From the NCBI RefSeq assembly GCF_030758955.1, contig NZ_CP132360.1, forward strand, positions 1,331,315 to 1,395,314: a DNA stretch of 64,000 nucleotides, in the 5' to 3' direction. This DNA comes from Agrococcus beijingensis (GTDB lineage: Bacteria; Actinomycetota; Actinomycetes; Actinomycetales; Microbacteriaceae). Positions 1-64,000 of this stretch are shown piece after piece; the first letter of the stretch is position 1, and each line of letters opens with the position of its first letter. The position numbers were made by a program, and so were the translations under genes. The notes beneath the pieces were generated by a model, which worked only from the letters and a program-made list of their open reading frames with translations, was not told the DNA's origin and did not search any database.

Positions 1-168
1 GCTCAGGTGCGGGAGGCGCCAGTCAGGTGCGGGAGGCGCCAGTCAGGCGCGGGAGGCGCCGCTCAGGTGCGGGAGGCGCCAGTCAGGCGCGGGAGGCGCC
101 GCTCAGGTGCGGGAGGCGCCAGTCAGGTGCGGGAGGCGCCAGTCAGACGCGGGAGGCGCCACTCGACG
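1..168 (+). repeat. 20-bp tandem repeat array with GGCGCC core
   Basis: Eight consecutive 20-bp units (1-160) plus a degenerate ninth, consensus RSTCAGGYGCGGGAGGCGCC, differing at only a few positions. The array may continue to the left of the window. It lies just 3' of the stop codon of the minus-strand reductase gene ending at 196. The same unit in reverse complement forms a second array at 27481-27700, again directly 3' of a stop codon. A period of 20 is not a multiple of three and no ribosome site is seen, so I treat it as non-coding. Confidence 0.9.
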
Positions 169-195
169 GGCAGGCGGGGCGGGGCGGGCGGGGGG

Positions 196-858
196 TCAGG
201 CGGAGTCGCCGTCGCGCTCGTCGACCATCTGCTCCTTGCCGTCGATCACCGCGAAGGTCGCCGTGGTGAACGGCGTCGGCACGAGCGTCATCGCGACGCA
301 CCCGTTCGTGGCGACCCGCGCATCCAGCACCTGGAACCCCGTCGGGCCGGCGCCCTCGAACACCCGCTTGCCCGAGCCGATCACCTTCGGCACCACGATC
401 AGCCGCAGCTCGTCGATGAGCGACTCGGCCAGCAGTGTCTGCAGCAGCTGCCACGAGCCGTGCACCTGCAGCTCGCCCTCGCCTGCCGCCTTCAGGTCGC
501 GGATGCGCTGCGGCACGTCGGTGGAGAACACCGACGCCGTGTGCTCCCACGGGGCGTCGCCGGCCGACAGCGTGCCCGAGACGACGTGCTTCGGCATCGC
601 GTTCAGCCGCGCCGCCACCAGGTCGTCGGGATCGGTGACCTGCGGCCAGTAGTCGGCCATCATGTCGTAGGTGGTGCGGCCGAACAGCAGCGCATCGGTC
701 TTCTTGAACCAGCCGTCCACGGTCTCGGCGACCACGTCGTCGAAGATCGTGGCACCCCATCCGCCCCACCGGAAGCCGCCCGAGGTGTCCTCCTCGGCAC
801 CGCCCGGACCCTGCATGACGCCGTCGAGCGTCATGAACTCGTGCGCGACCAGTCGCAT
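196..858 (-). CDS. RibD C-terminal/dihydrofolate reductase-fold protein
   Basis: 220 residues, the normal size for stand-alone RibD_C/DHFR-fold proteins of the YyaP/YwjB type, presumably cytoplasmic NAD(P)H-dependent reductases of unknown substrate. The N-terminus MRLVAHEFMTLDGVM matches the family's usual opening, GRTTYD at residues 60-65 is the typical GR.TYE-like segment, and the C-terminal half carries VVPKVIGSGKRVFEG. The ATG at 858 is preceded by GAGGAGG at good spacing. It is transcribed away from the membrane-gene pair upstream, separated by about 120 bp, and its stop is followed by the 20-bp repeat array. It is not a true folA: the family has no proven physiological reaction. Family assignment is confident, function is not. 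Confidence 0.88.
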   Translation of the reverse strand: MRLVAHEFMTLDGVMQGPGGAEEDTSGGFRWGGWGATIFDDVVAETVDGWFKKTDALLFGRTTYDMMADYWPQVTDPDDLVAARLNAMPKHVVSGTLSAGDAPWEHTASVFSTDVPQRIRDLKAAGEGELQVHGSWQLLQTLLAESLIDELRLIVVPKVIGSGKRVFEGAGPTGFQVLDARVATNGCVAMTLVPTPFTTATFAVIDGKEQMVDERDGDSA

Positions 859-978
859 CCGTCCTCCTCGTCGAGGCAGCGGCGCGCTCCTGGGCGCGCG
901 CCGCGGCAGGTTCGAGCATGCTCGCGCGCCACGGCAGCCGCAAGGGGTGCGCCGCGACGCGCGCGCTCTGCGAGGCGT

Positions 979-1470
979 CTATGCGATTACTCCCGGTCGA
1001 AGGTCGGTCGTCGCGGGACCGGCTGCGACGGGGAGGGTTCGAGGCCACTTCCAGGCGGAGCGCAGGATGAAGGCGAGCAGGATCACTTCCAGCCCGAGGC
1101 CGAGCACGTAGAAGGACATCCACTCCTGGCCGACCTGGCCCACGGCGTTGAAGGCCGCGAAGGGGATCTGCACGGAGGCGGCGACGAGGTTGGTGATGCG
1201 ATTGGCCCGGGCGGGCAACGCCATCGAGAGCACGATCATGGCGATCGGGATCGCCAGCAGCGTCAGCGCCGTGATCGCCCAGGTCGGGGTGATGTCGAAC
1301 TGCCAGACGACGCCGGCGAGGATGTCGTCGACGACGCCGGGCTTGTAGAAGGCGAGGATGTCGACGTAGGCGTAGAGGAGCACGAGGCTCGTCCACGCTG
1401 CGGCGAGCTTGGCCTGCACGGGGATCGTGGGGCTCTCGAGCAGGCTGGGGGTCTTCGATCGGATGGTCAT
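979..1470 (-). CDS. Small four-helix membrane protein (DUF6326-like)
   Basis: 163 residues with about four predicted membrane segments: roughly 25-45 (WTSLVLLYAYVDILAFY), 60-82, 88-110 and 118-140. The pattern resembles the DUF6326 family of small actinobacterial membrane proteins, whose role is unknown. Its ATG overlaps the stop of the upstream gene by 4 bp (1467-1470), so the two are almost certainly translated from one message. Both lie divergent from a TetR repressor whose promoter region carries a ladder of GTAC half-sites, so expression is probably derepressed by a TetR ligand. The DUF number is from memory of the family and less certain than the membrane topology. Confidence 0.8.
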   Translation of the reverse strand: MTIRSKTPSLLESPTIPVQAKLAAAWTSLVLLYAYVDILAFYKPGVVDDILAGVVWQFDITPTWAITALTLLAIPIAMIVLSMALPARANRITNLVAASVQIPFAAFNAVGQVGQEWMSFYVLGLGLEVILLAFILRSAWKWPRTLPVAAGPATTDLRPGVIA

Positions 1471-2300
1471 CGCTGCTTCCTTCGAGTGGAGCGGTCCGTC
1501 CGCCGGATCGGCGATCGGTCTGTGCGGTCATGCGGATGGGTCGAGTCGTTCTCGTCGGTCGTCGCGTCGGCGGGGAGGTCGACCGCTCGAGCGCGCAGCA
1601 GCCGCATGCCGGTCACCAGCAGCCACACGAGCCAGGCCGCGACGCCGGGCAGCCCCACGAACAGGAGCGCCGAGCCGTCCGCGATCGCGAAGCTGGCCAG
1701 CCCGGCGGCGAGCAGCAGCGCTCCCCCGGCCACGCCGAGCACGCGCTGCCATGGCGGCGCGAGCCGGCTGGCATGCGCCGCCAGCGCAGCGCCGATGAAG
1801 GTGGTGCCGAGCGCCGGCAGCGCGAGCGCGAACGCCGCTGCGTGCAGCTGCCAGACGAGCTCGAACAGCGGGCTCGGCTCGGCGAGGTCGCGGGCGGCCA
1901 GCACGGTGCCGATCCACAGGACGCTGTAGAGCGCGAAGACCGCCGAGAGCACCGCAGCGGCCGCGACCGCGAGGCGCGACCAGTCCGCACCCGCACCCCC
2001 GCGACGCGCGACGAGCCCGTGGAGGCCGGTCACGAACCCGAGCAGCAGCGGCACGTGCAGCGCCTCCTGGCCGACCGCGATCGCGACCACGACCGGGTTC
2101 TGCGCGTGCCAGGCGAGCACCTCCTCGATCGGGTCGCCGTAGCCGGGAGGGCCCGTCGCTGCGAACATCCCGTTCTGGATCGCCATCGACGTCGCGAGCG
2201 CGATCGCCGTCACGCCGACGACCCGCAGCGTCGCCAGCCCGGGCGGGCTCGCCCCCGGCTCCACCGGCGCCTCGCCGTTCCATCGCTGTTCGATTCCCAC
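1467..2300 (-). CDS. Polytopic membrane protein of unknown function
   Basis: 277 residues. After a short cytoplasmic N-terminus there are about six to seven hydrophobic segments between residues 25 and 240, then a charged Arg/Asp-rich tail of about 35 residues. The topology recalls DUF4386-like actinobacterial membrane proteins, but I see no catalytic or transport motif. The start is GTG at 2300, with GGAGG 5 bp upstream; no better start lies nearby. It is first in a two-gene unit with the DUF6326-like gene (4-bp overlap) and divergent from the TetR gene at 2412, with only about 110 bp between the two starts. Regulation by that TetR is therefore likely. Confidence 0.82.
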   Translation of the reverse strand: MGIEQRWNGEAPVEPGASPPGLATLRVVGVTAIALATSMAIQNGMFAATGPPGYGDPIEEVLAWHAQNPVVVAIAVGQEALHVPLLLGFVTGLHGLVARRGGAGADWSRLAVAAAAVLSAVFALYSVLWIGTVLAARDLAEPSPLFELVWQLHAAAFALALPALGTTFIGAALAAHASRLAPPWQRVLGVAGGALLLAAGLASFAIADGSALLFVGLPGVAAWLVWLLVTGMRLLRARAVDLPADATTDENDSTHPHDRTDRSPIRRTDRSTRRKQR

Positions 2301-2326
2301 GGAATCCTCCTGGCCCTAGACAGTTC

Positions 2327-2376
2327 GTACACCGTACGTCGTACGCTGTACGAGACACTATTGTCGTACGCTGTAC
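2327..2376. promoter_or_regulatory. Ladder of GTAC half-sites, probable TetR operator
   Basis: Between the divergent starts at 2300 and 2412 the tetramer GTAC occurs at 2327, 2334, 2341 and 2348, exactly every 7 bp, and again as a pair at 2366 and 2373. Every pair has the form GTAC-N3-GTAC, and GTACGCTGTAC occurs twice (2341-2351, 2366-2376). Self-complementary half-sites with fixed spacing are what a dimeric repressor would bind. The position suggests autoregulation of the TetR gene and control of the membrane-protein pair. No other use of this spaced motif was noticed in the window. Confidence 0.72.
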
Positions 2377-2411
2377 TGGTGTCAAGCATTCGAGCGGGCG
2401 AGGAGAGACCG

Positions 2412-3086
2412 GTGCCAGCGAAGCGGCAACGCAAGGTCGCATCAGACTCGGGCCTGAGCAAGCGACGGGTGGTGGCCGAGGCCATCCGGCTGGCCGACGA
2501 CGAGGGCGCCGACGGATTGAGCATGCGTCGGCTGGCCAGCGAGCTCGGCGCAGGCGCGATGTCGCTCTACCACTACGTGGCGGGCAAGGAGGAGCTGCTG
2601 GACGCCATGGTCGACGTCGTGTTCGACGAGATCGAGCTCCCGCCCGAAGGGACCGACTGGCAGTCGGCGATGCGACGACGAGCGGCATCCGCCCGACAGG
2701 TGCTCGCACGTCACCCCTGGGCGATCGGCCTGATGGAGTCGCGGACCTCGGCCGGGCCCGCGAACCTCCGCCACCACGAGGCGGTCACCGCCTGCCTGCG
2801 GAAGGCTGGCTTCCCCGTGCTGATGGCGACGCACGCCAACTGGCTGCTCGACAGCTATGTGTACGGCTTCGCGCTGCAGGAGGCGAGCCTGCCGTTCGAC
2901 ACCGCAGAGGAGCTCGCGGGCATGGTCGAGGGCATCTATCTGCCCCAGCTTCCTCCTGACGAGTTCCCCTACCTCAACGAGTCTGCCGCGGCGCTCGCCG
3001 CCGCCGGCTTCGACCCGGCGGCGCAGTTCGACTTCGGCCTCGACCTCGTGCTGGCCGCCCTCGAGCCCCTGCGAGCCGCTGCGTAG
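2412..3086 (+). CDS. TetR-family transcriptional regulator (TetR_C-type)
   Basis: 224 residues from GTG 2412. The N-terminal 60 residues form the TetR helix-turn-helix (SMRRLASELGAGAMSLYHYV, with the SLYHYV recognition-helix signature). The C-terminal part, residues about 80-215, resembles the TetR_C ligand-binding domain of tetracycline-repressor relatives. GTG 2412 is chosen because AGGAG stands about 7 bp upstream; an in-frame GTG at 2379 would lie inside the operator ladder. It is divergent from the membrane-protein pair at 979-2300 and probably represses both promoters. The ligand is unknown. The similarity of its C-terminal half to antibiotic-responsive TetRs does not prove an antibiotic role. 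Confidence 0.88.
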   Translation: MPAKRQRKVASDSGLSKRRVVAEAIRLADDEGADGLSMRRLASELGAGAMSLYHYVAGKEELLDAMVDVVFDEIELPPEGTDWQSAMRRRAASARQVLARHPWAIGLMESRTSAGPANLRHHEAVTACLRKAGFPVLMATHANWLLDSYVYGFALQEASLPFDTAEELAGMVEGIYLPQLPPDEFPYLNESAAALAAAGFDPAAQFDFGLDLVLAALEPLRAAA

Positions 3087-3146
3087 CGACGATCGCTGGC
3101 GGCTCGCCACGCGATCCGAGAATCAGGAGGTCGGCCCAGGTCTGCC

Positions 3147-4157
3147 TCAGGCGGTCAGCAGCCGCACGAGGTCGGTGCGCGGGATCTGCATCGCAGACGG
3201 CAGTGCCGGATCGATCAGCACGCCGTCGACGTGCGTCATCGCCTGCAGCAGCGACAGCAGCATCTCGTGCGACAGCAGCATCGGCTCGCCCTCCAGGCCG
3301 AACGCCCGCCACGACGCCATGTCGAGGAACACCGGCAGCAGCCGACGGTCGCCGTCGACCGCGATGCGCGGCTGCGCGCCGTCGACCGGGATCGCGACCG
3401 AGGTGCGCCGCAGGCCGAGCACGACCGCGACCTCGTCGCCGGCGGTGAGCCCGGCCCGCACGAGCGCGACCGCGTCACCGCTACCGCCACCGTTCGGTGC
3501 GGCCGAAGGGATCGTCATGGGGCTCCGTTCCTCCGCGCCAGAGGACGGGCCGACCGGCTGCGCCGGCCCGCCAGCTGCCGCGGCCCGGCGCGCCTGACGG
3601 CGCGCGATCGCCAGCCAGGTCACGGGCCCGGCCGCCCAGCCGATCAGCGTCGCGGAGGCGATCGAGAGCACCACCCAGATCGCGGCCACGATCCAGAAGG
3701 CGACCACGCCGGTCAGCAGCGTCACGAGACCCAGCAGCAGGCTCGACAGGCCAGAGAGCACCGCCTGGATCGCGGTGCCGAGCAGGGCACCGCGCGCCGT
3801 GACCGCGCCCGCTCCCGCGACGCCGGCCCGACGCATCCGCCCCGCCGAGAGGTGCGTGCCGAGCCAGATCGAGCCGCCCGCGACGAGCAGCAGAGCCAGC
3901 ACGATCGGCAGCGCCCACCAGAGGTCGGGGCGCTCAGCCCAGGCCACGACCTCGCGGCCCCAGTCGGCCTGGCCGAGCAGATCGATGATCGCCGCGCGCA
4001 CGATGAGCAGCACGATGCCGACGACCACGAGCCCCCACAGCAGCGCCGCGCCGCCCGCGACGAACGACATGCCGATCGCTCCCGCCGAGCGCACCGCGGC
4101 ACGCTGCGCGGCATCGAGCGGGTCGAGCCGGGGCGTCCGGGGCCCGCGGCGGCTCAT
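3147..4157 (-). CDS. Membrane protein with C-terminal SseB-like domain
   Basis: 336 residues. Residues about 25-190 contain four hydrophobic segments (for example SFVAGGAALLWGLVVVGIVL). A linker rich in Ala/Gly/Pro leads to a soluble domain at about 230-336 with RLLPVFLDMASWRAF and the pattern of SseB-like domains found in actinobacterial secretion-associated and hypothetical proteins. The ATG at 4157 overlaps the stop of the upstream gene by 4 bp, so it is the last cistron of a three-gene operon. An internal in-frame ATG at 3518 preceded by GGAGG could produce the soluble domain alone as a 123-residue protein. No function is known. Confidence 0.78.
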   Translation of the reverse strand: MSRRGPRTPRLDPLDAAQRAAVRSAGAIGMSFVAGGAALLWGLVVVGIVLLIVRAAIIDLLGQADWGREVVAWAERPDLWWALPIVLALLLVAGGSIWLGTHLSAGRMRRAGVAGAGAVTARGALLGTAIQAVLSGLSSLLLGLVTLLTGVVAFWIVAAIWVVLSIASATLIGWAAGPVTWLAIARRQARRAAAAGGPAQPVGPSSGAEERSPMTIPSAAPNGGGSGDAVALVRAGLTAGDEVAVVLGLRRTSVAIPVDGAQPRIAVDGDRRLLPVFLDMASWRAFGLEGEPMLLSHEMLLSLLQAMTHVDGVLIDPALPSAMQIPRTDLVRLLTA

Positions 4158-5425
4158 GCGCCGGCGGCCGGGGCCGAGCGCGGGGCACCGCGCAGCGCCA
4201 CCTGCGCGAGCTCCTCCTCGTCGCGGGCGCGAGCCGCGGCCTCCTCAGCCGCAGCGAGCGCCCGGAAGTCGACGGGCGGGCGCGCGGTGGTGAGGAACAT
4301 CCAGCCGAAGGCCATGCCGACGAGGCCGGTGAGCAGCACCGCCATCGCCAGCAGCCCGAACAGGGTCGACCACATCGAGCCGACCGTCAGCGACGACGAG
4401 CTGCTCGCGAGGAGGCTTCCGACGCCGAACAGGAGCGCACCCGGCCAGTAGACGACGCCGAACACGCCGGTCGCCGCCGTCGTGCACAGCCACGCCAGCC
4501 ACGCCGAGCGGTGCGGCTTCGCCAGCCCGGCCGACCTCGCCCAGAAGGCGCTGAGCACCCAGCCGAGCGCGAGCACCATGCCGCCGATCAGGGCGCCGAT
4601 GATCACGGTCGCCCAGACCCGGTCGGGCGTCGTCCAGAGCGCCACGACCGACGTGAAGGAGTCGGCGTCGATGTCGGTGACGGAGTCGCCGGAGAGGTGC
4701 AGCAGGAACGCGAAGCCCACCACGAGCACGAACGCCGTCAGCAGGTGCGTGGCCAGCGCCATGACGGTCTGGCCGATCCAAGAGCTGAGCAGCGCGACAC
4801 GCTTCTGCTTGCTGCTCCAGGTGACGCGGGGCATGGGCAGGAGCATGGGCATCGGCGGCGCATAGCCGCCGGGGGCGTACGGGCCCAGCGCGTACGGACC
4901 CTGTGGGTACGCACCCTGCGAATACGGGCCCGGGATGGGCGGGGCGTAGGTCGGGAGCTGCGGGTACGGATGCTGCGGGTGCGGTCCGGGCGGATACGGC
5001 CCCTGCGGATACGGTCCCGGACCCTGCCCCGCCGGATCCGCCACGACCGGCTGCCCGTAGGGCGCCCCGCCGTAGACCATTCCGTAGGGCCCCGGCTGCC
5101 ACTGCGGCGGCACGAAGCGCGACGGCATCGAGGCGGCGATCGCCGGGCGCATGCCGGGCGGCAGCGCCGCTCCCCCGGACGACCCGGCGCCGGGGTTCGC
5201 GACCATCTGCATGACCGGCGGACCGAGCGCGGCGCGCTCGCGACGCATCCGCGCCCGCTCCTGTGCCCGACTCTCGATGGCCGTCGTCGGCACGAGCGCA
5301 TCGCGTGCCGGCGCCGAGTCCGGCCGGAGCGCCTTCGCTCGACCCGCCGCAGCCGCGCGTGCGGCAGCATCGCCGGGCACCGGGGTGTCGGTGCCCGGCG
5401 GCGGCGGCGCAGCGGGATCGGTCAT
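4154..5425 (-). CDS. Membrane protein with Pro/Tyr/Gly-rich cytoplasmic region
   Basis: 423 residues from ATG 5425. The N-terminal half (about 1-210) is low complexity, with many PYPQGPYPPGP-like repeats, so probably disordered. The C-terminal half (about 220-395) has four hydrophobic segments ending in a charged coiled tail (EEAAARARDEEELAQ). Such P/Y/G-rich extensions are common on actinobacterial cell-envelope membrane proteins such as DUF805 and DUF4190 members. It sits between two other membrane genes, overlapping the next one by 4 bp and starting 25 bp after the previous stop. The start was set to ATG 5425 because the longer open frame upstream is Arg/Ser-rich shadow sequence. Function unknown. 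Confidence 0.8.
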   Translation of the reverse strand: MTDPAAPPPPGTDTPVPGDAAARAAAAGRAKALRPDSAPARDALVPTTAIESRAQERARMRRERAALGPPVMQMVANPGAGSSGGAALPPGMRPAIAASMPSRFVPPQWQPGPYGMVYGGAPYGQPVVADPAGQGPGPYPQGPYPPGPHPQHPYPQLPTYAPPIPGPYSQGAYPQGPYALGPYAPGGYAPPMPMLLPMPRVTWSSKQKRVALLSSWIGQTVMALATHLLTAFVLVVGFAFLLHLSGDSVTDIDADSFTSVVALWTTPDRVWATVIIGALIGGMVLALGWVLSAFWARSAGLAKPHRSAWLAWLCTTAATGVFGVVYWPGALLFGVGSLLASSSSSLTVGSMWSTLFGLLAMAVLLTGLVGMAFGWMFLTTARPPVDFRALAAAEEAAARARDEEELAQVALRGAPRSAPAAGA

Positions 5426-5450
5426 GCGGGCGTCAGGGTCTCTGCGGGGC

Positions 5451-6308
5451 TCAGCGCGCGGCAGCCTCGGGCGCGCCGGTGACGACCGTCGCGCGGAACA
5501 CCGACGCCATCCACCACCAGACGAGGATGCCGGTGGCCACCGCGATCGCGACCGAGAGCACCAGGAAGAGCAGCACGCCGAAGATCGCGTTCGCCACCAC
5601 GGCCGAGACGCCGCCATCGCCGAACTGGAAGAACAGGCCGCCCAGCGCGCCCGCCGCGGCCTGCAGCACGAACGATAGACCGAGCCCCATCGGCACGGCG
5701 GTGAGCGTCACGAGCACCGGGTGGAACACCTGGTGCGCCCGCAGCACCAGCCACGACAGCAGCAGTCCGCCGAGCAGCATGACCGCGCCGATGATGCTCA
5801 GCCAGAACGACACGTTGCCGAAGGTGGTCGGGTCGACGGCGGTGATCTGCTGGTCGAGGTCGCGCGCGGTGGCCTCGCTGAAGAGGCTCGTGAAGGCGAC
5901 GATGATCGTCTTGAAGACGGTCGTGAGGTACCAGGCGCCGATCGGCACGGCGAGCGTGATGAGGCCGAGCGTCACGAGCGGCAGGCCCAGCGCACCGGCG
6001 ATCGCGGCGCCGCGGCGCTCGCGCTTGCCGAGCTTGGGGCGCTGCACCTGCACGGTCTCGACGCTGACGGGGCCGTTGCGGATGCGGTCGACCGCCTCCG
6101 CGCGCTCGTCGCGCTCGTCGATCACCGTCGTGGGCGCGTCTGCGGAGCGCTCGGCCAGGGGCGTCGACACGCGCTGCGCCGCCACGGAGCCCGTCGCGGG
6201 AGCGCTCGCGCGCATGGGGCGCGTCTCGCCGTCGTCGACGGGCAGGGGGATGGGCGCTGATGCGTCGCGCTGGACGGGCCGGGGCCGCGGGGTCTCTTCC
6301 ACGGGCAC
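5451..6308 (-). CDS. Integral membrane protein, first of three-gene operon
   Basis: 285 residues. A hydrophilic N-terminal 100 residues is followed by four hydrophobic segments (about 103-135, 168-190, 203-228 and 240-270). No recognised domain. It begins at GTG 6308, only 32 bp after the hspR stop at 6341, so read-through from the dnaK operon is possible, though I see neither a clear internal promoter nor a terminator in that gap. A second in-frame GTG lies two codons downstream. The following two genes also encode four-helix membrane proteins with disordered extensions, suggesting a membrane complex. The start codon is the least certain element. Confidence 0.75.
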   Translation of the reverse strand: MPVEETPRPRPVQRDASAPIPLPVDDGETRPMRASAPATGSVAAQRVSTPLAERSADAPTTVIDERDERAEAVDRIRNGPVSVETVQVQRPKLGKRERRGAAIAGALGLPLVTLGLITLAVPIGAWYLTTVFKTIIVAFTSLFSEATARDLDQQITAVDPTTFGNVSFWLSIIGAVMLLGGLLLSWLVLRAHQVFHPVLVTLTAVPMGLGLSFVLQAAAGALGGLFFQFGDGGVSAVVANAIFGVLLFLVLSVAIAVATGILVWWWMASVFRATVVTGAPEAAAR

Positions 6309-6340
6309 ATCATGGCACCCGTCGCGCCGCCGAGCCCGGA

Positions 6341-6772
6341 TCAGCGGGTGGGACCGCGCCAGAGGACGACGGAGCCGGGCTTCGAGGGGCGCGCGCCGGC
6401 GCGCAGCGTCTGGATGCCCGCCGAGCCCGCCGCGAAGATGCGGCGTCCCTGCTGCTGCATCACCGCATCCGCCAGTGCCGTCTCGAGCTCGCGAACGCGG
6501 GCGCGCAGCTCGCGGTTCTCGTCGCTCATGTCGAGGATGCGGCGGATGCCCTCGAGCGAGACGCCCTCGCTCGAGAGCAGCTGCACCTGCCGCAGCCGCC
6601 CCACGTCGCGCATCGAGTAGCGACGCGTGTTGCCGGCGGTGCGGGCGGGCTCGACCAGCCCCAGCCGGTCGTACTGCCGCAGCGTCTGCGCGTGCAGGCC
6701 GGCGAGCTCGGCGGCCGCCGCGATCGAGAAGATCGGCGACGTCTCGTCGAGGCCCTCCGGCTGCCCGAGCAT
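6341..6772 (-). CDS. hspR: HspR, MerR-family heat-shock repressor
   Basis: 143 residues. A MerR-type helix-turn-helix covers about residues 15-85, with HAQTLRQYDRLGLVEPART and RRYSMRDVGRLRQVQLLSSE, which are classical HspR sequence. A short coiled coil (ENRELRARVRELE) follows. HspR binds HAIR inverted repeats (CTTGAGT-N7-ACTCAAG) with DnaK as co-repressor; such sites lie upstream of dnaK (10562-10611) and upstream of the clpC-like gene (59269-59289). The ATG overlaps the dnaJ stop by one base (TGATG), so it is the last gene of dnaK-grpE-dnaJ-hspR, the normal actinobacterial order. It therefore closes an autoregulatory loop. Confidence 0.96.
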   Translation of the reverse strand: MLGQPEGLDETSPIFSIAAAAELAGLHAQTLRQYDRLGLVEPARTAGNTRRYSMRDVGRLRQVQLLSSEGVSLEGIRRILDMSDENRELRARVRELETALADAVMQQQGRRIFAAGSAGIQTLRAGARPSKPGSVVLWRGPTR

Positions 6773-7740
6773 CAGGAGGCCTTGGCCTTCGTCAGCAGCT
6801 CGTCGCGGGGCGAGTCGCTCGGGCCCGCCTGCACGAACGCCTCGAGGTGCTCGACCTGCTCCTTCGTGAGGTGGCTCGGCACCGCGACCTGGATGGTCGC
6901 GAGCAGGTCGCCCGTGCCCTTCCTGCCGGCCACGCCGCGCCCCTTGACCCGCAGCACGCGGCCCGAGGGTGTGCCGGGCGCGACCTTCAGCCGCACCGGG
7001 CCGCCGCCGAGCGTCGGCACCTCGATCGTCGCGCCGAGGGTGGCCTCGGCGAACGTCACCGGCACGTCGACGCGCAGGTTGAGCCCATCCATCGTGAAGA
7101 CCGGGTGCGGGCGCACCTGCACCGTGAGGATCAGGTCGCCCGGCTCGCCGCCGCTCGCCGACGGGTCGCCCTTGCCGGCCAGCTTGATCTTCTGGCCGTC
7201 GTGCACCCCGGCGGGGATCTTCACGTTCATCGTCTTGCCGCCCACGGTGAGCTTGAGCGTGTCGCCCTGCACCGCCGAGGTGAAGTCGAGCGCGGCCCGT
7301 GCGGTGACGTCGCGGCCGCGGGCGGGGCGGCGCTGGCCGAAGCCGCCGCCGAAGCCGCCCGCACCTGCCCCGCCGCCGCCGAACATGCCGCCCAGCAGAT
7401 CCTCGAAGTCACCCTGCGAGTACTGCACGCGCGGGCCGCCGCCGAAGCCGCCGAAGACGTCCTCGAAGCCGCCGGAGCCGCCCGGCGCGAACCGGGGCCG
7501 GCCGCCCGCCATCGCCCGCACGGCGTCGTACTCCTGCCGCTGCTTGGGGTCGGAGAGCACGGCGTGCGCCTCGGAGATCTCCTTGAAGCGCGCCTCGGCC
7601 GCGGCGTCGCCCGGGTTCGAATCCGGGTGGAACTGCCGCGCGAGCTTGCGGTAGTGCTTCTTCAGATCGGCTGCCGAGACATCCTTGGCGACGCCCAGCA
7701 CCGCGTAGAAGTCCTTGTCGAACCAGTCATTGCTGGCCAT
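6772..7740 (-). CDS. dnaJ: DnaJ-type co-chaperone (zinc-finger-less)
   Basis: 322 residues. The J domain is at 1-70 with the HPD tripeptide at 38-40. It is followed by a Gly/Phe-rich stretch (about 75-140) and two DnaJ C-terminal beta domains. The four CXXCXGXG zinc repeats of classical DnaJ are absent, so this is the DnaJ1/CbpA-like form that actinobacteria keep in the hspR operon. It stimulates DnaK ATPase and delivers substrates. The gene starts about 120 bp after grpE, a gap that holds four 18-bp repeats, and overlaps hspR by one base. Expression should follow HspR control of the dnaK promoter. Confidence 0.95.
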   Translation of the reverse strand: MASNDWFDKDFYAVLGVAKDVSAADLKKHYRKLARQFHPDSNPGDAAAEARFKEISEAHAVLSDPKQRQEYDAVRAMAGGRPRFAPGGSGGFEDVFGGFGGGPRVQYSQGDFEDLLGGMFGGGGAGAGGFGGGFGQRRPARGRDVTARAALDFTSAVQGDTLKLTVGGKTMNVKIPAGVHDGQKIKLAGKGDPSASGGEPGDLILTVQVRPHPVFTMDGLNLRVDVPVTFAEATLGATIEVPTLGGGPVRLKVAPGTPSGRVLRVKGRGVAGRKGTGDLLATIQVAVPSHLTKEQVEHLEAFVQAGPSDSPRDELLTKAKAS

Positions 7741-7788
7741 GCGCCACCCCCTCCCGCGCCTTCGGCGCCCGGTCGATCTTTGCCGGAT

Positions 7789-7860
7789 CCGTCCCTGCGG
7801 CCGAACCCATCCCTGCGGCCGAGCCCATCCCTGCGGCCGACCCCATCCCTGCGGCCGGGA
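7789..7860 (-). repeat. Four 18-bp tandem repeats between grpE and dnaJ
   Basis: Four tandem units start at 7789, 7807, 7825 and 7843, consensus CCATCCCTGCGGCCGAVC, nearly identical. They fill most of the 120-bp gap between grpE and dnaJ inside a heat-shock operon. The repeat stops exactly at the end of grpE (7861). Because 18 is a multiple of three, grpE could in principle have gained or lost codons here, but the stop codon precedes the array in the transcribed direction. A role in mRNA processing or differential expression is a guess. Confidence 0.85.
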
Positions 7861-8565
7861 TCACTCTGCCGGAACGAAGACCGCGACCTTCGCGGCGCGC
7901 AGCACGCGCTCACCGACCCGGTAGCCCGACTGCACGACGTCGGCGACGACCATCTCGGTCACCTCCGGGTTCGGCAGCTGGGCGACGGCCTCGTGCTTCT
8001 CGATGTCGAAGGGCTCGCCGATCTCGCCGAGCTTCACGACCCCGAGCGCCTCGAACGAGCCGCGCAGCTTCGCCGCGACGAGCGCCAGCGGACCCTCGGC
8101 CAGGTCGCCGTGCTTCTCGGCGAGGTCGAGGTCGTCGAGCGCGGGCAGCAGCGACGCGAGCACCGACGCGGTGGTCGACGCCTTGTCGAGCGCCCGCTCC
8201 CGCTCGATGCGGTTGCGGTAGTTGACGTACTCGGCGCGCAGCCGCTGCAGCTCGTCGAGCTGCGCGGCGGACTTCGCCTCGAGCTCGGCGCGCTCGGCCT
8301 CGTAGGCCTGGGCCTCGTTGGCGAGCAGCGCGCGATCCTCGTCGCTCAGGTCGTCGGATGCGTCGGCCTCGGCCTGCGCGTCGGCCGCCGGTGCCGCCTC
8401 GGTCGCCTCGGGCTCCGCCGCGGGGGCGGCTCCGGAGCCGGCCGAAGCCGGCTCGCGGGGCTCGCCCGTCACGGGGTCGATGCGACGCTTGTCGGTGATG
8501 TGCGGCTCGACGGGCTGCTCGTCGGGCTGCTCGTCGTTGGACTCGAACTGCTCGTGCTTGGCCAC
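7861..8565 (-). CDS. grpE: GrpE nucleotide exchange factor
   Basis: 234 residues, slightly longer than average because of an acidic, Ala/Glu-rich N-terminus (about 1-75). A long coiled coil (AYEAERAELEAKSAAQLDEL) leads into the conserved core, including VNYRNRIERE, and the beta domain ends VLRAAKVAVFVPAE. GrpE releases ADP from DnaK and acts as thermosensor. The start is GTG at 8565, two bases after the dnaK stop, so translation is probably coupled. The stop abuts an 18-bp repeat array before dnaJ. Part of the HspR-controlled operon. Confidence 0.95.
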   Translation of the reverse strand: MAKHEQFESNDEQPDEQPVEPHITDKRRIDPVTGEPREPASAGSGAAPAAEPEATEAAPAADAQAEADASDDLSDEDRALLANEAQAYEAERAELEAKSAAQLDELQRLRAEYVNYRNRIERERALDKASTTASVLASLLPALDDLDLAEKHGDLAEGPLALVAAKLRGSFEALGVVKLGEIGEPFDIEKHEAVAQLPNPEVTEMVVADVVQSGYRVGERVLRAAKVAVFVPAE

Positions 8566-8567
8566 GG

Positions 8568-10424
8568 CTACTTCTTCTCGTCCTCGTCGTCGACGACCTC
8601 GGCGTCGACGACATCGTCGTCCTCCGCCTGGGTCGCCGCGGGCTCCTCGCCGTCAGCGGCCGGCTGCTGCGCCTGCGCCTGCTGGTAGATGGCCTCGCCC
8701 AGCTTCGACTGCGACTGCTGCAGCTTCTCGACGGCGGTCTTGACCGCTTCGTCGTCGTCGCCCGCGAGGGCCGACTTGACCGCATCCACGTCGGCCTGCA
8801 CCTCGGCCTTGACGTCGGCGGGCAGCTGCTCGGCGTTGTCGGTCAGCACCTTCTCGACCGAGTAGACGAGCGTCTCGCCGGTGTTGCGCTGCTCGGCGGC
8901 CTCGCGGCGCGCGTGGTCGGCGGCTGCGTTGGCCTCGGCGTCCTTCACCATGCGCTCGATGTCCTCCTTCGAGAGGCTCGAGCCGCCCGTGATGGTCATC
9001 GACTGCTCCTTGCCGGTGCCCTTGTCCTTGGCGGAGACGTGCACGATGCCGTTGGCGTCAATGTCGAAGGTCACCTCGACCTGCGGGATGCCGCGGGGCG
9101 CCGGCGCGATGCCGGTGAGCTCGAACGTGCCGAGCGGCTTGTTGTCGCGGGTGAAGTCGCGCTCGCCCTGGAAGACCTGGATCGCGACCGAGGGCTGGTT
9201 GTCCTCCGCGGTCGTGAAGGTCTCGGAGCGCTTCGTCGGGATGGCGGTGTTGCGCTCGATGAGCTTCGTCATCATGCCGCCCTTGGTCTCGATGCCGAGC
9301 GAGAGCGGGGTGACGTCGATGAGCAGCACGTCCTTGCGCTCGCCCTTGAGGACGCCGGCCTGCAGGGCGGCGCCCACGGCGACGACCTCGTCAGGGTTGA
9401 CGCCCTTGTTGGGCTCCTGGCCGCCGGTGAGCTGCTTGACGAGCTCGGTGACGGCGGGCATGCGGGTCGAGCCGCCGACGAGCACGACGTGCGCGATCTC
9501 GGAGACCGTGATGCCGGCCTCGCGGATGACGTCCTCGAAGGGCTTGCGGGTGCGCTCGATCAGGTCCTTCGTCATGTTCTCGAACTGGGCGCGGGTGAGC
9601 GTCTCCTCGAGGTTGGCGGGGCCGTTCTCGGTGAGCGAGAAGTAGGGCAGCTGGATGCTCGTGCTGGTCGACGACGAGAGCTCCTTCTTGGCCTGCTCCG
9701 CTGCCTCCTTGAGGCGGCGCATCGCGATCTTGTCGTTCGAGACGTCGACGCCCGACTGCTCCTTGAAGCGCGTCTTCAGCCACTCGACGACGCGGTCGTC
9801 CCAGTCGTCGCCGCCCAGGCGGTTGTCGCCGGCGGTCGAGCGCACCTGGATGGTCGAGAAGTCGTCGTCCTTGCCCACCTCGAGCAGCGAGACGTCGAAG
9901 GTGCCGCCACCGAGGTCGAAGACGAGGATCAGCTCGTCCTCCTTGCCCTTGTCGAGGCCGTACGCGAGCGCGGCGGCCGTGGGCTCGTTGATGATGCGGA
10001 GCACGTTGAGGCCCGAGATCTCGCCGGCCTCCTTCGTGGCCTGGCGTTCGGCGTCGTTGAAGTAGGCGGGCACGGTGATGACGGCATCCGTCACCTTCTC
10101 GCCCAGGTAGGTCTCGGCGTCGCGCTTGAGCTTGCCGAGGATGCGCGCCGAGATCTCCTGCGGCGTCAGCTGCTTGCCGTCGATCTCCTGCTTCCAGTCG
10201 GTGCCCATGTGGCGCTTGACCGAGGAGATCGTGCGGTCGACGTTCGTGACGGCCTGGCGCTTGGCCGGCTCGCCGACGAGCGTCTCGCCCTCCTTGACGA
10301 AGGCGACGACCGACGGGGTCGTGCGGAAGCCCTCCGCGTTCGCGATGACGGTGGGCTCTCCGTTGTCGAGGAATGCGACGACGGAGTTGGTGGTGCCGAG
10401 GTCGATGCCGACTGCTCGTGCCAT
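8568..10424 (-). CDS. dnaK: DnaK (Hsp70) chaperone
   Basis: 618 residues, full length. The N-terminal ATPase motif GIDLGTTNS is at 5-13, with [32 protein letters not shown] and the third phosphate motif [10 protein letters not shown]. The substrate-binding domain begins near residue 360, and the tail is acidic, ending [15 protein letters not shown]. The ATG at 10424 is preceded by AGGAGG. It is first in dnaK-grpE-dnaJ-hspR, with a leader of roughly 130-150 nt and two HAIR operators overlapping the promoter. In the HspR model DnaK is also the co-repressor, so free DnaK levels feed back on transcription. Confidence 0.98.
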
Positions 10425-10561
10425 GTGATTGCCTCCTGTTCGCAGCTGCGCTGCGCTCGTGCCTGGTTCCGGCAGACGAACCCGCCGCCGATCGAGTCGC
10501 TGTGGCGGTGCGCTCGTCTCCCGGAACCCCGGCCGCGACCTGCGCCCCGGACGGGCGCCGA

Positions 10562-10611
10562 CTTGAGTCGCGATGGCTCAAGTTTTCCATCTTGAGTCGC
10601 CTGGTGTCAAC
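10562..10611 (-). promoter_or_regulatory. dnaK promoter with two HAIR (HspR) operators
   Basis: HAIR 1 is CTTGAGT-N7-GCTCAAG at 10562-10582, one mismatch from the consensus inverted repeat. HAIR 2 is CTTGAGT-N7-TGTCAAC at 10591-10611, with a degenerate right half. On the minus strand a sigma70-type promoter can be read as TTGACA (10610-10605), an 18-bp spacer, and AAAACT (10586-10581), so both operators cover the promoter. This fits the established HspR-DnaK repression mechanism in actinobacteria. The -10 is weak and was placed by eye. Confidence 0.88.
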
Positions 10612-10665
10612 TTTGTCGGCTGTGCATCGGCCGTGAGTCGCGTAGGCCGCTGCGTGAGCACTCCC

Positions 10666-11817
10666 CTACGTCAGCACACCGCGGCTCGAGGGCACGATCC
10701 AGCGCGCCAGCACTGGGCCGCCGATCGCGGTGAGCAGCACGTAGCAGGCGGCGACGGCACCGACCTCCGGATAGCCGGCGCCCACCGCGAGCGCCGCGAT
10801 CACGATCGAGAACTCGCCCCGCGGCACGAGCGCCGCCCCCGCCCGGAGCCGGCCGCGCCGCTGCACGCCGTCGCGCGCGGCCGCGATCCAGCCGGTGCCG
10901 AGCTTCGTCGCCGTCGTCACCACCGCCAGCAGCAGCGCGGCCGGCAGCACGGGCAGCAGCTCGGCCGGCACGATCGGCAGGCCGAAGGAGAAGAAGAAGA
11001 TCGCGGCGAACAGGTCGCGCAGCGGGCTCAGGATGCTGCGGGCCCGCCGGGCGATCGACGGCGGCACCGCGATCCCGACGAGGAACGCGCCGACCGCCGC
11101 CGAGGCGCCCAGCAGCTGGGTCAGGCCCGCGACGATCAGCGTGATGCCCAGCAGCCGCAGCAGCACCTGCTCGTCGCTCGGGTGGCTGAGCAGCCGGCCG
11201 AGCGGCGCCGACGCGCGCCGCGAGGCGATGAGGATCGAGGCCACCGCGCCCATCGCGAGCGCCACGGCGCCGAGCGCCTGCCACCACTCGGCCCCCGTCA
11301 GCACCGCGATGAGCACCGGCAGGAAGAGCGCCATGGCGATGTCCTCGATCACGAGCAGCGACAGCACCGCCGGCGTCTCGCGGTTGCCGAGCCGCCCGAG
11401 GTCGTCGAGCAGGCGCGCCACGATGCCCGACGACGAGACCCAGGTGATGCCGGCCAGCGCGAGGCACGCCGGCAGCGGCATCCCGAGCGCGAGCCCGATC
11501 AGGAAGCCCGCCCCCGCGTTGAGCCCGAAGTCGACGAGCCCCGATCGCCCGTGCCGGGCGAGCGACTGGCCGAGCTCCTCGGCGGTGAACTCCAGCCCCA
11601 GCATGAGCAGCAGCAGCAGCACGCCGATCTCGGCGGCCGGGCCGATGAAGGGCAGCGCGTGCGTGATGTCGACGACGCCGCCGCTGCCGAGCGCGAGGCC
11701 CGCGAGCAGCATGAACGGCACCGGCGAGATGCCGATGCGGTGCGCCAGCAGCCCCAGCAGCGACACCCCGAGCACGACCGCGCCCAGCTCGAGCAGGAGG
11801 GCTGCGACGTCGTGCAT
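10666..11817 (-). CDS. khtU: Cation:proton antiporter, KhtU/KefB-like
   Basis: 383 residues with about 11-12 membrane segments covering the whole length, CPA2 (monovalent cation:proton antiporter-2) architecture without a C-terminal TrkA-N domain. Typical family segments are GLALGSGGVVDITHALPF and ALAGITWVSSSGIVARLL. The upstream gene, one base away, encodes a TrkA_C-type regulator, the same pairing as KhtT-KhtU of Bacillus, which exports K+ in exchange for H+. The ATG lies at 11817. Role in K+ export and pH or osmotic homeostasis is inferred from the pairing; ion specificity cannot be read from the sequence. Confidence 0.88.
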   Translation of the reverse strand: MHDVAALLLELGAVVLGVSLLGLLAHRIGISPVPFMLLAGLALGSGGVVDITHALPFIGPAAEIGVLLLLLMLGLEFTAEELGQSLARHGRSGLVDFGLNAGAGFLIGLALGMPLPACLALAGITWVSSSGIVARLLDDLGRLGNRETPAVLSLLVIEDIAMALFLPVLIAVLTGAEWWQALGAVALAMGAVASILIASRRASAPLGRLLSHPSDEQVLLRLLGITLIVAGLTQLLGASAAVGAFLVGIAVPPSIARRARSILSPLRDLFAAIFFFSFGLPIVPAELLPVLPAALLLAVVTTATKLGTGWIAAARDGVQRRGRLRAGAALVPRGEFSIVIAALAVGAGYPEVGAVAACYVLLTAIGGPVLARWIVPSSRGVLT

Positions 11818-11818
11818 G

Positions 11819-12301
11819 TCAGGCCGGCTGCAGCCTGATGCGCAGCTGGTCGATGCCGGTCGCGGATCCCACCACCACGAGCGTGTCGCCGGGCTCGAGC
11901 GGCTGCTCGGGGCCGGGCGCGGCCAGCACGTCGTGCTCGCGCACGATGGCGACGATCGAGCAGCCGGTGAGCGTGCGCGCCTTCGTGCTGCCGAGCGGGT
12001 GCCCGGCGAACGGCGAGCCCGGCTCGATCGACAGCCGCGCCGACTCGAGCCCCGGGATCTCCCGGGTCACGTCGAGCAGGCCGTCGGCGATCCGCGCCGC
12101 GCCCAGCAGCTCGGCGAGCGCATCCACCTCGTCCTCGTCGAGGGCCAGCGCCAGCCGCACGTCGTCGGGATCCTCCTTGCCGCGCACGTAGAGGTCTGCC
12201 TGCCCCTCGCGGTGCACGACGACCGAGAGCGGCACGCCCTTCACCGTGGTCATGTCGTAGCGCATCCCGATCCCGGGCAGCAGCGTCTGCGTGATCTCCA
12301 C
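11819..12301 (-). CDS. khtT: TrkA_C-domain regulator of the antiporter (KhtT-like)
   Basis: 160 residues, soluble. The C-terminal 80 residues form a TrkA_C (RCK_C) domain ending PGDTLVVVGSATGIDQL, which in KhtT binds nucleotides such as c-di-AMP and gates the antiporter. The N-terminal part MEITQTLLPGIGMRYDM is the usual KhtT opening. Its stop is one base from the antiporter start (11817), so the two are co-translated. The ATG at 12301 faces the MFS gene at 12392 across about 90 bp, so that gap must contain both promoters. Ligand specificity is not visible. Confidence 0.88.
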   Translation of the reverse strand: MEITQTLLPGIGMRYDMTTVKGVPLSVVVHREGQADLYVRGKEDPDDVRLALALDEDEVDALAELLGAARIADGLLDVTREIPGLESARLSIEPGSPFAGHPLGSTKARTLTGCSIVAIVREHDVLAAPGPEQPLEPGDTLVVVGSATGIDQLRIRLQPA

Positions 12302-12391
12302 GTGCGCATTGTGGCACCGTCGGGGCGACGCGACACCCGCCGGTCATCGGGCCTGCACCGGCTGTTCGCCCGGCGGCCCTACGCTCGAGCC

Positions 12392-13861
12392 ATGAGCGTC
12401 CCTCAGGAGCCCGTGGAGGCATCCGTCACCGCCCCCGGCAAGGCATCGCGCGACGAGCTCGTGCAGCCCGCGCAGGTGGGCGTCGAGCCCGTCACCCGCC
12501 GCGAGCTCGGGCGCCGTGCGCGCGCGTGGGCGATGTGGGACTGGGGCTCCGCGTCGTTCAACGCGGTCGTCACCACCTTCATCTTCAGCACCTACCTGGC
12601 GTCGGGCCTCTTCGTCGACCCGGCCATCGTCGACGCGGCCGGCGAGGGCGGCTCGCCGGAGCTCACGCGCGCGCTCGCCGACAACGCCTCAGTGGTCGCC
12701 TGGGCGGTCGCGATCGCCGGCATCCTGGTGGCGCTGATCGCCCCGATCGTGGGCCAGAGGTCGGATGGCGGCGGTCGCCGCAAGCTGTGGGTCACGGTCA
12801 ACACCGGGGTGACGATCGTCGCCATGGTCGGCATGTTCTTCGTCGCGCCCGTGCCCGGCTACCTCTGGCTCGGTGCGATGCTGCTGGCCATCGGCAACCT
12901 CTTCTTCGAGTTCGCCGGCGTCAACTACAACGCGATGCTGCACCAGGTCTCGACGAAGGAGTCGCTCGGCCGCACCTCGGGCTTCGGCTGGGGCATGGGC
13001 TACGTCGGCGGCATCGTGCTGCTGGCGCTGCTGCTCGTGCTGTTCATCTTCCCGATCGTCGACGGCGGGGCCGCGGGCAACGGCATCCTGAACGTGCCGA
13101 GCGGCCGCGACGGGGGCGGGCTCGACGTGCGCTTCGCGGTGCTCGCGAGCGCCGCCTGGTTCCTGGTGTTCGCGCTGCCGCTCATGCTGCGCGTGCCCGA
13201 GCTGCCGCCGACGGGCGCCGTGCCGAAGCGCGTCGGCATCATCGAGTCGTACCGCATCCTGTTCCGCACCATCGGCCGCATCGGCCGCCGCGCGCCGAAG
13301 ACGCTGCTGTTCCTCATCGCCTCGGCGGTGTTCCGCGACGGGCTCTCGGGCGTCTTCACCTTTGGCGCCATCATCGCGGCGCAGGTGTTCGACTTCACCT
13401 CCACCGAGGTCATCCTCTTCGCCATCGCCGCCAACGTCACCGCCGGCATCGGCACCTTCGTGGGCGGCTGGGCCGACGACCGCTTCGGGCCGAAGATCGT
13501 GATCATCGTCTCGCTCATCGCGCTGTCGATCTCGGGCTCCGCGGTGCTGTTCATCGAGCCCAAGAGCCTGTTCTGGGTGTTCGGCCTGGCGCTCGCCACC
13601 TTCGTCGGCCCGGTGCAGTCGGCGTCGCGCTCCTTCATGGCGCGCATCACGCCCGAGGGCCGCGAGGGCGAGATGTTCGGCCTCTACGCCACCACCGGCC
13701 GCTCGGTGTCGTTCCTCACGGCGACGCTGTTCGCGCTGTTCGTCTCGATCTCGGGCGAGACGCGCTTCGGCATCCTCGCGATCGTCGTCGTGCTGATCGC
13801 CGGCCTGCTGCTCGTGCTCCCGGTCTCGCCGAAGCCCACGCGCATCGACGACACCGACTGA
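12392..13861 (+). CDS. MFS transporter, UMF1/Atg22-like
   Basis: 489 residues with about 12 membrane helices. The N-terminal cytoplasmic segment of about 45 residues precedes RAWAMWDWGSASFNAVVTTF, the hallmark opening of the UMF1 (Atg22-like) MFS branch. FAGVNYNAMLHQVS and GFGWGMGYVGG also fit that branch. Substrate unknown; yeast Atg22 exports amino acids from the vacuole, but bacterial members are uncharacterised. ATG 12392 is chosen as the first start after the divergent promoter region. The gene is monocistronic, followed by a 260-bp intergenic stretch with a GGTACC inverted repeat. Confidence 0.9.
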   Translation: MSVPQEPVEASVTAPGKASRDELVQPAQVGVEPVTRRELGRRARAWAMWDWGSASFNAVVTTFIFSTYLASGLFVDPAIVDAAGEGGSPELTRALADNASVVAWAVAIAGILVALIAPIVGQRSDGGGRRKLWVTVNTGVTIVAMVGMFFVAPVPGYLWLGAMLLAIGNLFFEFAGVNYNAMLHQVSTKESLGRTSGFGWGMGYVGGIVLLALLLVLFIFPIVDGGAAGNGILNVPSGRDGGGLDVRFAVLASAAWFLVFALPLMLRVPELPPTGAVPKRVGIIESYRILFRTIGRIGRRAPKTLLFLIASAVFRDGLSGVFTFGAIIAAQVFDFTSTEVILFAIAANVTAGIGTFVGGWADDRFGPKIVIIVSLIALSISGSAVLFIEPKSLFWVFGLALATFVGPVQSASRSFMARITPEGREGEMFGLYATTGRSVSFLTATLFALFVSISGETRFGILAIVVVLIAGLLLVLPVSPKPTRIDDTD

Positions 13862-13930
13862 GCCGCGGCGCCGGCGGCACCCTGGCCTGCGCCGGCTGCC
13901 GACCGGCCGCCCAGCCCTGTGCGCGCCCGC

Positions 13931-13981
13931 TTCCGGTACCTCCTTGCCGCTGCCCGACGCATCCGCTCGTCATGGGGTACC
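13931..13981. repeat. Inverted repeat with CCGGTACC arms (left flank)
   Basis: CCGGTACC at 13931-13938 and its complement GGTACCGG at 13974-13981 enclose a 35-bp loop; flanking TTCC/GGAA-like bases extend the match. It lies in the 262-bp gap (13862-14123) between the MFS gene and the DUF559-like gene. A second element with the same core and nearly the same length lies on the other side of that gene (15103-15151). I see nothing else in this intergenic stretch. Confidence 0.7.
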
Positions 13982-14123
13982 GGTTTCCGGTAGCGAATTG
14001 CCGGCTCCCGAGGCATTGCTCGGCATGGGCTGCGGGGGCCGCGGTCGGCGTGCGCGGCTCTGCCCTCCACAGGACGGGGCGGATGCGGCGCCGGCGCCGC
14101 GCAGGATGGCGCACGATGCGCGC

Positions 14124-15062
14124 ATGCCCGCTGCCGCACCGCTGCCCGAGTCACTCGCCGACGGCCCGTTCTCCATCGCCGCAGCGAGGTCGGCAGGGGT
14201 GCCGGCGTCGCGCCTGCGCAGGGCCGACCTCGTGCGGCCCTGGATCGGCGTGCGCAGCACCGTCGCACCCCACGACCTGCCGTCGCACGCCGCTGCCTTC
14301 GCCCAGCGCATGCGCACCGGCCACGTCTTCGCGGGCGTGACCGCGGCCCGGCTGTGGGGGATGCCGGTCGCATCCCTGTGGAAGCCCGAGGAGCCCTTGG
14401 TCGTCGGCGTGCCCGCGGGGACGCCGCGCACCCGCGTGACCGGCGTGCGCACCCGCGAGTTCGATCCGCGGCGGCTCGGACCGACCGAGCTCGACGGCCT
14501 GCCGATCCTCGCGCCCGCTGCGACCGTCATGAGCCTCGCCCGCGACACCGAGCACCGCGATCTGGTCGCGCTCGTCGACGCGCTCGTGACGCCATCGCGG
14601 TGGTACCCCGACCTGCGGCTGCCGAAGCGCGCCTACGCCGACATCGCGGCGCTGGCGGCCTTCGCCCGGCGGTGCCGAGGGCTGCACGGCGCAGCCGCGT
14701 TCAGCGCAGCGGTCGACGACGCCCGGGCGGGCGCCGACTCTCCGCAGGAGACGCGCACCAGGCTGGTCATCGTGGCTGCCGGGCTGCCGGAGCCGGTGCT
14801 GCAGCACCCGATCCGGGCCGATGGCCGTCGGATCGCCGTCGTCGATCTCGCCTACCCGCACTGGCGCATCGCCATCGAGTACGAGGGCGAAGGCCACCTG
14901 AAGGATCCCGCGCAATGGGCGAAGGACATCCGCCGCTACGAGCGGCTCGAAGCCCTCGGCTGGATCGTGATCCGCGTCACCAAGTCGGATCTGACCGGCG
15001 ACGCGGCCGCCCTGACCCAGCGCGTGCGCGCCGCCGTCGCTCGCCGCAGCACCGCCGACTGA
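14124..15062 (+). CDS. DUF559-like / Vsr-fold endonuclease-like protein
   Basis: 312 residues from ATG 14124. The N-terminal 60 residues look like a winged-helix segment (FSIAAARSAGVPASRLRRAD), as in AbiEi-type proteins. The C-terminal 90 residues carry the DUF559 restriction-endonuclease-like pattern: VVDLAYPHWRIAIEYEGEGH, then KDIRRYERLEALGWIVIRVT. Acidic residues D and E with ...YEGEGH are plausible metal ligands. This architecture is very common and multi-copy in high-GC actinobacteria; its role is unknown. It is monocistronic and flanked by GGTACC inverted repeats. Weak similarity to toxin-antitoxin AbiEi is possible but no toxin partner is adjacent. Confidence 0.82.
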   Translation: MPAAAPLPESLADGPFSIAAARSAGVPASRLRRADLVRPWIGVRSTVAPHDLPSHAAAFAQRMRTGHVFAGVTAARLWGMPVASLWKPEEPLVVGVPAGTPRTRVTGVRTREFDPRRLGPTELDGLPILAPAATVMSLARDTEHRDLVALVDALVTPSRWYPDLRLPKRAYADIAALAAFARRCRGLHGAAAFSAAVDDARAGADSPQETRTRLVIVAAGLPEPVLQHPIRADGRRIAVVDLAYPHWRIAIEYEGEGHLKDPAQWAKDIRRYERLEALGWIVIRVTKSDLTGDAAALTQRVRAAVARRSTAD

Positions 15063-15102
15063 CGCCGGCGCATCGCTCTCCTGCCGGCGAGCGTGGGCTT
15101 TG

Positions 15103-15151
15103 CGGTACCCGGTGACCGGCGCCGGGGCGCGCAGACGGCATCCGGGTACCG
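15103..15151. repeat. Inverted repeat with CGGTACCCGG arms (right flank)
   Basis: CGGTACCCGG at 15103-15112 and the exact complement CCGGGTACCG at 15142-15151 enclose a 29-bp GC-rich loop. It occupies the convergent gap between the DUF559-like gene and the minus-strand gene ending at 15180. It may act as a bidirectional terminator. The shared GGTACC core with 13931-13981 suggests the two belong together. Confidence 0.72.
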
Positions 15152-15179
15152 GAAGTGCGGCGGTACGGCGCGGGGCGGC

Positions 15180-16112
15180 TCAGACGAGGGGGTCGGTGGG
15201 GCGGATGCGCTCGGCCTCGATCGCGGGATGGCCCAGGATGCGGTCGATCAGTCGGGCACTGCCGCCGACCAGCGTCACGTCGAGGTCGAGGTCGGTCGCG
15301 ACGAACCAGGCGGGCGCAGCATGCGGCTCGACCGGCCAGATCGCGTTGGGCGTCCGGCCGGGGTACGGCCGGTCGTGCCGCCAGCCCAGCCCCGCGGTCT
15401 CCACCCAGCGCGGGTCGAGGAAGACCGACAGCGGCGAGCGCAGCAGCACGTGCCCGCGGCCCTGCTGCTCGCGCGGCAGGCCGAGCACCCGCTGCGCCCG
15501 CATGGCGGCCAGCACCTCGGGGTCGACCGCCGCGACCTGCTCGGCCCGGTGCTCCGCCTGCAGCCGCCGCGTCTCGCGCCGCCGCACCCACCAGCTCGTG
15601 CCCGCGGGGAAGGCGGCGAAGGCGCTCGAGCCGCGCGGGTCGAGCTCGCGCCCTTCCCACACCGCGCTCAGCACTTCGGCATCGCCGTGCTCCTCGAGCA
15701 GCAGCGAGGCGAGGGTCGCGAGCAGCGGCCGCGGGATGTCGCCGTCGTGCGGCTCGCCGATGCGGCTGCCGTCCGGCAGCGCATGGCGCTCCGTGAGCCG
15801 CGAGCCGTCCGGGAGGTCGCGGCCGATCTCGCCGAAGCGCCGCAGCCACACCGACCACGGCTGCGGCTCCCCCAGCCGGTCGCCGATCAGCACCGCCGCC
15901 TCGGCCCACGAGATCTGGCGAGATCCGTAGACGGGCGTGCCCCACGCATCCGTCTCCCCTGTGGGCGTCTCGAGCGTCGCCGGATGCAGGATGCGCGCGT
16001 AGGCCTCGAAGATCGGCGGCACGACCGCGGCGATCGAGCCGAGGTCGGCGAGCGCCGCCTGCACCCAGCGCGCGCTCGAGACGTCGTGCTCGACGCGCAG
16101 CCGCCCGGCCAT
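15180..16112 (-). CDS. Conserved hypothetical protein after dcd
   Basis: 310 residues, soluble, no signal peptide or membrane segment. I do not recognise a domain. The start ATG at 16112 overlaps the last base of the dcd stop codon (TGATG), so the two genes are translationally coupled. The longer open frame upstream is a shadow running through dcd in another frame and was discarded. Tryptophan-rich segments such as ISWAEAAVLIGDRLGEPQPW and WWVRRRETRRLQAEHRAEQ hint at a folded enzyme or binding protein. Convergent with the DUF559-like gene. Confidence 0.72.
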   Translation of the reverse strand: MAGRLRVEHDVSSARWVQAALADLGSIAAVVPPIFEAYARILHPATLETPTGETDAWGTPVYGSRQISWAEAAVLIGDRLGEPQPWSVWLRRFGEIGRDLPDGSRLTERHALPDGSRIGEPHDGDIPRPLLATLASLLLEEHGDAEVLSAVWEGRELDPRGSSAFAAFPAGTSWWVRRRETRRLQAEHRAEQVAAVDPEVLAAMRAQRVLGLPREQQGRGHVLLRSPLSVFLDPRWVETAGLGWRHDRPYPGRTPNAIWPVEPHAAPAWFVATDLDLDVTLVGGSARLIDRILGHPAIEAERIRPTDPLV

Positions 16113-16747
16113 CAGGGCTCGGCCTGCTCCACCTCGGCGGGCACCGCCGGCACGCCGTCGCTCGGCGCCGCATCGATGCGCGTGCGGTGGAACGACTGGA
16201 ACGAGCGCGACGCCGTCGGCCCGCGCTGCCCCTGGTAGCGGTTGAGGTTGGGACCCTGGCCGTAGGGGTGCTCCGAGGGCGACGAGAGCTGGAAGTAGCA
16301 GACCTGCCCGATCTTCATGCCCGGCCACAGCTTGATCGGCAGCGTCGACACGTTCGACAGCTCGAGCGTCACGTGGCCCGAGAAGCCCGGGTCGATGAAG
16401 CCCGCGGTCGAGTGCGTCAGCAGCCCCAGGCGCCCGAGCGACGACTTGCCCTCGAGCCGCGCGGCGACGTCGTCGGGCAGCGTGATGCGCTCGTAGGTGG
16501 CGCCGAGCACGAACTCGCCCGGGTGCAGGATGAACGCCTCGTCGGCGCCCACCTCGACCAGCCGGGTGAGTTCGGGCTGATCCTCTGCGGGGTCGATGAA
16601 CGGGTACTTGTGGTTGTCGAAGAGCCGGAAGCCGCGGTCGAGCCGCACGTCGACGCTCGACGGCTGCAGCATCGCCAGGTCGAGCGGGTCGAGGCCGAGG
16701 GAGCCCGAGTCGAGCCGGGCACGGATGTCGCGATCGCTGAGCAGCAC
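16112..16747 (-). CDS. dcd: dCTP deaminase
   Basis: 211 residues. Contains the dCTP deaminase/dUTPase core: [20 protein letters not shown] at the N-terminus, [53 protein letters not shown] with the catalytic Glu shortly after in [10 protein letters not shown], and [16 protein letters not shown]. Converts dCTP to dUTP, or directly to dUMP in the bifunctional actinobacterial form; which activity applies cannot be decided by eye. The ATG is at 16747. The next gene starts on the final base of its stop. Confidence 0.96.
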
Positions 16748-16880
16748 GGCCCGAGCGTATCGGCCGCGACGTGCCGTCGTCCGAGGGGCCGGGTCGCTGT
16801 TGAGCAGAAGTCATGGCGGATGCTGTGGTGCAGTCAGGGGCGGAATGGTGGACGATGGGCATTACGAGATGGAGGGCGCC

Positions 16881-17348
16881 GTGAGCGTGCATCGAGGACG
16901 CCGACTGGAGGACTGGGTCGAGCTGGCTGCAGCAGCCGTCGAGCGCGCCAAGCGGTCGCTCGGCGACCAGGAGGTCGCCCGCCGCGTCGAGGCGTCGGTC
17001 TCCGACGAGGACTACGAGACGACCGTCCGCGTGCTGCGCACCATGGGCCGCGATCTGCAGGCCTCCGCGCCCGATCTCAGCGCGCTCGACGCGAGGCTCC
17101 GCGGGCACGTGGAACCGCATCCGCACGTGCCGGAGGTGCCCGAGGAGGCGCCAGCCGCGACGAGCGAGCTCGCCGCCGAGCGCGGCCCGGCCTCAGAGAC
17201 CGACAGGCCCGACAAGACCGCGCAGGCGACGCTCGACGACCTGCCGATCGACGAGCGCGGCTCGCTCAGCCCGATGGAGGTTGCGAAGCAGCTGGCGCGG
17301 CTGCGCAACCCGATCCTGCCGCACCCGCGTCGCGGCCGGGCACGCTGA
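16881..17348 (+). CDS. Small hypothetical protein, Glu/Arg-rich
   Basis: 155 residues from GTG 16881. No recognised domain. The N-terminal half is helical and charged (RRLEDWVELAAAAVERAKRS), the middle is Pro/Glu/Ala-rich and probably disordered, and the C-terminus is basic (RNPILPHPRRGRAR). The GTG is preferred because GGAGGG lies 4 bp upstream; in-frame ATGs at 16845 and 16869 are alternatives. It stands alone between divergent dcd and convergent DUF1206 genes. Codon bias supports coding, but the start and function are uncertain. Confidence 0.65.
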   Translation: MSVHRGRRLEDWVELAAAAVERAKRSLGDQEVARRVEASVSDEDYETTVRVLRTMGRDLQASAPDLSALDARLRGHVEPHPHVPEVPEEAPAATSELAAERGPASETDRPDKTAQATLDDLPIDERGSLSPMEVAKQLARLRNPILPHPRRGRAR

Positions 17349-17366
17349 CGCCTGCCCCGACCGCGG

Positions 17367-18092
17367 TCAGCGCGCCCAGATGCCGCGCGTGACGCAGTAG
17401 ACGCCGTAGACGATCAGCCCCGCCGCGATCGCGACGAGCGAGAGCACGCCGCCCGGCACGGTCGTCAGCGACTGCAGCGCGCCGTCGAGGCCGCCCGTCT
17501 GCCGCGGCTCGTCGCGCACCGCACCGACCACGAACAGCCCTCCGACGATGAGCACGGCGAGGCCCTTCGCGACGAAGCCCGGCATGCCGAGCGCCTCGAC
17601 CAGGCGCCGGAAACGGCGGGGCGGCGCGACGTCCTCGAAGAACTTCCGCCGCAATCCACGGAGCACGAACGCGATGCCGACGCCCGCGATCACCAGGCCG
17701 ACGGCTCCCAGCAGCCAGGGGCCGAGCGGATGCGCGATGACCGCTGCCGACACCGACTCGGTCGCGGCCTCGCCGTCGATGGAGCCGCCGGTCGCGAACA
17801 CCAGCGCGGTGCCGCCGACGACGGCGTGCCCGACGCCTCGCCCGGCCGCGCGCAGCGCGTCGCGGCGGTGGCCGCGCGAGGCGGCGATCGCGACCACGAA
17901 GGCGTGCAGGGCCAGCGCGACCAGGGCGATCCCGACCACCCACAGCGCGATGCCGCCGAGCACGGTGCCGCCGAGCGCGCGCATCGCGCCCGACTGGTCG
18001 GCCGAGCCGCCGGCACCGAAGGCGATGCCCAGCGCGATCCCGCCGATCAGCACGTGCACCACGCCGTTCGCCGACTGCCCGACCGCCTCCAC
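17367..18092 (-). CDS. DUF1206 membrane protein (second paralogue)
   Basis: 241 residues from GTG 18092, with six hydrophobic segments arranged as three DUF1206 repeats (for example GQSANGVVHVLIGGIALGIA, then FVAKGLAVLIVGGLFVVGAV). It is a clear paralogue of the next gene upstream (18280-19125). Homology to that paralogue continues upstream of GTG 18092: ARKAQ...EQHRAATWV aligns with SKAQ...ERHPAMRWV. The reading frame stays open back to 18330 without any ATG, GTG or TTG; a CTG at 18266, 13 bp after the upstream stop, would give 299 residues. True initiation may be there. Role unknown, probably membrane stress related. Confidence 0.82.
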   Translation of the reverse strand: MEAVGQSANGVVHVLIGGIALGIAFGAGGSADQSGAMRALGGTVLGGIALWVVGIALVALALHAFVVAIAASRGHRRDALRAAGRGVGHAVVGGTALVFATGGSIDGEAATESVSAAVIAHPLGPWLLGAVGLVIAGVGIAFVLRGLRRKFFEDVAPPRRFRRLVEALGMPGFVAKGLAVLIVGGLFVVGAVRDEPRQTGGLDGALQSLTTVPGGVLSLVAIAAGLIVYGVYCVTRGIWAR

Positions 18093-18279
18093 CCAGGTGG
18101 CGGCGCGGTGCTGCTCGAACTCGACCGCCGCGCGCTGCGCCTTCCGAGCCGCGCGACGCGCGCCGCGCGAGCCGTGACCGGCGCGCGCGACGGGACCGGA
18201 GGCATCCGCCCCCGGTTCGGGCCCCGCCTCGGGCCCCGCGTCGAAATGCGCCCGGTCGTCGTCCAGGGGAGCCGCCGGT

Positions 18280-19125
18280 TCAGCGGGTCCAGATGCCGCG
18301 CGCGAAGCAGTAGACGCCGTAGAGCATCAGGCCGAGGGCGATCGCGATCAGCGCGATCACGCCGCCCGGCACGGTCGTGAGCGACTGCAGCGCGCCGTCG
18401 AACCCGCCGGCCTCCTCGGGGTCGTGCTGGATCGCGGCGACGACGAACAGCGCGCCGACGACGACGATCGCGACGCCCTTGGCGACGTAGCCGGCGGTGC
18501 CGAGGCCGTCGACGGCGCGCTTCCAGCGTGCGGGCGGGGCGACGTCCTCGCGGAACTTGCGCTTGACGCCCTTCATCACGAAGTAGATGCCGACGCCCAC
18601 GATGCCCACACCGATCAGGCCGACGAGCACGGTGCCGAACGGGTTCGACATCAGCTGGCTCGAGAACGTCTCGGTCTGCGACTCGCCGTCGGTGCTGCCG
18701 CCGGTCGCCGCGACGAGCGCGGTCGCCCCGATGGCCGCGTAGGCGATGCCGCGACCCGCCTCCTTCAGCGCGTCCTTCCAGTCGCGGCGCGACGCCGCGA
18801 TCGCGGTGACGAAGGCGAGCAGCGCGAGCGCCAGCAGCGCGATCGCGACGAACCAGAGCGCGAAGCCGCCCACCGGCGTCTCCTTGAGCGCCTGCATCGC
18901 GCCCGACTGGTCGGCCGATCCGCCGGCGCCGAATGCCACGCCCAGCGCGATCGCGCCGATGATGATGTGCACGACGCCGTTGGCGACCTGCCCCGCCCCG
19001 GTCACCCAGCGCATGGCGGGGTGCCGCTCGGCTCTCGCCGCGACGTCCTGCGCCTTCGACTTCGCGCGACCGGCGGCATCCACTGCTTCAGAGGCATGCA
19101 TGCGTGCGCTATCGCCATCGACCAT
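18280..19125 (-). CDS. DUF1206 membrane protein (first paralogue)
   Basis: 281 residues from ATG 19125 (273 from the alternative ATG 19101). A basic, Ala-rich cytoplasmic N-terminus of about 50 residues leads to six membrane segments in three DUF1206 repeats, such as GQVANGVVHIIIGAIALGVA and GYVAKGVAIVVVGALFVVAA. It ends FARGIWTR, almost the same as the paralogue's VTRGIWAR. The two genes form an operon created by tandem duplication. Divergent from the hydrolase gene at 19180 with only about 55 bp between. Neither start has a strong ribosome site. Function unknown. Confidence 0.88.
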   Translation of the reverse strand: MVDGDSARMHASEAVDAAGRAKSKAQDVAARAERHPAMRWVTGAGQVANGVVHIIIGAIALGVAFGAGGSADQSGAMQALKETPVGGFALWFVAIALLALALLAFVTAIAASRRDWKDALKEAGRGIAYAAIGATALVAATGGSTDGESQTETFSSQLMSNPFGTVLVGLIGVGIVGVGIYFVMKGVKRKFREDVAPPARWKRAVDGLGTAGYVAKGVAIVVVGALFVVAAIQHDPEEAGGFDGALQSLTTVPGGVIALIAIALGLMLYGVYCFARGIWTR

Positions 19126-19179
19126 GGAGCAACCGTAGTGCCAACGGTTAGCGTTGACGCACGAGCGAAGGAGCAGTCC

Positions 19180-19836
19180 ATGGCCATCGAGACCACCGAC
19201 GACACCGCCACCCGCTGGCACGGCACCGAGGGCGACCCCGTGGTCGTGCTCGCGCACGACTGGAACGGCCGCCTGCCCTGGATCGACGCGCTCGGCGCGC
19301 GCCTGGCCGACGAGGGCTTCCGGGTCGCGGTGCCCGACTTCTACGGCGGCCGCTCGACCCGTGACGACGGCGAGGCCGGGCAGCTGCTCGGCGAGCGCTA
19401 CGCCGACCTGCCGGGGGCGATGCACATCGTCAGCGAGACGATCGGCGAGGCCCGCGCCCTCGGCAGCGAACGCGCCGCGGTCGTCGGCTTCTCGATGGGC
19501 TCGACGATCGCGCTCGGCTACGCCGCCGAGAGCCCCTCGCTCGACGCGATCGTCGCCTACTACGGCGCCCCCTTCCCCGGCATCGCCGCGGGCCCGCGCG
19601 TGCCGGTGCTCTTCCAGCTCGCCGAGAGCGACGACTGGAGCGGCCGCGAGGCCCCCGAGGACTACCGCGCCCGGCTCGCCGCCGAGGGCTACGACGACGT
19701 GCAGCTGCATCACTACGCGGGCGCGATCCACGGGTTCCATAACGCCGACGTCGCCAAGTACAGCGCGGATGCGTCGGCGGCGGCCTGGCCGGTGACGGTC
19801 GCGTTCCTGCGCGACCACCTGGGCACGGCCGGCTGA
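19180..19836 (+). CDS. Dienelactone hydrolase-like alpha/beta hydrolase
   Basis: 218 residues. Alpha/beta hydrolase fold with VVLAHDWNGRLPWIDALGAR near the N-terminus, the nucleophile elbow VVGFSMGST (Ser rather than the Cys of true dienelactone hydrolase), an Asp in LAESDDW and the catalytic His in AGAIHGFHN. Domain order fits the DLH family (carboxymethylenebutenolidase-like). The ATG has GAAGGAG 6 bp upstream. Monocistronic, divergent from the DUF1206 pair. Substrate unknown; esterase activity is the safest inference. Confidence 0.9.
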   Translation: MAIETTDDTATRWHGTEGDPVVVLAHDWNGRLPWIDALGARLADEGFRVAVPDFYGGRSTRDDGEAGQLLGERYADLPGAMHIVSETIGEARALGSERAAVVGFSMGSTIALGYAAESPSLDAIVAYYGAPFPGIAAGPRVPVLFQLAESDDWSGREAPEDYRARLAAEGYDDVQLHHYAGAIHGFHNADVAKYSADASAAAWPVTVAFLRDHLGTAG

Positions 19837-19996
19837 GGCCCAGTGCCGAGGGCCCAGGGCCGACGCCCCAGTGCCGACGGCGAGGGCTGACCCCGAGGGC
19901 GGTCGGATGCCGAGCGCCGTGATCTGAGGCGAGCCCTGCGGAAACGTTGGGCGCCGGATCCTGGAACTCCGTGCGGTCGAGCGTCAAGATATCCGC

Positions 19997-22639
19997 ATGG
20001 CAGGGTCGGATCGACCCGTGATCCGCACCCCAGACCAGCGGATCCGGGTGTTCGTGAGCTCGACGCTGCGCGAGCTCGCCGATGAGCGCCGCGCGGTGCG
20101 CGCGGCGGTCGAGCGGCTGCGCCTCGCGCCGGTCATGTTCGAGCTGGGTGCGCGGCCGCATCCGCCCCGCGCGCTGTATCGCTCGTACCTCGCGCAGAGC
20201 GATGTCTTCGTCGGCATCTACGGCGACAGCTACGGCTGGGTCGCGCCCGACGAGGAGATCTCGGGGCTCGAGGACGAGTACCGGCTCGCGCCGGCGCGCA
20301 TGCCGAAGCTCATCTACATCCGCGAGGCCGGGCAGCGCGATGCCCGGCTGCAGGAGCTGATCGCGCGCATCCAGGCCGACGACACCGCCGCCTACCTGCC
20401 GTTCCGCACCGCCGAGGAGCTCGAGGAGCGGGTCGCCGACGACCTCGCGACCCTGCTCGCCGAGCGCTTCGACGAGTCGCAGCGGCCGCCCGACGGCGGC
20501 GCCGCCGAGATCCCGCCGACGCCCGACTCGCGCGTGCCGGTGCCGTACACGACGACGATCGGTCGCGAGCGCGAGATCGCCGAGGTGCGGGCGCTGCTCG
20601 AGCGCCGCGCCGACCGGGTGGTGAGCCTCATCGGCCCTGGCGGGGTCGGCAAGAGCCGCCTCGCCATCGAGGTGGCGCGCGCGAGCGACGACCTCTTCCC
20701 CGACGGCCGCTACTTCGTGCCCCTCGAGGGCGTGCTCGAGCCGGCGCTGCTGCTGCCGACGATCGCGTACGTGCTGGGCATCCGCGACAACGGCGAGGCG
20801 GCGCTCGAGGAGCGCATCGCGCGCGCCCTCGCCGACCGCCGCGTGCTGCTGGTGCTCGACAACTTCGAGCAGATCGTCGAGGCGGCGCCGCTGCTCGTGC
20901 GGCTCTACGACGTGGCGCCGACGACCGCGTTCCTCGTCACCAGCCGCGCGGTGCTCCGCATCCGCGGCGAGCGCGTGTTCGAGGTGGGCTCGCTGACCGT
21001 GCCGGCCGACGACGCCGTCGACAGCGTCGACCGGGTGCTGCGCTCGACGGCCGCGGCGCTCTTCGTCGACCGCGCGCAGGCGGTGAAGCCCGGCTTCGCG
21101 CTGACCGACGAGAACGCGGCCGCGGTCGCCGACATCTGCCGCAGCCTCGAGGGGCTGCCGCTGGCGATCGAGCTGGCCGCGGCGAAGGTGCGGCTGCTGA
21201 GCGCGCAGGGCATCGCCCAGCGGCTCGAGCAGAGCCTGCCGCTGCTGACCGCGGCGGTGCGCGACCTGCCAGAGCGGCACCGCACGATGCGCGCGACCAT
21301 CGACTGGAGCGTGAGCCTGCTGCCCGACGAGCAGCGCGACCTGCTCGAGGATCTCGGCGTCTTCGCCCGGCAGTTCTCGCTCGAGGCGGTCGAGGCGGTG
21401 GGCGTCGGCCGCTCGTGGGAGGGCCGGGCGCTCGAGGCGATCACCGCGCTCATCGACGGCTCGCTCGTGAAGCAGACCGAGGCGGGCGGCGGCGCCGTGC
21501 TGTCGCTCCTGTCGATCGTGCGCGAGTACGCGATCGGCCGGCTCAAGGAGCGCGGCGAGGCGGCCCGCATGCGCGCCGCGCACGCCGACTACTACAGCGC
21601 GCTCGTGGCACGGGTGGCCCCAGGGCTGCGCGGCGCCGGCGCGAGCGGCCCCGGGCAGGGCGAGGCGGTGCTGCAGCTCGGGCTCGAGCTGCCCAACCTG
21701 CGCGCCGCGGTGCGGCACCTCGTGCACACCGACCGCCTCGACGAGGCGGGTGACTTCGCCTGGCGGCTGCTCATCTACTGGTGGATCGCCGGGTTCTTCG
21801 GCGAGGTGCGCGTGTGGATGCTCGAGCTGCTCGACAAGGATCAGCCGATCAGCGCCCACACGCGCGCGGTCGCCTGGTTCTTCTCGCTCTGGAGCGAGAT
21901 GTGGCAGCGCCCCACCGAGAGCGTCGTCGCAGGGCTCGGCGAGTGCGTGCGGCTCTTCGCCGAGAGCGGCGACGACGACGCGGTCGCCATGAGCACGGCC
22001 GCGCGCGCCACCGCCCGGCTGCAGCTGCCGCTGCCCGACCTCGACACCGCCGAGCGCGAGCTGGGCGAGGCGGTCGAGCTGCTGCGCGGCCAGGGCAACG
22101 CCTGGGCCGAGGCGATCACCGAGGTCTCGCGCGGACGGCTCGCGTGGCTGCGCGGCCGCACCGGCGACGCACAGGCGCGCTTCGACCGCGCCACGCAGGT
22201 TGCCGGGGCCAGCGGCGACCTGTTCACCCTCTCGGTCGCCGGCAACCACCAGAGCCGGCTGCAGCTGGTGCGGGGCGAGATCGATGCGGCGGAAGGCGGA
22301 TGCGTCCGCACGCTGCTCGTGTCGGTGCGGTTGCACTTCGAGGAGGGGGTCGCCTACGCCCTCGAGGGGCTGTGCGCGGTCGCGGCCGCGCGCGGCGACG
22401 GCGAGCGGGCAGGCACGCTGGCAGCTGCCGCATCGGCGATCCGGCGTCGCATCGGCGTCTTCGACGCCGAGGTCTTCTCGGTGCACACCCCGCAGCTCGA
22501 CGCCATGCGCGCCGCCGACCCGGAGGCCGTCGCCGCCGGCGAGCGGCGCGGCGACGAGCTCTCGGTCGCGGAGGCGATCGCGCTCGCGCTGCCCGACGGC
22601 GAGCGGCAGCGGGTCGCGGCCGCGCTGGCCCGCTGGTGA
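19997..22639 (+). CDS. STAND ATPase with N-terminal DUF4062 domain
   Basis: 880 residues. Residues about 15-110 form a DUF4062 domain (RVFVSSTLRELADERRAVRA, then SDVFVGIYGDSYGW), a TIR/nucleoside-deoxyribosyltransferase-like fold seen at the N-terminus of signal-transduction ATPases. An NB-ARC-type ATPase follows with Walker A GPGGVGKS (213-220), Walker B VLLVLDNFE (283-291), LVTSR (313-317) and GLPLAIEL (386-393). The C-terminal half (about 500-880) is helical, TPR-like. No HTH or BTAD domain is present, so it is not a standard SARP/LuxR regulator. ATG start, isolated gene. NLR-like sensor or defence role is inference. Confidence 0.9.
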   Translation: MAGSDRPVIRTPDQRIRVFVSSTLRELADERRAVRAAVERLRLAPVMFELGARPHPPRALYRSYLAQSDVFVGIYGDSYGWVAPDEEISGLEDEYRLAPARMPKLIYIREAGQRDARLQELIARIQADDTAAYLPFRTAEELEERVADDLATLLAERFDESQRPPDGGAAEIPPTPDSRVPVPYTTTIGREREIAEVRALLERRADRVVSLIGPGGVGKSRLAIEVARASDDLFPDGRYFVPLEGVLEPALLLPTIAYVLGIRDNGEAALEERIARALADRRVLLVLDNFEQIVEAAPLLVRLYDVAPTTAFLVTSRAVLRIRGERVFEVGSLTVPADDAVDSVDRVLRSTAAALFVDRAQAVKPGFALTDENAAAVADICRSLEGLPLAIELAAAKVRLLSAQGIAQRLEQSLPLLTAAVRDLPERHRTMRATIDWSVSLLPDEQRDLLEDLGVFARQFSLEAVEAVGVGRSWEGRALEAITALIDGSLVKQTEAGGGAVLSLLSIVREYAIGRLKERGEAARMRAAHADYYSALVARVAPGLRGAGASGPGQGEAVLQLGLELPNLRAAVRHLVHTDRLDEAGDFAWRLLIYWWIAGFFGEVRVWMLELLDKDQPISAHTRAVAWFFSLWSEMWQRPTESVVAGLGECVRLFAESGDDDAVAMSTAARATARLQLPLPDLDTAERELGEAVELLRGQGNAWAEAITEVSRGRLAWLRGRTGDAQARFDRATQVAGASGDLFTLSVAGNHQSRLQLVRGEIDAAEGGCVRTLLVSVRLHFEEGVAYALEGLCAVAAARGDGERAGTLAAAASAIRRRIGVFDAEVFSVHTPQLDAMRAADPEAVAAGERRGDELSVAEAIALALPDGERQRVAAALARW

Positions 22640-22658
22640 GCGCTCCGGGCGCGCGGGG

Positions 22659-23768
22659 TCAGGCCGTGAAGGTGGTGCGCAGCAGCTTCGCGAGCGCCGG
22701 CACGCCCTGCGCGAGCGCGGCGCGCTGCCGTGCGGCGCCGGTGCCCTCCGCACGGATGCGCTCCACCACCGCTGCCACGCGCGACCAGTCTCCCGACGTC
22801 TCCAGCGCCGCTCGCGCGACCGTCAGCATCCGCTCGATGACGATCCAGGCGGGGGCTGCGGATGCGGTGGTCGGGTCGACGAGGTCGTCTGCCAGCCCGT
22901 GCCGGGCCGCGTGCCACACCGCGGCGTCGACATGCTCCGCGTGGGTCGCGGCGCGGGCGTGCGGCAGCTCGCCGGCGATCGCCGCTTCGACGAGCGCGCG
23001 GCTGAGCAGCGCGATCGCGACGGTCTCGTCGGCGGTGAGCTGCGCGTCGAACAGCCGCAGCTCGATGGTCGGGTAGCGCTCGGCGAGCCGCATCATCCAG
23101 GCGAGCGACCCGGTGTCGAGGGTCGTGCCGAGCCCCACGAGCGCGCGCGTGCGGCGGTCGTAGTCGGCGGCGTCGGCGAACGCGGGCGGCACCGACGCGG
23201 TCGTGAACCGCCGCCCGACGATCGTGCGCCAGCTGGCGAAGCCGGTGTCGGCGGCGTCGAAGAAGGGCGAGTTCGCCGTCAGCGCGATGAGCGGCGCGAG
23301 CCACGGCCGCAGCGCCCGCATGGCCGCGACGCCCTCGTCGCGCGAGTCGATGCCGACGTGCACGTGCAGGCCCTGGATGCGGTGGTCGACCCGCACCGCG
23401 CCCAGCTCCTCGTCGAAGCGCAGGTAGCGATCGCCCTCGGCGGTGCGCGAGCCGCCGCAGCCGTGCGTGGTGCCGACGCTCGCGGCGATCAGGCCCCGGC
23501 GCCCCGCGGCCTGCGCGAGGCCGCGACGGAACACCCCCACCACCCGGTCGGCGGTCGCCGCGTCGACGAGCACCGGCGACGAGAACTCCACCTGGGCGCG
23601 CAGGTACTCGTGCCCCACCCAGTCGACGGCGGCGTCGCTCTCGACCAGCTCGGCGATCACCGCGTCGGCCACGTCGACCGGCGACAGCCGCTCGGGCTCG
23701 AGCAGGATGACCTCCTCCTCGACCCCGAACGTGCGGAGCGAGCGCCGAGTCGGCTGCAGCAGCGTCAT
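22659..23768 (-). CDS. Glutamate-cysteine ligase-like carboxylate-amine ligase (YbdK type)
   Basis: 369 residues, GCS2/YbdK family length. Begins with FGVEEEVILLEPERLSPVDV, the conserved GVEEE motif for ATP/Mg binding, followed by GHEYLRAQVEFSS and QGLHVHVGI, all typical of the family. E. coli YbdK has weak gamma-glutamyl-cysteine synthetase activity; actinobacteria use mycothiol, so the real substrates here are unknown. The ATG at 23768 is divergent from ku (23859). Some YbdK-like ligases act in peptide or antibiotic tailoring, but no such genes are adjacent. Confidence 0.9.
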   Translation of the reverse strand: MTLLQPTRRSLRTFGVEEEVILLEPERLSPVDVADAVIAELVESDAAVDWVGHEYLRAQVEFSSPVLVDAATADRVVGVFRRGLAQAAGRRGLIAASVGTTHGCGGSRTAEGDRYLRFDEELGAVRVDHRIQGLHVHVGIDSRDEGVAAMRALRPWLAPLIALTANSPFFDAADTGFASWRTIVGRRFTTASVPPAFADAADYDRRTRALVGLGTTLDTGSLAWMMRLAERYPTIELRLFDAQLTADETVAIALLSRALVEAAIAGELPHARAATHAEHVDAAVWHAARHGLADDLVDPTTASAAPAWIVIERMLTVARAALETSGDWSRVAAVVERIRAEGTGAARQRAALAQGVPALAKLLRTTFTA

Positions 23769-23858
23769 GGCCCGGATTGTCCCCCACCGTGCTGAGCATC
23801 TGCTCCGACTTCGAGGGCAGCACTGGCGTGCAAGGCGCCTTCGGGGGACAGTAGGCCC

Positions 23859-24839
23859 ATGCGAGCGATCTGGAAGGGTTCCATCACCTTCGGCCTGGTG
23901 AACGTGCCGGTGAAGCTGTACTCCGCGACCGAGGAGCACGACCTGCAGCTGCACCAGGTGCACGACGCCGACGGCGGGCGCATCCGCTACGAGCGCAAGT
24001 GCGAGGTGTGCGGCAAGAAGGTCGCCTACGAGCACATCGACAAGGCCTACGACGACGGCGAGCAGACCGTCGTGCTCACCGACGACGACTTCGCCGCGCT
24101 GCCCGCCGAGCGCAGCCGCGAGATCGAGGTGCTCGAGTTCGTGCCGAACGAGCAGATCGACCCGATCCTGCTCGATCGCAGCTACTACCTCGAGCCCGAC
24201 TCGAAGAGCCCGAAGGCCTACGTGCTGCTGCGCACCGTGCTCGAGGACACCGCCCGCACCGCCGTGGTGCGCATGTCGCTGCGGCAGCGCACGCGGCTCG
24301 CGACGATGCGGGTGCGCGACGACGTGCTGCTGGTGCAGACGATGCGCTGGGCCGACGAGGTGCGCGCGGCCGAGTTCGCGAGCCTCGACACCGACATCGC
24401 GGTCGGCAAGCGCGAGCTCGAGCTGGCCCGCTCGATCGTGCGCGAGCTCGAGGCCGACTTCGACCTCGAGCAGCACGTCGACGAGTACCAGCAGCAGCTG
24501 CGCACGCTGGTCGAGGCGAAGCTCGAGCAGGGCGACGCGCTCGACACCGCCGCCACCTTCGGCGAGACCGACGAGGGCGAGGGCGCCGAGGTCATCGACC
24601 TGCTCGAGGCGCTGCAGCGGTCGGTCGACAAGAAGAAGGCGGATGCCTCCGGTGGCGCGTCGTCCGGCGGCTCGGCCGAGCGGGCGCCCGCGAAGGCCGC
24701 CGCGAAGCCGGCCGCCAAGAAGGCGGCGGCGAAGTCGCCCGCGAAGAAGGCCGCGGCGAAGAGCGGCACCGCGAAGGCCGAAGCGGACGGAGACGAGAAG
24801 CCGGCCAAGAAGCCCGCCGCGAAGAAGCGGTCGGCCTGA
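23859..24839 (+). CDS. ku: Ku, bacterial non-homologous end-joining protein
   Basis: 326 residues. Opens MRAIWKGSITFGLVNVPVKL, the universal bacterial Ku signature. The core Ku barrel runs to about 260, with GKKVAYEHIDKAY and EQIDPILLDRSYYLEP. The C-terminal 55 residues are Lys/Ala repeats (KKAAAKSPAKKAAAK), the DNA-binding extension of actinobacterial Ku. Homodimeric Ku threads onto double-strand ends and recruits LigD. It ends one base before the ligD start, so the pair is one operon. Divergent from the YbdK-like gene. Confidence 0.97.
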   Translation: MRAIWKGSITFGLVNVPVKLYSATEEHDLQLHQVHDADGGRIRYERKCEVCGKKVAYEHIDKAYDDGEQTVVLTDDDFAALPAERSREIEVLEFVPNEQIDPILLDRSYYLEPDSKSPKAYVLLRTVLEDTARTAVVRMSLRQRTRLATMRVRDDVLLVQTMRWADEVRAAEFASLDTDIAVGKRELELARSIVRELEADFDLEQHVDEYQQQLRTLVEAKLEQGDALDTAATFGETDEGEGAEVIDLLEALQRSVDKKKADASGGASSGGSAERAPAKAAAKPAAKKAAAKSPAKKAAAKSGTAKAEADGDEKPAKKPAAKKRSA

Positions 24840-24840
24840 G

Positions 24841-27468
24841 ATGGCGGCCGCCGACCGGATCGTCGTCGGGGGCCGGAGCCTGCGCTTCACGAACCCCGAC
24901 AAGGTGCTGTACCCGTCGACCGGCACGACCAAGCGCGACGTGCTCGAGTACGTGCTGCGCGCATCCGCCGCCATCATCGCCCACGGCGGCGGGCGCCCCG
25001 TCACGCGCAAGCGCTGGCCGGAGGGGGTCGGCACCGAGCGGAAGCCCGGCGACCTGTTCTTCCAGAAGCAGCTCGAGCGGGGCGCGCCCGACTGGATCGA
25101 GACGGTCGAGCTGGAGCACAGCACCGGCCCGAAGTCGTACCCGGTGCTGTCGGAGCCGGCCGCGCTCGCCTGGATGGCGCAGATGGGCGCGCTCGAGCTG
25201 CACGTGCCGCAGTGGCGCATGCACGACGGCGAGCGGCAGCCGCCCGACCGGCTCGTGCTCGACCTCGACCCGGGCCCCGGCGCCGACCTCGACGACTGCG
25301 CGCAGGTGGCGCTGTGGGTGCGCGAGCTGCTCGTCGACATCGGGCTCGACCCGGTGCCGCTGACGAGCGGCAGCAAGGGCATCCACCTCTATGCCCGGCT
25401 CGACGGCACGGTCAGCTCGGAGCAGGCGAGCGAGGTCGCCCACCAGCTCGCCCGCTCGCTCGAGCAGCTGCACCCCGAGCTGATCGTGAGCGACATGGCG
25501 AAGGCGAAGCGGCAGGGCAAGGTGCTGATCGACTGGAGCCAGAACTCCGGCTCGAAGACGACCGTCGCGCCGTACTCGCTGCGCGGGCGGCCGCGGCCGA
25601 CTGTCGCCGCGCCCCGCACCTGGGACGAGGTCGAGGCGGGCGGGCTCGAGCAGCTCGAGTACACCGAGGTGCTCGAGCGGCTCGAGCGCGACGGCGACCT
25701 GATCGCCGCGCTCGACCCGCCGCCCGACCGGCTCGCGAAGTACCGCGGCATGCGCTCGGCGCACAGGACGCCCGAGCCGGTGCCGGCCGAGCCGCCGGTG
25801 CCGACCGACGGGCAGTCGTTCGTGATCCAGAAGCACCGGGCGAGCCGGCTGCACTACGACTTCAGGCTCGAGCGCGACGGCGTGCTCGTCTCGTGGGCGG
25901 TGCCGAAGGGGCCGCCGTCGACGCCGAAGCAGAACCGGCTCGCGGTGCACGTCGAGGATCACCCGCTCGAGTACGGCTCGTTCGAGGGCACGATCCCGAA
26001 GGGCGAGTACGGCGCCGGCGTCGTGGAGATCTGGGATGCCGGCACCTATGAGCTCGAGAAGTTCCGCGACGACGAGGTGATCGCGACGCTGCACGGCAGG
26101 CCCGACGGCGGGCTGGGCGGCGACCCCTACCGCTTCGCGCTGATCCGCACCGACGCCGAGCAGCGGTCGTGGCTGCTGCACCGCATGAAGGAGCAGGATG
26201 CCGAGCGCGACGCGCGGCTGAAGGGCTACGCGCCGAAGCGGGGTGCCGCGGGGGCCGATGCCGAGGGTGGCGCGGGCGACCCCGAGCCGGCGGCGGCTGC
26301 TGAGGGGGCGAGCGCTTCGGTGAAGACCGGCGCGAAGGCACCCGCGAAGCGCGGCGCGCGGGCCGCTGCGGCGCCGGTGCAGGCCGCTGGCAAGGGCGCC
26401 GCGAAGAGCGCCGCGAAGGGGTCAGCGACGACCGGCACCGCGACCCGCGCGAAGCTGGCGCCGAAGGACGAGCCGCCGATCGTGCTCTCGAAGGCGACCG
26501 GGCGCCGCAAGGGCGACCGGAGGACCGACCTGCGGCCGATGCTCGCGACGCAGGCCGAGGCATCCGACATCGACGACGAGCGCGAGTGGTCGTTCGAGGT
26601 GAAGTGGGATGGCTGGCGCGTGCTCGTGCAGCTGGGCGACCCGGTGCGGCTCGTCAGCCGCGGCGGGCAGGAGCTGTCTGCGGGCTTCCCCGAGCTGGTC
26701 GAGGCGCTGCCGGCGGCGGTCGGCACGGCCGATGCGGTGCTCGACGGCGAGATCGTCGTGCTGCGGCGCGGGGCGGCCGACTTCGCCGCACTGCAGCAGC
26801 GCGCTGGCCTCACCGGGCGCCCCGCCAAGAAGGCCGCTGCCGCGACGCCGGCGACGCTGATGCTCTTCGACCTGCTCGAGCACGAGGGCTCCCGCCTCAT
26901 CGACGAGCCGCTCGACCGGCGCCAGTCGCGGCTCGACGCGCTCGTGCACGAGAGCGCCCGCGTGCGCGTGTCGAAGCCGCTGCGCGGCTCGCTCGAGCGG
27001 ATCCTCGCGGCGACCGCCGAGGGCGGCATCGAGGGCGTGATGGCGAAGCGCCACGACAGCCGCTACCGCCCGGGCAAGCGCTCGGGCGACTGGCTGAAGC
27101 TCAAGCACGCGCAGACCCGCGAGGCGGTGGTGATCGGCTGGCTCGAGGGCAAGGGATCGCTCGCCGGCACCGTCGGCTCGCTGGTGCTGGCGCTGCCGGA
27201 CGACGAGGGGCGGATGCGCTACGCCGGCCGGGTGGGCACCGGATTCTCGGAGGCGGAGCGCAAGCGGCTGCGCGAGCGGCTCGTGGCTCGCCGGACCGCG
27301 CCGTCGGTCAGCGGGGTTCCCGCGGACGTGAGCCGACGCATCCACTGGGTCCGTGCCGTGGTGGCCGAGGTGGCGCACACCGAGCAGACCGAGTCGGGTG
27401 CGCTGCGGCACCCGGTCTGGCGGGGCCTGCGCCACGACAAGGCGCTCGCCGACCTGCGCCCCGACTGA
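24841..27468 (+). CDS. ligD: LigD, multifunctional NHEJ DNA ligase
   Basis: 875 residues, domain order polymerase/primase - phosphoesterase - ligase. The POL domain (about 1-300) has DLDP at 141-144 as catalytic acid pair. The 3'-phosphoesterase spans about 325-460 with RLHYDFRLE. After an Ala/Lys-rich linker (about 465-550) comes the ATP-dependent ligase, with nucleotidylated Lys588 in KWDGWR and motifs VLDGEIV, EGVMAKRHDSRYRPGKRSGD and WLKLK. ATG 24841 lies one base after the ku stop. It completes the two-component NHEJ pathway. The order differs from the ligase-first E. coli-type LigD of proteobacteria and matches mycobacteria. Its stop is followed at once by the second 20-bp repeat array. 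Confidence 0.97.
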   Translation: MAAADRIVVGGRSLRFTNPDKVLYPSTGTTKRDVLEYVLRASAAIIAHGGGRPVTRKRWPEGVGTERKPGDLFFQKQLERGAPDWIETVELEHSTGPKSYPVLSEPAALAWMAQMGALELHVPQWRMHDGERQPPDRLVLDLDPGPGADLDDCAQVALWVRELLVDIGLDPVPLTSGSKGIHLYARLDGTVSSEQASEVAHQLARSLEQLHPELIVSDMAKAKRQGKVLIDWSQNSGSKTTVAPYSLRGRPRPTVAAPRTWDEVEAGGLEQLEYTEVLERLERDGDLIAALDPPPDRLAKYRGMRSAHRTPEPVPAEPPVPTDGQSFVIQKHRASRLHYDFRLERDGVLVSWAVPKGPPSTPKQNRLAVHVEDHPLEYGSFEGTIPKGEYGAGVVEIWDAGTYELEKFRDDEVIATLHGRPDGGLGGDPYRFALIRTDAEQRSWLLHRMKEQDAERDARLKGYAPKRGAAGADAEGGAGDPEPAAAAEGASASVKTGAKAPAKRGARAAAAPVQAAGKGAAKSAAKGSATTGTATRAKLAPKDEPPIVLSKATGRRKGDRRTDLRPMLATQAEASDIDDEREWSFEVKWDGWRVLVQLGDPVRLVSRGGQELSAGFPELVEALPAAVGTADAVLDGEIVVLRRGAADFAALQQRAGLTGRPAKKAAAATPATLMLFDLLEHEGSRLIDEPLDRRQSRLDALVHESARVRVSKPLRGSLERILAATAEGGIEGVMAKRHDSRYRPGKRSGDWLKLKHAQTREAVVIGWLEGKGSLAGTVGSLVLALPDDEGRMRYAGRVGTGFSEAERKRLRERLVARRTAPSVSGVPADVSRRIHWVRAVVAEVAHTEQTESGALRHPVWRGLRHDKALADLRPD

Positions 27469-27480
27469 CCGCCCCTCCCC

Positions 27481-27700
27481 CACCTGACTGGCGCCTCCCG
27501 CACCTGACTGGCGCCCCCCGCACCTGACTGGCGCCCCCCGCACCTGACTGGCGGCTCCCGTGCCTGAGTGGCGGCTCCCGTGCCTGAGTGGCGCCTCCCG
27601 CACCTGAGCGGCGCCTCCCGCAGGCGAGTGGCGCCTCCCGCACCTGAGCGGCGCCTCCCGCAGGCGACTGGCGCCTCCCGCACCTGACTGGCGCCTCCCG
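27481..27700 (+). repeat. Eleven-unit 20-bp tandem array with GGCGCC core
   Basis: Eleven perfectly phased 20-bp units, consensus CACCTGACTGGCGCCTCCCG, begin at 27481, 12 bp after the ligD stop. This is the reverse complement of the unit at 1-168. In both loci the unit has the same orientation relative to the upstream gene's transcription. Variants alternate CACCTGA with CAGGCGA or TGCCTGA. It fills the 271-bp gap before the acyl-CoA dehydrogenase; nothing else was seen there apart from the start region after 27701. Confidence 0.92.
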
Positions 27701-27739
27701 TCCGCCCGCCGGCGATCGACCGCCTGCCAGGATGACCGC

Positions 27740-28912
<1,173 letters not shown>

Positions 28913-28955
28913 GCGCGCTGGCCCAGACCGCGGAAGTCGCCGGCATCGGCGCGCG

Positions 28956-29450
28956 TCAATGCCAGAGCACCATCCCGACGACGTCGTCGACCGGCACCGG
29001 CCCGTAGTCGCGCGAGTCGATGGACGCCTCCCGGTTGTCGCCCATGACGAAGACGTGCCCGGCGGGGATCAGCGTAAGGCCGAAGAACGTGGCGTCGACC
29101 TGACGGAAGTCGACGTGCGGCTCGGGAACGACGACCTCGTCGACATACAGCACCCCGTCGCGCACGGCCAGCGTCTGGCCGGCGACGGCGATGACGCGCT
29201 TGAGCGTGCTCTGCCCGTCGTCGGGGCTGCGGAAGACCACCAGCCGGCCGACGTCAGCGGGGCTCGCCGGCACCTCGAGGCGCGAGACCAGCAGCGTGCT
29301 GCCCGGCAGCACCGTCGGCGCCATGCTGTCGGAGACGACCGTGACCGGCTCCACGACCCACAGCCGCAGGCCCAGCACGACGCCGGCGCCGAGCAGCGCC
29401 GCAGCAACGACCCGGATGAGTGCCGACCGGGTCAGAGGCCGTCGTCCCAT
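28956..29450 (-). CDS. Signal peptidase I (S26 family)
   Basis: 164 residues. One N-terminal membrane anchor (LIRVVAAALLGAGVVLGLRL), catalytic Ser in VVSDSMAPTVLPGS, general-base Lys in STLKRVIAVAGQ, and the box GHVFVMGDNREASIDSRDYG. Cleaves leader peptides on the outer membrane face. The ATG at 29450 lies inside the 3' end of the multicopper oxidase gene (19-bp overlap), so it is probably translationally coupled to it. A dedicated peptidase beside a single exported enzyme is unusual; the main housekeeping lepB is presumably elsewhere. Shorter than most actinobacterial LepB proteins. Confidence 0.9.
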   Translation of the reverse strand: MGRRPLTRSALIRVVAAALLGAGVVLGLRLWVVEPVTVVSDSMAPTVLPGSTLLVSRLEVPASPADVGRLVVFRSPDDGQSTLKRVIAVAGQTLAVRDGVLYVDEVVVPEPHVDFRQVDATFFGLTLIPAGHVFVMGDNREASIDSRDYGPVPVDDVVGMVLWH

Positions 29451-31054
29451 GTCGGCTTCGCCGCGTTGATCGGGTCGTTCGCGTCGACCGCGCCGTCGGC
29501 CAGGCCGACGCTGAACTGCACCATCATGTCGTGGTCCTCGTGCGGCAGGTTGTGGCAGTGCACCATGTACTTGCCGCGGTGCGGACCGAACTTCATCAAC
29601 AGCCGCACGGTCTCCCCCTCGCCCACGTACACGACGTCCTTGGGCCCGACCTCGTACGGGAACGGCGCTCTGCCGTTGCGACTGAGGATCTGGAAGTCGA
29701 CCAGGTGGGTGTGGATCGGGTGGAACCAGCCGCCCGAGCTGTTCTCGAACTCCCAGATCTCCGTGGCGCCGAGCTCGGGATTGGCGATCACGTTGCGGAA
29801 CCCGCTCGCCACCACCCCCGCCCAGGTGCCGGCGGCGGCGGTCTCGCCGATCCTCCAGACGTTGGTGACATCGTCGCGCTTCACGCGCCACCTGCGGGTC
29901 TTGGTCGACTGCGCCTGCGTCAGCGACATCACCTCGCTGGCCGCCAGCGTGGTGGGGATGGTGTTCCAGGTGGGGTCGCTGGTGTCCACCGGGGCACCGA
30001 CGACGTCGAACGCCATGATCTTGTTCGTGTTGTCGAAGTCGCGGTTGTTCTCGTTGGAGAGGTTGCGCAGCTCGATCCGCTTGCCGACCGCGTACTTGCG
30101 GAAGTCGATCAGCACCTCGTAGCGCTCTGCGCTGGCGTGCCGCCAGCTGACCACGCTCTGCGCCTTCGGCATCAGGCCGCCGTCGGTCGCCACGATCGTG
30201 ACGGCGTCACCGGTGCTCAGCATCGGTCGCAGCGAGCGCGAGATGCAGGCGTTGAGGATGCGGAAGCGGTAGATGCGCCGCTGCACCTTCATCACCGGCC
30301 ACGGCTTGCCGTTGACCAGCATCACGTCGCCCCAGAGCCCCGACTGCTCACGGTCGTCGTAGGCGAGGGTGCCGTTCGCGGCGAAGATGGCATCGCTGAC
30401 CGTCATCGCCACGTCGAAGGCGCCCTGCGGCAGCAGCTGGCGCTCCTGCGGGTCGTGGATGTGGTACTGCGCCGCGAGCCCGGCATAGACGTTCAGCGCC
30501 GTGTTGTGCACGGCGTGGTCGTGGTACCAGAGCGTTCTCGCCGCCTGGAAGTTCGGGTACTTGTAGTCCTTCCTGAACCCCTGCTGGGAGACGTCGCTCG
30601 CGTAGCCGTCGAACTGCGGCAGCGAGGCCGAGCCGTGCAGGTGGGTCGAGATCGACAGCAGGTGGTCGTCGATCGGATGCTTCGCGGGCAGCTGGTTGCG
30701 CATCCGCAGCACGGCCTTCGTGCCCCGCTCGACCTTGATGGTCGGGCCCGGGAAGGTGCCGTTGTACGACAGGATCGGCGTCCTGAGGCGCGGCAGGATT
30801 GCGGCGCTCGCCGCCATCGCGGTCACCAGGTACGAGTTGACGGGGGCGCCGTCCGCCGGGTCGATGCCCGTCTGATAGGGCTGCAGCAGGGGCGCTTGAG
30901 AGAAGGCCGTCTGGTACGGCCGCGGCATGTCGCGATCGCTCAGGCGGCTCGCAGAACTCGCGCCGACGGTGCTGAGCGGCAGCGCCAGCGCGCCGGCCGC
31001 GCCGATCACGCCGAGCCCGCCGAGTGCCAGGAACTGGCGTCGTGAAACTGACAT
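29432..31054 (-). CDS. Tat-exported multicopper oxidase
   Basis: 540 residues. Twin-arginine signal SRRQFLALGGLGVIGAAGAL at the N-terminus. Cupredoxin copper motifs in order: HLHG, LWYHDHAVHNT, FHPIHTHLVDF and MVHCHNLPHEDHDM, giving type 1, 2 and 3 copper sites with Met as probable axial ligand. Resembles CotA/bilirubin-oxidase/phenoxazinone-synthase-like oxidases, so laccase or cuprous oxidase activity. The promoter side carries a 19-bp motif (31102-31120) also found upstream of the anchored protein gene at 32938. It overlaps the signal peptidase gene by 19 bp and is next to a SARP regulator. Confidence 0.94.
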   Translation of the reverse strand: MSVSRRQFLALGGLGVIGAAGALALPLSTVGASSASRLSDRDMPRPYQTAFSQAPLLQPYQTGIDPADGAPVNSYLVTAMAASAAILPRLRTPILSYNGTFPGPTIKVERGTKAVLRMRNQLPAKHPIDDHLLSISTHLHGSASLPQFDGYASDVSQQGFRKDYKYPNFQAARTLWYHDHAVHNTALNVYAGLAAQYHIHDPQERQLLPQGAFDVAMTVSDAIFAANGTLAYDDREQSGLWGDVMLVNGKPWPVMKVQRRIYRFRILNACISRSLRPMLSTGDAVTIVATDGGLMPKAQSVVSWRHASAERYEVLIDFRKYAVGKRIELRNLSNENNRDFDNTNKIMAFDVVGAPVDTSDPTWNTIPTTLAASEVMSLTQAQSTKTRRWRVKRDDVTNVWRIGETAAAGTWAGVVASGFRNVIANPELGATEIWEFENSSGGWFHPIHTHLVDFQILSRNGRAPFPYEVGPKDVVYVGEGETVRLLMKFGPHRGKYMVHCHNLPHEDHDMMVQFSVGLADGAVDANDPINAAKPTWDDGL

Positions 31055-31101
31055 GGGGTGCCTCCTCGCACCTGGGAACACCCAGAGGATGACGTGCGGT
31101 G

Positions 31102-31120
31102 CTTGGAAAAACCCTGTTAC
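31102..31120 (-). promoter_or_regulatory. Shared 19-bp motif upstream of multicopper oxidase
   Basis: CTTGGAAAAACCCTGTTAC on the plus strand, 48 bp upstream of the multicopper oxidase start. The same motif with 16 of 19 matches, CTTGGGAAAAGCCTGTTCC, stands upstream of the gene starting at 32938, in the same orientation to its gene. A/T-rich runs like this are rare in this DNA. Probably an operator for the intervening SARP or another shared regulator. Confidence 0.6.
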
Positions 31121-31251
31121 GAAAGTGGATGGCGCGGCGTCGGGTTCAGAGCTTCCGCGGCCGGGGTACAGGCGCGACGGGACGCGCCCGCGAGCCGGCC
31201 CACGGCATCCGCGATCTCGCCGTCCTCGCCGGTCTGCAGGCAGGATCGACG

Positions 31252-31270
31252 GGTCGGCCGAGCGCCGACC
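31252..31270 (-). terminator. Hairpin after SARP gene
   Basis: GGTCGGC (31252-31258) pairs with GCCGACC (31264-31270) around a 5-nt loop, 8 bp after the SARP stop. Compact GC stem without a strong T run, as usual for this GC content. Likely separates SARP transcription from the multicopper oxidase promoter. Confidence 0.5.
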
Positions 31271-31278
31271 TGTCGGAG

Positions 31279-32229
31279 TCAGGCGGCCTGAGTGGCGCGG
31301 CGCAGGAACGCCGTCAGCACATCGCCCGCCTGCCGGACCGCTTCGCCGATGCGAGCCTCCAGCGGCTCTGCGTCGAAGTCGGGCTCGGCGCTGCGCACCA
31401 GCTGGTCGTTCAGCACGAGCAGCGCCGACACCGCATAGGACAGCTCGCCCTGGCCTGCGGCAGTGGCGTTCAGCAGCCGGGCGTGCGCCGCGCGCAGCGC
31501 GGAGCTCGGCTCGCAGCCGAGCTCGCTGTCGAAGCGCTGCCGGCAGCGATCGTAGGCCCGCAGCCCCTCGGCGCACTGCCCGCTCCGCTCGAGCGCGACG
31601 ATCAGCGCCGTCCACGCGCCTTCGTGCAGCGGGTCGTCCATGAGGGCCTGGTTGGCCCAGTCGGCCGCGTCGGCATGGGCGCCGATGGCGAGCGCCGACT
31701 CCGCCGCGAGCACGCGTGCCGCCGTGACGTCATCCGCGTGACGGGTGCGCTCCTCCGCGGCCCAGGACGGGCGCAGCTCGTCGCCCAGCAGCGGCCCGGT
31801 CGCCAGGGCAAGCGCCTCGACGACCAGCGGGTAGGCGACGGCCGGCTCGGCGCGTTGGGCGCAGCGCAGCAGGGAGTCGAAGCGCGCCAGGTCGAGATCG
31901 ACCAGCGAGATGTCGATCAGGTAGCCGCCCGTGGTGGTGCGCAGCGGCCCGGACTTTCCCCGGGCGGGCTGCAGGTGCCGCCGCAGCACGCTCACATAGC
32001 TCTCGAGGGTCGACCGCGCCTCCTTGGGCGCCCTGTCGCCCCACAGCAGCTCGATCAGCACGTCCTTCGAGACCGGGGCGCCGCGTCGGAGCAGCAGGAT
32101 CTCGAGGATCTGGCGCGGCTTGGGTCCGCCCAGATGGGCACCCAGTGCGATGCCGTCGCGGCGCACCACGAGCGGGCCGATCATGCTGACCGACAGTCGA
32201 GCCGGTTCGTCGACGGGACGGGTGTTCAT
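31279..32229 (-). CDS. SARP-type regulator (winged helix plus BTAD)
   Basis: 316 residues from ATG 32229. The OmpR-like trans_reg_C domain covers about 10-100 (LGGPKPRQILEILLLRRGAP, ELLWGDRAPKEARSTLESYV). The bacterial transcriptional activation domain covers about 105-250 (LEGAWTAL-like DPLHEGAWTALIVALERSGQ), ending with a short tail. SARPs usually activate antibiotic clusters by binding direct repeats near the -35; no biosynthetic cluster is present here. A 19-bp-spaced direct repeat lies just upstream (32278-32314). It is placed between an anchored protein gene and a multicopper oxidase, all in one direction, suggesting control of this local set. Confidence 0.9.
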   Translation of the reverse strand: MNTRPVDEPARLSVSMIGPLVVRRDGIALGAHLGGPKPRQILEILLLRRGAPVSKDVLIELLWGDRAPKEARSTLESYVSVLRRHLQPARGKSGPLRTTTGGYLIDISLVDLDLARFDSLLRCAQRAEPAVAYPLVVEALALATGPLLGDELRPSWAAEERTRHADDVTAARVLAAESALAIGAHADAADWANQALMDDPLHEGAWTALIVALERSGQCAEGLRAYDRCRQRFDSELGCEPSSALRAAHARLLNATAAGQGELSYAVSALLVLNDQLVRSAEPDFDAEPLEARIGEAVRQAGDVLTAFLRRATQAA

Positions 32230-32277
32230 CGTGCCCCCTGGGGGTGAGGTCTGATGAACACATTCTTCCGGGCTGCT

Positions 32278-32314
32278 CGGCGTCGGCAAAGGCTCCCGGC
32301 GTCAGGAAAGGCTC
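32278..32314 (-). promoter_or_regulatory. 19-bp-spaced direct repeat upstream of SARP gene
   Basis: CGGCGTCGGCAAAGGCTC (32278-32295) and CGGCGTCAGGAAAGGCTC (32297-32314) match at 16 of 18 positions and start 19 bp apart. They lie 49 to 85 bp upstream of the SARP start. SARPs bind short direct repeats, so this is a candidate autoregulatory site. The GGAAAGGCT part resembles the GGAAAAGCC core of the motif at 32961-32979. Confidence 0.55.
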
Positions 32315-32347
32315 AGTACGAGGGCCGCCAGCGGCCCAAGAATTGGG

Positions 32348-32938
32348 TCAACGGTCGGCGGTGTGGTGCTTGACGCCCAAGGCCAGCCGGCCGCCGTCCT
32401 CGCCCTCGAGCGTGAGCTCCACCGCCTGGTTGGGGATCTCGAAGACGAGCGTCGCGGCGAGCACCTCGCCCTGCCGAGCCTCATAGACCCCCGGCGAGGC
32501 CCACAGCGGGCTGACACGGCCGGCCCCCAGCCCGAGGATCGTGTAGTCGTCGGCGGAGAACGCGATGCCGTCCTCGCCGAGCGCCGTCAGCTCCAGCAGG
32601 ATGCGGACCCGGTGCGAGCCTTCTGCCGGGGCATCCGTGAGCACCGCAGGCGCGTCGTCCGGCAGCCAGCCGTCGGTCTCGAGCGGGATGATCCCGTTGA
32701 CGCGCGCCACGCCGCCCGGCAGCTCGGTCACGGCCCCGAGCAGGGCGATCGGCTCGCTCTTGGCCGAGAGGTCGGCGTACACCGCCAGGCCCGCGCCGAT
32801 CAGCACGGTGAGGGCGATGGCGAGCAGGACTCGCGGGCGGCGCAGCCGCTCGATCAGGGTGGGTCGAGCCGGCGCGGCGTCGCGCTCCTGAGGCTCGGTG
32901 TCGTTCGGAAGCGTCGATCCGGCGGCAGGGAGGGCCAT
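32348..32938 (-). CDS. Membrane-anchored extracytoplasmic protein
   Basis: 196 residues. An N-terminal cytoplasmic stretch of about 35 residues is followed by one membrane segment (VLLAIALTVLIGAGLAVYA, about 38-56), then a predicted beta-rich extracytoplasmic domain of about 140 residues. I do not recognise a family. The ATG at 32938 has the 19-bp motif shared with the multicopper oxidase promoter at 23-41 bp upstream. Its stop lies about 120 bp before the SARP start. The shared motif suggests co-regulation with the oxidase, so a role in the same envelope or metal process is possible. Confidence 0.75.
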   Translation of the reverse strand: MALPAAGSTLPNDTEPQERDAAPARPTLIERLRRPRVLLAIALTVLIGAGLAVYADLSAKSEPIALLGAVTELPGGVARVNGIIPLETDGWLPDDAPAVLTDAPAEGSHRVRILLELTALGEDGIAFSADDYTILGLGAGRVSPLWASPGVYEARQGEVLAATLVFEIPNQAVELTLEGEDGGRLALGVKHHTADR

Positions 32939-32960
32939 GCGGTCACCATGGGGGGCGGGC

Positions 32961-32979
32961 CTTGGGAAAAGCCTGTTCC
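32961..32979 (-). promoter_or_regulatory. Second copy of the shared 19-bp motif
   Basis: CTTGGGAAAAGCCTGTTCC, 16 of 19 identical with the motif at 31102-31120 and in the same orientation relative to its gene (start 32938). The two are the only copies I noticed. They define a probable two-promoter local regulon. Confidence 0.6.
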
Positions 32980-33004
32980 GGCAGACGCGCGAGGGCTTGC
33001 GCTC

Positions 33005-33526
33005 CTAGCTCGAGCGGATGTCCCACACATGGTGCTCGAGGTCGTGCAGCGCGTAGACGAGCAGCGTCTCGACCGTGAAGACCGAACCGTTGGAGCGCCT
33101 GCCGGGCCGTTCCCACGCGTCTGACGGCACCGCATCCGCCGCATTCGCGAGGCTGGTGGCGGCGAGGTCGACCTCGGCGGCCACGTGCTCGGGCCGCTGG
33201 CTGGCGTAGTCGCCGTCGACCGCCGCCTGATCCTGGTCCCAGCTCGCGAACTCGGGATCGTCGGCGGCGAGCAGCTGCTCGAGCCGGCCCTGCATCACGC
33301 GGCACACGTCGCGCACGTGCGCCGCGTACTCGAGCGGCGACCAGGTCGCGTCGTCGGGGCGCTCGGTCACGCGCTCGCCGTGCATGCGCTGGTGCATGGC
33401 GGCGGCGGCATGGCGGATGCGCCTGCCGAGATCGTCGCGGTCGACCTCGAGCGGGTCGAAGCCGCACTCGGGGCAGCGCTCGTGGAGCACCCAGGTCCAG
33501 TCCTTGGTGTCGGGCTCGATCGGCAT
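33005..33526 (-). CDS. DinB-like four-helix protein
   Basis: 173 residues. Pattern of the DinB/YfiT superfamily: TWSPLEYAAHVRDVCRVMQG with a metal-binding His, later TVETLLVYALHDLEHHVWDI with a second His cluster. The N-terminus has CPECGF, resembling half of a zinc ribbon. Function unknown; many actinobacterial DinB-fold proteins are thiol-dependent transferases using mycothiol. ATG at 33526. Divergent from the region upstream of ctaG. Confidence 0.82.
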   Translation of the reverse strand: MPIEPDTKDWTWVLHERCPECGFDPLEVDRDDLGRRIRHAAAAMHQRMHGERVTERPDDATWSPLEYAAHVRDVCRVMQGRLEQLLAADDPEFASWDQDQAAVDGDYASQRPEHVAAEVDLAATSLANAADAVPSDAWERPGRRSNGSVFTVETLLVYALHDLEHHVWDIRSS

Positions 33527-33635
33527 GGCTCCACTCTGCCACGCCCGCGAAAAGCCGCACGGCGCGGCTGCGGCGGCTGCACAGCGGTCGCTGACGACCG
33601 CGTGCCCCTCGCCGGGAGAGCGCGCGCGGCTGTCC

Positions 33636-33641
33636 TATGAT
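33636..33641 (+). promoter_or_regulatory. Possible -10 of ctaG leader transcript
   Basis: TATGAT at 33636-33641 is an unusually good -10 for this DNA; the -35 region is poor. Transcription from here would give a leader of about 230 nt before ctaG that contains the small frame at 33778-33885. Otherwise the 355-bp stretch 33527-33881 shows no gene. Confidence 0.4.
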
Positions 33642-33777
33642 GGCTTGGGTTGCAGGCCTGCACATGCCGACCGGGCTTGCCCAGCAGCCCCGAGCGAGCC
33701 CAGCGCCCGACCGATGCGCGCCGGGACGGATCGGACAGCGTGCGGCAGCCCGAGGCCATCGAACCAGGAGCAGAACC

Positions 33778-33885
33778 ATGTCGCATGTGGCGGGCGCCGT
33801 GAGCCGCCCCCGATGCACCCGGCACCAGCCTCGGGCTGCAAGCCGTCGTCGGGCTGTCGCACCGAACCGCGAGCCTGAGCGATGA
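33778..33885 (+). CDS. Possible 35-residue leader peptide upstream of ctaG
   Basis: A short frame from ATG 33778 with AGGAG 7 bp upstream, ending in TGA that overlaps the ctaG ATG by 4 bp (ATGA, 33882-33885). The product is Arg-rich with MSHVAGAVSRPRCTRHQ at the start, so it contains Cys and two His. ctaG itself has no good ribosome site, which suggests it depends on translation of this frame. A metal-responsive leader peptide is a speculation; the coding status is unproven because the frame is short and its codon bias is weak. Confidence 0.4.
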   Translation: MSHVAGAVSRPRCTRHQPRAASRRRAVAPNREPER

Positions 33886-34841
33886 GCTCCTCCGACGCCG
33901 GGCAGCTGCTGCCCCCCAGCTTCGAGCAGTTCCTGCTCCCGGGGCCTTCGACCGTGTCTCTGCTGCCGGTGGTCTCGGTGCTGCTCGCCATCGCCTACAC
34001 CGCGGGGATCATGCGGTTGCGGCGGCAGGGACAGCGCTGGCCGTGGTGGCGCACCGCGTGCTTCCTGCTCGCTTGCCTGCTGATGGCAGTGGTCACCGGG
34101 GCGCAGATCGACGCGTATGGCCAGCTCATGTTCTCGATCTTCATGTTCCAGCAGCTCGCGCTGATGATGGTGATCGCCCCGCTGCTCGTCCTCGGATCTC
34201 CGGGGACCCTGCTGCTGCGAGCCACGCCACGCCGCGGCTTCGGAAGGACGGTGCTCCGGGTCGCGCTGTGCGGACTGCGATCGAGAGCGGCTCGGTTCGC
34301 GCTGCATCCGGCGCTGGTCATCCCGTTGATGCTGCTGTGCTTCTTCGGGCTCTACGCCGGTGGAGTCGCGGATGTGCTGCTGCGCTCCCCGATCGGCCAC
34401 ATCGTCCTCGAAGTCGTGTTCCTCGTCGTCGGGATCCTGATCACCGCGCCACTGGTCTCATCCGATCCGCTTCCGCGGCGAACCTCCTACCCGAGTCGGA
34501 TGTTCGGCATCTTCCTCGAGATGCAGGTGCACGCCGCGTTCGGGCTCGTGACGCTGTTCTCCGCCACGCCGATCGTCCGCTACTTCGCCACGGCGCCTCC
34601 AGAGTCGTGGGAGGTGGATCCGGTTCGCGACCAGGGAATAGCGGGGATCCTGGCGTGGACCTTCGGGGAGCTGCCGCTGCTCGCATTGCTGGTCGTGACG
34701 CTGGCGCGATGGCAGCGCCGCGACAGGACGCGGGCGAGGGCGGCCCAGGACAGCTCCGATGCCGAGACGGACGCGTACAACGAGTACCTGCTGCAGATGC
34801 AGCAGCGCGCTCAGGACAGCGAAGGCGACCGGCGGAGCTGA
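33882..34841 (+). CDS. ctaG: CtaG/Caa3-type cytochrome c oxidase assembly protein
   Basis: 319 residues with about seven membrane segments. Matches the Caa3_CtaG family: MFSIFMFQQLALMMVIAPLL, HPALVIPLMLLCFFGLYAGG and FLEMQVHAAFGLVTLFSATP. Family members take part in copper delivery to, or assembly of, caa3-type oxidases. The C-terminus is a charged cytoplasmic tail. The ATG overlaps a small upstream frame by 4 bp. It is not near cytochrome oxidase genes but close to a multicopper oxidase and merA, in a metal-related block. Convergent with merA, 38 bp apart. Confidence 0.87.
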   Translation: MSSSDAGQLLPPSFEQFLLPGPSTVSLLPVVSVLLAIAYTAGIMRLRRQGQRWPWWRTACFLLACLLMAVVTGAQIDAYGQLMFSIFMFQQLALMMVIAPLLVLGSPGTLLLRATPRRGFGRTVLRVALCGLRSRAARFALHPALVIPLMLLCFFGLYAGGVADVLLRSPIGHIVLEVVFLVVGILITAPLVSSDPLPRRTSYPSRMFGIFLEMQVHAAFGLVTLFSATPIVRYFATAPPESWEVDPVRDQGIAGILAWTFGELPLLALLVVTLARWQRRDRTRARAAQDSSDAETDAYNEYLLQMQQRAQDSEGDRRS

Positions 34842-34879
34842 GCAGGGTCGAGCTGCAGCGATACGTCGATGCGGCGCCG

Positions 34880-36256
34880 TCAGGCGCAGCACGAGGTGGG
34901 CAACTCGTTGCGGAAGAGATTCGCGGTGAGGCGGATGCCTTCGGCCATGGTGAGGTACGGCGCCCAGATGTCCGCGAGCTGCGTGACGGTGAATCCCGCG
35001 GTGATCGCGTAGGTCGCCGCCAGCATCAGCTCACCGGCAGTCTCGGCCAGGGCGTGGACGCCGAGCACCTTGCCGCTGTCGGCATCGGCGACGATCTTGA
35101 TGCCGCCGCGGGTGTCGTGGTTGGCGATGGCTCGTGGCACGTCCGCCAGGCTCAGGTAGCGGCATGCGCACCGGTGACCCGCCGCGATCGCTTGGGCTTC
35201 GGTGAGGCCGGCGGAGGCGAGCTGTGGTGACGTGAACAGCACTTGCGGAAGACCGGTGCAGTCGACGCGATCACGATGGCCCAGCGCGTTGCGGGCCGCG
35301 ACCCTGCCGGCCATCGCCGCGACGTAGACGTACTGCGGCGCAGCGGTGACATCGCCGGCTGCGAACACGGCCGGGTTCGTCGTCCGCTGCCGATCGTCGA
35401 CGCGGATGAAGCCGCGGTCATCGGTCGCAATGCCTGCAGCGACGAGATCGAGCTGGTCGCTGCGAGGCACGCGCCCGGTCGCGACGAGGACGCGTTCTGC
35501 GACGACAGTCCTGCCCGATCGAGTGCTCACCTCCACTGCGCTGTGACGCCGCGCGAAACTGATGGCGCGATCCTCGATGACGGTGATGCCCTCGGAGCGG
35601 AAGGCATCGCGAAGCTCGGAGGAGAGCTCGGGCTCGGCGTGCGGGGCCAGCCGCCCGACGATCGACACGGCGACGCCGAGACGAGCGAAGAGCTGCGCCT
35701 GCTCCATGCCGACGTAGCCGCCGCCGATCACGACCAGCGAGGTGGGGAGCTCGGTGAGCTCCATCGCCGTGGTGGAGGTGAGATGGTCGACCTCCTCGAT
35801 GCCCGGTAGCGCGGGAATGTGCGGAGCGGCTCCGGTGGCGATCAGATACGAGCTGGCGCGAAGCGGCTGCCCGTCGACGTGCAGGGTCCGGGGGTCTGCG
35901 AACCTCGCTGCTCCATGGAGGACGCCGAAGCCGTACGCGTCGGCGATGTCGGCGTACTTCGTCTGGCGGAGCACGCCGACCAGCTCGTCCTTCTGCTGCA
36001 CGAGTGCGCTGACATCGACCATCGAGGCCGAGGTCGGTGCGCCGGGGAACGGACTCGCGAGTGCGGCATGGCGCGCATGCGCGGCAGCGAGCAGAGTCTT
36101 CGAGGGCACGCAGCCGACGTTCACGCAGGTGCCGCCCAGGACGCCCGACTCGATCGCGACCACGCTCGCTCCTTCGAGCCGAGCATGGATCGCCGCGGAC
36201 ATCGCTGCCCCGCCCGTGCCGATCACCGCCAGGTCGAGTGCGTTGCCATCAGTCAT
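34880..36256 (-). CDS. merA: Mercuric reductase
   Basis: 458 residues from ATG 36256 with GGAGGA 7 bp upstream. FAD site VIGTGGAAMSAAIHA, redox-active GGTCVNVGCVPSK (Cys44, Cys49), NAD(P)H domain VVIGGGYVGMEQAQLFARLG, and AVFAAGDVT. The C-terminal Cys456-Cys457 pair (SCCA) is diagnostic for MerA, separating it from lipoamide dehydrogenase. There is no N-terminal HMA domain, as often in actinobacteria. Reduces Hg(II) to Hg(0) in the cytoplasm. No merT, merP or merB gene is nearby. Controlled from a divergent MerR-type promoter at about 36306-36334. Confidence 0.95.
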   Translation of the reverse strand: MTDGNALDLAVIGTGGAAMSAAIHARLEGASVVAIESGVLGGTCVNVGCVPSKTLLAAAHARHAALASPFPGAPTSASMVDVSALVQQKDELVGVLRQTKYADIADAYGFGVLHGAARFADPRTLHVDGQPLRASSYLIATGAAPHIPALPGIEEVDHLTSTTAMELTELPTSLVVIGGGYVGMEQAQLFARLGVAVSIVGRLAPHAEPELSSELRDAFRSEGITVIEDRAISFARRHSAVEVSTRSGRTVVAERVLVATGRVPRSDQLDLVAAGIATDDRGFIRVDDRQRTTNPAVFAAGDVTAAPQYVYVAAMAGRVAARNALGHRDRVDCTGLPQVLFTSPQLASAGLTEAQAIAAGHRCACRYLSLADVPRAIANHDTRGGIKIVADADSGKVLGVHALAETAGELMLAATYAITAGFTVTQLADIWAPYLTMAEGIRLTANLFRNELPTSCCA

Positions 36257-36305
36257 CGCGGTCTCCTCCTCAGCCCGACCGCCCGTGTGCGGCCTGACCG
36301 CCAGC

Positions 36306-36334
36306 ATGGACCTTGAAGTACGGTTGAAGGTCAA
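36306..36334 (-). promoter_or_regulatory. MerR-type promoter of merA
   Basis: On the minus strand, TTGACC (36334-36329) is the -35, followed by a 20-bp spacer that holds the imperfect dyad ACCTTCAAC-CGTA-CTTCAAGGT, then CATGCT as -10. A 19-20-bp spacer with the dyad inside is the hallmark of MerR-activated promoters, where metal-bound MerR untwists DNA. merR starts at 36356 on the other strand, so autoregulation is likely. Confidence 0.8.
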
Positions 36335-36355
36335 GGGCGTCGTCGGAGGTGCAGG

Positions 36356-36745
36356 ATGCGGATCGGAGAGCTGGCAGCGAGGACGCGGATGGCGCCATCG
36401 ACGCTGCGGTACTACGAGCAGCGCGGACTGCTGCGCCCACCCGAGCGCACACCGGCGGGGTACCGCAGCTACGGCGACGAGGCGGCGCAGCGCTTGGAGT
36501 TCATCGAGCGGGCTCGCGCCGCCGGACTCACGCTCACACAGATCGCGCAGATCCTCGGCATTCGCGACTCAGGCGCTTCGCCGTGCGCGCATGTGCAGGG
36601 TCTCCTCGATCGCCGAATCGTCGAGATCGATGAGCAGCTCGCGCAGCTCGCGCTGCTGCGCGCGAGCATCGCCGAACTCAGCGCCCGCGCGGAACAGGTG
36701 CAGCCGGAGGCGTGCACACCTGAGTCGATCTGCAGCTACCTCTGA
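36356..36745 (+). CDS. merR: MerR-family regulator, Hg(II)-responsive type
   Basis: 129 residues. N-terminal MerR helix-turn-helix (MAPSTLRYYEQRGLLRPPER, YRSYGDEAAQRLEFIERARA), a coiled-coil dimerisation helix (about 85-115), and Cys77 in CAHVQGLLDRR plus Cys120 and Cys126 near the end. Three cysteines, one before and two after the long helix, are expected for Hg(II) binding, although the spacing of the last two differs from Tn501 MerR. The divergent merA gene supports the assignment. ATG 36356, overlapping its own promoter region. Confidence 0.9.
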   Translation: MRIGELAARTRMAPSTLRYYEQRGLLRPPERTPAGYRSYGDEAAQRLEFIERARAAGLTLTQIAQILGIRDSGASPCAHVQGLLDRRIVEIDEQLAQLALLRASIAELSARAEQVQPEACTPESICSYL

Positions 36746-36871
36746 CATTCACCGGGCTCACTCCTGCGAGCGCGGCAGCTGTCATGTTCGTGGAATGCGT
36801 CGCGCTCCGCGCGATGGCGGTCCTGCCGTCTGCGTCGAGCGCCCGACGCTCTCAAGACGCCGCCATCCCGT

Positions 36872-36926
36872 TTGCATGAGACGGTGGCTCGCCATAGTGT
36901 ATTCCTGAACGATCGGTCACTAATTC
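36872..36926 (+). promoter_or_regulatory. paaJ promoter with PaaR operator
   Basis: TTGCAT (36872-36877), 17-bp spacer, TAGTGT (36895-36900). Immediately downstream, at the expected start of transcription, stands the 22-bp operator at 36905-36926 (CTGAACGATCGGTCACTAAT plus TC). It differs by one base from the operator of paaA at 48428-48449. Position over the start site implies repression. The rest of the 222-bp gap after merR shows no gene. Confidence 0.82.
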
Positions 36927-36967
36927 GGTGACGCCGCGATCGGAGCGACGACGGAGTCAGGAGCACC

Positions 36968-38152
<1,185 letters not shown>

Positions 38153-38169
38153 TGCCGCCGCGCAAGGTT

Positions 38170-38232
38170 CTCAACGTGCCAGGTGCGTGCTCGGCGCGAT
38201 ATATCGATCGAACGCACACCTGGCACGTTGAG
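38170..38232. repeat. 63-bp palindromic element, copy 1
   Basis: Arms CTCAACGTGCCAGGTG (38170-38185) and the exact complement CACCTGGCACGTTGAG (38217-38232) enclose a 31-bp loop with GCTCGGCGCGATATATC. A second copy of identical total length and similar loop lies at 56124-56186. It fills the paaJ-paaF gap. It may act as an attenuator or be a mobile REP/MITE-like element. Confidence 0.85.
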
Positions 38233-38246
38233 ATCGGGGCGACGGC

Positions 38247-39104
38247 ATGACCGGCGCCTCGCTGTGGGTCGTCGACCGCGGCAGCCACCTGCTCGCGACC
38301 CTCAACCGGCCCGAGAAGCGCAACGCGATCGACCGCGACCTCATCGACTCGCTGCACCTGCTGTGCGCGCGGCTCGAGGTCGAGCGGCGCACGCTCGTGC
38401 TCACCGGGTCGGGCGGCGACTTCGCGGCCGGCGCCGACATCGCCCAGCTGCGCGAGCGGGGCGCGACCGAGGCGCTCGCGGGCATCAACACGCGCGCGTT
38501 CCAGCGGGTGCGCGCGCTGCCGATGCCCGTGATCGCGGTGCTCGACGGCTACGCGCTGGGCGGCGGCGCCGAGCTCGCCTACGCGGCCGACATCCGCATC
38601 GCCACGCCGACCCTGAGGATCGGCAACCCCGAGACCGGGCTCGGCATCATCGCCGCGGCCGGCGCGACGTGGCGCCTGCAGGAGATCGTCGGCGACGCCC
38701 TCGCCGCCGAGATGCTGCTGACCGGGCGGCTGCTGGGTGCTGACGAGGCGCTGGCGGCAGGGCTCGTCACCGCGGTGCTCGAGCCCGAGGCGGCGCTCGC
38801 GAAGGCGGTCGAGCTGGCCGAGCGCATCGCGGGGCTCGACCCGGCGGCGACGCAGGCGACGAAGCGCGCGCTGCAGGCACCCGCGAGCGCGCACCCCGAG
38901 ATCGACCTCGCCGAGCAGGCGGTGCTGTTCGAGAGCCCCGAGAAGCATCGCCGCATGACGGCGTTCCTCGAGCGCCGCAGCCGCGCTGCAGCAGATACCG
39001 ACGCCGGGCGCGGCGACCGACCGGCGGCATCGAGCGCACCGGCCGACGCCGAGCACGGCGATGCGGCCGCCGTCCGCGAGCCCCGACGCGAGGAGACCCC
39101 GTGA
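38247..39104 (+). CDS. paaF: Enoyl-CoA hydratase (PaaF-like)
   Basis: 285 residues. Crotonase fold with oxyanion-hole segments SGGDFAAGADIAQL and LDGYALGGGAELAYAADIRI and the catalytic Glu pair region NPETGLGIIAAAGATWRL. In the pathway PaaF hydrates 2,3-dehydroadipyl-CoA. Residues after about 250 are a low-complexity Ala/Asp-rich tail not needed for the fold. The stop overlaps the paaH start by 4 bp (GTGA), so the two are coupled. PaaF versus PaaG assignment rests on position next to paaH. Confidence 0.88.
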   Translation: MTGASLWVVDRGSHLLATLNRPEKRNAIDRDLIDSLHLLCARLEVERRTLVLTGSGGDFAAGADIAQLRERGATEALAGINTRAFQRVRALPMPVIAVLDGYALGGGAELAYAADIRIATPTLRIGNPETGLGIIAAAGATWRLQEIVGDALAAEMLLTGRLLGADEALAAGLVTAVLEPEAALAKAVELAERIAGLDPAATQATKRALQAPASAHPEIDLAEQAVLFESPEKHRRMTAFLERRSRAAADTDAGRGDRPAASSAPADAEHGDAAAVREPRREETP

Positions 39105-40048
39105 CCGACCTGACCGACGCGGTGGCCCCCGACGGCACGCGCTCCGCCGCCCGCTCCGCCGCCCGCCCCGCCGACGACACCGACGCCCAGGTCGGCGCCG
39201 GCGCACCCGAGCGCGTGGGCGTGCTCGGGGGCGGCCGCATGGGCGCGGGCATCGCGCACGCCTTCGTGCTGGCCGGCAGCCAGGTGGTGGTCGTCGAGCG
39301 CGACGCCGCCGCCGCGAGCGCCGCCGAGCAGCGGGTGGTCGACAGCCTGCGCCGCAGCGTCGAGCGCGGCTGGGCCGAGCCCCTCGACGAGCTCGCCGGC
39401 CGCCTGCGCGTCGCCGTCGACGTCGCCGCGTTCGTCGATTGCGACCTGGTGGTTGAGGCCGTGCCCGAGGACGAAGCACTGAAGGCGGATGCGCTGGCTC
39501 GCGTCGAGGCGGTCCTCTCCCCTGCCGCGTCGCTCGCCTCCAACACGTCGTCGATCTCGATCGACCGGCTCGCCGCGGTGCTCTCGCGCCCCGAGCGGTT
39601 CCTGGGCCTGCACTTCTTCAACCCGGTGCCGGCATCCGCCCTGGTGGAGATCGTGCTCGGGGAGGCCACCGCCCCCCAGCTCGCCAACAGCGCACGCACG
39701 TGGGTCGAGGCGATCGGCAAGACGCCGGTGACCGTGCACGACGCGCCGGGCTTCGCGAGCAGCCGGCTGGGCGTCGCGATCGGGCTCGAGGCGATCCGCA
39801 TGGTCGAGGAGGGCGTCGCGAGCCCCGGCGACATCGACCTGGCCATGGAGCTCGGCTACAAGCACCCGGTGGGGCCGCTGCGCACGACCGACATCGTCGG
39901 CCTCGACGTGCGCCTCGGCATCGCCGAGCAGCTGCACCGCGAGCTGGGCGACCGCTTCGCGCCGCCGCAGCTGCTGCGCGACATGGTCGCCGAGGGCCGG
40001 CTCGGCAAGAAGAGCGGCCGCGGCTTCTACGACTGGAGCGCCGAGTGA
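39101..40048 (+). CDS. paaH: 3-Hydroxyacyl-CoA dehydrogenase
   Basis: 315 residues, GTG start overlapping the previous stop. After a disordered N-terminus of about 38 residues comes the NAD-binding Rossmann domain (VGVLGGGRMGAGIAHAF), SNTSSISIDRLA, LHFFNPVPASALVEIV with the catalytic His, and a C-terminal dimerisation domain ending GKKSGRGFYDW. Oxidises 3-hydroxyadipyl-CoA to 3-oxoadipyl-CoA, feeding PaaJ. The N-terminal extension is Ala/Arg-rich; an internal start is possible but none has a better ribosome site. Confidence 0.93.
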   Translation: MTDLTDAVAPDGTRSAARSAARPADDTDAQVGAGAPERVGVLGGGRMGAGIAHAFVLAGSQVVVVERDAAAASAAEQRVVDSLRRSVERGWAEPLDELAGRLRVAVDVAAFVDCDLVVEAVPEDEALKADALARVEAVLSPAASLASNTSSISIDRLAAVLSRPERFLGLHFFNPVPASALVEIVLGEATAPQLANSARTWVEAIGKTPVTVHDAPGFASSRLGVAIGLEAIRMVEEGVASPGDIDLAMELGYKHPVGPLRTTDIVGLDVRLGIAEQLHRELGDRFAPPQLLRDMVAEGRLGKKSGRGFYDWSAE

Positions 40049-40079
40049 CCAAGCTCCGGCTGACCCGCCGCCCCGCGCC

Positions 40080-40171
40080 GCACAACGCAAGCCGCAGCGC
40101 CACGATCCCCGCCCGACCGGGCCGACCCGACGCATCCGCCCATCAGCGCGCCGCACGGGCTTGCGTTGTGC
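40080..40171. repeat. Inverted repeat between paaH and paaZ
   Basis: GCACAACGCAAGCC (40080-40093) and its perfect complement GGCTTGCGTTGTGC (40158-40171) are separated by 64 bp. Placed between two genes of the same operon, so it may modulate relative expression rather than terminate. Not related in arm sequence to the 63-bp elements. Confidence 0.75.
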
Positions 40172-40201
40172 GCGACCGCTGACCGAACCATGGAGACGAC
40201 G

Positions 40202-42298
40202 ATGACTGACACGACGATCACCCGCGCCCGACTGCTGCCCAGCTACGTGCGGGATGCCTGGTGGGAGCCCACCGAGGCCGACGCGAGCGACGCGACCGTA
40301 GTGCGCGACGCCTCCACCGGCGACGAGGTCGTGCGCGTCTCGACCAGCGGCCTCGACGTCGCCGCCGCCCTCGACCACGCCCGCACGGTCGGGCAGCACA
40401 GCCTGGCGCCGCTGACGTTCCACCAGCGGGCGATCCTGCTGAAGCAGTTCGCGCTCGCCCTCACCGAGCGCAAGAGCGAGCTCTACGAGCTCTCGAGCCG
40501 CACCGGCGCGACGAAGAACGACTCGTGGGTCGACATCGACGGCGGCATCGGCGTGCTCTTCACCTACTCGTCGAAGGGGCGGCGCGAGATGCCGCAGTCG
40601 ACGATCTACCTCGACGGGGCGGTCGAGCCGCTGTCGAAGGACGGCTCGTTCCTCGCCCGCCACATCTGCACGACGCTGCCGGGCGTCGCGGTGCAGATCA
40701 ACGCGTTCAACTTCCCCGTCTGGGGCGCGCTCGAGAAGCTCGCGCCCGCGTTCCTCGCCGGCATGCCGACGCTCATCAAGCCCGCGACGCCCACCGGCTA
40801 CGTCGCCGAGCACATGGTGCGGATCCTCGCCGAGTCGGGCCTGCTCCCCGCGGGCGCGATCCAGATCGTCAACGGCTCGGCCCGCGACCTGCTCGACCAC
40901 CTGGGCCTCGGCGACACGGTCGGCTTCACCGGCAGCGCCTCGACCGCCGACGCGCTGCGCCGCCACGAGGCCGTACAGGCGCGCGGCGTGCGCTTCACCG
41001 CCGAGACCGACTCGATCAACGCCTCGGTGCTCGGCCCCGACGCCACCCCGGGCACGCCCGAGTTCGACGCGTTCGTGCGCGGCGTGGTCGCCGAGATGAC
41101 CGCGAAGGCCGGCCAGAAGTGCACGGCGATCCGGCGCGCGATCGTGCCGACGGGCATGACGGATGCGGTCGCCGCCGCCGTGCGCGATCGGATCGCCGCG
41201 AAGGTGGTCGTCGGCGATCCGCGCGCCGAGGGCGTCACGATGGGGCCGCTCGCCTCGGTCGAGCAGCGCGACGAGGTGCTGCAGCAGGTGATGAAGCTGC
41301 GCGAGGGCGGCGGCGAGATCGTCGTCGGCGGCGACGCCGGCCACGTCACCCTCGCCGACGGCTCGCTCGGCGAGGCCGAGGGCGGCGCGTTCGTGGCCCC
41401 GACGCTGCTCGCGTTCAAGGACGCAGAGGCGGATGCGCTGCACAGCGTCGAGGCGTTCGGCCCCGTCGCGTCGCTCGTCGAGTACGGCTCGCCGGAGCAG
41501 GCGGCCGAGATCGTCGCCCGCGGCGGCGGATCGCTCGTCACCTCCGTCGCCTCGCACGACCCGGCGTTCGTGAGCGAGCTCGCACGCCGCATCGCCCCGC
41601 ACAACGGCCGCATCCTGCTGCTCGACCGCGACGACATGCGCGCATCGACCGGCCACGGCTCTCCGCTGCCGATGCTCGTGCACGGCGGCCCGGGCCGCGC
41701 CGGCGGCGGCGAGGAGCTGGGCGGCATCCGCTCGGTGCTGCACCACATGCAGCGCACGGCCGTGCAGGGGTCGCCCGCCATGCTCACCGCGCTCACGGGT
41801 GTCTGGCACCCGGGGGCTCCGGCGTCGACGGCGGCACCGCATCCGTTCAGGAAGTCGCTCGCCGAGCTGCAGATCGGCGACCAGGTCGTCTCGGAGCGGC
41901 GCGAGATCACGCTCGACGACATCGAGCACTTCGCCGAGTTCACGGGCGACACGTTCTACGCGCACATGGATCAGGAGGCGGCCGAGGCGAACCCGTTCTT
42001 CCCGGGCCGCGTCGCGCACGGCTACCTGCTGCTGTCGTTCGCGGCCGGGCTGTTCGTCGAGCCGGCGGCGGGCCCCGTGCTGGCGAACACCGGCCTCGAC
42101 AACCTGCGCTTCATGACGCCGGTCTCGCCCGGCGATTCGCTGCGGGTGACGCTCACCGCGAAGCAGATCACGCCGCGCGAGACCGACCCGTACGGCGAGG
42201 TGCGGTGGGATGCGGTGCTCACGAACCAGGACGACGAGACGGTCGCGCAGTACGACCTGCTGACGTACGTCGCGAAGGAGCTCGAGCCCGGCTGGTAG
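40202..42298 (+). CDS. paaZ: Bifunctional oxepin-CoA hydrolase/semialdehyde dehydrogenase
   Basis: 698 residues from ATG 40202 (GGAG 5 bp upstream). N-terminal aldehyde dehydrogenase domain, about 1-540, with catalytic Cys in KAGQKCTAIRRAIVP and INAFNFPVWGALEKLAPAFL. C-terminal MaoC-like hydratase domain, about 550-690, with the hydratase Asp/His in EFTGDTFYAHMD and FFPGRVAHGYLLLSFAAGLF. Opens the oxepin-CoA ring and oxidises the resulting aldehyde to 3-oxo-5,6-dehydrosuberyl-CoA. Both domains are complete, as in E. coli PaaZ. Confidence 0.96.
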   Translation: MTDTTITRARLLPSYVRDAWWEPTEADASDATVVRDASTGDEVVRVSTSGLDVAAALDHARTVGQHSLAPLTFHQRAILLKQFALALTERKSELYELSSRTGATKNDSWVDIDGGIGVLFTYSSKGRREMPQSTIYLDGAVEPLSKDGSFLARHICTTLPGVAVQINAFNFPVWGALEKLAPAFLAGMPTLIKPATPTGYVAEHMVRILAESGLLPAGAIQIVNGSARDLLDHLGLGDTVGFTGSASTADALRRHEAVQARGVRFTAETDSINASVLGPDATPGTPEFDAFVRGVVAEMTAKAGQKCTAIRRAIVPTGMTDAVAAAVRDRIAAKVVVGDPRAEGVTMGPLASVEQRDEVLQQVMKLREGGGEIVVGGDAGHVTLADGSLGEAEGGAFVAPTLLAFKDAEADALHSVEAFGPVASLVEYGSPEQAAEIVARGGGSLVTSVASHDPAFVSELARRIAPHNGRILLLDRDDMRASTGHGSPLPMLVHGGPGRAGGGEELGGIRSVLHHMQRTAVQGSPAMLTALTGVWHPGAPASTAAPHPFRKSLAELQIGDQVVSERREITLDDIEHFAEFTGDTFYAHMDQEAAEANPFFPGRVAHGYLLLSFAAGLFVEPAAGPVLANTGLDNLRFMTPVSPGDSLRVTLTAKQITPRETDPYGEVRWDAVLTNQDDETVAQYDLLTYVAKELEPGW

Positions 42299-42306
42299 GT
42301 CGCGCG

Positions 42307-42390
42307 GTCACGAGAGGCGGAGATTCCACCGGACGCGGTGAGCTGCTCCGCCTTTCATGACGTTCGGCGAATTGCTCCGCCTTTCGTGAC
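42307..42390. repeat. Triple repeat / inverted repeat after paaZ
   Basis: TGCTCCGCCTTTCRTGACG occurs at 42344-42362 and 42373-42391. The complement of its core, GTCACGAGAGGCGGAG, lies at 42307-42322 (15 of 16 match to the second copy). So one arm can pair with either of two partners. Starts 9 bp after the paaZ stop; probably ends that transcript. The rest of the 296-bp gap (42392-42594) is a run of GGGGCT-like simple sequence with no gene. Confidence 0.7.
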
Positions 42391-42594
42391 GACGGCTGGG
42401 GCTGGGGCTGGGGGCTGGGGGCTGCGGGTCGGACTGGGGCTGGGGCTCGGAGCTGGGGGGCGGCGGCCGCGGCCCGACCGAGCCGCGCCTTCCCGCCTCT
42501 GGCGCGCGCCGCGCAGCGGGGCGAGAATGCGCTCAGCGCGCGGATCGTCGGGTGCCGCCGATCGACGGCGCGCGGCTCCCGCAGGAGGTGCGTC

Positions 42595-42999
42595 ATGGCC
42601 GACGCCGACAGGAACGCGCAGCACGAGGCAGTGGTCGAGCGGCTGATCGCGTGCATCAACGACCGCGACATCGCGGTGATGGACGAGCTCTTCCACGAGG
42701 ATGCGGTGATGGACTGGCCGCAGTCGGGCGAGCTCGTCGTGGGCGGCGACAACCGGCGCGGCATCTACGGCGCCTTCCCGCAGCTGCCGACCATCACGCC
42801 GCGCCGCCTGGTGAGCGCAGGCGACCTGGTGATCGCCGAGGCGTCGCTCGACTACGGCGGCGGCACGCCCTACAAGACGGTCTTCATCTTCGAGTTCCGC
42901 GGCGACCGCATCATCCGCGAGACCGCCTACTGGAGCGAGCCGTTCGACCCGCCCGAGTGGCGCTCGCAGTGGGTCATCGCGCCCGATCAGGTCGACTGA
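42595..42999 (+). CDS. SnoaL/NTF2-like small protein
   Basis: 134 residues. Cone-shaped NTF2/SnoaL-like fold pattern: AVVERLIACINDRDIAVMDE, FHEDAVMDWPQSGE and VFIFEFRGDRIIRETAYWSE. Such proteins are polyketide cyclases, isomerases or ligand binders; nothing in the sequence decides which. ATG at 42595 after GGAGGTGCGTC. It stands alone between the paaZ 3' region and the low-GC ATPase gene. Confidence 0.85.
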   Translation: MADADRNAQHEAVVERLIACINDRDIAVMDELFHEDAVMDWPQSGELVVGGDNRRGIYGAFPQLPTITPRRLVSAGDLVIAEASLDYGGGTPYKTVFIFEFRGDRIIRETAYWSEPFDPPEWRSQWVIAPDQVD

Positions 43000-43080
43000 G
43001 CGCTCGATCACGAACGCGGATCGGGCGAGGGCGCAGCGGGTCGAAGGAGCACGCCCTTCCCCATCGAGCCCTCGGCCGTT

Positions 43081-43119
43081 GGTAACTTTATCAGCACCCG
43101 ATTGAGTGGTAAAGTTACC
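43081..43119. promoter_or_regulatory. Palindrome GGTAACTTTA-N19-TAAAGTTACC before ATPase gene
   Basis: Perfect 10-bp arms at 43081-43090 and 43110-43119, ending 3 bp before the ATG at 43123. The sequence is AT-rich against a GC-rich background. Its position over the probable promoter and ribosome site suggests a repressor operator or a stem that sequesters initiation. Confidence 0.65.
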
Positions 43120-43122
43120 GCC

Positions 43123-44355
43123 ATGCGCAATCCGGTGGACAACCCATTCACGCCTGGCTCGGACACCGTGCCCGAGGTCTGGGCCGGTCGCACAGAGCAA
43201 TTGAGCGATTGGCGCGACGCCATGCGCCCGCGCCTCCTGAAGGGGCTCCCAGAACGAGGGCGCACGATCCTCGGGGAGCCGGGACTGGGCAAGTCCTCCC
43301 TCGTACGGCGGATCGCCCAACATGCCGAGCGCTCGGGTGATTGGGTGACGCCGCAGCTCCGGATTCCGTTGGGTGCGGACCCCATGAAGCTCGTCGCGGC
43401 TGCCACCTTGCAGCTCGCCGACTCGGCTGGACTCGCGTCGTCGCGAGAGCGTCGGCTCAAGCAGCTCCTGCAGCGCGTCGAGGCTGTCGCCGTCAGCGGT
43501 GCATCTCTGAGCGTGCGCGGAAGCGAAGGCCCAGAGCCTCACACTGCGTTGACTGAGCTCCTCGTCGAAGTCGGGCGTGCAGCGATCGAGGCGCGCAAGG
43601 TTGCGTTGATTCACGTCGATGAGGTCCAGAACGTGACCGACGAGAGAGCGCTGTCTCAGCTGCTGATCGCGCTGGGTGACGCGATCACCTTTGAGACAGA
43701 AGTGACGCTTCCGGGCGGTGCTCAGATCAGGCGCACACTACCCATCGCCGTCTACCTCACGGGCCTCCCGGACTTCGAAGACAGAGCAGGAGCGCACAAG
43801 GGCGCGACCTTCGCACGCCGCTTCAAGACGACGCTCCTCGCGCCGATCGGCGACGATGACCTTGCGGGCGCACTGCAAGATTTCGTCGACCCCGGCTGGG
43901 AAGTCTCCGATGAGTCTGGCGGTGTGCAGCTCGTCCGCTTCGAACAGGACGCAGTGTCCGCGGTCATCGACCTCTGCCGAGGCGAGCCTTTCCTCTTCCA
44001 ACTTGCTGGACAGCACGCCTGGAACGCTGACACCACTGACACGGTGACGCGCGAGCAGGTCGCCCGAGGGTGGCGCAGCGCGCAACGCGAGGCAGTGGCG
44101 CACGTTGAACGAATCCTCGGACGACTGCCGCAGCGCGAGCGCGAATTCGTGGAAGCGATGGCGCGAATACCAGCGCAGGAGCGTCGCCTCACTCGAATCG
44201 CAGCCGAGGCAGGATTCGCCAAGCCCTCCGATGCCGGAACGACGTCGCGACGGCTCGATACCGTTCGCGGCATCATCGAACGAGGCACCCAGTACACGTT
44301 CCGCCATCGTGCGCTCGAGGCATTCCTGACGAGCGATTGGCCGAACCTGGAGTGA
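43123..44355 (+). CDS. AAA-type ATPase of unknown role, foreign composition
   Basis: 410 residues from ATG 43123. Walker A GEPGLGKSSLV near residue 51, Walker B ALIHVDEVQN, sensor-like AVYLTGLPDF, and a C-terminal winged-helix-like part (IAAEAGFAKPSDAGTTSRRL, then QYTFRHRALEAFL). The layout recalls Orc1/Cdc6-like or archaeal-type ATPases found beside mobile or defence genes. The DNA is visibly lower in GC and uses third-position A/T far more than neighbours, so horizontal transfer is likely. A TTG at 43102 is a worse start because it lies within the palindrome. Confidence 0.82.
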   Translation: MRNPVDNPFTPGSDTVPEVWAGRTEQLSDWRDAMRPRLLKGLPERGRTILGEPGLGKSSLVRRIAQHAERSGDWVTPQLRIPLGADPMKLVAAATLQLADSAGLASSRERRLKQLLQRVEAVAVSGASLSVRGSEGPEPHTALTELLVEVGRAAIEARKVALIHVDEVQNVTDERALSQLLIALGDAITFETEVTLPGGAQIRRTLPIAVYLTGLPDFEDRAGAHKGATFARRFKTTLLAPIGDDDLAGALQDFVDPGWEVSDESGGVQLVRFEQDAVSAVIDLCRGEPFLFQLAGQHAWNADTTDTVTREQVARGWRSAQREAVAHVERILGRLPQREREFVEAMARIPAQERRLTRIAAEAGFAKPSDAGTTSRRLDTVRGIIERGTQYTFRHRALEAFLTSDWPNLE

Positions 44356-44456
44356 CGAGTCTCGGCCATCGGCGGTCATCGATGCGGCTGTGCATCGGCG
44401 GGTCGCCAGGAGCGAGCCCGGCGGCTGCCTCTGGCGACGCCTACCGCACACGCGGG

Positions 44457-44494
44457 CGTCGGCCCGCGCGACCGATCGATCGCGCGGGCCGACG
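44457..44494. terminator. Bidirectional terminator between ATPase and rpf
   Basis: CGTCGGCCCGCGCGA (44457-44471) pairs perfectly over 15 bp with TCGCGCGGGCCGACG (44480-44494) around an 8-nt loop. Lies in the convergent 160-bp gap, 21 bp after the rpf stop. Confidence 0.8.
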
Positions 44495-44515
44495 TGCTGC
44501 TCGGAGCAGCCGAGG

Positions 44516-45247
<732 letters not shown>

Positions 45248-45304
45248 TCAGCGCGCGTCTCCCGCGCATCCGACCGCCCGACCGGAATGTCTCGATTCCA
45301 TGGA

Positions 45305-45388
45305 GCGAAGGACTCTTGGGGCGGATGCGACGGCCGTCCTTCGCGGTTCAAGTCGCCGACACTACCCCAGATCACGATTCGATAACAA
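45305..45388 (-). promoter_or_regulatory. rpf promoter and structured leader
   Basis: Minus strand: TTGTTA (45388-45383), 18-bp spacer, TAGTGT (45364-45359). Transcription would begin near 45352, giving a leader of about 130 nt. Inside it GCGAAGGAC and GTCCTTCGC (45305-45313 and 45336-45344) form a perfect 9-bp stem. rpf genes in other actinobacteria are often under c-di-AMP riboswitches; I could not match that consensus here, so this may be a different regulatory RNA. Confidence 0.55.
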
Positions 45389-45404
45389 TCGGCGTGGCGA
45401 AATG

Positions 45405-45887
45405 TCAGGCGAGCAGCCCTCGCAGTAGCGCGAGGTCGTGCGAGTCGACCGGCCGCAGCTCGTACCCCTCGCGCAGCGAGATCAGCCGAGCGGCATCGGC
45501 GACGACCACCCGCTGCCCCGCGACCGAGCCGACCGCCCGCGACGCCGCCGGATGCACGATCGAGCCGCCGTCGAGCAGCGCCTGCACGCCGTCGCCGCCC
45601 GGCACGATGCGCATGGGGTGCAGGTCGACCGCCCGACTCGCAGCACCCTCCCCGGCGCGCAGCTCGACCCGAACGGGCAGCCAGTCGACCGCCACCCGGT
45701 AGCCGTCGCGCTCGAGCCAGCCCACCGCATCCGCCATCGCCGTCTCGTCGAGGAACACGTCGAGGTCGGCGTGCGGCCGCGTCTGCCTGCCGACCAGCGC
45801 ATCGACCGCCCAGCCGCCGTTGCACTGGTAGACGACGCCGCGCGCCTCGAGCCAGGCGACGACGCGCGCGACCTCGGAGCCCTGCAC
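45405..45887 (-). CDS. Nucleotidyltransferase, lincosamide-type (LnuA-like)
   Basis: 160 residues, GTG start 7 bp after the upstream TetR stop. The motif NGGWAVDALVGRQTRPHADL followed by DVF matches the active site of LinA/LnuA-like nucleotidyltransferases (GG..D....R.H.DLD). Known relatives adenylylate lincosamides or act on unknown small molecules. A resistance role is not established; many chromosomal homologues exist. It is the last gene of the paaI-paaK-tetR transcription group, an odd partner for phenylacetate degradation. Confidence 0.8.
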   Translation of the reverse strand: MQGSEVARVVAWLEARGVVYQCNGGWAVDALVGRQTRPHADLDVFLDETAMADAVGWLERDGYRVAVDWLPVRVELRAGEGAASRAVDLHPMRIVPGGDGVQALLDGGSIVHPAASRAVGSVAGQRVVVADAARLISLREGYELRPVDSHDLALLRGLLA

Positions 45888-45894
45888 GAGCGGC

Positions 45895-46506
45895 CTACAG
45901 CGACGAGGGCTCGCGCAGCCCCGTACGGATCAGCTCGAGCACCGAGTCGGCCAGCTGCTCCGGGCTCACGGGACCGTCGGGCCGGTACCACTCGACGATC
46001 GAGTTGACCATGCCGAAGGTAAGCCGCTCGGCGATGCGCGGCTCCATGTCGGGCCGCAGCGTGCCCTCGTCGCGCGACAGCTCGAACAGCGCGCGCAGCT
46101 TGCGGTCGATGTCGCGCCGCCGCCGCATCGCCTCGAGCTCGATCGGGGTGTTGCCGCGCAGCCGCAGCAGCAGCGTCACGAACGGCAGCTGCTCGCAGAG
46201 CACGAGCACCGCACCGCGCACGACGAAGCGGATGCGGCTCACGACGGCCCCCGTCGTCGCCTCCGGTGCGTCGAAGACGGCCTCGAGGGCGTCGAGCGCC
46301 CGGCCGAGCGCGACCTCGAGCATCTGCTCCTTCGAGGCGAAGTGGTGGTAGATCGCCGACTTCGACAGCCCCAGCTTCTCGGCGATCGAGCCGAGCGATG
46401 CGGCGTCGTAGCCGCGCTCGTTGAACACGCCGACGACCACCTCGAGCATCGAGTCGCGGTCGTAGCCGGGGCGGCCGCGGCGGGTGGGGTCGGCGGTGGT
46501 GGTCAT
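45895..46506 (-). CDS. paaR: TetR-family regulator of paa genes (PaaR-like)
   Basis: 203 residues. N-terminal TetR helix-turn-helix with SLGSIAEKLGLSKSAIYHHF; the C-terminal domain resembles TetR_C regulators that sense CoA thioesters. In actinobacteria and Thermus PaaR represses paa operons and is released by phenylacetyl-CoA. It is located directly after paaK in the same direction. Likely binds the conserved operators at 36905-36926 and 48428-48449. ATG 46506. The operator-regulator link is inferred from location only. Confidence 0.85.
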   Translation of the reverse strand: MTTTADPTRRGRPGYDRDSMLEVVVGVFNERGYDAASLGSIAEKLGLSKSAIYHHFASKEQMLEVALGRALDALEAVFDAPEATTGAVVSRIRFVVRGAVLVLCEQLPFVTLLLRLRGNTPIELEAMRRRRDIDRKLRALFELSRDEGTLRPDMEPRIAERLTFGMVNSIVEWYRPDGPVSPEQLADSVLELIRTGLREPSSL

Positions 46507-46532
46507 CGATCAATCCTCACGCATGGGGTGTT

Positions 46533-46575
46533 GGTCTCGATACGCGGCCGGGCTGCGCCCGGCAGCTACTCGACC
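46533..46575. repeat. REP-like element overlapping paaK stop
   Basis: GGTCTCGATACGC, a GC-rich stem-loop, then GCTACTCGACC. The same outer sequence (TCTCGATACGC...GCTACTCGA) occurs at 52442-52476 and reversed at 52485-52519. The element supplies the last codons and TAG stop of paaK (46566-46568). Confidence 0.75.
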
Positions 46576-47888
46576 GGCGGGGTGGTGCGGAAGTCGTAGA
46601 CGCGCTTGTACTTGCCCTCGGAGCGCGGCAGCGAGCCGGCCGGCACGATCTCGACGTCGACGGTCGTGCCGATGCGCTCCTTGATGCGCAGCTTCAGGAT
46701 CTCGGCGGCCGCGGTCGACACCACCGGCTTCACGCCCGGGGTGCACTCGATCTTGACGACGAGCCCGTCCATCTGCCCGCGCTTCACGAGCTCGAGGATG
46801 AAGTGCGGCGTCAGGTGCTCGATCTCGAGCGCGATCTCCTCGATCTGCGTCGGGAAGAGGTTCACGCCGCGCAGGATGATCATGTCGTCGTTGCGGCCGG
46901 TGATCTTCTCGATGCGCCGCATCGTGGGCTGCGCGGTGCCCGGCAGCAGCCGCGTCAGATCGCGGGTGCGGTAGCGCAGCACCGGGAACGCCGTCTTCGT
47001 CAGCGACGTGAAGACCAGCTCGCCCATCTGGCCGTCGGGCAGCACCTCGCCCGTGTCGCCGTCGATGACCTCGGGCAGGAAGTGGTCCTCCCAGATGGTC
47101 GGGCCGTCCTTCGTGATCGCCGACTCGCTCGCGACGCCCGGGCCCATGACCTCGGACAGGCCGTAGATGTCGACCGCGACCAGACCCATCCGCCGTTCGA
47201 GCTCTGCCCGCATCTCGTTGGTCCACGGCTCGGCGCCGCAGATGGCGATCTTCAGCGACGACTCGCGAGGGTCGAGCCCGGCGTCCTCGAAGGCGTCGGC
47301 GATCGTCAGCAGGTACGAGGGCGTGCACATGATCGCGTCGGGCTTGAAGTCGTTGATCAGCTGCACCTGCCGCGTCGTGCCGCCGCCCGAGACGGGGATG
47401 ACCGTCGCGCCGAGGCGCTCGATGCCCGCGTGGGCGCCGAGGCCGCCGGTGAACAGGCCGTAGCCGTAGGCGTTGTGCACCTTCATGCCCGGGCGCACGC
47501 CGGCGGCGCGCAGCGAACGGGCGACGAGGTCGGCCCAGTGGTCGAGGTCGGCCTGCGTGTAGCCGACGACCGTCGGGCGGCCGGTGGTGCCGGAGGAGGC
47601 GTGGATGCGCACCACCTGCTCCATCGGCACCGCGAACATGCCGAAGGGGTACGACTGGCGCAGGTCCTCCTTCGTGGTGAAGGGCAGCTTCGCGATGTCG
47701 TCGAGCGTGCGGATGTCGTCGGGGTGCACGCCGGCCTGGTCGAGCTTCTGCGTGTAGGTGGGCACGTTCGCGTAGGCGTGCCGCACGGTCTGCTGCAGCC
47801 GCTCGAGCTGCAGGGCGCGCAGCTCGTCGAGCGACAGCCGCTCGCCGCTGTCGCGGAGGTGATCGGATGCGGTGGGCTGGTCGAGCAT
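46566..47888 (-). CDS. paaK: Phenylacetate-CoA ligase
   Basis: 440 residues from ATG 47888 (GGAG 6 bp upstream; ATG 47909 is an alternative). Adenylate-forming enzyme: phosphate loop RIHASSGTTGRPTVVGYTQ, YGLSEVMGPGVASE, and C-terminal GRNDDMIILRGVNLFPTQIE followed by LPRSEGKYKRVYDFR with the adenylation Lys. Activates phenylacetate with ATP and CoA, the first committed step of the aerobic hybrid pathway. Follows paaI in a divergent operon from paaABCDE. The C-terminal few residues and the stop are contributed by a REP-like element. Confidence 0.96.
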   Translation of the reverse strand: MLDQPTASDHLRDSGERLSLDELRALQLERLQQTVRHAYANVPTYTQKLDQAGVHPDDIRTLDDIAKLPFTTKEDLRQSYPFGMFAVPMEQVVRIHASSGTTGRPTVVGYTQADLDHWADLVARSLRAAGVRPGMKVHNAYGYGLFTGGLGAHAGIERLGATVIPVSGGGTTRQVQLINDFKPDAIMCTPSYLLTIADAFEDAGLDPRESSLKIAICGAEPWTNEMRAELERRMGLVAVDIYGLSEVMGPGVASESAITKDGPTIWEDHFLPEVIDGDTGEVLPDGQMGELVFTSLTKTAFPVLRYRTRDLTRLLPGTAQPTMRRIEKITGRNDDMIILRGVNLFPTQIEEIALEIEHLTPHFILELVKRGQMDGLVVKIECTPGVKPVVSTAAAEILKLRIKERIGTTVDVEIVPAGSLPRSEGKYKRVYDFRTTPPVE

Positions 47889-47914
47889 CGTCGCTCCTGT
47901 CGTGTGCATGGGGA

Positions 47915-48376
47915 TCAGGCGGGGCCGCCGGCGCCCGCCGGGGTGGCCGCGGGGTCGATGGACGGCGCGGTGCGGTTGGTGGAGAAGGAGCGGCCGCGGA
48001 ACTCGGCGACCGTCTCGCCGGTCTCGTCGACGATGGAGACGTCGTAGATGCCGTTGCGCCCGCTCTTCCAGCGCCGCTCGGCGGTCGCGGTCAGCGTCTG
48101 GCCGGCGTGCGTGGCCTTCGCGAAGGTGATGTCGGCGCCCGAGGCGACGGTCACGTGCGCGTCCTCGTTGCAGGCGTAGGCGAAGGCGGTGTCGGCGAGC
48201 GTGAAGACCAGCCCGCCGTGGGTGATGCCGAAGCCGTTCACCATGCCTTCGGTGATGTCCATGGTGAGCACGGCGCGGCCGCGCTCGAGCTCGGCGATCT
48301 CGATGCCGAAGGTCTCCTTCGCGCGATCGGTCTCGGCCATCACCGTGGCCAGCCAGGTGTCGTCTCTGGTCGTCAT
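47915..48376 (-). CDS. paaI: Hydroxyphenylacetyl-CoA thioesterase
   Basis: 153 residues, hot-dog fold. The PaaI signature GMVNGFGITHGGLVFTLADT contains the catalytic Asp (D in LADTAFAYACN) and is followed by ASGADITFAKATHAGQTL. Releases CoA from hydroxylated phenylacetyl-CoAs that would otherwise trap CoA. ATG at 48376 is divergent from paaA (48483), so both promoters share the operator at 48428-48449. Followed by paaK 26 bp later. Confidence 0.94.
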   Translation of the reverse strand: MTTRDDTWLATVMAETDRAKETFGIEIAELERGRAVLTMDITEGMVNGFGITHGGLVFTLADTAFAYACNEDAHVTVASGADITFAKATHAGQTLTATAERRWKSGRNGIYDVSIVDETGETVAEFRGRSFSTNRTAPSIDPAATPAGAGGPA

Positions 48377-48395
48377 GCACGCTCCATTGCGCTCG

Positions 48396-48449
48396 TTGCG
48401 GTCTCGCCAGCGCCGAGTCTATACTTACTGAACGTTCGGTCACTAATTC
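48396..48449. promoter_or_regulatory. Divergent paaI/paaA promoters with PaaR operator
   Basis: For paaA: TTGCGG (48396-48401), 18-bp spacer, TATACT (48420-48425). The 22-bp operator at 48428-48449 (CTGAACGTTCGGTCACTAAT plus TC) lies right at the start site. On the other strand TTAGTG and TATAGA with 17-bp spacing overlap the same operator, pointing to paaI. One protein could repress both directions. Same arrangement as at paaJ. Confidence 0.85.
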
Positions 48450-48482
48450 ATTTCCGGGCGCTACCACCTGGAGGAGTCGACG

Positions 48483-49460
48483 ATGACGCTCACCGCACCC
48501 GACGCATCCGCCGCCCGCCACCCTGCGGGCCCGAGCGGCGAGGAGCTCGCCGAGCTGCAGGCCCGCTTCGACGCGATCATCGAGGCGGACCAGCGCATCG
48601 AGCCGCGCGACTGGATGCCCGACGCGTACCGCAAGACGCTGATCAGGCAGATCTCGCAGCACGCGCACTCCGAGATCATCGGCATGCAGCCCGAGGGCAA
48701 CTGGATCTCGCGCGCGCCCAGCCTGAAGCGCAAGGCCATCCTGATGGCCAAGGTGCAGGACGAGGCGGGCCACGGGCTCTACCTCTACTCGGCCGCCCAG
48801 ACGCTCGGCATCAGCCGCGACGAGATGACCGAGCAGCTCATCGAGTCGCGCGCCCGCTACTCGTCGATCTTCAACTACCCCACGCCCACCTGGGCCGACA
48901 TGGGCGCGATCGGCTGGCTCGTCGACGGCGCCGCGATCTGCAACCAGGTGCCGCTGTGCCGCGCCTCGTACGGCCCCTACGGCCGCGCGATGGTGCGCAT
49001 CTGCAAGGAGGAGTCGTTCCACCAGCGGCAGGGCTTCGAGATCCTGCTCGAGCTCAGCCAGGGCACCGAGGCGCAGCACCGCATGGCGCAGGAGTCGGTG
49101 GACCGCTGGTACTGGCCGGCGCTCATGATGTTCGGCCCGCCCGACGACGAGTCGCCGAACTCGGCGCAGTCGATGGCGTGGAAGATCAAGCGCTTCTCGA
49201 ACGACGAGCTGCGGCAGCGCTTCGTCGGCATGCTCGTGCCGCAGGCCGAGGTGCTGGGCCTCACGCTGCCCGACCCGAACCTGCGCTGGAACGACGAGAC
49301 GAAGAGCTGGGACATGTCGGAGATCGACTGGACCGAGTTCAACGAGGTGCTCGCCGGCCGCGGCCCCGCGAACGCGCAGCGCATCCAGCACCGCCGCGAG
49401 GCGCACGAGGACGGCGCCTGGGTGCGCGAGGCGGCCGCCGCGTATGCGCGCCGTGGCTGA
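48483..49460 (+). CDS. paaA: Phenylacetyl-CoA epoxidase subunit A (catalytic)
   Basis: 325 residues. Ferritin-like diiron oxygenase subunit with metal-ligand motifs [35 protein letters not shown] and [15 protein letters not shown]. Together with PaaC it forms the (alpha-beta) core of the 1,2-phenylacetyl-CoA epoxidase. ATG 48483 is close behind GGAGGA. First gene of the paaABCDE operon; a strong hairpin spans its stop codon before paaB. Confidence 0.97.
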
Positions 49461-49494
49461 GGGTGAAGGCCATTTCTGGCCTTCACCGCCACGG
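49451..49494 (+). other. Intercistronic hairpin spanning paaA stop
   Basis: CCGTGGC (49451-49457) pairs with GCCACGG (49488-49494), and inside it GGTGAAGGCCA (49462-49472) pairs with TGGCCTTCACC (49477-49487) around a TTTC loop. The paaA stop lies in the stem. No T run follows, so it may stabilise or process mRNA rather than terminate. Confidence 0.65.
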
Positions 49495-49557
49495 CTAGCG
49501 CCGGGGTCCGTCCCGGGCCCCGGTCCTGCAGAGCAATCGATCATGAGGGAGACGAAG

Positions 49558-49863
49558 ATGTCGACACCCGGAGACGTCGCCGGCGAGGGCTGGCCCCTGT
49601 ACGAGGTGTTCGTGCGCGCCAACCGCGGCCTGAGCCACGTGCACGTCGGCTCGCTGCACGCGCCCGACGACGACATGGCGCTGCGCAACGCGCGCGACCT
49701 CTACACCCGCCGCAACGAGGGCGTCTCGGTGTGGGTGGCCCGCTCGACCGCCATCACCACGAGCGACCCCGACATGAAGGGCGCCTTCTTCGAGAGCCCC
49801 GCGGGCAAGAACTACCGCCACGCGAAGTACTACGAGAAGAGCGCGGAGGTGCCCCACCTGTGA
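49558..49863 (+). CDS. paaB: Phenylacetyl-CoA epoxidase subunit B
   Basis: 101 residues from ATG 49558, GAGGGAG 7 bp upstream. PaaB family: WPLYEVFVRANRGLSHVHVG, ALRNARDLYTRRNEGVSVWV and YRHAKYYEKSAEVPHL. Small structural subunit that bridges PaaAC heterodimers. Its stop overlaps the paaC GTG by 4 bp. About 100 bp after paaA, separated by the hairpin. Confidence 0.96.
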   Translation: MSTPGDVAGEGWPLYEVFVRANRGLSHVHVGSLHAPDDDMALRNARDLYTRRNEGVSVWVARSTAITTSDPDMKGAFFESPAGKNYRHAKYYEKSAEVPHL

Positions 49864-50753
49864 ACGCGCAGCCGCAGCGCGATGCCGCAGCCATCGCCGC
49901 AGAGCACCAGGCCGACACCGAAGCCGTGCACGGCGACGTGAGCGTCGACGAGACGACCCTCTCGGCAGAGCTGGCGGGGGCGGATGCGTCGGCGACGGCG
50001 AGCGCGGACGTCGCGGAGTACGCGATGCGGCTCGGCGACGACGCGCTGATCCTCTCGCAGCGCCTCGGCTGGTGGATCTCGCGGGCCCCCGAGCTCGAGG
50101 AGGACATGGCGCTCGGCAACATCGCGCTCGACCTGCTCGGGCACGCCCGCAGCCTCCTGCACTACGCGGGCAGCGCATCCGGCCGTTCCGAGGACGACCT
50201 GGCCTACTGGCGCGACGAGCCCGAGTTCCGCTGCGCGTGGCTCTTCGAGCAGCCGAACGGCGACTTCGCGCACACGATCGCGCGCGGACTCATCGCGTCG
50301 ATCTGGATGCAGGAGCTCTACACGGCGCTGTCGCAGTCGACGGATGCGTCGCTGGCGGCCATCGGGGCGAAGTCGGTCAAGGAGGTGGCCTACCACCGCG
50401 ACCACGCCGTGCAGTGGACGCTGCGCCTGGCCGGCGGCACCGACGAGTCGCGCCGCCGCCTGCTGGTGGCGCTGACCGACCTGTGGCCGTACACCGACGA
50501 GCTGTTCCGCGACGACGAGCTGCACGAGCGCCTGGAGGGCGTCGCGCCGCGGCCGTCGGGCCTGCGCGCGGGATTCGATGAGATCTGGAGCGCGGTGCTC
50601 GCCGAGGCCGAGATCACCGAGGCCGACTTCACGAACTCGAAGATCGGCCAGTCGTCGGGCGGCGGCCGCCACGGCAACCACTCCACGCACCTGGGGCCGT
50701 TGCTGGCCGAGATGCAGGTGCTGGCCCGAGCGCACCCGGGAGCCTCCTGGTGA
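49860..50753 (+). CDS. paaC: Phenylacetyl-CoA epoxidase subunit C
   Basis: 297 residues from GTG 49860 overlapping the paaB stop. Ferritin-like fold without full metal ligands: GDDALILSQRLGWWISRAPE, LEEDMALGNIALDLLGHARS, EVAYHRDHAVQWTLRLAGGT and HSTHLGPLLAEMQVLARAHP. Structural partner of PaaA. The first about 55 residues are a variable extension rich in Ala/Glu. Next gene overlaps by 4 bp. Confidence 0.96.
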   Translation: MNAQPQRDAAAIAAEHQADTEAVHGDVSVDETTLSAELAGADASATASADVAEYAMRLGDDALILSQRLGWWISRAPELEEDMALGNIALDLLGHARSLLHYAGSASGRSEDDLAYWRDEPEFRCAWLFEQPNGDFAHTIARGLIASIWMQELYTALSQSTDASLAAIGAKSVKEVAYHRDHAVQWTLRLAGGTDESRRRLLVALTDLWPYTDELFRDDELHERLEGVAPRPSGLRAGFDEIWSAVLAEAEITEADFTNSKIGQSSGGGRHGNHSTHLGPLLAEMQVLARAHPGASW

Positions 50754-51256
50754 ACAGCACCACCGCATCCGCCCCCTCGGTCGTCGAAGCCCGTCGCATC
50801 GCGGCGACCGTCGTCGACCCCGAGGTGCCGGTGCTCACCATCGACGACCTCGGCGTGCTGCGCGACGTGCGGCTCGACGGCCAGACGGTCGTCGTCACCC
50901 TCACCCCCACCTACTCGGGCTGCCCGGCGATCGACCAGATGCGCGACGACGTGCTGCTGACGCTCACCGCGGAGGGCTTCACGCACGTGCGGGTCGACTT
51001 CACGCTCAGCCCCGCGTGGACGACCGACTGGATGAGCGAGGCCGGCAAGCAGAAGCTCGAGCAGTACGGCATCGCCCCGCCCACGCACCGCGCGGGCGAG
51101 CGCTCGGGCCCGATCCCGCTGTCGCTGGGCGTCAAGTGCCCGCGCTGCGGCAGCCTGCGCACGCGCGAGGTGTCGCGCTTCGGCTCGACCGCCTGCAAGA
51201 GCCACTTCGAGTGCCTCGCGTGCCTCGAGCCCTTCGACCACTTCAAGGTGCATTGA
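50750..51256 (+). CDS. paaD: PaaD, MIP18-like maturation factor
   Basis: 168 residues, GTG start overlapping the paaC stop. DUF59/MIP18 domain (VVDPEVPVLTIDDLGVLRDV, TYSGCPAID) plus a C-terminal zinc-ribbon-like CPRCGS...CKSHFECLACLEPFD. Thought to help insert iron-sulfur or diiron centres into the epoxidase; needed for pathway activity in E. coli. One base separates it from paaE. Confidence 0.95.
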   Translation: MNSTTASAPSVVEARRIAATVVDPEVPVLTIDDLGVLRDVRLDGQTVVVTLTPTYSGCPAIDQMRDDVLLTLTAEGFTHVRVDFTLSPAWTTDWMSEAGKQKLEQYGIAPPTHRAGERSGPIPLSLGVKCPRCGSLRTREVSRFGSTACKSHFECLACLEPFDHFKVH

Positions 51257-51257
51257 C

Positions 51258-52400
51258 ATGGCGGCGATCAACTTGGGCTCGACCGGGCTGGGGATGGGCG
51301 CGGCGCGCCGGCGCGGGCAGTTCCACGCGCTCGAGGTCGCCGACGTGCGGCCGCTGACCGCCGAGTCGGTCGAGGTCACCTTCGCGGTGCCCGACGAGCT
51401 GGAGGATGCGTTCGGCTACGTCGCCGGCCAGCACCTGGCGCTGCGCGCGACCATCGACGGGCAGGAGATGCGCCGCTCGTACTCGATCTGCCGGCCACCC
51501 AGCCCTGGCGCGATCTCGGTGGCCATCAAGCGCGACCTCGGCGGCCGCTTCTCGACCTGGGCGAACACCGAGCTGCAGGCGGGCGACCGCATCGACGTGA
51601 TGAGCCCGCAGGGCACCTTCACCTCGGCGCTCGACGACGTCGACGGCGCGCACGTCGTGGGCATCGCCGCGGGCTCGGGCATCACGCCCATGATGGCGCT
51701 CGCGCACGAGGTGCTCTCGCGCTCCGACACCTCGACCTTCTCGCTGCTGTTCTCGAACCGCTCGACGCTCGACGTGATGTTCATCGAGGAGCTCGCCGAC
51801 CTCAAGGACCGCTACCCCGCGCGCCTCGCGCTGCACCACGTGCTCTCGCGCGAGCAGCGCGCGTCGCCGCTGATGTCGGGCCGGCTCGACCAGGAGCGGC
51901 TCGAGACGATCCTCGCGCAGCTGATCCGCCCCGAGTCGGTCGACGAGTGGTTCCTCTGCGGGCCGTTCGAGCTCGTGCAGCTGTGCCGCGACGTGCTGGG
52001 GGCGAAGGGCGTCGACCCGGCGCACGTGCGCTTCGAGCTCTTCACCACAGGCAAGCCGGATGCCGCCGGTGGCGACCGCGGGCGGCCCGTGCAGGTGGCG
52101 GCGGGCGAAGGCACCTGGACGCTCGACTTCACCCTCGACGGGCAGTCGTCGCAGGTGGAGTCGCCCACGTCGGCGCGCGAGTCGATCCTGAACGCGGCGC
52201 TGCGGGTGCGGCCCGACGTGCCGTTCGCCTGCGCGGGCGGCGTCTGCGGCACCTGCCGCGCGAAGGTCGTGTCGGGCAGCGTGAGCATGACCGAGAACTA
52301 CGCGCTCGAGCCCGACGAGCTCGAGCGCGGCTACGTCCTCACCTGCCAGTCGCACCCGAAGGGCGACACGACCAGGGTGGTCGTCGACTACGACATTTGA
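51258..52400 (+). CDS. paaE: Phenylacetyl-CoA epoxidase reductase
   Basis: 380 residues. FAD domain with RRSYSICRPPSPG, NAD(P) domain with GIAAGSGITPMMALAHEVL, and a C-terminal plant-type [2Fe-2S] ferredoxin with CAGGVCGTCRAKVVSG and a further Cys near YVLTCQSHP. Transfers electrons from NAD(P)H to PaaA. Last gene of paaABCDE; a double-stem terminator overlaps its stop (52399-52439). Confidence 0.96.
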   Translation: MAAINLGSTGLGMGAARRRGQFHALEVADVRPLTAESVEVTFAVPDELEDAFGYVAGQHLALRATIDGQEMRRSYSICRPPSPGAISVAIKRDLGGRFSTWANTELQAGDRIDVMSPQGTFTSALDDVDGAHVVGIAAGSGITPMMALAHEVLSRSDTSTFSLLFSNRSTLDVMFIEELADLKDRYPARLALHHVLSREQRASPLMSGRLDQERLETILAQLIRPESVDEWFLCGPFELVQLCRDVLGAKGVDPAHVRFELFTTGKPDAAGGDRGRPVQVAAGEGTWTLDFTLDGQSSQVESPTSARESILNAALRVRPDVPFACAGGVCGTCRAKVVSGSVSMTENYALEPDELERGYVLTCQSHPKGDTTRVVVDYDI

Positions 52401-52439
52401 GCCCGGAGGACTCACCCTTGTGGTGAGTCTGTAGGGCTC
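52399..52439 (+). terminator. Terminator after paaE
   Basis: Outer stem GAGCCC (52399-52404)/GGGCTC (52434-52439) and inner stem GACTCACC (52409-52416)/GGTGAGTC (52422-52429) begin within the paaE stop codon. Clear end of the paaABCDE transcript. Confidence 0.8.
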
Positions 52440-52441
52440 AA

Positions 52442-52519
52442 GATCGAGTAGCCGCCGCAGGCGGCGTATCGAGATCCGGTCACGCATCTCGCTACGGCCC
52501 TGCGGGCATACTCGAGACC
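52442..52519. repeat. Pair of REP-like elements in opposite orientation
   Basis: GATCGAGTAGCCGCCGCAGG continues to GGCGTATCGAGATC (52442-52476). A reversed relative, CATCTCGCTACGG...ATACTCGAGACC, follows at 52485-52519. Same family as 46533-46575. They occupy the gap between the paaE terminator and the enoyl-CoA hydratase gene. Confidence 0.75.
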
Positions 52520-52542
52520 TGTGTCCGAGTGAAGGGGTTCCC

Positions 52543-53316
52543 ATGATCGAGCTGCAGATCACCGACGGCATCGCCGAGGTCGTGCTGAACGCGCCCGAGA
52601 AGCGCAACGCGCTCGACGCATCCGCTCTCACTGAATTGGCGGATGCGTTCACTCGCGCCGAGCGGGCGGGCGTGCGCGCGCTCGTCCTGCGCGGCGAGGG
52701 CAAGGTGTTCTGCGCCGGCCGCGACATCTCGCAGGTCGACCCGCGCACCGACGACACGATCGGGTACCTGCGCGACGGCCTGCAGCCGCTGCTGCAGCAG
52801 ATCGCCGCGTTCCCGGCGCCCACCTTCGCGGCCGTGCAGGGCGCGGCGCTCGGGGTCGGCCTCGGACTGCTGATCGCTACCGACGTGGTCTACGTCGCCG
52901 AGACCGCGAAGTTCGGCAGCCCGTTCGCGGCGCTCGGCGCCACGCTCGACTCGGGCGGCCACGCGCTCCTCTTCGAGCGGCTGGGCGCGCACCGCACGCT
53001 CGACCTGATCTACTCGGGCCGGCTGATGACCGGCGCCGAGGCGGTCGCCGCCGGCCTGTTCTCGCAGGCGCTGCCCGACGTGTCGCTGCTCGAGACGACG
53101 CGGGCCGCCGCGGCGCACGCGGCGCAGGGCCCGACGCTGGCGTTCATCGCGTCGAAGGAGCTGATCCGGGGCCTCCGCGACGAGCGGCTGGGGCTGTGGC
53201 AGTCGATGGGCGGCGAGAGCGCGGCGCAGGCAGCGCTGGCCGAGACCGTCGACTACCGCGAGGGCTTCGCGGCGTTCCAGCAGAAGCGCACGCCCACCTT
53301 CACCGGACGCGACTGA
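52543..53316 (+). CDS. Enoyl-CoA hydratase/isomerase, possibly PaaG
   Basis: 257 residues, crotonase fold: EGKVFCAGRDISQV for the first oxyanion hole, QGAALGVGLGLLIATDVVYV for the second, and SPFAALGATLDSGGHALLFE where hydratases carry catalytic Glu. The Asp in LDSGG recalls PaaG, the 1,2-epoxyphenylacetyl-CoA isomerase, and the position next to paaABCDE supports this; no other paaG candidate exists here. Generic hydratase remains possible. ATG with GAAGGGG upstream. Separated from paaE by a terminator and REP elements, so probably has its own promoter. Confidence 0.87.
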   Translation: MIELQITDGIAEVVLNAPEKRNALDASALTELADAFTRAERAGVRALVLRGEGKVFCAGRDISQVDPRTDDTIGYLRDGLQPLLQQIAAFPAPTFAAVQGAALGVGLGLLIATDVVYVAETAKFGSPFAALGATLDSGGHALLFERLGAHRTLDLIYSGRLMTGAEAVAAGLFSQALPDVSLLETTRAAAAHAAQGPTLAFIASKELIRGLRDERLGLWQSMGGESAAQAALAETVDYREGFAAFQQKRTPTFTGRD

Positions 53317-53357
53317 GCCCTGCCGGTCGACCCGACACGACGCATCCGCCCTCGCCC

Positions 53358-54152
53358 ATGACCCGCATCGATCACCTCGCCGCGCTCGCCGACCTGCAGC
53401 AGCGGTTCCTCGACACGACCCGGCGCGCTGACCCGGCCACGCCGATCCCGTGGCTCGGCCGCTGGAAGGTCGAGCAGCTGGTGGTGCACCTGGCGCGCAT
53501 CCACCACTGGGCGGCGGCGCAGGCGCGATGCGAGCAGGAGAGGCCGCTCGGACGCGGGCCGTTCGCCGACCTGCCCGGGCTCTACGCCGAGTGCGCGGCC
53601 GAGCTGCGGGCGACGCTCGCCGAGCTCGACCCCGACGCGCGCGCCTGGGCCCTCGTCGACGACGGCGTGCCCCGCGGCGAGCAGACCGGCACCGTGCGCT
53701 TCTGGCACCGCCGGCAGCTGCACGAGACGCTCGTGCACCTGTGGGATCTGCGCACCGCTGTCGGCGAGCCGCTCGGTGTCGACGGAACGCTCAGTGCCGA
53801 CGGAACGCTCAGTGCCGACGACGCGCTCGGTGCCGACGACGCGTTCGCCGCCGATGAGGCGCTCTGGCTCGACTGCCTCGACGAGGTCGTCACCGTCATG
53901 CACCCGCGGCAGCTGCGGCTCGAGCGCGTGCCGCCGCCCGCGGCCCGGCTCGTCTTCCGACCTGCAGGGGCGGATGCCTCCCTCGCACTCACCGGGGCAC
54001 CCGACGGCGCCGCCGAGATCGTCATCGCCGGGCCGGCACGGTCGCTGGCGCTGCTGGCCTGGGGTCGCCTCGGGCTCGCTGCGGAGGGCATCGAGGTGCG
54101 CGGCGACCGCGACCTGGCTGCAGCCGTGCTGGATGCCGGCCTGACGCCGTAG
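53358..54152 (+). CDS. Maleylpyruvate isomerase-family mycothiol-dependent enzyme
   Basis: 264 residues. DinB-fold N-terminal domain with WKVEQLVVHLARIHHWAAAQ and FWHRRQLHETLVHLWDL, whose His/Glu residues bind metal in mycothiol-dependent maleylpyruvate isomerases (TIGR03083-type). A C-terminal MDMPI_C-like domain follows (about 185-264). Substrate unknown. An in-frame array of four 18-bp repeats (53781-53852) inserts DGTLSADGTLSADDALGADD between the domains. ATG 53358; close behind the enoyl-CoA hydratase gene. Confidence 0.87.
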   Translation: MTRIDHLAALADLQQRFLDTTRRADPATPIPWLGRWKVEQLVVHLARIHHWAAAQARCEQERPLGRGPFADLPGLYAECAAELRATLAELDPDARAWALVDDGVPRGEQTGTVRFWHRRQLHETLVHLWDLRTAVGEPLGVDGTLSADGTLSADDALGADDAFAADEALWLDCLDEVVTVMHPRQLRLERVPPPAARLVFRPAGADASLALTGAPDGAAEIVIAGPARSLALLAWGRLGLAAEGIEVRGDRDLAAAVLDAGLTP

Positions 54153-54219
54153 GCGACTCGCGCGCGAACATCCGGTGAACGCGGCGGGATCGAGCTCCGC
54201 GGTGGGGGACAATGATCGC

Positions 54220-54993
54220 GTGACCAGCACCACCGCGCAGATCCCCGTCGGCCAGCCGCTCTACGGCGCGTCGTTCGGGGCGTCGATCAGGCGCTTCTTC
54301 CGCGGCTACGTGAAGTTCTCGGGCCGGGCGAGCCGCAGCGAGTTCTGGTGGGCGATGCTGTTCACCTTCCTCATCTCGCTCGTGGTGCAGGTGCCGTTCT
54401 GGATCGCCTGGGCCGCGGTGATGGCGTCGACGTTCCGAGCCGACTCCTTGAACCCGGGCTCGGCCGGCTTCGCGTCGGCGGAGGCGGAGATGCTCGGCTC
54501 GCTGGGCACGATGATGATCTTCGTCGTGCTGCTGTCGCTGGTGTCGCTCGCGATCGTGCTGCCGACCTACGCGGTCATGTGGCGGCGGCTGCAGGACGCG
54601 AACTTCCACGGTGCCCTCGCGCTGCTGAGCCTGGTCGGCTTCGGCATCGTGCCGATCATCATGTGCATCCTGCCCTCGAACCCGGCCGGAGTGCAGTACG
54701 ACCCCGGTGCGCGGGCGCAGCTCGCGAGCGGCTACGGCGCGTACGGGCAGCAGCAGGCCTGGGCGCAGGACCCGTATGGGCAGCAGGCCTACGGCCAGGC
54801 GCCGCAGCAGTCGAGCAGCCCGGCCTACGGGCAGCCGACGAGCAGCCCGGCCTACGGCCAGCCCGCGGTCAGCCCCGCCTACGGACAGCCCTCCGGCGAG
54901 CAGCAGTACGGCGAGCCACAGTACGGAGCGCAGTCCTACGGCGGCCAGTCGTACGGCGGCCAGCCCTACGGGCAGCAGCCGCAGCAGCCCTGA
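54220..54993 (+). CDS. DUF805 membrane protein with Tyr/Gln/Gly-rich tail
   Basis: 257 residues from GTG 54220, with GGGGGA upstream. RRFFRGYVKFSGRASRSEFW is the DUF805 signature; three or four membrane segments follow to about residue 150. The C-terminal 100 residues are repeats of YGQ(Q/P) type, such as SPAYGQPTSSPAYGQPA, probably disordered and cytoplasmic. Function unknown. A second GTG at 54175 would add 15 residues. Convergent with the amino-acid oxidase gene. Confidence 0.87.
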   Translation: MTSTTAQIPVGQPLYGASFGASIRRFFRGYVKFSGRASRSEFWWAMLFTFLISLVVQVPFWIAWAAVMASTFRADSLNPGSAGFASAEAEMLGSLGTMMIFVVLLSLVSLAIVLPTYAVMWRRLQDANFHGALALLSLVGFGIVPIIMCILPSNPAGVQYDPGARAQLASGYGAYGQQQAWAQDPYGQQAYGQAPQQSSSPAYGQPTSSPAYGQPAVSPAYGQPSGEQQYGEPQYGAQSYGGQSYGGQPYGQQPQQP

Positions 54994-55083
54994 CCGGGGC
55001 GCCGGCGCGGCGCCGCTCCTGGGCAGCCGCTGCTCCATGGCGACCTCCGTCGGCCCGATCCGTGCAGGAGCCAACGGCGGCGC

Positions 55084-56115
55084 TCACCCGAGCAGCGCCG
55101 CCACGCGCTCGGCGGTGCCCCACGAGAGCGTCATGCCTGAGCCGCCGTGGCCGTAGGCGGCGATCACGCGCAGCGCCCGCCTCGGCACCTCCTCGATGCG
55201 CAGCGTGGCACGGCCGGGCCGCAGCCCGACCGCCCGCGACAGGATCCGCTGCCCGGCGACCGCCGGCACCAGCGCCTCGCAGCGCTCGATGATGGCCGCC
55301 TCGGTCGCCGGGTCGGGCTCGAGCGACGTCGCGCCCACATCGTGCGTGCCGCCCAGCACCACGCAATCGCGACGCGGCAGCACGTAGGTGAGCCCTGCCG
55401 GGTTCTCGTCGTCGATCACGAACGCGTCGATGCCCAACCCGTCGATGCCGAACCCGTCGATGCCGAACCCGTCGATGCCGAACCCGTCGACGCCGGGGTG
55501 CTCGACCCGCACCACCTGCCCGCGCACGGGCACCACGTTCGCGTCGTCGCCGAGCAGCGCTCCCCCGCGCGCCCCGGCGGCCACGACGACGACGTCGAAG
55601 TCGTGCGCCAGCGCATCCACGTCGTCGACGACCCGGCGCTCGAACCGCACGCCGAGCGCCGCGCACCGCGCCCGCAGCCACGGCAGGTACAGCGACATCG
55701 TGGCGAGCGGCGCGGTCGTGCTCATCGCGGTCGCACCGGCGCCCAGCGCAGCGGCCGCGACGCCGAAGGCGGGCAGGTCGGATGCGTGGACCTCGGTCGC
55801 GCGCAGCATGGTCGTCCAGGAGCGGTCGGGGTCGGGCGACCGCTCGATGATGAGGCCGCGGCGCAGGTCGATGCCCGCGTCGGGCTCGTGCGTCGCGAGC
55901 GCGGTGAGGCGCGCGAGCGTGGTGGCGAGCATGGTGTCGACGGCGGCGGAGCGCTCGGCGGCGTACGGGAACCAGACGGCGCCGGCGATCGCCGACGTCG
56001 TCTCGAGGGGCTCGAGGTCTGCCAGCACGGTGACGCGCCGACCGGCCGTCGCGAGCTCGTGCGCGATCGACAGCCCGATGACGCCGGCGCCCACCACCGC
56101 GATGCGCTCGCCCAT
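55084..56115 (-). CDS. FAD-dependent oxidoreductase, D-amino-acid oxidase-like
   Basis: 343 residues. N-terminal FAD site RIAVVGAGVIGLSIAHELA, WFPYAAE near the flavin, and C-terminal YGHGGSGMTLSWGTAE, all typical of D-amino-acid oxidases. Arg in VGLRPGR is the expected carboxylate binder. Oxidises D-amino acids to 2-oxo acids. A stretch near residues 205-230 is a fivefold (I/V)DGFG repeat from 15-bp tandem DNA repeats, absent from the usual family fold. ATG 56115; a 63-bp palindrome follows the upstream side. Confidence 0.9.
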   Translation of the reverse strand: MGERIAVVGAGVIGLSIAHELATAGRRVTVLADLEPLETTSAIAGAVWFPYAAERSAAVDTMLATTLARLTALATHEPDAGIDLRRGLIIERSPDPDRSWTTMLRATEVHASDLPAFGVAAAALGAGATAMSTTAPLATMSLYLPWLRARCAALGVRFERRVVDDVDALAHDFDVVVVAAGARGGALLGDDANVVPVRGQVVRVEHPGVDGFGIDGFGIDGFGIDGLGIDAFVIDDENPAGLTYVLPRRDCVVLGGTHDVGATSLEPDPATEAAIIERCEALVPAVAGQRILSRAVGLRPGRATLRIEEVPRRALRVIAAYGHGGSGMTLSWGTAERVAALLG

Positions 56116-56123
56116 GCTGCCTC

Positions 56124-56186
56124 CTCAACGTGTCAGGTGCTCGCTCGACGCGATTATCTCGTCGTGCACGCACCTGGCACGTTGAG
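56124..56186. repeat. 63-bp palindromic element, copy 2
   Basis: CTCAACGTGTCAGGTGC (56124-56140) pairs with GCACCTGGCACGTTGAG (56170-56186), one mismatch, around a 29-bp loop with GCTCGACGCGATTATC. Total length, arms and loop match copy 1 at 38170-38232. It lies between two minus-strand genes and ends 2 bp before the methyltransferase stop. Confidence 0.85.
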
Positions 56187-56187
56187 A

Positions 56188-56604
56188 TCAGTGGAGCGGG
56201 ATCGCCTCGAGCGGATCGCCGCGGTCGACGTAGAGGGATGCGCCGGGCGCGGTCGCTGCCGCGAGCTGCGCCAGCGCGGCGGCCTCGAGCTCGGGGTGGC
56301 GGCCGTCGAGCGCGCCGACGCGGATGGCGACGACGAGGTCGAACGGCTGCTCGTCGCGCTTGAGCCGGAAGGTCTCGGCGGTCGAGACGCGGAAGTCGAG
56401 GCTGCCGTGGTCGGAAGCCCGCTCGGCGGCCTGGATCGCCGTCGGCGAGCGATCGACGCCCAGCACGTAGCCCTCGGCGCCGACGCGCGCGGCCATCGCC
56501 CGCGCGAGCGCGCCCGGGCCGCAGCCCACCTCGAGCACCCGCATGCCCGGTCGCAGCGGCAGCGCGTCGAGCACCGCCGCGAGTCGCGGGGAGAGATCTG
56601 CCAT
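56188..56604 (-). CDS. Small class I SAM-dependent methyltransferase
   Basis: 138 residues. SAM-binding motif I VLEVGCGPGALARAMA (near 24-39), motif II ending GVDRS and motif IV FDLVVAIRVGAL. The protein is short for the family, about 50-100 residues less than usual, and ends soon after motif IV without the usual final strands. It could be truncated or a minimal form. The stop is right beside the 63-bp palindrome, so truncation by insertion of that element is conceivable. Substrate unknown. Confidence 0.82.
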   Translation of the reverse strand: MADLSPRLAAVLDALPLRPGMRVLEVGCGPGALARAMAARVGAEGYVLGVDRSPTAIQAAERASDHGSLDFRVSTAETFRLKRDEQPFDLVVAIRVGALDGRHPELEAAALAQLAAATAPGASLYVDRGDPLEAIPLH

Positions 56605-56675
56605 GACGCCTCCTCAGCTCGGTGCATGAGCGCCTTGGCCACTGAGCATGGCGGGGCGGTCGGGACCGCACAAGA

Positions 56676-56709
56676 GCGAACCCCCGACGATCGGCCGTCG
56701 GGGGTTCGC
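56676..56709 (-). terminator. Terminator after clpC-like gene
   Basis: GCGAACCCCCGACG (56676-56689) and CGTCGGGGGTTCGC (56696-56709) form a perfect 14-bp stem with a 6-nt loop, 11 bp after the stop of the Clp ATPase gene. Confidence 0.88.
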
Positions 56710-56719
56710 TGCGGCGCCG

Positions 56720-59251
<2,532 letters not shown>

Positions 59252-59268
59252 GTGCATCCCTTCAAGAA

Positions 59269-59289
59269 CTTGAGTGTGCTCGACTCAAG
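59269..59289 (-). promoter_or_regulatory. Perfect HAIR operator of clpC-like gene
   Basis: CTTGAGT-GTGCTCG-ACTCAAG, an exact match to the HspR HAIR consensus, 18 bp upstream of the ATG at 59251. It must lie at or just after the transcription start. Better than either HAIR site of dnaK. Confidence 0.93.
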
Positions 59290-59405
59290 TTAGAACATCG
59301 AAGGCGTGCGCGCATTCCCGTTCGCCCAGGGCGAGCGGACGACGAGCGCCCGTGCTCCGCAACGTACTGCGGCAGCGCGGGCGCGTCGACGGGTGGGTTC
59401 GCGGC

Positions 59406-59846
59406 TCAGCCGACCGCCTTCTTGACGAGCTCGCCCACCTGCTTGCGCACCGCATCCGTCACCTCGACGATCGCGAACGACGCCGGCCACATCGGGCCGT
59501 CGTCGAGCGACGCGTTGTCCTGGAACCCGAGGGTGCCGTAGCGCGCGTCGAACTTCGAGGCCTGCTGGTAGAAGACGAGCACCTTGCCGTCGCGGGCGTA
59601 GGCGGGGAAGCCGTACCACGTCTTCGGGTCGAGGCTCGGGGCGACCTCGGTGACCACCTCGTGGATCATCTGCGCGATCTGCTTGTCGGGCTCGGGCAGG
59701 GCGGCGATCGTGTCGACCACGTCCTGCAGATCCTTCTCCTTCTTGTTGCCGCCCTTGCGGCTCGCCTGCTTGCGCAGCTCTGCGGTGCGCTCCTTGAGCG
59801 CCTTGCGCTCCTCGGCGGAGAGGGTGCCGTCGTCTTCGGTGGCCAT
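59406..59846 (-). CDS. DUF1801-like protein (YdhG/YjbR-type fold)
   Basis: 146 residues. An N-terminal Lys/Glu-rich helix (about 1-40) precedes a DUF1801 domain with KTWYGFPAYARDGKVLVFYQ and the following FDARYGTLGFQDNASLD. The fold is small and soluble, sometimes annotated as phosphoribosyl-related or iron-binding-like, but with no proven function. ATG 59846. It lies between the HspR-controlled clpC-like gene and the repeat-rich intergenic region to the right. Confidence 0.85.
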   Translation of the reverse strand: MATEDDGTLSAEERKALKERTAELRKQASRKGGNKKEKDLQDVVDTIAALPEPDKQIAQMIHEVVTEVAPSLDPKTWYGFPAYARDGKVLVFYQQASKFDARYGTLGFQDNASLDDGPMWPASFAIVEVTDAVRKQVGELVKKAVG

Positions 59847-59967
59847 GCGGGGTTCCCTTCGGTCTTCGTCGTCGCGCGCATCGGCGCTGCCCCGATCATG
59901 GCGCGATCGGCCGCTCGCGCGCTTCTCCGATCCTGCTCGGGTGGCTCGGCGGCTCGCGCGGCGCGGA

Positions 59968-60019
59968 CGCGCGGACCGGACGCGCGGACCGGACGCGCGG
60001 ACCGGAGGCGCGGACCGGA
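59968..60019. repeat. Four 13-bp tandem repeats
   Basis: CGCGCGGACCGGA at 59968, 59981, 59994 and (GGCGCGGACCGGA) 60007. They precede a 66-bp palindrome by 6 bp. This begins the repeat cluster that fills most of the 448-bp gap 59847-60294. Confidence 0.8.
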
Positions 60020-60025
60020 CGCGCG

Positions 60026-60091
60026 ACGCGGACCCCGTTCACCGAATCCGACCTGGTGCACCAGGTCGGATTCGGTGTAAGGGGTCCGCGT
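60026..60091. repeat. 66-bp near-perfect palindrome
   Basis: Centre between 60058 and 60059. 31 of 33 arm positions pair, from ACGCGGACCCC on the left to GGGGTCCGCGT on the right, including the uninterrupted CACCGAATCCGACCTGGTG arm. With no loop it can form a cruciform or a very stable RNA hairpin. Located between two minus-strand genes. Confidence 0.92.
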
Positions 60092-60122
60092 TCTATTGGG
60101 GGGCGGATGCTGAGGGTTGCGA

Positions 60123-60295
60123 CAGGCGGGCGCCTCAGGCACGCGGGCGCCTCAGGCACGCGGGCGTGTCAGGCGCGCGGGCGCTCAGGCACGCGGGCGC
60201 CTCAGGCGCGCGGGCGCTCAGGCACGCGGGCGCCTCAGGCACGCGGGCGCCTCAAGCACCCCAGGCAGGCGGGCGCCTCAGGCAGGCGGGCGCGT
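60123..60295 (-). repeat. 17-bp tandem array abutting symporter stop
   Basis: About ten units of CAGGCACGCGGGCGCCT (17 bp, some 16 or shortened) from 60123 to 60295, touching the stop codon of the symporter (60295-60297). Read in the gene's direction each unit is like AGGCGCCCGCGTGCCTG, resembling the 20-bp unit GGCGCCTCCCGCACCTGACT. Unit length differs but position relative to the gene is the same. Confidence 0.88.
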
Positions 60296-61755
60296 CAGGC
60301 GGTCGGCACGGGTGCGCGCCGCTCGTCGGAGGGCGCGCCCGAGGCGGGGTCCGCACCCGAGCCGGCGGACGCATCCGCCACCGCGTCGTCGGAGTCGTCG
60401 GCGAACGGCAGCCCCGAGCGCTCGGCGTTGTAGAGCTCGAGGTCGAGGATGCCCTCGCGCTTCGCGACGATCGTCGGCACGAGCGCCTGGCCGGCCACGT
60501 TCACGGCGGTGCGGCCCATGTCGAGGATCGGGTCGACGGCCAGGAGCAGGCCGACTCCCTCGAGCGGCAGGCCCAGGGTCGACAGCGTCAGCGTGAGCAT
60601 GACCGTGGCGCCGGTGGTGCCCGCGGTCGCGGCCGAGCCGACGATCGAGACGAGCGCGATGAGCACGAAGTGCACGATCTGCAGCTCGATGCCGAAGAAC
60701 TGGGCGACGAAGATGGCGGAGATCGCGGGGTAGATCGCCGCGCAGCCATCCATCTTGGTGGTGGTGCCGAAGGGCACGGCGAACGACGCGTACTCGCGCG
60801 GCACGCCGAGGTTGCGCTCGGTGACGCGCTGCGTGAGCGGCAGCGTGCCCATCGAGGAGCGGCTGACGAACCCGAGCTGCACGGCCGGCCAGACGCCCGA
60901 GAAGTACTGCCGGATCGAGAGCCCGTGCAGCTTCACCAGCGTCGGGTAGACGACGAACAGCACGAGCGCGAGGCCGATGTAGATCGCGACCACGAACCAG
61001 CCGAGGGTGCCGAGCTTCTCCCAGCCGTACTGCACGACCGCGTTGCCGAGCAGGCCGACGGTGCCGATCGGGGCGATGCGGATGATCCACCACAGCGCCT
61101 TCTGGATCACCTTGAGCGCCGACTCGGTGAACTCGAGGAACGGCGCGGCGCGCTTGCCGAGCTTGAGCGCGGCGACGCCGAGCGCGATCGCGACGACGAT
61201 CACCTGCAGCACGTTGAAGCCCACGGTCGACGTGAGGTCGCCCTCGGCCGACGCCCGGGTCGAGACGGTCAGGCCGAGGAAGTTCTGCGGCACGAGGCCG
61301 ATCAGGAAGTCCCACCAGGTGCCGACGCGGCTGGGCTCGGCGGTCTCGAGCGCGCCCGTGTCGACGCGCGAGCCGGGCTGCAGCGTGACGCCGAGCAGGA
61401 TGCCGATCGTCACGGCGACGGCAGCGGTGATGGCGAACCACAGCAGCGTCTGGCCGGCGAGCCTGGCGGCGTTCTGCACGCGGCGGAGCTGCGCGATCGA
61501 GGCGATGATCGCGGTCAGGATGAGCGGCACCACGGCCGTCTTCAGCAGTGCCACGTAGCTCGAGCCGATCGTGGCGAGCGTCTCGGCGAGCGCGTTGTCG
61601 GCGCCGTCGGCGCTCGGGCCGAGCTGTCGGGCGATGAGGCCCAGCACGACGCCGAGCACGAGCGCTGCGGTGATCTGGAAACCGAACGATCCGAGGATCC
61701 GGCGGGCGCGCGAGAGCGGCGCCGGCGGGTGGGCTGTGGTCGACGTGGAGGACAC
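60295..61755 (-). CDS. Dicarboxylate/amino acid:cation symporter (DAACS family)
   Basis: 486 residues from GTG 61755, AAGGAG 4 bp upstream; ATG 61830 would give 511 residues but has no ribosome site. Eight membrane segments plus two hairpins. Family motifs: FVSRSSMGTLPLT (hairpin 1 serine-rich), VPFGTTTKMDGCAAIY and DPILDMGRTAVNVAG. Imports glutamate, aspartate or C4-dicarboxylates with Na+ or H+. The C-terminus is a disordered Asp/Ala tail and its stop abuts the 17-bp repeat array. Confidence 0.93.
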   Translation of the reverse strand: MSSTSTTAHPPAPLSRARRILGSFGFQITAALVLGVVLGLIARQLGPSADGADNALAETLATIGSSYVALLKTAVVPLILTAIIASIAQLRRVQNAARLAGQTLLWFAITAAVAVTIGILLGVTLQPGSRVDTGALETAEPSRVGTWWDFLIGLVPQNFLGLTVSTRASAEGDLTSTVGFNVLQVIVVAIALGVAALKLGKRAAPFLEFTESALKVIQKALWWIIRIAPIGTVGLLGNAVVQYGWEKLGTLGWFVVAIYIGLALVLFVVYPTLVKLHGLSIRQYFSGVWPAVQLGFVSRSSMGTLPLTQRVTERNLGVPREYASFAVPFGTTTKMDGCAAIYPAISAIFVAQFFGIELQIVHFVLIALVSIVGSAATAGTTGATVMLTLTLSTLGLPLEGVGLLLAVDPILDMGRTAVNVAGQALVPTIVAKREGILDLELYNAERSGLPFADDSDDAVADASAGSGADPASGAPSDERRAPVPTA

Positions 61756-62025
61756 GGTGCTCCTTGTGGATGCGTGGGACAGGGAAGGCGGGCGAGTACC
61801 GCCCGGGTGCGATTCATTTATATCGGGCATCAGGACTCGTTCTGACCAAACTGTCACGTGGCGTCACACGCGCGCGACCTGCGGATGCGTCGGCGTGGCC
61901 TCGGGAAGGCGGCGATGGATGAGAGGGCTCTCACCCATCGCTCCTGGTGGCCTCACGGGCGACGGCGAGAGTGATGGCAACAGGAAGCGGCCGGCAGGCT
62001 CGGCCACAGGAAGCAGGAGCACACC

Positions 62026-62475
62026 ATGAACACGAAGTGGATCGCCATCGGCACCGTCGGAGCGCTCGGACTCGGTGCCCTCGCCGCCAGCGCCACCGGC
62101 ATCGCCAACGCCGTCGAGCTGCGCAACGCCGACGGCAGCACCGTCGCCTCGGAGCAGGTGCGCGGCGACCTGCTGGAGCGCGGCACCGTCACGATCAACG
62201 CCACCGACGACCGCGCATCCGTCGTCTCGGCCACGTCGACGGCCACCGCCAACACCCCCGGCAGCTCGATGTCGCCCGACACCTCGATGTCGCCCGACAC
62301 CTCGATGACCCCCGGCACCTCGATGACGCCCGACAGCCCCGCGACCCCGAGCCCCGCGACCCCGAGCCCTGCGACGCCGAGCCCGGCGACCCCGAGCCCG
62401 GCGACCCCGAGCCCGGTCTCCGTGGCATCGGTGCCGTCGGCGGTCAGCCCCATGACGGCCGGCTCGAACGACTGA
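62026..62475 (+). CDS. Secreted Thr/Pro/Ser-repeat protein
   Basis: 149 residues. A signal peptide (IAIGTVGALGLGALAASATG, ending ANA) is followed by about 50 ordinary residues, then repeats of (D)TSMSP/TPG and (A)TPSP six times, ending VSPMTAGSND. No sorting signal or membrane anchor. Likely a short secreted or wall-associated protein with a rod-like Pro-rich tail. GGAG lies upstream of ATG 62026. A strong terminator follows. Confidence 0.85.
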   Translation: MNTKWIAIGTVGALGLGALAASATGIANAVELRNADGSTVASEQVRGDLLERGTVTINATDDRASVVSATSTATANTPGSSMSPDTSMSPDTSMTPGTSMTPDSPATPSPATPSPATPSPATPSPATPSPVSVASVPSAVSPMTAGSND

Positions 62476-62492
62476 CCCGATCGCCTCGCACG

Positions 62493-62529
62493 GCAGCAGC
62501 GCCCCCGTCCTCCCCGGGGGCGCTGCTGC
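62493..62529 (+). terminator. Strong terminator hairpin
   Basis: GCAGCAGCGCCCCCG (62493-62507) and CGGGGGCGCTGCTGC (62515-62529) make a perfect 15-bp stem around a 7-nt loop, 17 bp after the secreted-protein stop. Confidence 0.9.
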
Positions 62530-62573
62530 GTGCCGGGCGGAATGCCGCACTCGCGGCACCGGTTCGAGAGAGC

Positions 62574-63596
62574 ATGCGCAAACGGATCGGGTTCCTCTCC
62601 TTCGGCCACTACCGCGACGTGCCCGGCTCGCGCGTGCCGACCCCCGGCGACTCGCTGCGCATGCACGTCGACCTCGCGGTCGCCGCCGAAGAAGCAGGCA
62701 TGGACGGCGCTTGGGTGCGCGTGCACCACTTCGACCAGTCGCTCGCGACGCCCTACCCGCTGCTTGCGGCGATGGGCGCCCGCACCTCGACGCTCGAGCT
62801 CGGCACCGGCGTGATCGACCTGCGCTACGAGCAGCCGCTGGCGATGGCCGAGATCGCGAGCGCCACCGACCTGCTGGCCGGCGAGCGGCTGCAGCTGGGC
62901 ATCTCGCGCGGCTCGCCCGAGCGAGCCGTCGACGGCCAGGAGAGGTTCGGGCTGCCGCAGCCCGAGGGCGTCAGCTGGTCTGATCTCGCCCGCGACCGCG
63001 CCGACCACGTGCGTCGGGCCCTGCGGGGCGAGCCGCAGGCCACCTCGGCGCTGGCCGCCGACCTCGGCAAGGCGCCCGACCTGCCCGTCGAGCCGCACTC
63101 CCCCGGCCTCGCCGACCGGCTCTGGTGGGGTGCCGGCAACCACGCCTCCGGGCTTTGGGCGGGTGAGCACGGCTACAACCTGCTCTCGTCGACGCTGCTG
63201 ACGCAGGACGACGGGCGCCCCTTCCACGTGCAGCAGGCCGACCAGGTGCGCGGCTACCTCGAGGTGCACGCGCGGGCGGGCCACCGCATCCGCCCCCGCA
63301 CCGCCGTGACGCGCAGCGCGTTCCCGTTCTTCAGCGACGACGACCGGCGCTACTTCGGGCTCGCCGACGAGCGCAACGACGGGCAGGGGCGCATCGAGGG
63401 CGACCTGGTGCGAGGCGGCCCCACGTACGCGGGCGAGCCCGAGCACGTCGCGAAGCGGTTGCTCGCCGACGACGCGGTGCAGGCGGCCGACACGGTGCTC
63501 TTCGCGCTGCCCAGCCAGCTCGGCTACGACTACAACGCCCACCTGCTCACGTCGCTCGTCGCGGTCGCGCGCGACCTGGGGTGGCAGGAGGGCTGA
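62574..63596 (+). CDS. LLM-class flavin-dependent monooxygenase-like protein
   Basis: 340 residues. Bacterial-luciferase-like fold: FGHYRDVPGSRVPTPGDSLR, HVDLAVAAEEAGMDGAWVRV HH (His pair), LELGTGVIDLRYEQPLAMAE, and DLLAGERLQLGISRGSPERA with the usual LGxSRG. F420- or FMN-dependent oxidation; substrate unknown. ATG 62574. Follows the terminator by 45 bp, so it has its own promoter. Confidence 0.9.
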   Translation: MRKRIGFLSFGHYRDVPGSRVPTPGDSLRMHVDLAVAAEEAGMDGAWVRVHHFDQSLATPYPLLAAMGARTSTLELGTGVIDLRYEQPLAMAEIASATDLLAGERLQLGISRGSPERAVDGQERFGLPQPEGVSWSDLARDRADHVRRALRGEPQATSALAADLGKAPDLPVEPHSPGLADRLWWGAGNHASGLWAGEHGYNLLSSTLLTQDDGRPFHVQQADQVRGYLEVHARAGHRIRPRTAVTRSAFPFFSDDDRRYFGLADERNDGQGRIEGDLVRGGPTYAGEPEHVAKRLLADDAVQAADTVLFALPSQLGYDYNAHLLTSLVAVARDLGWQEG

Positions 63597-63650
63597 CCGC
63601 GCCGCGCGCCACCCAGCGCGCTCGCGCACCGCGACGCTAGGTTCGCAGCT

Positions 63651-64000
63651 ATGACGCGCGCCGATCCGACCCCCGTCGACCGGCGCGCCGGCTGCACCGC
63701 CCGAACGGCGGTGCCGATGGCAGCGCTCGTCTGCGCCGCGGCCGCGCTGCTGACCGCCTGCGGGCCCGCGCCCGACCCGAGGCCCGAGCCCACCGCGTCT
63801 GCCGCGATCGTCGAGGACAGCGCTCCCGCCGCGGCGCCCGTGCCGCACGAGAGCGAGCTGGCGCCGGGCTTCGACAGCCCGCCCGACACCGCGGCCGTGC
63901 CCGACGCGTCGCTGACCGCCGACGAGCTGACCGCGCTGCTGCGCGTGCCGGCGACTGCGGCGCTGCGGCCCGAGACCTGCGCGGCCGACGGCGTCGACAT
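63651..64000 (+). CDS. Lipoprotein, partial at window end
   Basis: Begins at ATG 63651 (or ATG 63717, which would give a cleaner signal peptide) and runs off the window; 116 codons visible. Signal region AALVCAAAALLTAC with lipobox LLTAC, followed by a Pro/Ala/Glu-rich linker and the start of a folded domain (TADELTALLRVPATAALRPE). No family can be assigned from this part. Probably anchored on the outer face of the membrane. Confidence 0.75.
   Translation, partial: MTRADPTPVDRRAGCTARTAVPMAALVCAAAALLTACGPAPDPRPEPTASAAIVEDSAPAAAPVPHESELAPGFDSPPDTAAVPDASLTADELTALLRVPATAALRPETCAADGVD

Follow-up and report, generated by a model that had tools for sequence, protein, structure and literature searches.

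Oriented, phased 20-bp repeat arrays behind genes in Agrococcus: candidate elements of gene ends

Background

How converging transcription is kept separate in high-GC actinobacteria is, to our knowledge, not well understood. The window analysed here, a stretch of 64,000 nucleotides from Agrococcus beijingensis (contig NZ_CP132360.1, positions 1,331,315 to 1,395,314), contains two unrelated genes that are each followed by a tandem array of the same 20-bp unit. Do such arrays serve the genes behind which they stand, or are they repeats that settle where they do little harm? They offer a clean case for weighing host function against selfish spread.

Results

Two arrays with one unit

The features concerned are the following.

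1 to 161, plus strand: array 1 (core CGCCASTCA), from Tandem Repeats Finder (3-161) and reading of the sequence
196 to 858, minus strand: RibD C-terminal-domain (dihydrofolate-reductase-like) protein of 220 aa, in front of array 1, from gene caller and domain match
24841 to 27468, plus strand: the gene that array 2 follows, LigD of 875 aa (with our own choice of start), which has Prim-Pol, phosphoesterase and ATP-dependent ligase domains
27474 to 27700, minus strand: array 2 (core CGCCASTCA), sense for ligD
27740 to 28912, plus strand: acyl-CoA dehydrogenase family gene, next downstream of array 2, starting about 46 bp past the array

A preliminary description of this DNA had reported a shared 20-bp unit in the same orientation behind the reductase gene and ligD, and both points are borne out, as are the gene ends it gave (reductase stop at 196 on the minus strand, ligD stop codon at 27466-27468 on the plus strand). 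Tandem Repeats Finder calls a 20-bp period without indels in both places (3-161, 7.9 copies, 89% matches; 27474-27700, 11.4 copies, 86% matches). The core of array 1 reads sense (TGASTGGCG) for the minus-strand gene ending at 196, and about 6 bp separate the ligD stop from the first core-bearing unit of array 2. Immediately left of the window start stands a single N. The DNA beyond it repeats sequence from the first ~240 positions of the window, with array 1 present once more (147 of 160 bases identical). The arrangement suggests an assembly join, and the true length of array 1 is therefore uncertain.

A conserved core in a variable unit

The GGCGCC palindrome catches the eye, yet conservation lies elsewhere in the unit. 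The part that is conserved is CGCCASTCA, in sense TGASTGGCG, with a core GASTGG(CG) once per 20 bp of which the TGGCG portion is better kept than TGA; several arrays of the A. beijingensis genome carry GGCGGC/GCCGCC where GGCGCC was expected. The conservation claimed for the unit applies to its core and not to its palindrome. Strict 20-bp phasing holds in that the step between neighbouring cores is exactly 20 in 235 of 241 cases in this genome (a sum made by hand, with array 1 still entered twice), but a 17-bp-period array at 60126-60300 also lies directly behind a gene, so that 20 bp is not the sole period.

Between adjacent units the core differs 4.3 times less than the spacer (bootstrap 3.0-6.4) in arrays chained by core, a ratio that leaves out a first version with tighter chaining by core; on arrays defined by Tandem Repeats Finder, in stretches still chosen by core, it is 3.9 (2.8-6.2). 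Such unequal change along the unit speaks against a neutral minisatellite, that is, slippage-prone repeats that are occasionally copied to ectopic sites and are tolerated where promoters and genes come to no harm, a reading that we consider unlikely.

In the 2.89-Mb A. beijingensis genome there are 21 arrays, together some 250 units. A 17-base unit with at most 2 mismatches has 117 matches in it versus 14 for the reversed-pattern control, and a two-core pattern with at most 3 mismatches has 239 versus 19. A search of the GTDB contig collection for exact three-core matches points to 29 stretches, all of them from Agrococcus. A loose core search is positive in 19 of 24 congeners, barely exceeding the control in G003 (5 vs 4) and G015 (20 vs 18), and a strict pattern in 14 of 24, with 18 matches in G015 and 0 in its control. 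Order-wide, the loose search finds matches in nine genomes, seven of the nine outside Agrococcus, some with plain short tandem repeats. Beyond arrays, exact cores are almost missing: 2 of 208 in 186 kb of the A. beijingensis genome that were largely picked around arrays, where 6.5 were expected. This, too, is hard to reconcile with a neutral minisatellite, and the near-lack of single cores in the 186 kb examined led us to reject a dispersed binding or uptake signal. A search of the open-licence PMC literature found no description of these 20-base repeats, which does not prove that there is none.

Arrays face the ends of genes

Placement was analysed on 86 arrays from nine genomes, which remained when 15 of 101 calls had been dropped by de-duplication on the first 70 sense bases; one of these 15 was the part of array 1 inside the window, dropped since its beginning matches that of the part on the other side of the assembly join. 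Gene boundaries came from our own codon-usage caller, and 22 of 23 flanking genes checked in the A. beijingensis genome have a Pfam match. A genome-wide placement at random with respect to gene ends and strand is not what we observe: among the 78 arrays with both neighbours known, the nearest neighbour is a gene 3' end and the array faces it in 64. Altogether 73 of the 86 face a 3' end at a median distance of 16 bp, 68 of them within 100 bp. Of 52 gaps with arrays, 30 are convergent, where either orientation of an array faces some 3' end, and 1 is divergent; among the 227 array-free gaps of the same stretches these numbers are 20 and 73, respectively. Most stretches were taken because they bear arrays, and with orthologous gaps counted too, the numbers are not entirely independent. 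Lone arms in convergent gaps face the nearer gene in 7 of 7 cases, and lone arms in co-directional gaps are sense in 7 of 8, a bias that a neutral minisatellite would not readily explain.

The 3' location originally proposed is therefore non-random, with a preferred orientation and phase behind genes, yet it is no strict rule, as 14 of the 78 arrays break it. Among these exceptions are an array in a divergent gap of the A. beijingensis genome and an arm that lies upstream of a tmRNA gene. In co-directional gaps, 7 of 20 paired arms are antisense. We count both the 14 exceptions and these antisense arms against a barrier function. In one stretch (L079) a sense array stands 69 bp behind a tRNA gene, which we count in favour of a barrier acting on DNA, and an Rfam search of 13 loci found no RNA genes other than tRNA and tmRNA.

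Action at the level of RNA

Their sense orientation behind genes would also suit arrays that act within a 3' UTR, through protective hairpins, as sites where Rho loads, or as a series of stop codons. Judged by the consensus, most units contain one UGA, and since 20 is not a multiple of 3 all frames would be closed. We nevertheless hold such an RNA-level role to be improbable. Folding of three arrays, one of them on both strands, gave no extra stability over dinucleotide shuffles (z +0.26 to +0.72), and RNA hairpins are thus not supported. On the sense strand C and G are equally frequent (0.368 and 0.377; C exceeds G in 32 of 70 arrays), without the C excess of a C-rich, G-poor Rho utilisation site, a reading that is thus not supported. 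It is TGGCG rather than TGA that is better kept, and one array follows a tRNA gene. Moreover, several genes have, between stop codon and array, a GC-rich hairpin that by eye resembles an intrinsic terminator, which weakens the earlier suggestion of a transcribed 3'-end element or processing site. Around array 2, the sole array tested in this respect, no hairpin with a T-run was found (26900-28000), and an intrinsic terminator is rejected for it.

The preliminary description further supposed that the GGCGCC cores of neighbouring units pair with one another. This idea is not supported, given that the palindrome is not conserved and that folding gains no stability; the divergence of arms described below points the same way. 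Mutual information, computed like base composition on a set de-duplicated by the first 60 sense bases, is highest at neighbouring spacer positions within units and at the same position between adjacent units, and no complementary (covariation) pattern is seen in it within or between adjacent units.

Opposed arms and their turnover

Opposed neighbouring arrays follow a single order, minus then plus, in 26 of 26 cases less than 400 bp apart and in 7 of 7 cases 400-1500 bp apart, again contrary to what a neutral minisatellite would lead one to expect. Among 19 dyad middles, matches occur only between two stretch pairs of A. pavilionensis and A. lahaulensis, one of which (L093/L095) is the same gap, and the arms of a given stretch resemble each other less than random ones do (4.57 vs 3.59 of 12 positions). 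The dyads are thus not copies of one element, and copying of a ready-made dyad is rejected.

Sites and units turn over quickly, and this favours a neutral minisatellite. The array at ligD is present in 1 of 21 congeners examined, and single sites are thus dispensable; closed rpsT-holA gaps carry arms in 7 of 15 cases, one of the seven recognised by eye. At one locus, species differ in the unit but share its core, its phase and the layout with two arms.

A DUF559-type gene between arms

At the pdtaR-thioesterase-polA locus a DUF559-type gene lies between minus and plus 20-bp arms in 11 genomes according to Tandem Repeats Finder, with partial cases in G002, G009 and G003. Relatives of this gene (46-52% identity) at other loci in G006, G007 and G013 have outward arms with variant units. 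In these three genomes arms also occur in the divergent gap upstream of a DUF559-type gene, an observation that we count against a barrier.

A selfish system could account for this arrangement. A DUF559/MTES_1575-type endonuclease would have the GASTGG repeats as its targets, the gene between outward arms would be the source, and the gene-less arms behind other genes would be amplified derivatives that survive where they are least harmful, much in the logic of RAYT/REP with an unrelated enzyme. Such an origin would bring the minus-then-plus order with it. We regard this as doubtful. Middles are mostly unrelated and arms of a stretch less alike than random, 58 further stretches with DUF559-type relatives contain 0 arrays by core and 1 by Tandem Repeats Finder, which is one of those from G006 (0 of 20 in control stretches), and the DUF559-type gene at the polA-type locus of G006, G007 and G023 has no arrays. 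In addition, the link was noticed only after the fact, and the polA locus counts as a single inherited case.

Discussion

Our tentative preference is that the arrays are DNA-level, protein-bound polar ladders that insulate the transcription leaving a gene. Location, orientation and phase fit the protein-binding ladder considered from the outset, which we take as the best reading. The sequences themselves show where the arrays lie, how they are oriented, the order of the two arms, the phase, the conserved core and the turnover from species to species, whereas the binding of a protein, its action on DNA and an effect on transcription are inferences. A sequence-specific protein would bind the core GASTGG(CG) in each unit, and as 20 bp are about two helical turns the units would lie on one face of the helix. 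Acting on DNA rather than on RNA, the bound ladder would serve as a second safeguard after the usual terminator, a barrier or insulator that works in one direction on RNA polymerase leaving the gene. Between convergent genes there would then be two arms, each toward its own gene, in co-directional gaps mostly one arm toward the upstream gene, and in divergent gaps almost none. Against a barrier we also count that apparent terminators already stand before some arrays and that the ligD ladder occurs in 1 of 21 congeners.

Alternatively, the arrays might bind gyrase or a nucleoid protein and absorb positive supercoils at gene ends, especially convergent ones, as proposed for E. coli BIMEs. Their position behind genes and in convergent gaps would be in keeping with this, and BIME-2 binds gyrase (PMC2817692). 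A supercoil sink needs no polarity, yet the arms are polar, and we give this explanation little credence.

Returning to the polar ladder, a stronger version, namely a dedicated, fast-evolving gene-end barrier with one arm per converging gene that is possibly kept or spread by a DUF559-type nuclease, seems to us rather unlikely. With an oriented, phased repeat that changes its units from species to species but retains core, phase and layout, gene-end barriers would become open to testing.

Comparison with known systems

REP, BIME and REPIN elements (PMC3733652, PMC2817692) resemble the arrays in that they are extragenic, present in many copies downstream of genes in convergent and co-directional gaps, have opposed neighbours and vary as a family by species. 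The arrays, too, are extragenic, behind genes and with opposed neighbours. That REP repeats lie mostly between convergent and co-directional genes (PMC3733652) lends some support to a neutral minisatellite, which would share this distribution. However, REP-type elements have a palindromic core with a GTAG/CGTC tag and occur as single REPs or alternating units, whereas the Agrococcus core is asymmetric and lacks the tag, and its 20-bp units stand head to tail. Neither a conserved imperfect palindrome nor many single copies are found (2 of 208 exact cores outside arrays in 186 kb). Finally, a search for RAYT (Y1 transposase, PF01797) was negative in all 24 congeners and positive in 5 of 14 control genomes, so that RAYT-driven REPIN mobility is not supported in these 24 genomes.

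Sal boxes are 18-bp oriented terminator repeats. With the Sal boxes and TTF-1 behind mammalian rDNA the arrays share at most a way of working, repeated binding sites right behind a transcription unit; that system is eukaryotic, confined to one gene family and has a known protein (PMC5368702), and we claim no homology. Nor is polarity a given there, because fork arrest from both sides is described for the mammalian sites in the same paper. The Agrococcus arrays are oriented repeats behind transcription units, with the 14 exceptions among 78.

Two opposed arms of tandem units, unequal in length, make up foldback transposons. The arrays are alike in all of this, but differ in that arms of the same stretch have different spacers, middles are mostly unrelated and mostly no gene lies inside. 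With intrinsic terminators between convergent genes the arrays have their place in common; unlike them, array 2 has no hairpin with a T-run around it, and at several loci arrays follow apparent terminators. The arrays may be a gene-end barrier of an undescribed kind, or else an unusual repeat family; in the former case the phased ladders of Agrococcus would be a bacterial counterpart of oriented terminator arrays.

Results

The window holds two arrays of the same 20-bp unit, tandem and head to tail:

array 1: 1-161, behind the gene with a RibD_C domain
array 2: 27474-27700, behind ligD

The start of the window is marked by an N, and the DNA directly to its left (the end of stretch L036) repeats window bases and contains array 1 a second time (147 of 160 positions identical), so that an assembly join has probably doubled a single array. 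In the genome, a single record of 2.89 Mb in which the window spans 1331315-1395314, we read 21 arrays; they comprise about 250 core units (the 262 cores counted minus the doubled array 1), and the consensus of the units is SCGCCASTCANNNNCGGGAG. With up to two mismatches the unit matched 117 times as against 14 for the reversed control, and a two-core pattern 239 times as against 19. Two arrays listed for stretch L038 are probably a single arm (one array of given orientation) interrupted by a run of N.

A three-core pattern matched exactly in 29 stretches of the GTDB contig collection, all from Agrococcus, the genome under study possibly having been left out. Strict patterns detected arrays in 14 of 24 congeners and, family-wide, in 4 of 398 genomes, all four being congeners. 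With a looser pattern, the core CCASTC repeated at 20-bp intervals, 19 of the 24 congeners gave matches, of which G003 hardly exceeds the control, and order-wide 9 of 396 genomes did, two of them congeners. Outside the genus, period-20 arrays with this core occur in stretches L190-L193 from G429 and G473, members of other families of the order, and two of the three in G429 face the 3' end of a minus-strand gene; they may reflect either homology or chance.

Other repeats were noted as well. A 17-bp array (GCGGGCGCCTCAGGCAC) at 60126-60300, directly behind the minus-strand gene 60295-61755, has by eye words such as TCAGG and GGCGCC in common with the 20-bp unit and may be a sister family. Near it are a long inverted repeat centred on GTGCAC (about 60020-60095, by eye) and, adjoining this, 13-bp tandem copies (59955-60033). 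Several congener ligD 3' ends (L105-L122) carry, by eye, other repeats, e.g. CTGGTCGAG...GAGACC-like copies, in the place held here by array 2.

Placement was analysed in 61 stretches from this genome and its congeners, with genes called by codon usage; 101 array calls less 15 repeat finds left 86 arrays from nine genomes. Where both neighbours were known (78 arrays), 49 lay in convergent, 28 in co-directional and one in divergent gaps. Counted per gap, array-bearing gaps were convergent in 30 cases, co-directional in 21 and divergent in one, as compared with 20, 134 and 73 array-free gaps in the same stretches; with orthologous gaps still counted separately, Fisher p is 1e-13 for the convergent excess and 5e-7 for the divergent deficit. 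This genome alone has seven convergent, six co-directional and one divergent array-bearing gaps.

As to polarity, for 64 of the 78 arrays the closest gene end is a 3' end, towards which the array points, and 14 break this rule; 73 of all 86 face a 3' end, at a median distance of 16 bp. Opposed neighbouring arrays stand in minus-then-plus order both below 400 bp apart (26/26) and at 400-1500 bp (7/7). Single arms face the nearer gene in convergent gaps (7/7) and are sense in co-directional ones (7/8), and one sits between divergent genes; among arms that occur in pairs in co-directional gaps, 13 are sense and seven antisense. One array lies behind a tRNA gene in sense orientation (L079), and one arm, contrary to the 3'-end rule, upstream of a tmRNA gene (L081).

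Between adjacent in-register units, core positions differ 4.3 times less than spacer (78 arrays; bootstrap 3.0-6.4), and the ratio is 3.9 (2.8-6.2) for TRF-only arrays, where an exact core was present in 84 of 91 intergenic 20-bp arrays. In the congener G014 the unit at the polA locus is GTGGCCACTC instead of GGCGCCACTC, with phase and two-arm layout unchanged. Arms of listed orthologous gaps are somewhat more similar than those of unrelated gaps (2.74 vs 3.59 of 12 positions differing); arms within one stretch are less so (4.57 vs 3.59), as avoidance of long, perfect inverted repeats would predict. Two stretches of G015 (L126, L128) have 20-bp arrays whose own consensus shows a core with one or two mismatches, e.g. 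GACCGCTC, which suggests core drift.

Discussion

Neither a neutral minisatellite nor an RNA element fits these data as well as a polar ladder of protein-bound DNA at the ends of genes would, since convergent gaps have two arms, co-directional gaps mostly one sense arm and divergent gaps almost none, and since core and phase are kept. Array RNA folding gave z of +0.36, +0.72, +0.33 (antisense) and +0.26, and C and G are equal on the sense strand. Of 208 exact core matches in 186 kb, 2 lay outside arrays, as against 6.5 expected.

The predicted ladder would, by inference, act on transcription. In the rpsT-holA region, rpsT was found in 17 of 24 genomes, with a closed gap in 15; arms were called in six of these (G000, G016, G020, G014, G021, G018) and recognised by eye in a seventh, G023, with none found in the other eight. 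An intrinsic-terminator-like hairpin lies between rpsT and the arms, and such hairpins also precede the array at several gene ends of this genome (both by eye), so that the array there would be at most a back-up for termination.

A link to a nuclease gene, drawn post hoc, is suggestive. The pdtaR-thioesterase-polA locus contains a gene similar to DUF559 (above the Pfam cut-off) and MTES_1575 (below it), which in 11 genomes lies between two 20-bp arms (TRF; two plus arms with one core mismatch included). G002, G009 and G003 are partial cases; in G003 (L222) the gene is split over two frames and flanked by 20-bp arrays with mismatched cores. G006, G007 and G023 have the gene at this locus without arrays, and elsewhere in G006, G007 and G013, relatives sharing 46-52% identity have outward arms of variant units. 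The 58 stretches around other relatives yielded no array by core and one by TRF, the latter a G006 case, and the 20 control stretches yielded none. The window has its own DUF559-type relative at 14316-15032, which shares 36% identity with the gene flanked by the polA-locus arms, and no array was found around it.

Y1 transposase was found in none of the 24 congeners. Unlike REPs and BIMEs, the Agrococcus arrays fail both the palindrome test and the RAYT test; as far as the extracts of these accounts go (PMC3733652, PMC2817692), REPs and BIMEs are nevertheless the closest described repeats, and they occupy the same place as the arrays.
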